From a virus: a stretch of DNA of 25,355 nt. Every line of letters begins with the position of its first letter. Position 1 is the first letter of the stretch. The notes beneath the pieces are model-generated. The model was not told the origin of the DNA and made no database searches. It was given only the letters and a program-made list of their open reading frames with translations. The translations under genes and the position numbers were made by a program. Shown piece after piece: positions 1 to 25,355 of the stretch. The stretch is taken from positions 1 through 25,355 of IMG/VR virus record IMGVR_UViG_3300044638_003463; one strand, 5' to 3'.

Positions 1-602
1 ATCTGAAAAGCAAGATCGGTCCCGTTGTACCGCGCAAACATCCGCTCATATACCGACCCACTCGTATACGTCCCATAAACATTGAACGTCTGCGCCGCCG
101 CTCCGTTGCGGAGGGCTAGGGTGTTGGCGGCTCCGTCGCGGAGGAGGATGGTGTCAGAAGCGGATTGAGGAGCCCCGGCAGACCAAGCTATCGAAGCAAA
201 AGCTCCAAAACGAGGACCTCCCCATGTATAATTTGTTCCGCCAGAATTACTAGATCCATCTATAATTCCCGGATAATTATAAGGAAGAACTATCGCCCCA
301 TCTTTTCTTACAGTTATCTGACTAACCCCACCCACCTGCAAATCCAAAAGCAAAGAGCCGGTCGCGCTGTTGGCTGCACTCGTGCCAGCCGCATTCACCA
401 CTAACGCTTTGAACGTCTGCGCCACATCCGCCCACGTCTGGCTGATCGTCACGGGAGCGGAGGTCGTGAGAGTGCCGCTATTCAGCAAACTATTGCGACT
501 CACCTTCTTCGAGATCGCGCCCGCCGTGTCCCAGACGAACACCCAGTCGGCATCCGCTACTAAGGTCTTTTCGGTAAACTGCGAGAGATTGAGATTGGCC
601 AT
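1..602 (-). CDS. Tail fibre / structural protein, C-terminus cut by window edge
   Basis: An open frame starts at ATG 602, four bases after the stop of the preceding gene, and stays open for 200 codons to the left edge, so the C-terminus is missing. The N-terminal ~45 residues (MANLNLSQFTEKT, then DADWVFVWDTAGA) resemble the short virion-binding heads of phage fibre proteins. Residues ~145-195 contain a pattern that recurs in phage structural proteins: DTILLRDGAANTLALRNG, then AQTFNVYGTYTSGSVYER. It probably forms a beta-structured fibre or appendage that ends the left fibre cluster. The stretch around positions 215-330 is clearly more AT-rich than the rest of the gene, which may reflect a recombined segment. 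The fibre assignment is inferred from this sequence style and from the neighbours; the target is unknown. Confidence 0.75.
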   Translation of the reverse strand, partial: MANLNLSQFTEKTLVADADWVFVWDTAGAISKKVSRNSLLNSGTLTTSAPVTISQTWADVAQTFKALVVNAAGTSAANSATGSLLLDLQVGGVSQITVRKDGAIVLPYNYPGIIDGSSNSGGTNYTWGGPRFGAFASIAWSAGAPQSASDTILLRDGAANTLALRNGAAAQTFNVYGTYTSGSVYERMFARYNGTDLAFQ

Positions 603-606
603 GGTA

Positions 607-813
607 TTAAATGTAAACGACTAGATCGCCCGCCGATCCGACGCGCACCTTGTCTTCTGATACGGCGTCAATGTAAACGTGGTGCGGGCCTGCGGGAGCC
701 GCACCTCCGAGCGTCGCACCAATCATCATCAGCAGCTCATCGGTAGGTGAGTATGCCACCGGAATCTGCACCGGGAGCGCCGGCGCGATGAATGATGTGA
801 GGTTGGAGGTCAT
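607..813 (-). CDS. Small hypothetical structural protein (68 aa)
   Basis: A 68-residue frame starting at ATG 813, three bases after the stop of the 81-aa gene and four bases before the next ATG at 602. The tight packing supports it as a real gene of the fibre operon. The middle has a small hydrophobic, Gly/Ala/Pro-rich stretch (LLMMIGATLGGAAPAGP), followed by a beta-like ending (HVYIDAVSEDKVRVGSAGDLVVYI). I see no signal peptide and no catalytic motif. The final segment looks like the generic beta-strand ends found in phage fibre accessory proteins. I do not recognise the family; a small virion accessory or fibre-linker role is only an inference from position. Confidence 0.6.
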   Translation of the reverse strand: MTSNLTSFIAPALPVQIPVAYSPTDELLMMIGATLGGAAPAGPHHVYIDAVSEDKVRVGSAGDLVVYI

Positions 814-816
814 GCG

Positions 817-1062
817 TTATTGACCGATGACCGTGATAACGCTCGATGCGGTGTTCAGCTCCTTCGCCTTAATCGTAATCGGCGTGTTGGTCGGGATGAT
901 GTTGGCCGCGTCCTTGACGCCAAGCTCTGCAATGAGTGCGCCATTAGATGCCAAGACGTAGACTGGCTGCGTCGCTTGGATGCCGACGATCGTGCCTTGG
1001 ACGACCGTGATGTTGGTGCTGGTGACGCCTGCGGCGAGAGTTGCTGAGTAAAGTGTGGCCAT
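817..1062 (-). CDS. Small beta-rich hypothetical structural protein (81 aa)
   Basis: An 81-residue frame starting at ATG 1062. It is all short beta-type segments rich in Thr, Val, Ile and Ala (ATLYSATLAAGVTSTNITVV), has no charged clusters, and ends in KELNTASSVITVIGQ. This is the composition of small virion decoration or fibre-tip proteins, but the family is not recognised. It begins after a 27-nt gap from the preceding phosphodiesterase-like gene, so it is one of the few genes here not coupled to its neighbour by overlap. A TTGACA hexamer ends 19 nt before the ATG. The next gene follows after three bases. Confidence 0.6.
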   Translation of the reverse strand: MATLYSATLAAGVTSTNITVVQGTIVGIQATQPVYVLASNGALIAELGVKDAANIIPTNTPITIKAKELNTASSVITVIGQ

Positions 1063-1081
1063 GGCTTAAATGCGTAAGTGA

Positions 1082-1087
1082 TGTCAA
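1082..1087 (-). promoter_or_regulatory. Start-associated TTGACA hexamer, 19 nt before ATG 1062
   Basis: The coding strand reads GATTGACATCA just after the TAA of the preceding gene, with 19 nt between the hexamer and ATG 1062. It is one of seven gapped gene junctions carrying TTGACA. This copy and the one before ATG 6324 use 19 nt rather than the exact 14 nt seen elsewhere. No Shine-Dalgarno sequence is visible. Confidence 0.5.
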
Positions 1088-1089
1088 TC

Positions 1090-2268
1090 TTAGGGCATCG
1101 GGAAGAGCTTAGGATACAACCGCACGCGCTTAGTGTTGGTCGGCAGAACTGGCCCCATATCGACCACAAAACGGTGGCTCAAGTCGCGAGGATAGCCATT
1201 GTTGAGACTGGTAAACGATGTGCTTGGCACGTCTGTCCATGTGATGCCGTCATCACTCCACTGTGGCGCAAAATACCAAGTGACAAACATTCTGGTGGCG
1301 GCTGGCACTGCTGTCAGGTAGGCCGTCCGCACTCCGCCCGCTTCCACGATCTGCACCGATGGCCCGGTGGCTGGCAGGCGCCGCGATGACATCGGATTGC
1401 CTCCGTAAATCATCTCTTCAAAGTTGGTAAAGCCGTCGCCGTCCGGATCGTTGTACAGGCCGTCACTGCCTACGGTGATTGCATACGCCGCCTTGAATGC
1501 GGTAAAGTTGGCGGTGGCCACAGTAGAGACCGCCGTTGTCGGGTCATCTGTCAGGTAGACGTTTGCTCCGCTACCAAAGATTTCAGACGCCCCGCCTGCC
1601 AATCCATAGCGCGCATACCCAAGCCCAACACGCTGCATCAATGCCGTCTCCTCTGGCCCCCAGACTGCTCCACCGGCAGGCGGCCAGTAGGAGATGCCGT
1701 CGTATCCTTGGTTTTTGAAAGTGGTTAAACCTGCCTCTCCAAACGCCGATGGCGGCCCGGTCGCGATCCAATAGATGGACACGGTTGGGAAGTATGGCCG
1801 CATGGTTGCGGCGCTTACCGACGGGAAGAACAGACCGGCCAAGAGCGTGACGCGCTCAAGCGGAAAGCCCGCCTGTTGAATTGCGTTCAACATAGCGTTC
1901 TCTGTACCGGCCACCTTCGGCTCGATCATGACGCGCACCCGATACGGTTTAATCGCAAGCAACGCCTCCACCAGCGTCGGCACCTGCTGCCCGGCATACG
2001 ATGGCCCAAAATCGACCCCTGCATCCAGCGCCTTGATCTGTGCCAGCGTTTTTCCCACCACTGTCCCGGTCCCGTTGGTCGTGCGATCGACCGTCGCATC
2101 GTGAATACAGACCGGTACGCCGTCAGATGTCAGGTGCAGGTCAAGCTCAATCATCGCAACGCCCGCCTTCGCAACGGCATTGTAGCTCTGCACGGTGTGC
2201 TCTGGCTGGCCTAGAAGGTTGCCACGGTGTGAGCGAAGCTCAGCAAGATATGGTTCGCGGTTGTTCAT
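1090..2268 (-). CDS. Glycerophosphodiester phosphodiesterase-like tail protein with TSP3-like C-terminal region
   Basis: A 392-residue protein. ATG 2268 is chosen because it overlaps the preceding stop as ATGA; upstream in-frame codons only shadow the previous gene. Residues ~10-250 match the GDPD TIM-barrel family. The HRG motif is at 14-16, followed by PEHT, then IELD with E41 and D43, SDG, CIHD with H56, and MIEPK with E116. The expected acidic metal ligands and both catalytic histidines are therefore present. The family hydrolyses glycerophosphodiesters, so the phage enzyme may attack phosphodiester-containing surface glycans or lipid headgroups during adsorption. From ~272 to 291 there is a DPDGDG...NFEE segment like a calcium-binding thrombospondin type 3 repeat, then a beta-rich C-terminus. 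There is no signal peptide, as expected for a virion protein. Virion attachment is inferred from the flanking fibre genes. Confidence 0.8.
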   Translation of the reverse strand: MNNREPYLAELRSHRGNLLGQPEHTVQSYNAVAKAGVAMIELDLHLTSDGVPVCIHDATVDRTTNGTGTVVGKTLAQIKALDAGVDFGPSYAGQQVPTLVEALLAIKPYRVRVMIEPKVAGTENAMLNAIQQAGFPLERVTLLAGLFFPSVSAATMRPYFPTVSIYWIATGPPSAFGEAGLTTFKNQGYDGISYWPPAGGAVWGPEETALMQRVGLGYARYGLAGGASEIFGSGANVYLTDDPTTAVSTVATANFTAFKAAYAITVGSDGLYNDPDGDGFTNFEEMIYGGNPMSSRRLPATGPSVQIVEAGGVRTAYLTAVPAATRMFVTWYFAPQWSDDGITWTDVPSTSFTSLNNGYPRDLSHRFVVDMGPVLPTNTKRVRLYPKLFPMP

Positions 2269-3992
2269 ACTGAAGGAGCCCCCATCGCTATAGCCAGATT
2301 GAAAAGCATCAAAGAGAATGTATCCGTTGCCGCGCCAGTAGTACCAATGGCCCGGCCAATATAGAAGAGAGACGAAGGCTGGTTGTGCAGGATGCCTCCC
2401 GGCCCAAGTAGGCTGCCGGTCGTGTTGCCGTTGTAGAAGAGAAACCCGCCCAGCTTGTTGTCCCGGATAATGGCGTTTGCGTTGGTGTTTGAAGTCGTCA
2501 AGTCGGTCGTGTCTGCGATACCCGCCGCCAGCCGTCTCCGGGTGCTGAATAGCGTCCCCTTGCGAGCAAAGTGGATCAAGCCCAGCGGATTTAACGCGCC
2601 CACCGTTCCACCCACATAAAGCTCTGGCAGGCCAAGGTTCACGTGCAAACTGCCGCCCGTCGATCCAACCGCCGCCCGGAACACGCCCGGCGTGGTCGTG
2701 CTGCGTGACGTGGTAAACCACCGATTCGTTCCGCCCGAGACTGCATCGTTCCGCGCACCGATCATGGTGTTGTCGTCCGTCAGCGGTGGCGAGTGTGAGT
2801 AGTAGGTTAATGAGTAATCCGTCTCTTCCCATACTTGTGCCACGGTTGAGTCAAAGTCGATCATGCCGGAGTTGGTCACTCCGGTCGGCGCGATGTATCC
2901 GCCCGGCTGCGTAAAGTCTCCGGCGTTGTTGGCGCCGGTCGATGAGTTGCGAATGAATGGTCGGCTGGAGCTTGCCGGGTGCAGCCAGTCGAGAAGATTG
3001 GCCTGCATGTTGCTGGCCCAAACTGGCAGCATTAGACGCGAGCGGCTGGTATTGCCGCTGATCATGCCCATTGCGTCCACGTACTGGTAGAACGTGTTAA
3101 TGGCGACGATCTGCGCATCGGTAAGCGTGACGCCTGCATCATTGAGGGATAGTAGCGTGTCGCGCCCAGAACGCGGCACACGCGCCAGATCCAGCAGGAG
3201 ATTGATTGATGCCCAGTGTGAGAGAGTGCCGCCTGCATCGCCAAGAGGAACGCCAAGCGTGTCCGTGAGCGACGGCGCCACCGTTGGCAGTGAATGCACC
3301 TCAGAGAATGAATGCGTGTGTGATGGCGGCACACCGCCCGCACCGCTGATCAATTGCCAGTCGCCAGCCGTGACGCCAATCGAAACCCACACTTCCAGCG
3401 TATCGACCTGCACGCCGATAAGCCCGAGCTTGTAAGGAACCGACGCCAGCCGCGCCTGCGTGTTGGCGAATGATTCAGTCCCGCCGGCGCTTTGCGCCAC
3501 CGCCCCGTAGACGATTCCGTTGATGTTGCGGAATGAGTAGACATCCGTCCTCGCTCCTATGCTCTGCACCGGGATTGAGTCGTTCGGCCATTTGATTGTC
3601 CCTGGCCACGTGATGATGTAGTTGCCGCTCGTGTTCGTCACCGCAACCGTGATCCCTTGACCCGGTAGCGCGTTCGAAAATGTGAACGTCGTATTTGCCG
3701 CAAGTGTCTTGTAAAAGCTCGTACTGGTCGCCCAGTCGATGGCTGCGGCGGTCACGTTGGCATCCGTACCGACTACCGCACGCACCGTCAGCTTACCCTG
3801 CACCGTCTGGTCAGTGGTGAACGTGTTGGCAGTTCCGACTAGCGCCGCCGAAAGCGTAGTAATCACGCCCGATCCGTTGAACCCAATCGCCTTGTTGGTG
3901 TTCGCCGTCCCTAGCAGATCAATAAATTGATTGTCGCCGGAGGCATCGCGTTGGATCAGGGAAACATTTCTTGGCGTGGTGACGGCACTCAT
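2265..3992 (-). CDS. Large tail fibre protein (575 aa)
   Basis: It starts at ATG 3992, which shares a base with the preceding TAA (TAATG), and ends overlapping the phosphodiesterase-like start by four bases. Residues 1-70 end in an ANTFTTDQTVQGKLTV segment typical of phage fibre repeats. Residues ~86-165 form a beta domain widespread in phage fibres (FYKTLAANTTFTFSNALPG, then ITWPGTIKWPN and DVYSF). Residues ~175-215 follow another common fibre pattern ending AGDWQL. HTHSFSEV at 225-232 resembles the His motifs of tail-collar domains. The C-terminal ~250 residues (WEETDYSLTYYSHSP onward) look like a concanavalin/LamG-type carbohydrate-binding sandwich, which suggests the receptor-contacting tip. 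It is the largest fibre in the window and a plausible host-range determinant. The exact receptor cannot be read from the sequence. Confidence 0.75.
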   Translation of the reverse strand: MSAVTTPRNVSLIQRDASGDNQFIDLLGTANTNKAIGFNGSGVITTLSAALVGTANTFTTDQTVQGKLTVRAVVGTDANVTAAAIDWATSTSFYKTLAANTTFTFSNALPGQGITVAVTNTSGNYIITWPGTIKWPNDSIPVQSIGARTDVYSFRNINGIVYGAVAQSAGGTESFANTQARLASVPYKLGLIGVQVDTLEVWVSIGVTAGDWQLISGAGGVPPSHTHSFSEVHSLPTVAPSLTDTLGVPLGDAGGTLSHWASINLLLDLARVPRSGRDTLLSLNDAGVTLTDAQIVAINTFYQYVDAMGMISGNTSRSRLMLPVWASNMQANLLDWLHPASSSRPFIRNSSTGANNAGDFTQPGGYIAPTGVTNSGMIDFDSTVAQVWEETDYSLTYYSHSPPLTDDNTMIGARNDAVSGGTNRWFTTSRSTTTPGVFRAAVGSTGGSLHVNLGLPELYVGGTVGALNPLGLIHFARKGTLFSTRRRLAAGIADTTDLTTSNTNANAIIRDNKLGGFLFYNGNTTGSLLGPGGILHNQPSSLFYIGRAIGTTGAATDTFSLMLFNLAIAMGAPSV

Positions 3993-4552
3993 TAGGAAAC
4001 AGCAGGGACGGAATAACTGACACCATCAACGGTGACGACGATCATCCCATCAATAACTGTGACCTCCCCGTCAATCGGTCCGGGAGGCGTGTCGGTCACC
4101 GCATCAAAGCGGTAGATTGCGCCGTTATACGCGAACGAAACCACCTCATTGACCACGGAGAAGGCGATGGTGGTCACCGGCGCCAGCGACAGGCCCGACG
4201 GGATGACCTCAATGTTGCCGGATCGCAGCAGATAAGGAAAGCCGTTGGAATCAAGCCCTCCGATGGCGAGCCAGTAGTTGTTGCTGTTGATCTCGTCGGA
4301 AAGCACGAGATTCATCTGTGCCGCCGTCAGAACAAACGTGACGGCGCCACCGGCCACATATCCAGCCGATGATGCCAGCGGAGTTGCTCCCACCTCTCTG
4401 GCGTCGTTCTGTCTTTTCCACAACTCCAGCACCCACTCAGACATTGCCGGAGCGGATGGGACTGCACCTGTGATCAGGAGCGGAGTCGTCGAGAACACCG
4501 GCAACATGCCAAGGTCAGCGGTCGATTCGGAGAGTGAGATTGTGCGAGTCAT
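3992..4552 (-). CDS. Fibre-cluster structural protein (186 aa)
   Basis: ATG 4552 is used because it overlaps the endolysin stop as ATGA; the longer in-frame extension lies inside the endolysin gene and reads as Arg-rich shadow sequence. The 186-residue product is beta-rich with scattered Thr/Val/Ala segments. A middle section (MSEWVLELWKRQND, then AAQMNLVLSDEINSNNYWLAIGG) reads like the receptor-cluster baseplate proteins that sit before fibre genes. The end (GEVTVIDGMIVVTVDGVSYSVP) contains two tandem, nearly identical beta strands. It links the lysis cassette to the large fibre gene, whose ATG overlaps its TAA. The family is not recognised; an adaptor between tail tip and fibre is an inference. 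Confidence 0.6.
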   Translation of the reverse strand: MTRTISLSESTADLGMLPVFSTTPLLITGAVPSAPAMSEWVLELWKRQNDAREVGATPLASSAGYVAGGAVTFVLTAAQMNLVLSDEINSNNYWLAIGGLDSNGFPYLLRSGNIEVIPSGLSLAPVTTIAFSVVNEVVSFAYNGAIYRFDAVTDTPPGPIDGEVTVIDGMIVVTVDGVSYSVPAVS

Positions 4553-5109
4553 CGTGTGGCTTGAAAGTGCATACTGTCGCGGCTCCAATAAGCGCCGCCG
4601 GAAAGCCAGCCTTCGTCGGCAAAGTACTCCATGACTTCGAGCGGCATAGAAGCGTCTGTCGGCCAAGCTGTGTTATTGCCGTTTGATCCTGACATTAAGT
4701 CAATCGCCGCACCCCAAGCGTGCAAGCTCTTACGCGATCCTCCGCGCATGTTGCGGTCGTTGAAGCAACCGGCGTACTGCTTAAGCACGTATGGATGCGT
4801 TTTGCTGATCGCGGTTAGCACGCGATGCAGGCTAGACGCGACACGCGTGTGGCAGCGGATAGTTTTGACCGCTTGGCTTTCGTAGTGCACACCAAGGTCG
4901 GAGACCGACAGATTAACCAGATTGCTCTCGTCACCCGGTTGGCCATAGAAAGCAATCAGCGATTGGTCGTCCTGCATCGGCCATTGAACCGGCACTGGCC
5001 GCAGGCGGTCCAGATGCTTCTGGCAAGCAGCACGCGACATCGGCCCCCACACACCATCAGGAACGACGCCGATCTTTTCCTGCATCAATTGGATGTCCTG
5101 TTTTGTCAT
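4549..5109 (-). CDS. Endolysin: M15-type D,D/L,D-peptidase with N-terminal wall-binding segment
   Basis: A 186-residue lytic enzyme. ATG 5109 overlaps the preceding stop as ATGA and is preferred over the upstream in-frame codon, which lies inside the small membrane gene. Residues ~5-30 (IQLMQEKIGVVPDGVWGP) match the start of PG_binding_1-like peptidoglycan-binding repeats, although the module is short. Residues ~85-186 match peptidase M15 of the VanY/DacY type. SLHAWGAAID supplies zinc ligands H130 and D137, and SMHF supplies H181. M15 endolysins cleave the peptide stems of peptidoglycan. There is no signal peptide, so release depends on a holin, consistent with the four or five small membrane genes just upstream. 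It is the last gene of the lysis cassette before the fibres resume. Confidence 0.88.
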   Translation of the reverse strand: MTKQDIQLMQEKIGVVPDGVWGPMSRAACQKHLDRLRPVPVQWPMQDDQSLIAFYGQPGDESNLVNLSVSDLGVHYESQAVKTIRCHTRVASSLHRVLTAISKTHPYVLKQYAGCFNDRNMRGGSRKSLHAWGAAIDLMSGSNGNNTAWPTDASMPLEVMEYFADEGWLSGGAYWSRDSMHFQATR

Positions 5110-5207
5110 GGGGAAAAAGAACTCAGAATCCAGCCAAGCATGAAAAACCAGCATACAACCATGAGAGCGAAGAACGCAACGTGAAGGAGTGCTTGGAGTG
5201 TTGGCAT
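5106..5207 (-). CDS. 33-aa single-span membrane peptide of the lysis cassette
   Basis: A very small frame from ATG 5207, whose first base is the last base of the preceding TGA (TGATG), to a TGA overlapping the endolysin ATG (ATGA). Coupling at both ends strongly supports a real gene despite its size. The product, MPTLQALLHVAFFALMVVCW plus 13 residues, is nearly all one transmembrane helix (about residues 6-28), with no clear charge except one His. Such peptides next to endolysins are often holins, antiholins or other lysis accessory proteins. It has no spanin-like periplasmic domain. The specific role cannot be assigned. Confidence 0.6.
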   Translation of the reverse strand: MPTLQALLHVAFFALMVVCWFFMLGWILSSFSP

Positions 5208-5515
5208 CAGATGCGCTTGGTTAGCTTTGCCACAACCCACGCGAGCTGAACGACCACGCTGGCAAAGTCGATCCCCTGCTGCACCCATGGCGGTGTCCCG
5301 TGCGTCAGCGTAAAGCGCGGAGATGTGATGATCTCCCGAACCCGCATCGCTTTATCAAGCCCGCTTACCGGCATCTTGCTGGCCAGCGTCACATTGTCTA
5401 CGATGATTTGAAACTGCTCGTTCGACAGGCCAGCGACCAGCAGCCGCGCCGTTTCGGTGGCCTTGGCTACCGCGTCGCGATGCCACAAAGATTTGAACCA
5501 TGTGAAGAATTTCAT
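5207..5515 (-). CDS. Lysis-cassette protein with C-terminal membrane segment (102 aa)
   Basis: Start ATG 5515 (MKFFTWFKSLW) lies four bases after the stop of the lipoprotein gene. A TTG at 5530 would add five residues but overlap that gene, so it is less likely. The N-terminus is amphipathic and aromatic. The central part is soluble and helical (ETARLLVAGLSNEQFQIIVD). Residues ~80-98 (GIDFASVVVQLAWVVAKL) could form a membrane span before a short basic tail, TKRI. Small size, location and a C-terminal hydrophobic helix fit a holin-associated or regulatory lysis protein. I do not recognise the family. Its stop shares a base with the start of the 33-aa membrane peptide. Confidence 0.6.
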   Translation of the reverse strand: MKFFTWFKSLWHRDAVAKATETARLLVAGLSNEQFQIIVDNVTLASKMPVSGLDKAMRVREIITSPRFTLTHGTPPWVQQGIDFASVVVQLAWVVAKLTKRI

Positions 5516-5519
5516 AAGC

Positions 5520-5684
5520 TCACCAAACAAGTGTCACCGACAAAAGCAAGCCTTCCATCATCCCAGCCTTGAACCCGTCGCGCCAGTCAGTGCTCTTGTC
5601 CGGAAAGAGCGAAGCGTCTGGCATCTGTTGGATGCTGACACACGAGCACGAGCCAAGCGCGAGGATAAGAAGAATGATTTTCAT
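5520..5684 (-). CDS. 54-aa lipoprotein, possible outer-membrane spanin-like lysis protein
   Basis: A short gene from ATG 5684, which overlaps the preceding stop as ATGA, to TGA at 5522-5520. The first residues MKIILLILALGSC form a classic lipoprotein signal peptide with lipobox LGSC, so Cys13 would be acylated; a second Cys follows at 15. The mature ~42 residues are short and polar (IQQMPDASLFPDKSTDWRDG) and end in a hydrophobic patch, EGLLLSVTLVW. Very small lipoproteins inside lysis cassettes are typical of Rz1-like o-spanins. Rz1 proteins are usually proline-rich, and this one is not. A matching inner-membrane spanin could be the coiled-coil membrane protein at 6028-6324. Gram-negative hosting follows if this reading is right. 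Confidence 0.65.
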   Translation of the reverse strand: MKIILLILALGSCSCVSIQQMPDASLFPDKSTDWRDGFKAGMMEGLLLSVTLVW

Positions 5685-6028
5685 CGCACTTTGGAATCTT
5701 GGCTCGACTTGTTAGCGTCCCGCGCAGCAATCAAACCAGCGCCGGCTATAATCTCGCCAGTTGCCAGTTGCAGCCCTTCCAGCGTCAGCGGCACCCCATC
5801 GGTCACCTGCAAGAGCGCATCGACCACAGCGCCTAATCCGTGCAAAATAAGAGCCACCCCCGCCAGCGTCGTTTTCCAGTTGAGCAGGAAAGGCAGGATC
5901 TTGTTGGATAGCCATTTCATGGTCGTGCTGTGGATGATGTTTGATTTGATGACCGGCCTACCTGCAAGATCTTCCGCGCGCCGGACTTCTGGCCGCTTGC
6001 CAAAGATTGGATGACCGAGCGTGCGCAT
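5681..6028 (-). CDS. Holin-like small membrane protein (115 aa)
   Basis: Start ATG 6028 shares a base with the preceding TGA (TGATG). A later in-frame Met (MKWLSNK, residue 37, at 5920) could be the true start of the conserved part, because the first 36 residues are basic and unconserved-looking. From there NWKTTLAGVALILHGLGAV gives one membrane helix, and TGEIIAGAGLIAARDANKSS gives a second, ending in the GLIxARD signature. That layout is common in small phage and prophage holin-like proteins. It would make the inner-membrane lesions that release the M15 endolysin. It overlaps the lipoprotein gene downstream by four bases. The holin role is inferred from topology and location. Confidence 0.65.
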   Translation of the reverse strand: MRTLGHPIFGKRPEVRRAEDLAGRPVIKSNIIHSTTMKWLSNKILPFLLNWKTTLAGVALILHGLGAVVDALLQVTDGVPLTLEGLQLATGEIIAGAGLIAARDANKSSQDSKVR

Positions 6029-6324
6029 CAAGGATTGAGCTTGTTGTCAATTTTGTCGAGCTTCTCGACGATTGACCGCAGCAGTTGCGTGTCCGCCGAG
6101 TCTTTAATCTCCAGATTGCGGACTGTGCTGTTGGTCGCGCCAATCGCATCCTTCACGTCCCTGAGCGATTCCGTCTGCCTGTTGATCGCGATCTGGATTG
6201 CCGCCACCCATGTGCCCAGCATAAATGCGCCGACAAGCAGCGCCCAGCCTAGTTTGACCACTAAGTCGAGGATCTTGAGCTTTGACTCAAAATCCTGAAG
6301 TTGTTCGCGCGTGACAGGTTCCAT
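6028..6324 (-). CDS. Membrane protein with periplasmic coiled coil (98 aa), lysis cassette
   Basis: Starts at ATG 6324 after the 99-nt gap holding the tRNA-like element. A short N-terminal helix (EQLQDFESKLKI) precedes one membrane span at about 20-46 (LVVKLGWALLVGAFMLGTWV...). The rest (~50-98) is a likely coiled coil, with heptad-like ESLRDVKDAIG and LLRSIVEKLDKIDNKL. A single N-terminal anchor with a C-terminal coiled coil is the layout of Rz-type i-spanins. XhlA-like haemolysin proteins use the reverse order. With the lipoprotein at 5520-5684 it could make a two-component spanin, although the usual nested Rz/Rz1 arrangement is absent. It is the first gene of the lysis cassette and has its own start-associated TTGACA 19 nt upstream. 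Confidence 0.6.
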   Translation of the reverse strand: MEPVTREQLQDFESKLKILDLVVKLGWALLVGAFMLGTWVAAIQIAINRQTESLRDVKDAIGATNSTVRNLEIKDSADTQLLRSIVEKLDKIDNKLNP

Positions 6325-6343
6325 GTCTTGATCGCATTCCGTC

Positions 6344-6349
6344 TGTCAA
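6344..6349 (-). promoter_or_regulatory. Start-associated TTGACA hexamer, 19 nt before ATG 6324
   Basis: The coding strand reads CATTGACAGAC immediately after the CCA end of the tRNA-like element. The hexamer lies 19 nt before ATG 6324. It shares TTGACAGAC with the copy before ATG 20133 and the 19-nt spacing with the copy before ATG 1062. Confidence 0.5.
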
Positions 6350-6415
6350 TGGCTACTGCAACCGGAGTCGAACCGATATGCGATACTATGATTTCGCACG
6401 CTACCGAGCGCAGTA
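6350..6415 (-). tRNA. tRNA-like element, 66 nt, minimal or degenerate
   Basis: On the minus strand 5'-TACTGCG (6415-6409) pairs over seven positions (one G-U) with TGCAGTA (6360-6354), which is followed by G and an encoded CCA (6353-6350). Directly before that 3' strand is a perfect T arm: ATCGG, loop TTCGACT, CCGGT (6377-6361), with one T-G pair. The rest is abnormal. The D region is reduced to a small hairpin. The anticodon-like stem TGCGA/TCGCA has a 10-nt loop containing TCATA, and almost no variable loop remains. Without the CCA it is 63 nt, about ten short of a normal tRNA. It could be a decayed tRNA, a tRNA mimic, or a captured tRNA 3' end as at attachment sites. A CAU anticodon is possible but not secure. 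Confidence 0.4.
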
Positions 6416-6423
6416 TCGGATGG

Positions 6424-6906
6424 TTATGGCAGGACTGTCGCGGAGCCATAAGCGACAACGCTGACTGTGTAGCCAGTAGCGGGAGGAGTGATAGTCAAGA
6501 CCTCGGTGGCTGCTGCGTTGCCCGCATTCGGGTTGTAAATGTTCAGCACTCCTCCGACGCCAACATTGATCGACGAAAACGTGATCTTTCCGAACGCAGT
6601 GCAAGCTACCGCGACCGAGCCGTTAGCCGGTCCTGCTACAGAAATGATGTAGCCCAGCACCCGCGCCGGGACGATGGCAACGCGACTAATCGGATCAAGC
6701 TGAGTGACGCCGTTTACAGTGATGGTCAAGACGCCTGTTCCAACCGTGATCGTATTGCCGGTGGCGGTAGTAAACTCAGCCGCAACGCTCCACTGATCGG
6801 CCAGTGAAACATTGATGTCTGGCACCGAATGCCGGATGGGAGCGCGGACTGCGCTGGCTGCGTAGGAGTTTTGAAGCAGCGTTGAAAGTTTGAATGTAGA
6901 AGCCAT
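6424..6906 (-). CDS. Virion-associated beta-rich protein, paralogue of 6911-7663 (160 aa)
   Basis: ATG 6906 lies four bases after the stop of its larger neighbour. The N-terminal ~35 residues share a pattern with that neighbour: F-x-L...LQNSY...V...VPD. This suggests a duplicated attachment or docking segment. The body is beta-type (GNTITVGTGVLTITVNGVTQL, FGKITFSSINVGVGGVLNIYN) and ends TVSVVAYGSATVLP. There is no catalytic motif and no membrane span. It is probably a small tail-tip or fibre-shaft component. It is the last gene before the tRNA-like element and the lysis cassette. The family is not recognised. Confidence 0.6.
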   Translation of the reverse strand: MASTFKLSTLLQNSYAASAVRAPIRHSVPDINVSLADQWSVAAEFTTATGNTITVGTGVLTITVNGVTQLDPISRVAIVPARVLGYIISVAGPANGSVAVACTAFGKITFSSINVGVGGVLNIYNPNAGNAAATEVLTITPPATGYTVSVVAYGSATVLP

Positions 6907-6910
6907 AAGA

Positions 6911-7663
6911 TTATGAGCCTAGAACCAAGATGTTGACGTTGAGACCGTTGGTTCCGTTAAGGAGAACAGTCAGCGTTTGGGTCGTTGCCGACTTCCTGCC
7001 TGTTGGCGTGGTGTAGATGAATGAACCACCCTCGTAAATTGGCAATGGCACCGACGTGTTTGTCACCACTCCACCGAACCCGTCGCTCTTGATCTGCGCG
7101 CAGATGAGGCCGGTGATGGTCCAGTCGGCCAAGGTGCCAGTGCCGCCAATCGTGTCCACCGCCACCGTCAAAGTGGTCGAGGCGTAGCTGGTCACAGTGC
7201 CTTCCATAAAGTTTGCGGCGTTGGCTGCTGATGTGGCGCGAACTCGCATGTTTGCAACGTAGCCCAATGATGGCGCAACAGTGAACGCTTTAGACGCCAC
7301 CTCGATGGCCAGCGAGGTCGTCGATGCGGCAGTCGGACGAACCGAAGTAGGCGCAACCGCTGGATCGCGCCGCGTCACGGTAATATAAAGCCCGCGCCAG
7401 TAGTTGAACGCCAGAGTGGCGTTGGTAATTGGATTCGTCAGTGCAACGGCAGAGCCGCCGTTGAGTACCGAGTTGACGGTTGTGCCGCTGGTGGCCAGCG
7501 TGTTTGCTCCAGTGCCCGGCACGCCAAACACCTCGAACACCCCGGAAATCAGATCCTCTTCACGCACCACCAAGTCAGGCACTTGCTGAGTTGCGGAGGG
7601 AATGACCGAGTTGCCCGGATAGCTGTTTTGCGCTTTAAGCGTCAACGCGAAGATGTTCGGCAT
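6911..7663 (-). CDS. Virion-associated beta-rich protein (250 aa)
   Basis: Starts at ATG 7663, with TTGACA exactly 14 nt upstream and a 23-nt gap from the previous gene. The N-terminus (MPNIFALTLKAQNSYPGNSV, then VPDLVV) aligns by eye with the start of the 160-aa neighbour. The remaining ~200 residues are Thr/Val/Ala-rich beta segments (SLAIEVASKAFTVAPS, FMEGTVTSYASTTLTVAVDT, TQTLTVLLNGTNGLNVNI). This is the style of tail-fibre shaft or tip proteins, without enzymatic motifs. As an uncoupled start between the glycine-rich fibres and the smaller paralogue it may open a new translation unit. The specific function is unknown. Confidence 0.6.
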   Translation of the reverse strand: MPNIFALTLKAQNSYPGNSVIPSATQQVPDLVVREEDLISGVFEVFGVPGTGANTLATSGTTVNSVLNGGSAVALTNPITNATLAFNYWRGLYITVTRRDPAVAPTSVRPTAASTTSLAIEVASKAFTVAPSLGYVANMRVRATSAANAANFMEGTVTSYASTTLTVAVDTIGGTGTLADWTITGLICAQIKSDGFGGVVTNTSVPLPIYEGGSFIYTTPTGRKSATTQTLTVLLNGTNGLNVNILVLGS

Positions 7664-7677
7664 AAAATGCGGGGTTG

Positions 7678-7683
7678 TGTCAA
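7678..7683 (-). promoter_or_regulatory. Start-associated TTGACA hexamer, exactly 14 nt before ATG 7663
   Basis: The coding strand reads GATTGACACAA in the gap after the TAA of the previous gene. Exactly 14 nt separate the hexamer from ATG 7663. No Shine-Dalgarno-like purine run lies at the usual distance. The six bases after the ATG (CCGAAC), where a -10 box would fall at 17-nt spacing, are not promoter-like. Confidence 0.6.
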
Positions 7684-7686
7684 TCT

Positions 7687-8562
7687 TTAGATGAATGTCA
7701 CGGTCGGTAGGCTGATAAACACGCTGCCGACTTGATGGTGCGTGATGGTCGATCCGGATCGGGTTAGAAGTCGGAGGTTGGCGGTTGTTGCACTAGAGGA
7801 AGGCTTGCTGGCCGACACAACAAACGACGCACTCGATACCGTCCATTTTCGGATGTTTGCGGCAGCCTTCGTGTAATTCTGAAATTGCACAAGCAAACCC
7901 TCCTCGCCGCCTTCACCGTACCCGCCTTGGCCTCCATTTCCTGCATTTTTTGGTTCTGAAGGTGGAGAGTTTGTTCCGCCCGCTCCGCCAGCACCCCCAG
8001 TTCCGGGAGATCCGCTTGACCCATTGCCTCCAGCCACGCCATTTGCCCCTTCTCCTCCTGTCGTCTTACCGCCGCATCCGCCCCCGCCGCCGCCGCCGCC
8101 GCCACCACCCGTACCCCCGACGACGGTCAAAGTCTCTTGATCCGCAGTCGAGAGAGCACCGACTACTTGGCCTGTTGATGGCGTAAATCCGATCTGAAGC
8201 CAAACAGAGAACCCAGTAGCCACCGCTAAAGTTGCGCCTGCTACAGTCGCCACCGATTCCGTCCACCCCCCGCTGCTGGGATTGTTCACATCGTAGGTGC
8301 TCCACGAGACGCCCAGCACTTTACCGCCCAGGATAATGACGTTCTCGCCCGAGAGAACGCCGGTGAAGTCGATAACGCTGGAGGTAGCCGTCGCTCTGCC
8401 CTGCTTGCTTGATACGATGATGCCGTCGTCGGTCTCTTGCAGCGTGATACCGTTGCCAGCAATCGGCATCTGCTCATAGATGGCCTTGCGAAACATGGCC
8501 AGCGTCTTTCCCTTGAGGAAATAGTGCAGGTTGCCAAAGAAGTTGGGAAAATCAGGGAACAA
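7687..8562 (-). CDS. Glycine-rich tail fibre/tip protein, paralogue 3 of 3 (291 aa)
   Basis: Third of three tandem paralogues. The start is TTG 8562, overlapping the previous gene by 11 bases. It is chosen because MFPDFPNFFG then aligns with MLPDIPNFN and MLPELPVID at the starts of the other two. Residues ~1-60 hold the shared GKTL...Q(M/T)PI...I.L.ET head. A beta middle follows (VWLQIGFTPSTGQVVGALS). A polyglycine tract with a central Cys and collagen-like G-rich repeats spans ~150-222. The last ~65 residues (RKWTVSSASFVVS...) form a shared C-terminal beta domain ending in TVTFI. Glycine-rich tips occur in phage adhesins such as the polyglycine-II fold of S16-like gp38, so a receptor-binding role is plausible but unproven. 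Confidence 0.7.
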   Translation of the reverse strand: MFPDFPNFFGNLHYFLKGKTLAMFRKAIYEQMPIAGNGITLQETDDGIIVSSKQGRATATSSVIDFTGVLSGENVIILGGKVLGVSWSTYDVNNPSSGGWTESVATVAGATLAVATGFSVWLQIGFTPSTGQVVGALSTADQETLTVVGGTGGGGGGGGGGGCGGKTTGGEGANGVAGGNGSSGSPGTGGAGGAGGTNSPPSEPKNAGNGGQGGYGEGGEEGLLVQFQNYTKAAANIRKWTVSSASFVVSASKPSSSATTANLRLLTRSGSTITHHQVGSVFISLPTVTFI

Positions 8563-9451
8563 AGGAGCTTATGAAAGTGGCTGCTGGCAGCGTGATGTGA
8601 TACGACCCGGCGTGGTACTGCGTCACCACTCCGTCAGTCTGTGACGCGATACGAACGTAAATGTTGGTGGCCGGTGATGCAGTCGGTTTAGTTGTGTGAA
8701 CCTCAAGACTGGCAGAGGTGATTTGCCAGCGCCTAAACACCATTGAAAGATTCGTGTAGTGGCTAAACGATTTTGCCTGTCCGTTTCCGCCTGCTGCTCC
8801 GTTGCCTCCATCTCCACCTTCGGCTGGTGTTCCTGATTCGGAGTTTGATGTCGAATTAATTCCTCCAGGCGTGTAATAGCCGGGACTGCCAGCAGTTTGT
8901 CCTGATGCGGCCTCACCGGTTGCGCCAGTAGATCCGACCGTGCCATCTCCGCCGGCGCCGCCACCACCACCATCACCACCTGCACCGCCGCCGCCGGTCG
9001 TGACCGACAAATTGGTCGCACCTATAGCCGAAAGCGCGCCGCTCATGTTTGCGTCGGTCTGCGAAAGCTGAATGCGCAGCCACACGCTTTGTCCGTCCGC
9101 CACAGCCAGCGTAGACGGCCCGACGGTAAACTGCTCAGCCAGCCAGTCAGTCGGCAAGGGGTTGCTCATGGTTGGCGTTCCCCATGTAGTGCCAATGACC
9201 CGACCCACGGTAATATCGAGCGCGTTGGTCGCTGGTAGTGACGCCTTAAAATCGTGATTTATTGCGACCGTTGGCGCCACCTCCACCTGCTGGTCGGCGT
9301 GTAGCAGGATACCCGCATTAGTCTCCTCCAGCCGGATGTTGGCGCCTTCGATCGGCGTCTGCATCTTGATCCGCCGCACTATCTTTTCGAGCGTTTTACC
9401 GGTCAGGACGTAAACGTCGCCCAGGTTAAAGTTTGGAATGTCCGGCAGCAT
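8552..9451 (-). CDS. Glycine-rich tail fibre/tip protein, paralogue 2 of 3 (299 aa)
   Basis: Starts at ATG 9451, sharing a base with the previous TGA (TGATG). The N-terminal head MLPDIPNFNLGDVYVLTGKT, then IVRRIKMQTPIEGANIRLEE, matches the other two paralogues. A beta segment (VWLRIQLSQTDANMSGALS) leads into a glycine-rich block at ~155-225 with GGGGAGGDGGGGGAGGDG and G-x-x repeats. The C-terminal domain (RRWQITSASLEVHTTKP..., ending YHAGSYHITLPAATF) corresponds to the C-termini of the others. The middle blocks differ in composition between paralogues while the two ends are kept, as expected for diversified adhesins. Trimer or mixed assembly is possible but cannot be seen in sequence. Confidence 0.7.
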   Translation of the reverse strand: MLPDIPNFNLGDVYVLTGKTLEKIVRRIKMQTPIEGANIRLEETNAGILLHADQQVEVAPTVAINHDFKASLPATNALDITVGRVIGTTWGTPTMSNPLPTDWLAEQFTVGPSTLAVADGQSVWLRIQLSQTDANMSGALSAIGATNLSVTTGGGGAGGDGGGGGAGGDGTVGSTGATGEAASGQTAGSPGYYTPGGINSTSNSESGTPAEGGDGGNGAAGGNGQAKSFSHYTNLSMVFRRWQITSASLEVHTTKPTASPATNIYVRIASQTDGVVTQYHAGSYHITLPAATFISSFVP

Positions 9452-10329
9452 CAGGTGATAATGAAAGTGATGGCCGGAGGTGTGATCGAGATGCTGCCCG
9501 CCACATGCTGCGTGATACTGGTGCCGCTAATGGTCGCCAGTTGAATCCACGAGACTGCCTCACTCGATGCACCCTTGGCTGTGTGAATCGAGATGCCGTT
9601 GATCGACCACTTGCGGATCTGCGCCGTGCCCTTAGTCGCGCGTGTGAAGGTAACGCTTCCTCCCTCACCCCCGGCACCGCCGTAGCCGCCAGCACCGCCG
9701 CTTGCTCCGTAGCTGTTGCCGAGCCCAGTCACCCTAGTTGGCGGAGTTGTAATAATATCCTCCACGATGCCGCCTTGCCCACCGATCCCGGTGAAGTCTC
9801 CGCTGTCTCCGTTGGACCCATCTCTTCCAACAATATCCGGCCACAATCCACTGTTTGCCCCCCCACCACCACCACCACCGCCTCGTCCGCCCGCAGCACC
9901 TGAGATGTTGTAGGTGGTTGTGCCAAGCGGCCCGGTCGTGGTGGTGTCGTTTTCCGACCACAGCACGCTGAGCCACACTTGTGTCACTGTGCCGGTCAGC
10001 GTGCCGCCGATGTAGTTTACTTCCTTCTGCCAGTCCCCCGGCGTCGGATTATCGCCCAGAATGGCACCCCAGAGCGGGTACAGCAGCTTGCCGGGTGCGA
10101 CGACCACATTGGTCCCATCAAGCGACACAGCGAAGCCCAGAGCGAAAGGAGCGGCCACTCCGCCGGAGCCAAGGCGGTCGATAATCTGGCCGTCCTTGGT
10201 CTCGGTGATGATGACCGTCTCGGAGCTGAGCAGCCGCTGGAGCTTGATGCGATCGACCAGACGGTTGAGCAGCCAGCCCGACCGTCCGCCGTTGACCTTC
10301 GGGTCGATGACTGGAAGTTCTGGCAGCAT
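9451..10329 (-). CDS. Glycine-rich tail fibre/tip protein, paralogue 1 of 3 (292 aa)
   Basis: First of the tandem glycine-rich trio, starting at ATG 10329 one base after the stop of the 216-aa tail gene. The N-terminus (MLPELPVIDPKVNGG, then LLNRLVDRIKLQRLL) corresponds to the head segments of its paralogues but has a longer insert. Residues ~140-235 hold a G-rich block starting with an eight-glycine run, then GGAGGYGGAGGEGG. The C-terminal ~60 residues (IRKWSINGISIHTAKG...) end with TQHVAGSISITPPAITFI, matching VTQYHAGSYHITLPAATF and ITHHQVGSVFISLPTVTF in the others. The position right after the tape measure and a putative distal-tail protein points to tail-tip attachment. Confidence 0.7.
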   Translation of the reverse strand: MLPELPVIDPKVNGGRSGWLLNRLVDRIKLQRLLSSETVIITETKDGQIIDRLGSGGVAAPFALGFAVSLDGTNVVVAPGKLLYPLWGAILGDNPTPGDWQKEVNYIGGTLTGTVTQVWLSVLWSENDTTTTGPLGTTTYNISGAAGGRGGGGGGGGANSGLWPDIVGRDGSNGDSGDFTGIGGQGGIVEDIITTPPTRVTGLGNSYGASGGAGGYGGAGGEGGSVTFTRATKGTAQIRKWSINGISIHTAKGASSEAVSWIQLATISGTSITQHVAGSISITPPAITFIIT

Positions 10330-10330
10330 A

Positions 10331-10981
10331 TCAGCCCGGCATCCATTCGTAGATGTAGACCATCGACTGTTTTACAAGGTAGATCGACACGCCATCGCCG
10401 TTGATTGTCTCGATCTCTAGTCCGTCCTGAATCCAGCCAAACGGAAAGTTGTAGACTGGAGTTGTCGGCAGTGACGTGAACGGGTTTGTTGGTGGAGGTG
10501 GCAGCGCCCCGAGTGCGATAGCGTTTTCCGGCCTTGTGGCGGTGTTCGGGAAAAACTCCGTCACTTGGTGGAACGTGCAGCTCAGGTTGATGTATTGGCC
10601 TTGAATCTCGCCCGTGTTCGGTGGCGAACTGCCCGGCACCGTGCCCAGCCCAGTCTTGTACGACTGAATCTTGCTCGACACCGAGCGCTTGACCGCCTGA
10701 GCACCGAGCAAACCCGCCGCCTGCACGTCGAATGAGTAGATGTTTGATCCCTCCTGCGTGACGCTGACGCCATTGAAGTACATGTTCGGGTAAAACGCTG
10801 GCTGCATCCCGGTCGCAAAGTGGGTTGATGCATACGTTGCTGGCGTGTCGGTGCGCGCCCAGTACTTCAGGGTCATCGTGTCCCATCCGCTTTCGGACAC
10901 GGACAAGCGCAGGCCGTTCTCTGCAAGGATTGGATCTGTTGATCCCGGCCAATGCGTGTGGTTTGTGGATGGCGTTGGCAT
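10331..10981 (-). CDS. Putative distal tail / tip protein (216 aa)
   Basis: ATG 10981 lies two bases after the tape-measure stop, in the slot where siphoviruses place distal-tail and tip genes. The protein is beta-rich with many aromatics (SGWDTMTLKYWARTDTPATY, FYPNMYFNGVSVTQEGSNIY) and a helix-like middle (AGLLGAQAVKRSVSSKIQSY). A proline-rich linker at about 158-177 (LPPPPTNPFTSLPTTPVYNF) leads to a C-terminal domain ending in SMVYIYEWMPG. The long first residues lack a signal peptide. I do not recognise a Pfam family. Because no lambda K, L, I or J homologue follows, this may be the main structural hub of a simplified tip. That is an inference from order only. Confidence 0.6.
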   Translation of the reverse strand: MPTPSTNHTHWPGSTDPILAENGLRLSVSESGWDTMTLKYWARTDTPATYASTHFATGMQPAFYPNMYFNGVSVTQEGSNIYSFDVQAAGLLGAQAVKRSVSSKIQSYKTGLGTVPGSSPPNTGEIQGQYINLSCTFHQVTEFFPNTATRPENAIALGALPPPPTNPFTSLPTTPVYNFPFGWIQDGLEIETINGDGVSIYLVKQSMVYIYEWMPG

Positions 10982-10983
10982 AG

Positions 10984-12753
10984 TTAAGCGGCTGCAAGGT
11001 TTTTCAAAATGTCTCTGATGTCCACAAGCGTTGCCTCTTTAGGAAGAGCGTCGGCCCATTTTGGCGTGATGTTTTTTCTCGCTTGTTCACGGAATGCTTC
11101 GCGATCTGTTTTTTCCCGTTCAAGGATATTCCTGCCCTTGTTCTTTTCCTCGGCCTCTTTCTTAAGCCGGGTCATTTCGTCCCGCACGTCGTCATTGAAC
11201 GCCCTCCGCCGTTGGCGCTGCATGTCGTTGTTGTCCCGCATCTCCTGCTTCCTTTCGGCTGGCGTGCGTCCCGCCTTTTCGATCGAGCGTTGCACGGCTT
11301 CGCGGTTTTGGTCTCGCAGTTCAAGAGCCCCTCTCTCGGCTTCGTCTGTAATGCTTTGCTCAAGTCCGAGAATCTCTTCTTTGAGACCGATGATGCGGTT
11401 GTACTGCTCCACTTGACCTTCTGTCACGTTGCGACCGTTTTTGACCGCATCCTCGAACGCCGAGACGGTTAGCTTGTCGAACCCGCCCGGATCGTCGCCC
11501 ATTAAAACATCGCCTTCTGCCTTCAGTGCTTCTTGAGCATTGGTCAGCTTCTCCGCATCAGATCCGGCCATGGACTGCTGAGCCGAGTACACCGCCTCCT
11601 GTACGCTTTTGATTTTGCGCACCGTGTCCTCGTGCAAGCTCAGCAGCTCCTTGGCGTCGGAGATCGCTTGATCGGCTGCCTTCTTGGCGTCGTCTTGTGT
11701 TTGCTTCTCCTTGGCAGCGTCTTCTTGATTGAACCGCTCCTCATTCTGCCACTTGATAGCGTCCAGCTCGCGGTTCTCCTGATTGCCTTTGTCTAAAGCC
11801 TCTTGGAGTTTCTTGCGCTCTTCCGCTGCCTTCAAAGAGTCCGCTTCCGCTGCTTTCTGGCGGTCCAATGCGCGAAGAAGTTTCCTTTGATCTTCATCTT
11901 CAATAGAAACACTACTGCCCAAAAACTTTAGAGAAACCGCTTCTTCGTTAGCTTTAATCTCATTTTGTTTTTTGATTATATAATCTAAAGAGGCCGACAG
12001 CCCGCCTGCAAGCATTTTTGTAAATCCAGAACTGCTTTCTCCGGTCATCTCTTTTAACGTATCAAATTTTGCTTTGATAGCATCAATTTGACCGCCTAGC
12101 CCGCGTTCCAATTTAGGCATGGCCTCAGCCATTTTCAGCAATGTTTCAGCCACCTGCTTTCCGCTTAGGTTCAGCTTCTGCAAGTCCTCCGCGCGAGCCG
12201 ATCCAAACGCTTGAGTGAGAAGTTTAGCGGTGACTGGAAGAGCTTCTTTCAACTGACCAAGCTCTTCCGCCAACGGTTTAGGCGATGCGTAAAGCTGTTG
12301 CAAGCCGTAGATAAACCGGCCCAGCTCTTCGCTTCCTCCACCCCCTGAACCGATTGCATTCTGGAGCGTTCTGATCGTCTTGAATGCGTTCGCTGCACTC
12401 ATGCCTGCGGCCTGAAGTTGAAGCGTTGCCTTCGCCGCAACACCCATATTTAGACCGATTTCAGATGAAAGCTTTTTGAGCTGCTCATATTGCTGCATCC
12501 CCAAAAAGTCATTGCCTGCTGTGGCCTTTAACGCGTTTTGGAGTTTTTCCGCTTCGATGTAGGTTGAGGTAATGTCCTTTGCCACAGAAACAAAAGCCGA
12601 CCCGATGGCGCCACCGATAGCAATGTTCTTCAGCATCGAGAACGTTGCCGACATCTTCGACACCGCCGCATTCGTGTTCTTCATGGCACCGTCCAGCCCG
12701 GTCGTAAATTGACTGGAATCGAGCCTGAGTGATGCGTCTAGCGTAGCTGCCAT
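10984..12753 (-). CDS. Tail tape measure protein (589 aa)
   Basis: Starts at ATG 12753 with TTGACA exactly 14 nt upstream. Residues ~1-240 match the tape-measure N-terminal domain: LRLDSSQFTTGLDGAMKNT, membrane-like LKNIAIGGAIGSAFVSVA at 42-58, and LQAAGMSAANAFKTIRTLQN. Residues ~285-430 are a long charged coiled coil (RQKAAEADSLKAAEERKKLQ), and the C-terminal part is also strongly helical and charged. The tape measure sets tail length and is ejected with DNA. At roughly 1.5 angstroms per residue, 589 residues would give a tail near 90 nm. The chaperone frameshift pair directly upstream is the canonical context. The segment 11900-12080 is noticeably AT-richer than its surroundings. Confidence 0.9.
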   Translation of the reverse strand: MAATLDASLRLDSSQFTTGLDGAMKNTNAAVSKMSATFSMLKNIAIGGAIGSAFVSVAKDITSTYIEAEKLQNALKATAGNDFLGMQQYEQLKKLSSEIGLNMGVAAKATLQLQAAGMSAANAFKTIRTLQNAIGSGGGGSEELGRFIYGLQQLYASPKPLAEELGQLKEALPVTAKLLTQAFGSARAEDLQKLNLSGKQVAETLLKMAEAMPKLERGLGGQIDAIKAKFDTLKEMTGESSSGFTKMLAGGLSASLDYIIKKQNEIKANEEAVSLKFLGSSVSIEDEDQRKLLRALDRQKAAEADSLKAAEERKKLQEALDKGNQENRELDAIKWQNEERFNQEDAAKEKQTQDDAKKAADQAISDAKELLSLHEDTVRKIKSVQEAVYSAQQSMAGSDAEKLTNAQEALKAEGDVLMGDDPGGFDKLTVSAFEDAVKNGRNVTEGQVEQYNRIIGLKEEILGLEQSITDEAERGALELRDQNREAVQRSIEKAGRTPAERKQEMRDNNDMQRQRRRAFNDDVRDEMTRLKKEAEEKNKGRNILEREKTDREAFREQARKNITPKWADALPKEATLVDIRDILKNLAAA

Positions 12754-12764
12754 GAACTTGTTGC

Positions 12765-13016
12765 TTATGTCAATGAGTTGACAAGCCTGCTCGTCTTACG
12801 TTGCTGGATGTAATCCATCGCGTTCTTGATGGTCTCGTCCTCCATCATGTCGTGTCCAACCCACTGGGTTTCGATGCCTTCTTTGACTAGCGCGATGTGC
12901 AAGTATGCAAGCCCGCGACACAGCGGCAACTCCCACAGAATCTCCTGCTCCGTCAGTCCAGTGATTGGCCGCACCAGCGAAACATAGTGCGCTTGAAAGA
13001 CCGGACTGGCTAACGC
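12765..13016 (-). CDS. Tail assembly chaperone extension (gpGT-like), reached by -1 frameshift
   Basis: This frame has no credible start codon of its own between the end of the 150-aa chaperone gene and its conserved part. It is entered by a -1 ribosomal slip at GGGAAAG (13022-13016). After the slip the next codon reuses G13016 (GCG) and 83 residues follow, beginning ALASPVFQAHYVSLVRPITG. The fusion product is 149 + 83 = 232 residues. In lambda and most long-tailed phages the frameshifted G-T protein helps load the tape measure and assemble tail tubes; the extension binds the tail tube protein. The stop lies 11 nt from the tape-measure ATG, the usual arrangement. A helical C-terminus (IKNAMDYIQQRKTSRLVN) is visible. 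Confidence 0.85.
   Translation of the reverse strand, partial: ALASPVFQAHYVSLVRPITGLTEQEILWELPLCRGLAYLHIALVKEGIETQWVGHDMMEDETIKNAMDYIQQRKTSRLVNSLT
12768..12773 (-). promoter_or_regulatory. Start-associated TTGACA hexamer, exactly 14 nt before ATG 12753
   Basis: The coding strand reads CATTGACATAA. The TTG ACA codons are the last two residues before the TAA of the chaperone extension, so the hexamer overlaps coding sequence. The exact 14-nt distance to the tape-measure ATG matches four other gene starts. The gap after the stop is 11 nt and shows no clear Shine-Dalgarno sequence. Confidence 0.6.
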
Positions 13017-13462
13017 TTTCCCTCTGCGCCGGCTGTTTGCACCACCTCGGACTGATTGGCCGTTGAGTCGTTCAGGATGCGCAGGCCGAGACTGATCGCA
13101 TCGCGCTCTTCTGAGATCTTGATGTTGGCGTCGATCCAGTCGTCGCACGCATCAATCAACGCTTGGATGCCTTGCGCGCGCAGCTTACGGAGTTGTGCGG
13201 TCGGCGTGATGCAAACAAAGATCAGCACCTTGCTCAGCGGCGCGAATAGCGAGAACTCGTCAAAGCAGGCATCCAGCGTTGGAAAGCCGGACTTGTGGCA
13301 CATTGAAACCCAGATGTCTTTACGCGAACAAGACACGCCCTCGAAGGTTTTCCCCTTCCACTCATAGGCCGCATTAAATGCGTCCGTTCTGCGTTGCTCC
13401 TGCTCGTTTGGCAGGTTCACTAATGAAATCCCGTCGTCCTCTTGGGTTTGAATATCTATCAT
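13010..13462 (-). CDS. Tail assembly chaperone, short form (gpG-like, 150 aa)
   Basis: ATG 13462 overlaps the preceding stop as ATGA. The 150-residue product is mostly helical after residue ~25 (TDAFNAAYEWKGKTFEGVSC, QLRKLRAQGIQALIDACDDW) and ends in a low-complexity polar tail (NDSTANQSEVVQTAGAEGKR). The slippery site sits in that tail. Size, place immediately before the tape measure, and the frameshift signal define it as the gpG-type chaperone, even though its sequence does not obviously resemble lambda gpG. Most ribosomes would stop here, making excess short form, and a minority would slip to make the long form. The ratio is known to matter for tail assembly in lambda. Confidence 0.8.
   Translation of the reverse strand: MIDIQTQEDDGISLVNLPNEQEQRRTDAFNAAYEWKGKTFEGVSCSRKDIWVSMCHKSGFPTLDACFDEFSLFAPLSKVLIFVCITPTAQLRKLRAQGIQALIDACDDWIDANIKISEERDAISLGLRILNDSTANQSEVVQTAGAEGKR
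13016..13022 (-). promoter_or_regulatory. Programmed -1 frameshift slippery site GGGAAAG
   Basis: The heptamer is in phase as G GGA AAG, with GGA and AAG being zero-frame codons four and three positions before the TAG of the chaperone gene. It is the same heptamer used at the lambda G/GT junction. The -1 frame is open for 84 codons up to the tape-measure gene. I did not identify a clear downstream stimulatory pseudoknot. Confidence 0.85.
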
Positions 13463-13860
13463 GGTCGGCCAGTTGCAAGGAATCGGTCAGCCATTTCCAT
13501 TCCCTTGTTGGTAATGGATTCGCGCACATAGGCTGTGCGGGTGGTGCCCTTCCTCGTAATTAGCACTTGGCGCTCTGCTGAGTCAAGTGCGCGCTTGGCC
13601 GCGTGTCTGTTTTTGATGGCCATCAGGTAGCCCAGCAACTCATGATGCGGGTCGAGCTTTTGTAGCTCACCCGACATCAGCGCCTTCATAAGGTGCCCGA
13701 CGTTGATCTCCGGCATCGTCACCGATGTCGTGGAAAGGTACATGGTGACATACTCCTTCCCATTGTCCGCCCGCACCTGCACGACTGGCTTCATCACAAC
13801 ACCCATCGTCATAAAAGCGGACGCGACATCAACGTCCGTGCAGGCGATCCAGCTTTCCAT
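13459..13860 (-). CDS. Hypothetical tail-region protein (133 aa)
   Basis: ATG 13860 lies two bases after the tail-tube stop (TAATCATG), and the gene ends overlapping the chaperone start by four bases, so it belongs to the coupled tail operon. The sequence is Met-rich (FMTMGVVMKPVVQVRADNGK), then helical (VGHLMKALMSGELQKL, AIKNRHAAKRALDSAERQVL). It ends in a basic segment that could be a winged or wedge-like fold (ITRKGTTRTAYVRESITNKG). It has no membrane span or enzymatic motif. In lambda no gene lies between V and G, so this is an extra tail gene. It may be a tube accessory or a fibre-like knob; the family is not recognised. Confidence 0.6.
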   Translation of the reverse strand: MESWIACTDVDVASAFMTMGVVMKPVVQVRADNGKEYVTMYLSTTSVTMPEINVGHLMKALMSGELQKLDPHHELLGYLMAIKNRHAAKRALDSAERQVLITRKGTTRTAYVRESITNKGMEMADRFLATGRP

Positions 13861-13862
13861 GA

Positions 13863-14267
13863 TTAAACGACGAATGGGTACTGTTTAACCGAGAAGGTAG
13901 TCTTGGCCATTTCGGTATTCGTCTCGGAGCGATTCGGGTCCATGAAGATCATGGTGCCATCCGCTGGAACGAATCCGTAGGTGTTCGCGGTAAAGTTGGC
14001 CAGCGTGGTGACTTGCGTTCCTGGGTGCTGGTTGGCTAGGCCGGTCGTCTTGTTGGACAGGTAACCGTCGAACGCAAAAGTGATCGTTGGGTTGCGGTAC
14101 TCAAGCCCAAAGGTGGCCCCAGCGGCGTTCAGGTAAGCCTTCTCGTCACGCGCAGCCGTGATCGTCAAAGACTGAACGAGGATGTCTGGAGTAACGGCAT
14201 TGCTCTCATCCAGCAGCGTTGAGGATGGAATGTTTCCGTGTTGAATCAAAGCGGCGACGGCAGGCAT
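13863..14267 (-). CDS. Putative major tail (tube) protein (134 aa)
   Basis: ATG 14267 has TTGACA exactly 14 nt upstream. The 134-residue product is a compact beta protein with the feel of tube proteins: TPDILVQSLTITAARDEKAY, then FGLEYRNPTITFAFDGYLS, and a C-terminal strand pair FVPADGTMIFMDPNRSET then FSVKQYPFVV. Its order after the tail terminator and before the chaperones matches lambda V and HK97 gp13-type tube genes. At 134 residues it is shorter than lambda gpV (246) because no C-terminal Ig-like domain is present. It would stack as hexamers around the tape measure. The call is by context and fold style, not by clear homology. Confidence 0.65.
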   Translation of the reverse strand: MPAVAALIQHGNIPSSTLLDESNAVTPDILVQSLTITAARDEKAYLNAAGATFGLEYRNPTITFAFDGYLSNKTTGLANQHPGTQVTTLANFTANTYGFVPADGTMIFMDPNRSETNTEMAKTTFSVKQYPFVV

Positions 14268-14281
14268 ATTTTAAGAGTTGA

Positions 14282-14287
14282 TGTCAA
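14282..14287 (-). promoter_or_regulatory. Start-associated TTGACA hexamer, exactly 14 nt before ATG 14267
   Basis: The hexamer follows the TGA of the tail-terminator gene with no base between (TGATTGACATCA), so it is entirely non-coding here. Its 14-nt spacing to the tail-tube ATG is therefore not a by-product of codon use. This is the cleanest example of the motif in the window. Confidence 0.65.
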
Positions 14288-14773
14288 TCATTGCTGCGTC
14301 GATGCGCAGATGATGGTGAATGCGTACTCAGTCGAAAGCGTGTCATTCTCGCTCGATCCCGGCGTCATGTTATTGCTGTGCTGCTTAAGCACGTAAACGC
14401 CCTGGCCGTTGCTGATTGCGTTGATCTTTTGTCCTAGCGTGGTCGTGTCCCACACGCCAAAAAGCAGCGCGGAAATGTTCTCAGCCCGCAGCTCGTGCCT
14501 TGGTCGATTGTCTCCACCCAGAATCAGATTCGCCTCCTGCCGATCCTCGACCATGTTCACGTTTAACCGGCAGTGCCAGACGGTCCCGGCCTGCGGGATT
14601 TCGTCGGATTCGGTCACCCGCACCACGATAAACGGCAGCTTTACTTCGTCGTTTTCGCGGTCGTCGCAGAGCGTGAAGCCGGTGAATGCTGACAACGGCA
14701 AAAGCTCGTCATCGAGCACCGTAATCAGGCGCCGCTGTAGTCGGTCGGAGGGGCAGATTGGGTAGGTGATCAT
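14288..14773 (-). CDS. Putative tail terminator protein (gpU-like, 161 aa)
   Basis: ATG 14773 overlaps the preceding stop as ATGA; an in-frame upstream extension lies inside the Z-like gene and is rejected. The protein opens MITYPICPSDRLQRRLITVL, an N-terminal helix, then alternates strands and helices. PFIVVRVTESDEIPQAGTVW is followed by LNVNMVEDRQEAN, and the C-terminus (TEYAFTIICAST) is a final beta strand. This alpha/beta layout and the place between the Z/gp10-like gene and the tube gene fit tail-terminator proteins that cap the tube below the head. The assignment rests on synteny and the strand pattern VRV...RLNV...YAFTI. Direct sequence homology is not evident. Confidence 0.6.
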   Translation of the reverse strand: MITYPICPSDRLQRRLITVLDDELLPLSAFTGFTLCDDRENDEVKLPFIVVRVTESDEIPQAGTVWHCRLNVNMVEDRQEANLILGGDNRPRHELRAENISALLFGVWDTTTLGQKINAISNGQGVYVLKQHSNNMTPGSSENDTLSTEYAFTIICASTQQ

Positions 14774-15444
14774 TTCTTGAATCCTGTTTTCTTGGCGACT
14801 TCGTTCACGTCTTTCGCCATCCATTCAATGAACTGCCGACGCACTTCGGGAATAGATGAACTGAAAGCGTTTGGTGCGACTAGGAAGGCGCCCAGCCGCT
14901 TCACGCTGGCAAAGGCTGTGACCTTGCCACTTGAAACTGGAACCGCCTTAGTGCCGATTGAGTGGCCTTTGAATCGCTTCTGATTGCGCGGCATTCCACG
15001 CATCGGAACGTTAAACGCCTTGTAAGATGGGATGAAGCCCGCCGCGAGGTAGCCAATAGAACGCACACGCGCATTGATAAGTCGCTCCGTCATAGCGTAA
15101 AAATCGCCTACGAACGCTGCTGATTTCGGCCCACTGGATGCGCGCGGAAAGTGGTTTCGGCCTTGCTTGCGCAATCGTGCCGCAATAATCGCAGCGGCCA
15201 CGGTGTTCGTAAGCTGGGTTTTCTTTTTCTTCTCACCACGGCTGATCCGCTTGGCTTGATTGGTCAGCTCAGTCCGCACCTTCGCAGCGGTTGAGGTTTT
15301 GTCTTTGACCTTGCTACCAGCGAACGGAAGCCAGAACCGCATCCCCTTGTTTACAACCGCCGCGTCGGTCTTTTTCTTCATCCGCGCATAGTCGGCCATC
15401 GCCTTTTGCAGGTTCTTCGTATCAATCTTGATCTGAACGCTCAT
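14770..15444 (-). CDS. Putative tail completion / HK97-gp10-like (gpZ-like) protein (224 aa)
   Basis: ATG 15444 overlaps the connector stop as ATGA; a much longer in-frame extension upstream would be antisense-like Arg/Gln shadow inside two genes. The product is very basic. It opens with a helix (VQIKIDTKNLQKAMADYARM), followed by Lys-rich stretches (QAKRISRGEKKKKTQLTNT). The middle is aromatic (GDFYAMTERLINARVRSIGY, LAAGFIPSYKAF), as in gp10/Z family proteins. It ends in a helix (FIEWMAKDVNEVAKKTGF), matching the usual helical start-and-end plan of that family. The role would be joining tail to head. Position between connector and terminator agrees with lambda Z. The high basic content is stronger than usual. 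Confidence 0.65.
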   Translation of the reverse strand: MSVQIKIDTKNLQKAMADYARMKKKTDAAVVNKGMRFWLPFAGSKVKDKTSTAAKVRTELTNQAKRISRGEKKKKTQLTNTVAAAIIAARLRKQGRNHFPRASSGPKSAAFVGDFYAMTERLINARVRSIGYLAAGFIPSYKAFNVPMRGMPRNQKRFKGHSIGTKAVPVSSGKVTAFASVKRLGAFLVAPNAFSSSIPEVRRQFIEWMAKDVNEVAKKTGFKK

Positions 15445-15800
15445 GCCGCCGTTGCCTCCATGTTCGGGTCGATCAGCTCCAAGTCGTAGAATGGACGGAT
15501 CTGCGTAGTGGTCACGCTGTCGATACGATAGACGACCGCCGTTGCAAACACCGTTCCCATCTTGATCTCGTCGTTGATCTTTGGCACGGTCGTAAACTGC
15601 GCTTTCGTCGCAATCACGCTTACCGTGTCGTCTTTGACGATGATCTGAGCCATCAGGTTCCGGCTGTTCTTGCCGGTCGGCTGGTAGGCGTGAATCTGCA
15701 CGTTGTTGTGCCAAACGTAAAGTTGCGCGCCACTGGCATCCGTCCCGAACTTGGTGCGGATACGTCCATGAGCGGAGGCGATGCGTTGAGCGTAGGTCAT
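15441..15800 (-). CDS. Putative head-tail connector / stopper (119 aa)
   Basis: ATG 15800 (MTYAQRIASAHGRIRTKFGT) is chosen because the longer upstream reading would pass through the terminator hairpin. The product has a short N-terminal helix followed by beta segments: AQLYVWHNNVQIHAYQP, SRNLMAQIIVKDDTVSVIAT, and TAVVYRIDSVTTTQIRPFYD then LELIDPN. The pattern YRIDSV...YDLELIDP at the C-terminus is typical of head-closure or stopper proteins with a beta-barrel fold (lambda FII, HK97 gp7-like). It is the first gene after the terminator, so it may begin the tail transcription unit. The start has no Shine-Dalgarno sequence and no exact TTGACA motif. Confidence 0.55.
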   Translation of the reverse strand: MTYAQRIASAHGRIRTKFGTDASGAQLYVWHNNVQIHAYQPTGKNSRNLMAQIIVKDDTVSVIATKAQFTTVPKINDEIKMGTVFATAVVYRIDSVTTTQIRPFYDLELIDPNMEATAA

Positions 15801-15802
15801 AC

Positions 15803-15840
15803 AAAAAAGCGGCTGACAAGCATGAAAGCCTGTCAGCCGC
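15803..15840 (-). terminator. Strong intrinsic terminator between head and tail genes
   Basis: On the minus strand a perfect 10-bp stem, GCGGCTGACA with TGTCAGCCGC, extends by three more pairs (one G-U) to close a 6-nt loop, and six T residues follow immediately. It lies 29 nt after the cement-protein stop. The T run ends two bases before ATG 15800, so a read-through transcript would hold the next start next to the hairpin. Confidence 0.85.
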
Positions 15841-15869
15841 CCACGATGAATAACACCCAGCACCAAAAA

Positions 15870-16280
15870 TTAGGTCAGCAGTCTGACGGAGGCGCTTACC
15901 GCGCTCATGTCGCCCGTAGTGCCGGCTGTGGTGAACTTAGCGTTCACATAGCGCGGACAGTTCGGAGGAAGCCGGAATCGGAAGGATGTTTGAGGGATTG
16001 CGCTACCTGTGCCAGTCAGCACCGCTGAGATGTTTAGGCTCGTGGTTGGAGTGACTGCCGATCCACCCTGCAAGAGGATGGTGATCGTGTCCGCTGATGC
16101 GAGCTGCGTAGCAGTCAAAGCAGGGATCAAGACTTCTACTTCGGTATTCTCAGGGAAAAACCCTTTAGAATTGGTGCCGAGGTCGAGGTCAGGGGATTGG
16201 ACGTTGCCGTCAGAGGCGGTCAGCAGACGAGCCTTGGTCAGGTCCGCGTCCTGAATGTTTCGAGAAAATTCGTTAGCCAT
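15870..16280 (-). CDS. Putative capsid cement/decoration protein, Bbp16-like (136 aa)
   Basis: ATG 16280 lies 19 nt after the capsid stop, and the gene follows the major capsid gene as decoration genes often do. The sequence is beta-rich. It opens with a conserved-looking start (FSRNIQDADLTKARLLTASD), then SPDLDLGTNSKGFFPENTEV and a strand TITILLQGGS. The C-terminal half (SFRFRLPPNCPRYVNAKFTT, then AGTTGDMSAVSASVRLL) resembles the LPP...RY...F...GT motif of Bbp16-family cement proteins. Such proteins bind the outside of the head at capsomer junctions. There is no enzymatic motif. The family call rests on pattern and position and is moderate. The terminator lies just downstream. Confidence 0.6.
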   Translation of the reverse strand: MANEFSRNIQDADLTKARLLTASDGNVQSPDLDLGTNSKGFFPENTEVEVLIPALTATQLASADTITILLQGGSAVTPTTSLNISAVLTGTGSAIPQTSFRFRLPPNCPRYVNAKFTTAGTTGDMSAVSASVRLLT

Positions 16281-16299
16281 TGTAATAATTCTTTAGAGA

Positions 16300-17256
16300 T
16301 TAAGCGGTAAGAGCTTCGTCGTTGAGGATGGAATCGGTGATGACGATCGGGATGCCGTTCGACTCAGTAGGTAGAGGGGCAAAGATCTCAGAACCGCTAG
16401 AGGTTTTGACACCGTTTTGAACCGTGGAAGCTGAGCGGCTGACCTGCAACTGGAAGGCCGAGCGGCGGTTCATGAGCCAGTAATTAGGCCGGTAGCCCAC
16501 TGGGTATTTGCTAAGCAACTCAGCAAGTTTGGCGTCGGTGACACCCATACCCGAATCAGCGGTAGCGTCTTTCAGGCGGCCCACGCTGTACTTGCTGCCG
16601 ACCTGCATACCCACCCAAGCGGTCAAGTTAGCAACGTGCGCAGGATAGACCGAGTCGGTTCCCACGTTTTCGATGCGCCATTCGCCAAGCTCAAAAGTGG
16701 TGCCGGAGCCGAACACGAGCTGTACGCCTTGCGTATCAGTATTGATGCCGTACACCGAAGAGCCAGTACCAGCACTTGTTCCGCCTGCATCGACCGTTAG
16801 CGCGGAAGCACCCAGACCGGAGTTAAAAGCGGTATGGATAGCCTGCAAGCCGGGAAAGCCCTTCGCATCAACAGACGTTCCATAGATGACCTGTGAACCA
16901 AGCTCGATCATGGCTTGGCGCATGACGCCGATAGATTCGATGTCTTTCCATGCTTGTTCTCCGTCCTCGTAAGCGCGAGCGACCGCAATATCGGCCTGAA
17001 CGGCGCCACTGAGAATGTAGCACTCGATCAACTGGTTTTCAAAGCTCGATTTCGTCGGAGTCGAGCCTTCGTTAGCAGCGCGGAACCCGACGCCAGGATA
17101 AGACGTGCGAGAGACGACTTTGTAGCTGGTGCCGCGAATGGTGCGCGCTGGCATGATCTGCACCTCGGGAGCGTAGGTGAGGGTTTCCTCAATCAGCCCG
17201 ACGATGGTGTCGGAGCCGTTGAGCTTAGCGATATCGAGAAGATTGGCTTGTGGCAT
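16300..17256 (-). CDS. Major capsid protein, HK97-fold (318 aa)
   Basis: Starts at ATG 17256, 18 nt after the protease-scaffold stop. The N-terminal residues (ANLLDIAKLNGSDTIVGLIE) form the start of an N-arm or spine-helix region. GVGFRAANEGSTPTKSSFEN at ~57-76 and QADIAVARAYEDGEQ look like the E-loop and spine-helix features of HK97-fold coats. Residues YWLMNRRSAFQLQVSRSAS (~257-275) and the end GIPIVITDSILND are typical of major capsid proteins of this kind. At 318 residues it is normal for a lambda-sized head. With no separate maturation cut site visible, the scaffold would be removed by the upstream protease. The call rests on fold-like motifs plus synteny. Confidence 0.85.
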   Translation of the reverse strand: MPQANLLDIAKLNGSDTIVGLIEETLTYAPEVQIMPARTIRGTSYKVVSRTSYPGVGFRAANEGSTPTKSSFENQLIECYILSGAVQADIAVARAYEDGEQAWKDIESIGVMRQAMIELGSQVIYGTSVDAKGFPGLQAIHTAFNSGLGASALTVDAGGTSAGTGSSVYGINTDTQGVQLVFGSGTTFELGEWRIENVGTDSVYPAHVANLTAWVGMQVGSKYSVGRLKDATADSGMGVTDAKLAELLSKYPVGYRPNYWLMNRRSAFQLQVSRSASTVQNGVKTSSGSEIFAPLPTESNGIPIVITDSILNDEALTA

Positions 17257-17274
17257 GGTCTTGGTAGAAAGTTG

Positions 17275-17685
17275 TTATGAGTTGGCCGAAACGTAAGCCG
17301 CTTCGGTTGGGAATTTTTCGGTGAACGCACGAACCGCTTTCAAGCGATCGAGACCGGTTGAGGTGCCGATAGCTTGATTCTTGGCTTCGTGGTAGGAGAT
17401 CGCTGGAACCTTGACTTCCGGCTCGTTAATAGGAGCGGCAAACGCAGCAGGAGCAGGAGCGGCGGCGGCGAGGCGAGCTTGCAGCTCAATGTCGCTGTTA
17501 CCAGCTTGCAACGCTTCCACGTAGGCCTTAAGTGCCTCACACTCGGCGAGCACTTTTGCGTTGTCGGCGGCAAACTGCGTAGCCACTTCGTCAAACTTAG
17601 CAGTGAAAGCGGCGAACTGCTCCGCAATCAGAGCGGAAAAATCAACTTGAGGTTCTGGCGCAGGCGCCGGTGGGTCAATTGGCAT
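17275..17685 (-). CDS. Separate scaffold from in-frame internal start (Nu3-like, 136 aa)
   Basis: An internal ATG at 17685 (residue Met168 of the fusion) is in frame with the protease-scaffold gene and lies precisely at the end of the protease domain. A TTGACA hexamer at 17705-17700 precedes it by exactly 14 nt, the same spacing as at five full-length gene starts here. The product (MPIDPPAPAPEPQVDFSALI...) would be the free 136-residue scaffold with the Pro/Ala linker and coiled coil. Lambda makes Nu3 from an internal in-frame start of gene C in the same position, so a scaffold excess would be biologically expected. Protein evidence is lacking, so this is a strong prediction rather than an observation. 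Confidence 0.65.
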   Translation of the reverse strand: MPIDPPAPAPEPQVDFSALIAEQFAAFTAKFDEVATQFAADNAKVLAECEALKAYVEALQAGNSDIELQARLAAAAPAPAAFAAPINEPEVKVPAISYHEAKNQAIGTSTGLDRLKAVRAFTEKFPTEAAYVSANS

Positions 17686-18186
17686 AACATCTTCGTCACT
17701 GTCAATCTGATCAGCCGAGAACACGCCGTCAGCGTTAGCGGCGGGTGTGTCTACAAAGTCTGCCGAGTATAGACCGCGTGGGCGGGTCATGTAGTTGCCG
17801 CTCTCCTTGTCCAACTCTGGCGCATCCGCTGCAAACATCAAACTCACGCCGAAAGTGGAGGGGATTTCGTTGATCATTTCAAGCAGCATCTCTTTTCCGC
17901 TGTGCGCGTCGAATAAAGTCAGATCGGCTAGGAGCTTGCCTTTACTGACCCGGAAATTCTCGTAATAACCCACCGTATCCTGCACCGAAGAGAAGTGATT
18001 AAGCTTTGCCTTCACCCTTCCCTTCTCGATTGCGAGTGACTTAAACTTGTTCAGCGAACGCTTGTCCACAAACACGCCATGACCGAGCGCCGGGCCTTCC
18101 TGAATCAAGGAAACGCCCATGATGGTATTTCCTGAAACCTTGCCTTGGAACGCTGCGAATGTCTGAATCTCTTCGGTGACTGGCAT
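17275..18186 (-). CDS. Head maturation protease fused to scaffold (303 aa)
   Basis: ATG 18186 lies 16 nt after the portal stop, with TTGACA exactly 14 nt upstream. The long in-frame extension above it is an Arg-rich shadow of portal and is rejected. Residues ~1-160 match herpes-assemblin-like prohead proteases. The likely catalytic His is H64 in KLNHF, the likely Ser is S115 in FGVSLMF, and an Asp-containing YSADFVDTPAA motif sits at 140-150. From ~168 onward the sequence becomes acidic and proline-rich (PPAPAPEPQ), then a coiled coil (LIAEQFAAFTAKFDEVATQF, then KVLAECEALKAYVEALQ), as in scaffolds. The lambda parallel is gene C with Nu3 at its 3' end. The protease would cleave scaffold and head proteins during maturation. 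Confidence 0.85.
   Translation of the reverse strand: MPVTEEIQTFAAFQGKVSGNTIMGVSLIQEGPALGHGVFVDKRSLNKFKSLAIEKGRVKAKLNHFSSVQDTVGYYENFRVSKGKLLADLTLFDAHSGKEMLLEMINEIPSTFGVSLMFAADAPELDKESGNYMTRPRGLYSADFVDTPAANADGVFSADQIDSDEDVMPIDPPAPAPEPQVDFSALIAEQFAAFTAKFDEVATQFAADNAKVLAECEALKAYVEALQAGNSDIELQARLAAAAPAPAAFAAPINEPEVKVPAISYHEAKNQAIGTSTGLDRLKAVRAFTEKFPTEAAYVSANS
17700..17705 (-). promoter_or_regulatory. Internal start-associated TTGACA hexamer, exactly 14 nt before ATG 17685
   Basis: Within the protease-scaffold gene the coding strand reads GATTGACAG. In frame it encodes Ile-Asp-Ser, so it could be coincidental. Its exact 14-nt distance to an in-frame ATG at the scaffold boundary argues otherwise. 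Confidence 0.55.
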
Positions 18187-18200
18187 ACACGCCGCCCCGA

Positions 18201-18206
18201 TGTCAA
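18201..18206 (-). promoter_or_regulatory. Start-associated TTGACA hexamer, exactly 14 nt before ATG 18186
   Basis: The TGA of TTGACA is the portal stop codon (GAT TGA CAT). Exactly 14 nt follow before the protease ATG, and they contain TCGGGGCGG, whose G run could also act as a weak Shine-Dalgarno sequence. Confidence 0.6.
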
Positions 18207-19861
18207 TCAGTGCTGCCAGCCTCGGCTTCGTCCTCGGCAATGTCTTCGGCCTCGTCCTCTGGCGACTCTTCATCCTCGACTTCTGGCACGTCCTCCTCAG
18301 GCGCAGCCGCTGGCGCCGGGATAGCCGGCGCGTTAGGTGCCCGCCGCTCAAGCATGTAGATGGCAGTTGGCAGATCCAGCACGCCGCCGGATGCGTCTTG
18401 CACCATCTTCGCATCTTCGACCAGCTCCATCGCCTCCGCGCGAAGCAGGCTGCGAATGATGTTGCGATCCTCACCGCGATCCGCCGCAATCTGCGTCTTG
18501 CTGATAATTCCGGCCATGGTCTCGTCGATCAGAGCTTTGGATTCGCGCCCGATGTCGGCTGTGACTTTGGCAGGAAAACGCCATTCACCCGCATCAAAGT
18601 CAGCCACGGCTGGCAAGTGGCCGAGCTGGATGCCGCGAGCAATGACGCGGATAACGATCGGATACAGAAGCTTTTCCTCCAGCGTTAGCTGGGTCATTTC
18701 AAACTCCCGCGCGGCCTGCGCAGCTTCCATCCTGACCGCTGTCCCTTGTCCCGCCCAGGAGTAGATAAATCCGTAAGGCAGCCCGACGGCAAGTCCGGTC
18801 GAGCGAACGAGAGTGTCCAAGAACCCGTTAAAAGTCGGTGACGGGCGGTTGAAATCAACCGGGTTGAACGATTCACCCTCTGCAAGGTACTGGATCGCAC
18901 CCGGCTCGACCTTCTTCATGCGGTCGGCGTCGCTCATGTAGTCGCTGTGCGTCGTGTCGAGCGATACGTCTTGATCGGCGCTGCCGTCCGCATTGTTGAT
19001 GACACCGCTGATTGAAGAGAGATACTTCACTGAGATTTTCTCACATGCGAGGATCTCTTGCAGATCCTTGATGTCAGTGATAGCTGCGTCGAACGCGGAA
19101 AAGCCTCGGTAAGAATCAAGCCGGGTCGGGTCGAACAAGTGCAGGAACTCCTGCGCCGGCACCTCAAGCGCAGGCATCATGGACTCACCGGTTGTGCTGC
19201 GGTTGTAGATGCGGTATCGGATCGGCCTACCCGTCGAGTCGATGACAACGCCGGAAAAGTCCTGCTCGCCTCTCTTGAGCGGCTTGAACGGTTTTGCATC
19301 TGTCCCGTTGCGGTTTGGAATTGAGCCAATGCGGTCAGCCTCGATGGCCTGTAGCCGGATCGGACTGATTTTCAGCATCTCGTCGAGCTGCGTCATCGGC
19401 ACTTCGGACACGATGTAACCGATGTCACCGTCCCGCTTCATCGAGGTCACGCCCAAACCGGCCAGCACCCGAAAGTGGTGGCGCCGGGTCAAGTCGCAGC
19501 TCGCCATCCACCGCTCAACATACGCTGTGATCGCCCTGTTGGCTTCCTCGGAGCTTGTGCGCGGCACGTACTGCAAGCGGCCCACCGAAAAGGTGCGGTA
19601 CTTGCGCAGGATGCTTTTAACCACACTGCTATTCTCTTCCAGCCACCGAGCCTCCCGGATGAGCGTCACCCGGTCGGTATGGTTGCGGCTGGAATCTGGC
19701 TGATCAAGTGATTGCCCGCTCGCCCGGCGATTGGTCGATGATTGCGCTCCGACGCGCCAGTAGCCCGTCCTTTCGCCCGCCTCAAGCTGCGCCTTCGCGC
19801 GTTGGCGTTGCAAGGCGGTTGCCGGACTGAAAAACCTGATCGTTTGTTCGATAAAACTCAT
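18203..19861 (-). CDS. Portal protein, lambda gpB-like (552 aa)
   Basis: ATG 19861 overlaps the gpW-like stop as ATGA. The lambda-type portal signature is clear. There is an N-terminal helix-rich clip region and ARWLEENSSVVKSILRKY at 71-88. QAIEADRIGS at 171-180 is the conserved IEADRI motif, and HLFDPTRLDSYRGFS at 241-255 is also typical. SWAGQGTAVRMEAAQAAREF near 368-387 lies where other lambda-type portals carry a Ser/Arg/Glu-rich helix. The portal ring forms the DNA channel at one head vertex and binds terminase and connectors. The last ~50 residues are strongly acidic and Pro/Ala-rich (EEDVPEVEDEESPEDEAEDI), probably disordered. The length is close to lambda gpB (533). Confidence 0.92.
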   Translation of the reverse strand: MSFIEQTIRFFSPATALQRQRAKAQLEAGERTGYWRVGAQSSTNRRASGQSLDQPDSSRNHTDRVTLIREARWLEENSSVVKSILRKYRTFSVGRLQYVPRTSSEEANRAITAYVERWMASCDLTRRHHFRVLAGLGVTSMKRDGDIGYIVSEVPMTQLDEMLKISPIRLQAIEADRIGSIPNRNGTDAKPFKPLKRGEQDFSGVVIDSTGRPIRYRIYNRSTTGESMMPALEVPAQEFLHLFDPTRLDSYRGFSAFDAAITDIKDLQEILACEKISVKYLSSISGVINNADGSADQDVSLDTTHSDYMSDADRMKKVEPGAIQYLAEGESFNPVDFNRPSPTFNGFLDTLVRSTGLAVGLPYGFIYSWAGQGTAVRMEAAQAAREFEMTQLTLEEKLLYPIVIRVIARGIQLGHLPAVADFDAGEWRFPAKVTADIGRESKALIDETMAGIISKTQIAADRGEDRNIIRSLLRAEAMELVEDAKMVQDASGGVLDLPTAIYMLERRAPNAPAIPAPAAAPEEDVPEVEDEESPEDEAEDIAEDEAEAGSTD

Positions 19862-20133
19862 AGCGGAAAGGTTGAAAAGTCAGGTTTGAGGCGGTTGGAG
19901 ATACCCGGATACTTTACGGGGTCGAGCTGGTGCATTCTGCGCATCACAGCCCGCATCAAAGTCATGACGGGAATGCCGCCATCCGATCCAGATGCGCGGG
20001 TTTCGGACTCACCGCCGCCCGATGTGCTGATAACGATGGTGCCCTGCCCTTCGGTCAGCGCCGAAAGACACTGATCGTAAAGCGTCTCGCAAAATTGCAG
20101 AGAAGCATACCGTAAAATCGAAGGTCCGCCCAT
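19858..20133 (-). CDS. Putative head-tail joining protein, gpW-like (91 aa)
   Basis: ATG 20133 lies 16 nt after the terminase stop, with TTGACA exactly 14 nt upstream. A far upstream in-frame reading would run antisense-like through terminase and is rejected. Lambda gene W lies in the same slot, between A and B. The product has a first helix (LRYASLQFCETLYDQCLSAL) and a Gly-rich beta-hairpin (GQGTIVISTSGGGESETRAS). A second helix follows (PVMTLMRAVMRRMHQLDPVK), then a tail, STFPL. This helix-hairpin-helix order corresponds to gpW (68 aa). The hairpin GTIVISTSGGGESE is longer than in lambda. gpW-type proteins stabilise packaged DNA and bridge portal and connector. Family homology is by layout and position only. 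Confidence 0.65.
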   Translation of the reverse strand: MGGPSILRYASLQFCETLYDQCLSALTEGQGTIVISTSGGGESETRASGSDGGIPVMTLMRAVMRRMHQLDPVKYPGISNRLKPDFSTFPL

Positions 20134-20147
20134 AAAGTCACTCTGTC

Positions 20148-20153
20148 TGTCAA
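20148..20153 (-). promoter_or_regulatory. Start-associated TTGACA hexamer, exactly 14 nt before ATG 20133
   Basis: The TGA inside the hexamer is the stop codon of the large terminase (GCT TGA CAG). The 14 nt to the gpW-like ATG include GAGTGAC, a possible weak Shine-Dalgarno-like run. The context TTGACAGAC is shared with the copy before ATG 6324. Confidence 0.6.
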
Positions 20154-21958
20154 GCGTTGACAGACTCTGCCTCGTTTGTGATGATTTCGGCCTGCCCGAT
20201 GATCTTTTCGATGCAGGCGGCCAGCACCTGCATGGCTTCGGCGTCGAACGAGTGGTTCTCGCCCAGCTTTTTGAAAAACGTCTTGTTCTTGCCGGTCCGC
20301 TTGTCCTTCTCGGTGACAAAGACCTCATTCTGGATCTCTTTGAAATACCACTTTGGCGCATTGTGCGCGATTTGCCACGATGCACCCTGGCCCGCGCGCA
20401 GCCGATGCAGAACCAGCTTGATGTAGTCGCTGCTCCAGACAATACGGTCGCACAAGTCAGCCTGTCGAGCGTTGCGGACTTTGGATCGTGCAAGCCCCAC
20501 ACCGGAATCAACGTGCTGGATCTGCGAATATGGACGTTTGACTGACCGGCTGCGACCGGTCCGCTTGTCCAGCAGTGTCCAAGTGAAGAATTGTGCTTTG
20601 TCGCCTTTTAATGCGATCCAATTATTGGCCGCACACTGGCGGTAAACTTCCCCTTGATACCGCTCAAACCCGCAATCGACGAACACGCGCCTGTCGGTAA
20701 TCTCTAATCTCTTCTGCAAGTCAGCCAATTGCGCCCATGTGTGCAGCTCGCCCGCGTAAAAGAGCCTAGATTCGCCGTTTTGCGCCCAAAGTCGGACGAT
20801 GACGCGGAAATAGTCACGCTGAACGTCTACGGTCATGTAACGCCTAAACTCTTGATCCCACGGCTCCTCCATCGCGAAACCACCCGACAAATTGACCTCT
20901 TCGCTCTGAAACTCCCGCATATCCCAGAACTCACCCAGTCGTTTGCGCACAAACTCCGCCAATGGCGAGTAATCACCCAATTTCCGCGCGTGTTCGGCCT
21001 TTAGGAACTCGCTGGCGATCGTGTCCCACGCTACCCATGGCACGGTCAGCGCGTTCCAGTGGTAACTCTTGACGCGCGGGTCTGGCGCCGAGTTCTGATT
21101 CTGATAGAACCCGCTGTTCGCGATCTGCCGGCGGACTTGCGGCTCGTCCTTGAGGTGGACTTTGCACGAGGGGCATTCGTATCTGACCGTGTTCTTGATC
21201 CGCGCGAGGTCGTATTTGCCGTCAGCCAGCCTGGCGCCTTCACCGTCCCACTTGAGCTGACCCAGCACCATCGGCCACTTTTCCCCGCACGCAGGACAAG
21301 CCACATGCCACTCGCTGCATGATCCGGCGGTAAACGATTCGTAGAACTCGCCGCTGTTGTTCATCGGTGTTGAGACGTAGATCCGCTTCGAGTTGCGCGC
21401 ATCGAACGAGGTTGTCCGCTTGCGTGACTCGTCGATGTGCCCGTGCGTCCAGTAGGCGGCCTCGTCCCCGATGACATAGCGCGCCGCCTTACTCTGCAAG
21501 TTGTGGATGTTGCTGGCGCCCATCACGTACTGGGTCATGTGAGCGAATGCCACCGTCCGCTTCTGGATGCTTTTGTCCCCTTTGTTGAGCATCGCCCGCA
21601 CCGGCTTGCAGTCCAGAATCCGATGCTTAAACCGGGTGTCTAGGAACTCGTCGGCGTGCTCGTCTGTTTGCAGGTAGAGACACATGTCCCCGCCTTCTTC
21701 CGCGATCAGGTACAACATGGCGCCTTCGGCCAGGGCGGTCTTGGCGCTCTGCACCGAGCACGCGCAGATGATTTCGCGCGTCTCGTGATTTCGCAGCTCT
21801 TCAAGCGGCGCTTTAATCCACGGGGAATTGCGCACATCGAACGACCCGAGGATCGGCCCGCGCTCGAACCGCACGTGCGTTCTCAGCCACTCGTCTACCG
21901 GCAGCTTAGGCGTTGGCCGCCAAACCTCCGCCATCAATGGGTAGATCGAGAATGCCAT
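20150..21958 (-). CDS. Terminase large subunit, lambda gpA family (602 aa)
   Basis: ATG 21958 shares a base with the small-subunit TAA (TAATG). The ATPase domain shows a Walker A-like loop, SVQSAKT at 68-74 with Lys73, lacking the classic G-rich pattern as in gpA. Walker B is YVIGDEAAYW at 161-170 (D165/E166), and a coupling motif YVSTP is at 194-198. Two Cys pairs, CPAC (221-224) and CPSC (262-265), may bind zinc. The nuclease domain contains D378 (TVDVQRD), D428 (VFVDCGFE) and D572 (HSFDAEAM), the three expected acidic positions. Terminase cuts concatemers and pumps DNA into heads, working with the small subunit encoded just upstream. The length is close to lambda gpA (641). Confidence 0.95.
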   Translation of the reverse strand: MAFSIYPLMAEVWRPTPKLPVDEWLRTHVRFERGPILGSFDVRNSPWIKAPLEELRNHETREIICACSVQSAKTALAEGAMLYLIAEEGGDMCLYLQTDEHADEFLDTRFKHRILDCKPVRAMLNKGDKSIQKRTVAFAHMTQYVMGASNIHNLQSKAARYVIGDEAAYWTHGHIDESRKRTTSFDARNSKRIYVSTPMNNSGEFYESFTAGSCSEWHVACPACGEKWPMVLGQLKWDGEGARLADGKYDLARIKNTVRYECPSCKVHLKDEPQVRRQIANSGFYQNQNSAPDPRVKSYHWNALTVPWVAWDTIASEFLKAEHARKLGDYSPLAEFVRKRLGEFWDMREFQSEEVNLSGGFAMEEPWDQEFRRYMTVDVQRDYFRVIVRLWAQNGESRLFYAGELHTWAQLADLQKRLEITDRRVFVDCGFERYQGEVYRQCAANNWIALKGDKAQFFTWTLLDKRTGRSRSVKRPYSQIQHVDSGVGLARSKVRNARQADLCDRIVWSSDYIKLVLHRLRAGQGASWQIAHNAPKWYFKEIQNEVFVTEKDKRTGKNKTFFKKLGENHSFDAEAMQVLAACIEKIIGQAEIITNEAESVNA

Positions 21959-22659
21959 TAGCTCTTGCGCGGTCTCCCTCGCTTGACTGGCTCGGTTGGC
22001 GCAATCTCGACTTCCATCATTTCGACATCCACCTTCTTCGCCTTTAGCTGCTCTTCGATTTTGACGTAATCCTCGTGCTCCATCTCCCGCAGGATCTTGT
22101 CGATGCAGACAAGCAGCCGTTCCTCGGCCTCCGCCGGTGACACGCCGCTGACTTCGTATGCCATCTCAGGCGGAATGCGTTTGATCTTCTCCTTGATCGC
22201 ATACATGACCGCGCGCACCTGCGCCAGCACCTCATCGACGGACACGTACTTTGCCTGTAGAATCTCAATCTGGGTGGCCAGCTTCTGGCACTCCAGATGG
22301 ATCTTGCGCGCCTTTAGCGATGCCACGTCCTGCACGCCTTCGACGTTGATCGTGTCACCATCGTTTAGCCGCGCGTATTTGCCGCTGGCCAGAAACTGCT
22401 GCCTTGCGGCCTTGATCTTCTCAATGTTGTAGCCGCTTGAACCTTTCTCAAACGCGTCCGGATACTTTTCTTCCCATCGACGCAAAGCTCCCTGTGTGAT
22501 TCCAAAAAAAGCAGCGACATCTTTGAGTGTTTTGTATCCCGTCTCTGTGCTTTGGTTCTTCAAAAACTCGCTCTCTGCATAGGATAACGGATGACCAGCA
22601 GCGACCCGCGCGAGCAGGTTTTGCAGCTTCTTTTGTGTGTCCTCGGCGGTGGTGTCCAT
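21958..22659 (-). CDS. Terminase small subunit, Nu1-like (233 aa)
   Basis: Starts at ATG 22659, five bases after the methyltransferase stop, and ends sharing a base with the large-subunit ATG. Residues ~44-70 (TLKDVAAFFGITQGALRRWE) form a helix-turn-helix in the style of Nu1-like or MerR-type DNA binding. A long helical region follows (VASLKARKIHLECQKLATQI, DEVLAQVRAVMYAIKEKIKR). It would oligomerise, and the C-terminal ~40 residues are Lys/Glu-rich and end in GRPRKS. The small subunit recognises the packaging start (cos or pac) and recruits gpA. The recognised site should lie nearby; the repeat at 23423-23449 is one candidate, with no direct evidence. The call combines the HTH, coiled helices and strict adjacency to the large subunit. 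Confidence 0.85.
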   Translation of the reverse strand: MDTTAEDTQKKLQNLLARVAAGHPLSYAESEFLKNQSTETGYKTLKDVAAFFGITQGALRRWEEKYPDAFEKGSSGYNIEKIKAARQQFLASGKYARLNDGDTINVEGVQDVASLKARKIHLECQKLATQIEILQAKYVSVDEVLAQVRAVMYAIKEKIKRIPPEMAYEVSGVSPAEAEERLLVCIDKILREMEHEDYVKIEEQLKAKKVDVEMMEVEIAPTEPVKRGRPRKS

Positions 22660-22664
22660 AATTT

Positions 22665-23312
22665 CTAAAGAAACAAGTCACCCTGCGCCAATTCATTCTT
22701 GATCCGGGTCAAGGCAGTCAAGTAATGCGCTGGATCTTTTTCAATGCCAATGAAGCGACGGCCAGTGCGAATACAGGCAATGCCGGTCGTGCCGCTGCCC
22801 ATAAAGGGGTCGAGTACAGTGGCGCCTTCTGGAACCCCGGCCTGCTCCATTGTCCAGCCCATAACTCTAACTGGTTTTTGGGTCGGATGGCCAACGCGCT
22901 CTGCATTTGTAGCCGAAATACTCCAGTCAATGACTTTTAGATTTTGGTCAAGGTTAGTCCACGCTAGTTCTCCGTGCGACATACTAGGCGGCGCGTCTGG
23001 TTTGCGCCACATAAGCCAGCCCCGGCTGCAAGGAAGAGGGTAGTAATTACCTCCCCAGACGACACAGATTGGAGCGATTTCCGGTAAACTTAGAACTACC
23101 TCAGGAATTGTAAAATCGTCCCACGCTTCTGGTTTCTTGCCAGCCAATCGCTGCCATTTAGTCGGCTGTGCCGCGAAGCCAATCCCATAAGGAGGATCAG
23201 TGATAACGGCGTCGGCGTTAATGCCTGCTATCGCTTGGCGGCAATCTCCCTGATACAACGTCACGCGCCCACACTCCGAGACAAAAGAAGGTTTTAATGG
23301 TTCCGCATCCAT
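22665..23312 (-). CDS. Site-specific DNA methyltransferase, N6-adenine/N4-cytosine beta class (215 aa)
   Basis: Starts at ATG 23312, four bases after the preceding stop. The catalytic motif DPPY is at 39-42 (VITDPPYGIGF). The cofactor-binding motif DPFMGSGTTG is at 168-177, preceded by HPTQKP at 142-147 and followed by IEKD at 190-193. Catalytic motif before cofactor motif is the order of beta-class enzymes, which methylate adenine N6 or cytosine N4 in a short target. No restriction partner is adjacent, so it is an orphan enzyme. It may protect phage DNA from host restriction or mark packaging or replication sites. The target recognition part (about 60-140) is small, and the target cannot be predicted from it. 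Base composition is slightly AT-richer than the terminase genes. Confidence 0.92.
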   Translation of the reverse strand: MDAEPLKPSFVSECGRVTLYQGDCRQAIAGINADAVITDPPYGIGFAAQPTKWQRLAGKKPEAWDDFTIPEVVLSLPEIAPICVVWGGNYYPLPCSRGWLMWRKPDAPPSMSHGELAWTNLDQNLKVIDWSISATNAERVGHPTQKPVRVMGWTMEQAGVPEGATVLDPFMGSGTTGIACIRTGRRFIGIEKDPAHYLTALTRIKNELAQGDLFL

Positions 23313-23316
23313 GTTG

Positions 23317-23520
23317 TTATTGATTGCGCAGCTCCGCCCGCGTCCGCTCGATCAGATCCGCAGCGTGTGCTTCCCGGCCTGTGCTCCGACACCACTCGAC
23401 CCACTCATGCAAAAGAATTGCATTAGACTGTTTAGACAGTTTAGACGGTGGACTGTCTAGGACGGTCTCTCGTGAGATGTCCATGGTTTGCTGCATCCGC
23501 TGCGGCACCTCACCCAGCAT
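23317..23520 (-). CDS. Small hypothetical protein (67 aa)
   Basis: ATG 23520 is preferred over the in-frame ATG at 23583. It avoids a 56-base overlap with the preceding gene and has a purine run AGAGAG about three to four bases upstream, one of the few Shine-Dalgarno-like sites here. The product opens MLGEVPQRMQQTMDISRETV. A tandem nonanucleotide encodes Ser-Lys-Leu/Ser-Lys-Gln/Ser-Asn in the middle, followed by NAILLHEWVEWCRSTGREAH and a charged helical end. There is no recognisable domain. It sits between a helical DUF3102-like gene and the methyltransferase and may be an accessory of either. Confidence 0.5.
   Translation of the reverse strand: MLGEVPQRMQQTMDISRETVLDSPPSKLSKQSNAILLHEWVEWCRSTGREAHAADLIERTRAELRNQ
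23423..23449. repeat. Three tandem 9-bp repeats TTAGACNGT
   Basis: On the plus strand the units are TTAGACTGT, TTAGACAGT and TTAGACGGT, each nine bases with one changing position. They are followed by GGACTGTCTAGGACGGT, which carries related half-sites; ACTGT/ACAGT form an internal dyad. The repeat is inside the 67-aa gene and in frame with it (Ser-Lys-X units). Such an array could be a protein-binding site such as a terminase target, or only a slippage repeat. Confidence 0.6.
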
Positions 23521-23527
23521 GATCTCT

Positions 23528-24094
23528 CTATCCACTTGAGGCGGTGTCGGTGGCTTCGGGAATCTGCTTCGTGAGTGTCTCATAAATTTCTTGAAGGAAT
23601 TGCATGTCTTCTAGGATCTCGGCGATCATCTCCGCATCGAGCGTTTCGATGACGTGCCCTTCGCGCCACCATCGCTTGATGCAGCCGAGTGATGCCATGA
23701 GGTTCTGAAACTTGAGAACGTCCGTCTTGCGCGGCGTCGTCTTTGGCGCGGACTCCAGCCCCATCGCAATCTGGAGCTGCTTGTACTGGCTGCTCCCGGT
23801 CTTTTGTAACGGTGGCTTGTCCGGTGACATCCTCGCCAGTCGCATACAGCGATACACCGCATAGTAGTCTCCGGCGCCCACGTGCTGGGTCGCGTATGCT
23901 TCCCAGTCGTCTTCGCTGACTGCCTCCTTGAGCTTGACGCACGCCTTGCCGACTTTCCACGCTCGCTGGAATGCGGTCTGGCTGATTGTGGATGCGGTCT
24001 GTGCCTCCTCCCGCATCATCGAAAGTTCAGTCGCTGCGAAATCCTCCAGCTCTGTTTGGCTGAACGTGTCAAAATTAGGTAGTGCTAGTTGCAT
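23528..24094 (-). CDS. DUF3102-like helical protein (188 aa)
   Basis: ATG 24094 lies three bases after the preceding stop. The middle section (AFQRAWKVGKACVKLKEAVS, then DDWEAYATQHVGAGDYYAVY and RCMRLARM) follows the pattern of DUF3102-type phage/plasmid proteins: a helix with GxxLxxAK-like residues, then W...W, then a basic ..Y.RLA. helix that may contact DNA. The C-terminal part is acidic and helical (AEMIAEILEDMQFLQEIYET). There is no membrane segment. Its exact job is unknown; a DNA-associated early function is the likeliest. It overlaps nothing if the next gene starts at 23520. Confidence 0.6.
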   Translation of the reverse strand: MQLALPNFDTFSQTELEDFAATELSMMREEAQTASTISQTAFQRAWKVGKACVKLKEAVSEDDWEAYATQHVGAGDYYAVYRCMRLARMSPDKPPLQKTGSSQYKQLQIAMGLESAPKTTPRKTDVLKFQNLMASLGCIKRWWREGHVIETLDAEMIAEILEDMQFLQEIYETLTKQIPEATDTASSG

Positions 24095-24097
24095 AGG

Positions 24098-24298
24098 TCA
24101 GGCGTCGCGGCGGAAACGGAATGGCATTGATGAGTCATCCAGCGTGTAGATCTCGTGCACGTACTTCTTCATGCGGAAGCGGAGCGTTGCGACCGCTTGA
24201 GCTTTTGACTTAGCGGCAAGCTCTCTTACTTCGCCTACTTGCATCCCCTTAAAGCGAGAGACGTTCTTTCTGGTTTCGAGTTTGATTGGTGTAAACAT
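24098..24298 (-). CDS. Small basic hypothetical protein (66 aa)
   Basis: ATG 24298 lies five bases after the resolvase stop; the longer in-frame reading upstream is a shadow of the resolvase gene. The sequence MFTPIKLETRKNVSRFKGMQ is basic at the start. A helix rich in Ala and Lys follows (VRELAAKSKAQAVATLRFRM, then KKYVHEIYTLDDSS), ending MPFRFRRDA. The high basic content suggests nucleic-acid binding, but no motif is recognised. Spacings of five and three bases to its neighbours place it inside the coupled early operon. Confidence 0.55.
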   Translation of the reverse strand: MFTPIKLETRKNVSRFKGMQVGEVRELAAKSKAQAVATLRFRMKKYVHEIYTLDDSSMPFRFRRDA

Positions 24299-24303
24299 GG
24301 TAG

Positions 24304-24762
24304 TTAGAGTTGTTTTTCCTGTGCGTAGGCGAGCAGCAAAAGTGCGTCCGCTGTTTTGAGTGTGACTTTGAGATGTGGGTAGCGCCGCTGTGCTTCGGCC
24401 TTGAGCTTGTTTTTCCATTCGGTGGTCCCGGTAGTGTCTCCTTTGGTGCCAAGACGGAAATGCTTCTGCCAGTCTTGCGGCCTGACTAGGATGACCGGCA
24501 TCCGGAGCGACACCGCAATCCCGCGAACCAGCCCGCAGTTAAACGCGAGAGGGAAGATGGTTGATCCCGGTAGCGCCCTTCCGACAAACTTCGGAACGTC
24601 TTCGATGATGCACTTAATGCCTGGCCGCATACTGTAGAGCAGGCTAATTTCCTCCGCGATTTCGGTGTCGCTGTCCGGCATCCCCATGCAGGATGAGAGC
24701 GCGGTGGAGCCCCACGCAATGCCTCCGTTTACTCCTGGGTCGATTGTGATGTAGCTGGTCAT
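24304..24762 (-). CDS. RuvC-like Holliday junction resolvase (152 aa)
   Basis: ATG 24762 overlaps the preceding stop as ATGA, which decides against an in-frame start 33 bases upstream. The RNase H-like fold is shown by SYITIDPGVNGGIAW with D8, CIIEDVPKF with E54, and the C-terminal LKTADALLLLAYA with D139. These are the expected acidic residues for two-metal catalysis. At 152 residues it is close to bacterial RuvC (173) and to phage RuvC-like resolvases. It would cleave branched recombination or replication intermediates before packaging. The early-gene location next to small DNA-binding genes fits. I see no separate junction-binding insert. Some family members are crossover nucleases of broad specificity, so strict junction specificity is not assured. 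Confidence 0.85.
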   Translation of the reverse strand: MTSYITIDPGVNGGIAWGSTALSSCMGMPDSDTEIAEEISLLYSMRPGIKCIIEDVPKFVGRALPGSTIFPLAFNCGLVRGIAVSLRMPVILVRPQDWQKHFRLGTKGDTTGTTEWKNKLKAEAQRRYPHLKVTLKTADALLLLAYAQEKQL

Positions 24763-25211
24763 TGTTTGGGTGCGTCTTGTTCGATGTGCTCCCACTTAGC
24801 GTGGTGGACTGACTCGTAGATGCGGCGCTGCGGTTGTGGCCTCATCCCGTGTTTGGGCTTGAGGTGAAAGCTCTCCAGCGTTTTCTCCACCTTCTTTGAA
24901 AATGCCTGCTTGGAGATCCGATGGCGCTTCGCGATCTGGTCCATGGACTCTTCCGCACGACCGATCAGCCCGTAGCAATAAGCGACCGCATCCAGCTCGA
25001 CCATCGGGGTTGCTGAGTCAGCGATGTAGGCCAGTACAGCAGAGATACCTTTGGCGTAGCTGTAGTGGTCGAGGTCGCGTGCCTCTCGCTCAATCTGGAA
25101 TTGCACGTACTCCACTTTTACGATGTCGATGGCTTGCTGCCGGCTAAGATCTGCATGTTGCCGCCACCGCCGCACGATGCGCTCGGCGAGGATGTCCTCG
25201 GGAGCTTCCAC
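24759..25211 (-). CDS. HTH-containing early protein (150 aa)
   Basis: The start is GTG 25211 (MEAPEDILAERI). The frame stays open for 16 more codons upstream to a TGA at 25262-25260 but has no ATG, GTG or TTG there. The C-terminal half holds a sigma-4-like or YlxM-like helix-turn-helix, ESMDQIAKRHRISKQAFSKK (about 91-110). The N-terminal half is helical and acidic/basic mixed (RQQAIDIVKVEYVQFQIERE). It may be a regulator or a DNA-packaging-type HTH protein. It is the first gene downstream of the two operator-like dyads at the right edge, so it heads the early operon. Its stop overlaps the resolvase ATG. Confidence 0.6.
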   Translation of the reverse strand: MEAPEDILAERIVRRWRQHADLSRQQAIDIVKVEYVQFQIEREARDLDHYSYAKGISAVLAYIADSATPMVELDAVAYCYGLIGRAEESMDQIAKRHRISKQAFSKKVEKTLESFHLKPKHGMRPQPQRRIYESVHHAKWEHIEQDAPKQ

Positions 25212-25270
25212 ATACTCGGGCGCGGCTACCTGAAAAACTGGATGATCGGTGTCGATGCGTCAGGATGCCG

Positions 25271-25282
25271 AGAACTGGTTCT
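25271..25282. promoter_or_regulatory. 12-bp palindrome AGAACTGGTTCT beside the operators
   Basis: The plus strand reads AGAAC-TG-GTTCT, a perfect 5-bp dyad apart from the two central bases. It lies 1 bp from the nearer 17-bp dyad and between the putative promoter and the GTG start at 25211. It may be a separate small binding site; chance cannot be excluded. Confidence 0.35.
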
Positions 25283-25283
25283 G

Positions 25284-25300
25284 ATGCAAATGAATTGCAT
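25284..25300. promoter_or_regulatory. Operator-like 17-bp dyad, copy 1
   Basis: The sequence is ATGCAAATGAATTGCAT, i.e. ATGCAA-N5-TTGCAT. It shares both half-sites with the second copy. The seven bases between the copies contain part of a possible -10 box (TATTAT on the minus strand, 25304-25299), with a poor -35. A dimeric repressor such as CI/Cro would fit. The repressor gene is not in the window. Confidence 0.55.
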
Positions 25301-25307
25301 AATACAA

Positions 25308-25324
25308 ATGCAAAAAGTTTGCAT
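25308..25324. promoter_or_regulatory. Operator-like 17-bp dyad, copy 2
   Basis: The sequence is ATGCAAAAAGTTTGCAT, again ATGCAA-N5-TTGCAT. The centres of the two copies are 24 bp apart with a 7-bp spacer, the same geometry as lambda OR1-OR2. To the right lie AT-rich DNA and an ATG at 25336 on the plus strand, only 20 bases before the edge. This could be the start of a divergent gene, but too little is visible to call it. Confidence 0.55.
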
Positions 25325-25355
25325 AAATAAAAATAATGGGCGTGGGACGGAAACC

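Follow-up and report, generated by a model that had tools for sequence, protein, structure and literature searches.

TTGACA upstream of start codons as a probable gene-start signal in a lineage of Verrucomicrobia phages

We propose that a lineage of Verrucomicrobia phages uses the hexamer TTGACA, placed 13-16 nt ahead of the start codon, as a cis-acting signal for gene starts, most likely one for the sequence-specific initiation of translation, a reading to which we give a probability of about 0.58. The hexamer is locked to starts, locked in direction and conserved at the nucleotide level. The original prediction, which had pointed to a translation-initiation or mRNA-processing element, stands with regard to this association with starts, while the action at translation is what we infer. 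A search of the open-access literature found no description of a TTGACA start motif, and the signal looks, from its sequence, previously undescribed and different from both a promoter and an ordinary ribosome-binding site.

The window and its gene content

The stretch of DNA analysed here (the window) is the 25,355-nt virus record IMGVR_UViG_3300044638_003463, whose minus strand holds a head-tail late operon. The relatives of its TerL found in cellular genomes are mostly on Verrucomicrobiota contigs (~30% identity), and the host of the phage is therefore probably a verrucomicrobial bacterium. The main genes are as follows:

24759-25211, minus strand, helix-turn-helix (HTH) protein, a candidate regulator common to both motif-bearing phage groups
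20150-21958, minus strand, TerL
18203-19861, minus strand, lambda-type portal
16300-17256, minus strand, major capsid protein of the GP7 family, with a gapped start (ATG 17256) lacking TTGACA, likewise in relatives
10984-12753, minus strand, tape measure protein (TMP_3)
4549-5154, minus strand, M15-like endolysin

Two overlapping ORFs are found on the minus strand at 1090-3992, one tail-fibre-like (2265-3992) and the other holding a glycerophosphodiesterase-like stretch (1090-2832). Both are matched by a single 1145-aa ORF (20426-23863) in the relative G006, so the window counterpart appears to have been split by a frame change. An RNA ligase gene (PF09414; L216:11958-12557) is also present in G006, which is nearly complete and related to the window phage. 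Three similar glycine-rich proteins (MLPELPVI, MLPDIPNF and MFPDFPNF types) are encoded in a row at 7687-10329 of the minus strand and are probably tandem tail-fibre/tip paralogues. Many 6-bp palindromes (CTCGAG, GGATCC, CGGCCG, GAGCTC and others) are almost missing from the coding sequences of the window clade, which suggests restriction avoidance.

TTGACA sites in the window

TTGACA occurs ten times on the minus strand, exactly as counted before, and three times on the plus strand. Since this total of 13 matches the expectation (13.2) and is not in excess, the signal lies in the placement of the hexamer and not in its abundance. The arrangement TTGACA-N14-ATG appears six times on the minus (coding) strand and never on the plus strand; in 1000 dinucleotide shuffles of the window it was found 0.12 times on average and at most twice, and no shuffle gave more than 3 at its best spacing out of 41. 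The minus-strand sites are the following:

24067..24072, minus strand, no start nearby
20148..20153, minus strand, N14 before ATG 20133 (gene 19858-20133, 91 aa, between TerL and portal)
18201..18206, minus strand, N14 before ATG 18186 (capsid protease/scaffold gene 17275-18186)
17700..17705, minus strand, N14 before the internal in-frame ATG 17685, a predicted nested scaffold start
14282..14287, minus strand, N14 before ATG 14267 (tail-region gene 13863-14267)
12768..12773, minus strand, N14 before ATG 12753 (tape measure gene 10984-12753)
7678..7683, minus strand, N14 before ATG 7663 (gene 6911-7663), retained in the relatives G006 and G010
6344..6349, minus strand, N19 before ATG 6324 (gene 6028-6324), a doubtful site
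6045..6050, minus strand, N16 before ATG 6028 (gene 5681-6028)
1082..1087, minus strand, N19 before ATG 1062 (gene 817-1062), an outlying spacing

The distances claimed for the six N14 starts and for ATG 6028 were all confirmed, as was the lack of a start near the copy at 24067-24072. The N16 of ATG 6028 is kept in G006 and falls within the 13-16 range of relatives. The two N19 sites are there as described, but they are weaker cases: that of ATG 1062 is retained in G006 and G010 with a changed spacer, and that of ATG 6324 is retained in G010 and lost in G006, one of the two relatives. At two sites (20148-20162 and 12768-12783) a perfect inverted repeat, TGTCAA-N3/4-TTGACA, is observed, which is not general in the family.

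Conservation in related phages

All 21 related contigs searched (the window group) carry the exact TTGACA-N14-ATG, mostly in 5-6 copies each and on the coding strand only, the reversed control pattern being found 0-1 times. Spacers vary widely in this group, while the hexamer and the 14-nt distance are fixed; the site at 20148..20153, for instance, was found with a varied spacer in 21 of the 21 related contigs scanned.

A second, wider group of 80 contigs was collected by TerL alignment, its TerL being ~30% identical to that of the window group. After deduplication, it holds 270 TTGACA on the coding strand and 13 on the opposite one, and in 237 cases an ATG or GTG start, with 50 open codons, follows at N13-N16. 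Of these, N13, N14, N15 and N16 account for 86, 64, 26 and 61, respectively, with 0-3 for most neighbouring spacings and 10 for N9. The hexamer is preferentially preceded by G and followed by C, and the sequence ahead of the ATG is GC-rich in this group. The proteins encoded downstream of motif sites cluster into 24 families, 18 of them with at least two sites, and include ParB-like proteins, methyltransferases, TerS, proteases and tape measure proteins. The motif also precedes an integrase gene in one prophage, and in this same record one minus-strand gene has TTGACA on its own strand. A further motif-bearing gene of the wider group (L220:13281-14000), located just upstream of the terminase genes, matches the tRNA methyltransferase family phrog_4752.

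A viral collection was also scanned blindly with the extended pattern CCGTTGACACC-N11-ATG, using a scrambled pattern as a control. At least 120 contigs were recovered and, among the matches listed, 40 strand entries had at least two start-linked sites, most of them encoding the same TerL lineage; with the scrambled pattern, only 1 among 91 contigs had at least two. Start-linked loci were found in contigs of Chthoniobacterales/Spartobacteria, Opitutales and Akkermansiaceae/Verrucomicrobiales, and such sites were not found in phage P8625 or in the loci L076 and L084. The genome LW23 holds two motif-bearing TerL loci. The tree has long branches, and the signal may be ancestral or may have been gained twice. 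In P8625 (L071), TTGACA stands ~35 nt ahead of the ATG at several starts and precedes a TATCCA/TTGGATA-like sequence; to judge from their sequence, these copies are closer to true promoters with short leaders and unlike the window signal. Enrichment in relatives had been named as a check of the original prediction, and the attempt to refute it failed, TTGACA being start-linked in both groups.

A nested start in the protease/scaffold gene

The protease gene of the window group has an in-frame ATG at codon 168 that is preceded by the motif in 18 of 18 genes, and that of the wider group has one at codon 273-282 preceded by TTGACA-N14 in 33 of 33 genes. The wider-group protein is a Peptidase_S49/head maturation protease with its domain at 117-260/120-264, and the nested ATG sits right after this domain. 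As the motif precedes an in-frame nested start, TTGACA marks a start and not a gene border. The codons lying under the nested motif are single-codon positions in both groups: ATT and GAC in the 18 genes of the window group, and GTT and GAC in 31 aligned rows of the S49 group, in genes where invariant-residue columns using a single codon amount to 14/172 and 2/143, respectively.

The predicted nested product of the window (17275-17685, 136 aa) has a long helix; in the structural model, a 46-residue helix (184-229) begins 16 residues past M168, and the N-terminal half is of low confidence. In lambda, the C/Nu3 gene encodes an S49 head-maturation protease, and an internal in-frame start yields the scaffold. 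The arrangement described here, with an S49 protease gene and an in-frame internal ATG in the wider group, is by sequence of this protease-scaffold type, with a predicted scaffold product. In contrast to lambda, the internal start is marked by TTGACA, as is the external one, and the protease part of the window-group gene gave no S49 match.

According to these data, it is very improbable that the pattern reflects only chance or shared ancestry, even though the window has no surplus of TTGACA and orthologous sites are not independent. This explanation is countered by the shuffles, by the unrelated gene families that carry the motif, by an invariant hexamer next to changing spacers, by the synonymous conservation at the nested start, and by the blind scan.

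The signal is not used by host genes

Host genomes were checked as well, and they do not use the start-linked hexamer. In 59 Verrucomicrobiota genomes, TTGACA-N13-16-ATG (3701) was not commoner than the same hexamer at N25-28 (3663), and 695 kb of two hosts showed no enrichment of TTGACA at starts. The TTGACA start signal is thus phage-only.

Promoter, Shine-Dalgarno and RNA structure tests

TTGACA is the consensus of the sigma-70 -35 box, and the hexamers could be such boxes or could belong to promoters recognized by a phage polymerase or sigma factor, giving rise to short-leader transcripts. However, none of the 87 and none of the 228 sites checked has a TATAAT matching in five of six positions at a spacing of 15-19 nt, and -10 scores at motif sites are not clearly above those at other places in the same genes. 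In addition, the start point would be inside the gene, and in the wider group the region before the ATG is rich in GC. The sigma-70 identity was rejected, in line with the earlier claim that this is no ordinary promoter, and the promoter explanation as a whole is improbable. Ordinary -35 boxes had been named as a second outcome that would refute the original prediction, and at the level of sequence, with no -10 boxes at the sites, this check did not refute it either.

The rarity of Shine-Dalgarno (SD) sequences at motif starts was also borne out, SD-like sequences being present at 7-11% of them. TTGACA itself was rejected as an SD sequence, as it is not complementary to the 16S 3' end and lies 13-16 nt from the start instead of the 5-10 nt of an SD. 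Pairing with rRNA was likewise discarded: the host 16S rRNA ends in GATCACCTCCTTTCTA and offers no conserved match to TTGACA, and TGTCAA, even with G-U variants allowed, has no single conserved place in three host 16S rRNAs.

Shuffled sequences fold as well as the windows around motif sites (z near 0), which show no conserved fold, and a hairpin between hexamer and ATG was rejected, small stems being seen in the GC-rich group only. The predicted accessibility of the hexamer in the window group is 0.39 versus 0.51 in permuted sequences, that is, not raised. Compared with the remaining starts of these phages, those with the motif are more structured (-12.7 versus -6.7 and -8.7 versus -6.4 kcal/mol), which is expected if the signal substitutes for openness. 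No phage tRNA or tmRNA was found in nine loci.

On the coding strand of the phages, TTGACA away from starts is depleted to 0.20-0.26 of the number expected from codon shuffles, versus 0.60-0.66 in hosts, and TGTCAA is depleted to 0.24 in the wider group and 0.55 in the window group, all these ratios being approximate, as the gene sets are only partly independent.

Translation initiation and alternative mechanisms

In the preferred reading, TTGACA would work at the mRNA level, as a sequence-specific element for translation initiation. It would bring ribosomes to chosen starts, among them those without an open A/C-rich leader. The tight spacing in two distant phage groups, the unrelated downstream families, the nested start, the lack of -10 boxes, the scarcity of SD sequences, the greater structure at motif starts and the off-start depletion on the coding strand all speak for this reading. 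The element might be read by a phage RNA-binding protein or through an altered ribosome contact, both of which are possible. In its most specific form, which we consider an even bet, the phages and not the hosts would have an SD-independent initiation code, in which a dedicated factor steers ribosomes to UUGACA-N13-16, the nested scaffold start included.

Several points count against an action at translation. The 16S sequences offer no conserved complement, and hence no apparent rRNA-pairing mechanism; predictions do not show the hexamer to be accessible; no motif precedes the capsid gene, whose translation is presumably the strongest; and host genes make no use of the motif, even though translation in the infected cell relies on host ribosomes. 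The proposal that the element replaces the SD where coupling is absent proved too narrow, because motifs are present at -4 overlapping junctions in relatives (L083 7484, 11958 and 18066; L072 15369 and 18921) and gapped starts lacking TTGACA exist in the window, among them ATG 17256 of the major capsid gene and ATG 16280 of the next gene. That no tightly overlapping junction carries the motif holds for the window, but not for these relatives.

The depletion of TGTCAA in the wider group could reflect either duplex avoidance or a site acting at the DNA level. In the latter case, a phage DNA-binding protein, such as the HTH protein at 24759-25211, would bind TTGACA and block or modulate transcription in a stoperator-like manner. 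The proteins found to be common to several loci of both groups are TerL, the portal, the tape measure protein, one small structural gene product and this HTH protein, the only non-structural one, which was not found in P8625. A DNA site would also fit the many short, asymmetric copies in one orientation with respect to transcription, and the L5 stoperator GGTGGMTGTCAAG includes TGTCAA, the reverse complement (PMC3029335). Nevertheless, DNA binding gives no reason for a spacing locked to starts, including a nested in-frame one; just ~6-7 bases are conserved, no partner element lies at a fixed distance, and the fold matches of the HTH protein are not significant, the best being a weak one to sigma-A region 4 (E 0.9). 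We regard this explanation as unlikely.

Slightly less likely still is RNA processing, in which a phage or host endoribonuclease would cut at or near TTGACA to generate a short-leader mRNA for each gene. The fixed distance to start codons, the depletion of TTGACA elsewhere on the sense strand and the presence of one signal per gene inside polycistronic units would agree with it, and there is a precedent at initiation regions: the T4 nuclease RegB processes RNA sequence-specifically at GGAG, which is the SD itself, and toxin RNases cut at ACA. On the other hand, a cut site need not hold N13-N16 so strictly, no intact full-length protease message would survive a cut at the nested start, and no nuclease candidate common to both groups was found.

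Whichever factor recognizes it, a phage signal kept across distant phages and not used in host genes is a defined element with which to find that factor. With the motif, starts in these phages can also be annotated better, and nested scaffold genes come to light.

Comparison with known systems

T4 RegB is comparable in that it acts sequence-specifically where translation begins; a RegB-like nuclease was not found here. With regard to the hosts, many bacteria, including some Verrucomicrobia, initiate translation with little use of the SD, and Akkermansia and others are listed as SD-scarce (PMC10783764).

The stoperators of cluster A mycobacteriophages are 13-bp repressor sites that are mainly intergenic (PMC3029335, PMC9283540). 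Like them, TTGACA occurs in many asymmetric copies oriented with transcription. Unlike them, for which the cited passages report no fixed distance to starts, TTGACA is start-locked and lies also inside coding sequence, and ~6-7 bp are conserved instead of 13.

The closest parallel, already drawn in the original prediction, is with the start-associated sequences (SAS) of cluster K mycobacteriophages, which are 13 bp long (consensus GGGATAGGAGCCC), contain the SD core AGGAG, and are located 3-7 bp before starts (PMC3203893). SAS are found in the non-structural half of the genome and are absent from the host, and a role in translation is suspected, the function being unproven (PMC3203893). The parallel holds in idea: both signals are short, asymmetric and in a single orientation, they precede the starts of unrelated genes several times per genome, and they are not used by the host. 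In contrast, TTGACA does not share the 13-bp consensus or the 3-7 bp distance, as it comprises 6-7 bp at N13-N16 with no SD core, and it serves mainly head and tail genes, plus one prophage integrase and a nested in-frame start. For the start-associated sequences of phages, unexplained as they are, TTGACA offers a compact test case.

Follow-up and report, generated by a model that had tools for sequence, protein, structure and literature searches.

In bacteriophage lambda, the scaffold Nu3 arises from an in-frame start located inside the gene of the protease C. In herpesviruses, the protease UL26 and the scaffold UL26.5 likewise come from one gene and have a common C terminus, UL26.5 being made from a separate transcript. 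The protease C of lambda is of the S49 type (PMC10695390), and in-frame scaffold starts have also been reported for I/Z of phage Mu and, as a putative start with a Shine-Dalgarno sequence, for PaMx73 (PMC4378225).

The stretch of DNA analysed here (the window) is a virus record of 25,355 bases that carries its structural genes on the minus strand. It shares with lambda the gene order terminase, W position, portal, protease/scaffold and major capsid, and a scaffold of similar size would be encoded, in the same reading frame, by the 3' end of its capsid protease gene. Two features that characterize nested protease/scaffold genes are present, namely the placement of the gene between those for the portal and the major capsid protein and an in-frame start codon at the protease-scaffold boundary. 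The sequence-only reading had located ATG 17685 in frame as codon 168, exactly 14 nt behind a TTGACA hexamer and at a domain boundary. These placements proved correct: the ATG is codon 168 of ORF 18186-17275, the hexamer occupies 17705-17700 with a spacer at 17699-17686, and the site lies between a conserved N-terminal domain and a Pro-rich linker followed by a helical C-terminal region (Table 1). We consider it highly probable that gene 17275-18186 yields two in-frame products, with internal initiation at Met168 giving a nested scaffold of 136 aa, and the gene is best read as one that would work like lambda Nu3 or Mu Z.

Table 1. Features of the protease-scaffold locus and of the TTGACA-N14 starts in the window.
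Feature	Position	Strand	Remarks
Full-length protease-scaffold gene	17275..18186	minus	303 aa, ATG 18186; flanked by the genes for portal and major capsid protein; distant match to phrog_976 (head maturation protease)
Major capsid protein (Pfam GP7)	16300..17256	minus	directly downstream of protease-scaffold gene
Lambda-family portal	18203..19861	minus	directly upstream of protease-scaffold gene
Invariant His64, candidate catalytic residue	17995..17997	minus	from conservation
Invariant Ser115 (FGVSLMF), candidate nucleophile	17842..17844	minus	from conservation
Internal ATG, codon 168	17683..17685	minus	invariant in relatives, inside variable linker
Predicted nested in-frame scaffold coding sequence from Met168	17275..17685	minus	136 aa, begins MPIDPPAPAPEPQ
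Predicted long helix, residues 184-227, likely coiled coil	17506..17637	minus	structure model, moderate confidence
Helical C-terminal part (residues 265-302), probably binding the capsid	17281..17394	minus	pLDDT ~80
Start motif GATTGACA before internal ATG	17700..17707 (TTGACA 17700-17705)	minus	14 nt upstream; synonymously invariant
14-nt spacer at internal start	17686..17699	minus	length constant, letters vary
TTGACA-N14 before full-length protease start	18201..18206	minus	overlaps portal stop codon
TTGACA-N14 before gene 19858-20133 (91 aa, lambda W position)	20148..20153	minus	
TTGACA-N14 before gene 13863-14267 (134 aa, tail region)	14282..14287	minus	
TTGACA-N14 before tape measure gene 10984-12753	12768..12773	minus	
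TTGACA-N14 before gene 6911-7663 (250 aa)	7678..7683	minus	

The protease itself differs from that of lambda, as it matches neither S49 nor Clp and its gene shows no Shine-Dalgarno sequence at the internal start. No Pfam family matched it, S49 or Clp Pfam matches were obtained in 0 of 25 members, and since the S49 domain was looked for and not found, the gene falls outside the lambda C family. A sequence search of the PDB returned nothing useful, and Foldseek gave no significant match for two low-confidence AlphaFold models, which were too poor for fold assignment. A His and a Ser (His64 and Ser115) that could form a catalytic pair of the assemblin type are invariant, while these low-confidence models gave no fold match. 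The assignment as a protease was based on gene position, on the conserved His and Ser and on a weak match to the phrog_976 profile (12 of 16 members, best E 1e-5; window protein E 0.04), and a remote relationship to the phrog_976 head maturation proteases is proposed with moderate confidence. Compared with Mu I/Z and the Mu-like Pseudomonas phages such as PaMx73, whose starts are preceded by a Shine-Dalgarno sequence at about 8-9 nt, the window has TTGACA at 14 nt and a protease of another family.

To follow the internal start through related phages, 64 viral contigs with relatives were collected which, together with the window, represent 44 distinct sequences; two further contigs, L119 and L132, were added via the capsid protein, raising the number to about 46. 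The relatives covering the site span 58-100% amino acid identity, most being more than 85% identical. One of the six search patterns used (DEDVMPID) spanned Met168; many relatives without that peptide came from the other patterns, and further scans were made without it. Met168 and the hexamer are both present in every one of the approximately 46 distinct relatives that cover the site. ATTGACA was found in 44 of 44 distinct sequences and, apart from one contig that stops short of the ATG, each of them has an ATG at the 14-nt spacing; ATTGACA-N14-ATG is also retained in L119 and L132, which are 58-59% identical overall. The surrounding residues vary, with DEDV, EEND or DEPV upstream and MPID, MGDP, MVEP or MLTE downstream of the boundary. 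Because many relatives are close to each other, these counts are not independent, and the codon-level and cross-phylum arguments given below weigh most.

At the codon level, Ile161 is encoded by ATT in 38 of 38 full-length sequences, although ATC is the preferred codon in the gene (301 versus 167). Asp162 is always GAC and codon 160 always ends in G. Codon 163 encodes Ser, Thr, Asn or Lys and invariably begins with the A that forms the last base of the hexamer. Just 8 of the 135 comparable upstream codons are synonymously invariant, and codons 160-162 are among the invariant ones. This pattern indicates that selection at codons 160-163 acts on the nucleotides and not on the protein alone. A start signal under nucleotide-level selection is hence present at the internal start in the form of TTGACA-N14 and not of a Shine-Dalgarno sequence. 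The comparison proposed in the sequence-only reading, which expected Met168 and the hexamer to be kept more strictly than neighbouring synonymous sites, was thereby borne out.

The hexamer by itself is not enriched in the window (13 found versus 13.2 expected). Exactly 14 nt before an ATG, the coding strand has six copies where 0.15 would be expected (P ~1e-8), and the other strand has none. In an unbiased scan of every 6-mer at every spacing from 0 to 25 nt before ATG, TTGACA at 14 nt was the top-ranked pair in the window and also in three divergent relatives. Five or six TTGACA-N14-ATG sites, all on the coding strand, were present in 11 of 12 records, and in seven related genomes the sites mark the same six starts and none elsewhere, G003 having only five. 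These are the starts of the 91-aa gene at the lambda W position, the protease, codon 168, the 134-aa tail-region gene, the tape measure and the 250-aa gene. The distance to the ATG is strict, being 14 nt at 40 sites and 15 nt at a single one, with no site at 13 nt, and the wider consensus reads G(A/C)TTGACA-N13-T-ATG. Since orthologous sites are not independent, the effective number is that of the six start classes. Judged from this distribution, TTGACA-N14-ATG is a genuine start mark, and as its five other members are gene starts, the internal site belongs to a class of starts. One such site alone is modest evidence; its conservation is decisive.

A low-stringency search of named phages extended the comparison to Bacteroides and Bacillus/Geobacillus phages, and profile-profile comparison with hhalign supported both relationships (E 3e-8 to the GBK1/Finn group and E 4e-8 to the Bacteroides phage group). 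The protease-scaffold proteins of the Bacillus/Geobacillus phages GBK1, Finn, Eoghan and Bolokhovo (phrog_976) are remote homologues whose boundary Met is placed much as it is here; unlike in the window, their start has an AAGGAGG-type Shine-Dalgarno sequence, and they are otherwise diverged in sequence. Such a sequence stands ahead of the Met at the boundary in all eight Bacillota homologues that have this Met, for instance AAGGAGG before Met301 of GBK1. Under the loose definition used, Shine-Dalgarno-like strings precede 11% of in-frame codons. A ninth Bacillota protein, from phiT1, has no boundary Met and shows a plausible GTG start with GAGGTG. Among the Bacteroidota homologues, found upstream of the major capsid gene in BK735P4 and its relatives, one boundary Met is invariant in 8 of 8; in contrast to the window, its upstream context is A+T-rich (70-85%) without a fixed motif. 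Boundary starts in the homologues of both phyla suggest that the nested start is ancient in this protease family and that its signal has been re-fitted to the host. Homologous boundary starts would then exist in phages infecting three groups of hosts, and the local start signal would differ from group to group. As regards annotation, the scaffold or head maturation protease genes of Geobacillus, Bacillus and Staphylococcus phages (L265-L272) carry a strong internal Shine-Dalgarno sequence and Met at the domain boundary that are not annotated as a start. The Bacteroides-type proteins of Bacteroides, Phocaeicola and Parabacteroides phages (L264, L274-L280), remote homologues with an invariant internal Met just upstream of the major capsid gene, are labelled 'hypothetical', and 137 named phage records carry proteins of this type.

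Comparison of individual relatives placed a module boundary at the same codon. The protease parts of L046 and L053 are 99% identical and the parts after Met168 only 21%, and L132 and L119 pair a more distant protease (67%) with a second scaffold type. This split and these combinations argue that the scaffold is exchanged as a unit beginning at the Met168 start. Furthermore, the mRNA near codon 168 is less structured than around about 96% of the gene's codons (mean of 12 sequences), several members differing little. Phages sharing the capsid protein also carry different protease modules at the same position. In L145/L240, where the relative's capsid protein is 68% identical, an S49 protease is followed by a separate gene for a scaffold-like coiled-coil protein of 133 aa, close in size to the nested product and weakly similar in sequence; the homology of the two scaffolds is only suggestive (15 columns), and TTGACA-N14-ATG was not found in the L145 genome. 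The L241 group has a Clp-type protease-scaffold with a boundary Met, and in L259 the protease belongs to a further head-protease family and its boundary Met lies in A/C-rich surroundings. Altogether, at least four protease modules occur upstream of the major capsid gene in L240, L241, L242, L244, L246 and L259, several of them fused ones with a Met at the protease-scaffold boundary.

Other origins of a free scaffold were weighed against internal initiation. Head maturation proteases often cleave themselves off their scaffold tail, and Met168, which is predicted to fall within a flexible linker, might simply mark such a self-cleavage site with residues conserved for cleavage, proteolysis being the only source of scaffold. 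We regard this as very unlikely, given that the residues on either side of Met168 vary freely, that ATT and GAC are synonymously fixed while codon 163 changes its residue yet keeps its first A, and that five other gene starts carry the same 14-nt spacing. Even less credit can be given to a chance match held in place by protein constraint and recent common ancestry, which we find scarcely believable. The high identity of most relatives and the approximately 0.15 such sites expected per genome strand could accommodate it, but synonymous change is ample elsewhere (127 of 135 conserved codons vary), the site is kept by relatives whose protease domain is 67% identical, and homologues from two further phyla carry start signals of a different kind at this position.

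Two further explanations accept the motif and assign it another role. TTGACA equals the -35 consensus of sigma-70 promoters, so that the scaffold could come from its own transcript, as herpesvirus UL26.5 does. With the hexamer beginning 20 nt ahead of the ATG, however, the matching -10 box would come to lie in the coding sequence and transcription would begin past the ATG; the region contains no promoter-like pair, the spacer shows no -10 pattern, and the 14-nt spacing to the ATG is constant in six unrelated genes. On the basis of this geometry, the missing promoter pair and the spacer logo, the -35 box was rejected as a reading of the motif, and transcription of the scaffold from such a promoter is most improbable. 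A more serious, if still doubtful, contender is an operator for an RNA- or DNA-binding late-gene regulator of the phage, in which case the hexamer would not recruit ribosomes and Met168 would still be a start. The restriction of the motif to six late-gene starts and its unusually strict spacing would suit such an operator; against it, no candidate regulator was identified, and the internal start would remain in any case.

Internal initiation at Met168 thus stays the preferred explanation, and we infer that this start is used, that the protein made from it is a scaffold and that translation is the step at which the motif acts. The Nu3-like hidden start put forward in the sequence-only reading is supported by conservation, synonymous constraint, module exchange, low RNA structure and the starts in other phyla, with the qualification that the protease is not of the lambda type (S49/ClpP). 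Most likely, one late mRNA would be translated into both products, with the same motif ahead of each start: initiation at ATG 18186 would give the 303-aa protease joined to the scaffold tail, and initiation at ATG 17685 the 136-aa scaffold alone. The latter start would be directed by GATTGACA, which lies 14 nt ahead of it in a stretch of mRNA with little structure. The predicted C-terminal helical part probably binds the capsid protein and, being common to both products, would bring a few protease copies into a procapsid built mostly on free scaffold, which these copies would later digest. The arrangement would thereby resemble that of UL26/UL26.5, differing in that internal translation is proposed here in place of a separate transcript. 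It is best filed as a nested design of known type that combines another protease family with another start signal, the start motif being the more novel part. Gene callers miss nested scaffold starts; the present one, in an uncultured phage, was predictable from its start motif and could be checked by conservation.

The host is probably a member of the Verrucomicrobiota, as inferred solely from the nearest named phages, Verrucomicrobia phage P8625 and Akkermansia phage Chantilly; scans of genome collections with the protease profile and the terminase as queries revealed no host or prophage. Members scarce in Shine-Dalgarno sequences have been reported in this phylum (PMC10783764), which fits the missing Shine-Dalgarno sequences at the starts of the window. 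We lean slightly towards GATTGACA-N14-ATG being an undescribed, strictly spaced, non-Shine-Dalgarno translation-initiation element for selected late genes in phages of such Verrucomicrobiota. The internal scaffold start would be its cleanest natural proof, as a site inside a coding sequence cannot be a gene-border effect. A literature search returned no description of a TTGACA-like start motif or of Shine-Dalgarno use in Verrucomicrobiota phages, an absence that is not thereby proven, and the motif was not found in either P8625 or Chantilly. It raises the question of how the ribosomes of Shine-Dalgarno-scarce bacteria pick their starts.

Several other sequences were observed in front of genes. 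In the window, TTGACA at 1082-1087 and 6344-6349 (minus strand) lies 19 nt before genes 817-1062 and 6028-6324, representing either a looser spacing class or chance. At three gene starts of P8625 (L184; 5448, 10772 and 15594), TTGACA is followed by an inverted repeat of the type GTATCC...GGATAC just before the ATG, resembling a regulated promoter or start. Early genes of the related phage L228 often have an A/C-rich sequence such as CACAACC just before the ATG, unlike the late TTGACA class. Finally, the tail-region protein encoded at 1090-2832 (minus strand) contains a glycerophosphodiester phosphodiesterase domain together with a weak match to bacterial TSP3 repeats.
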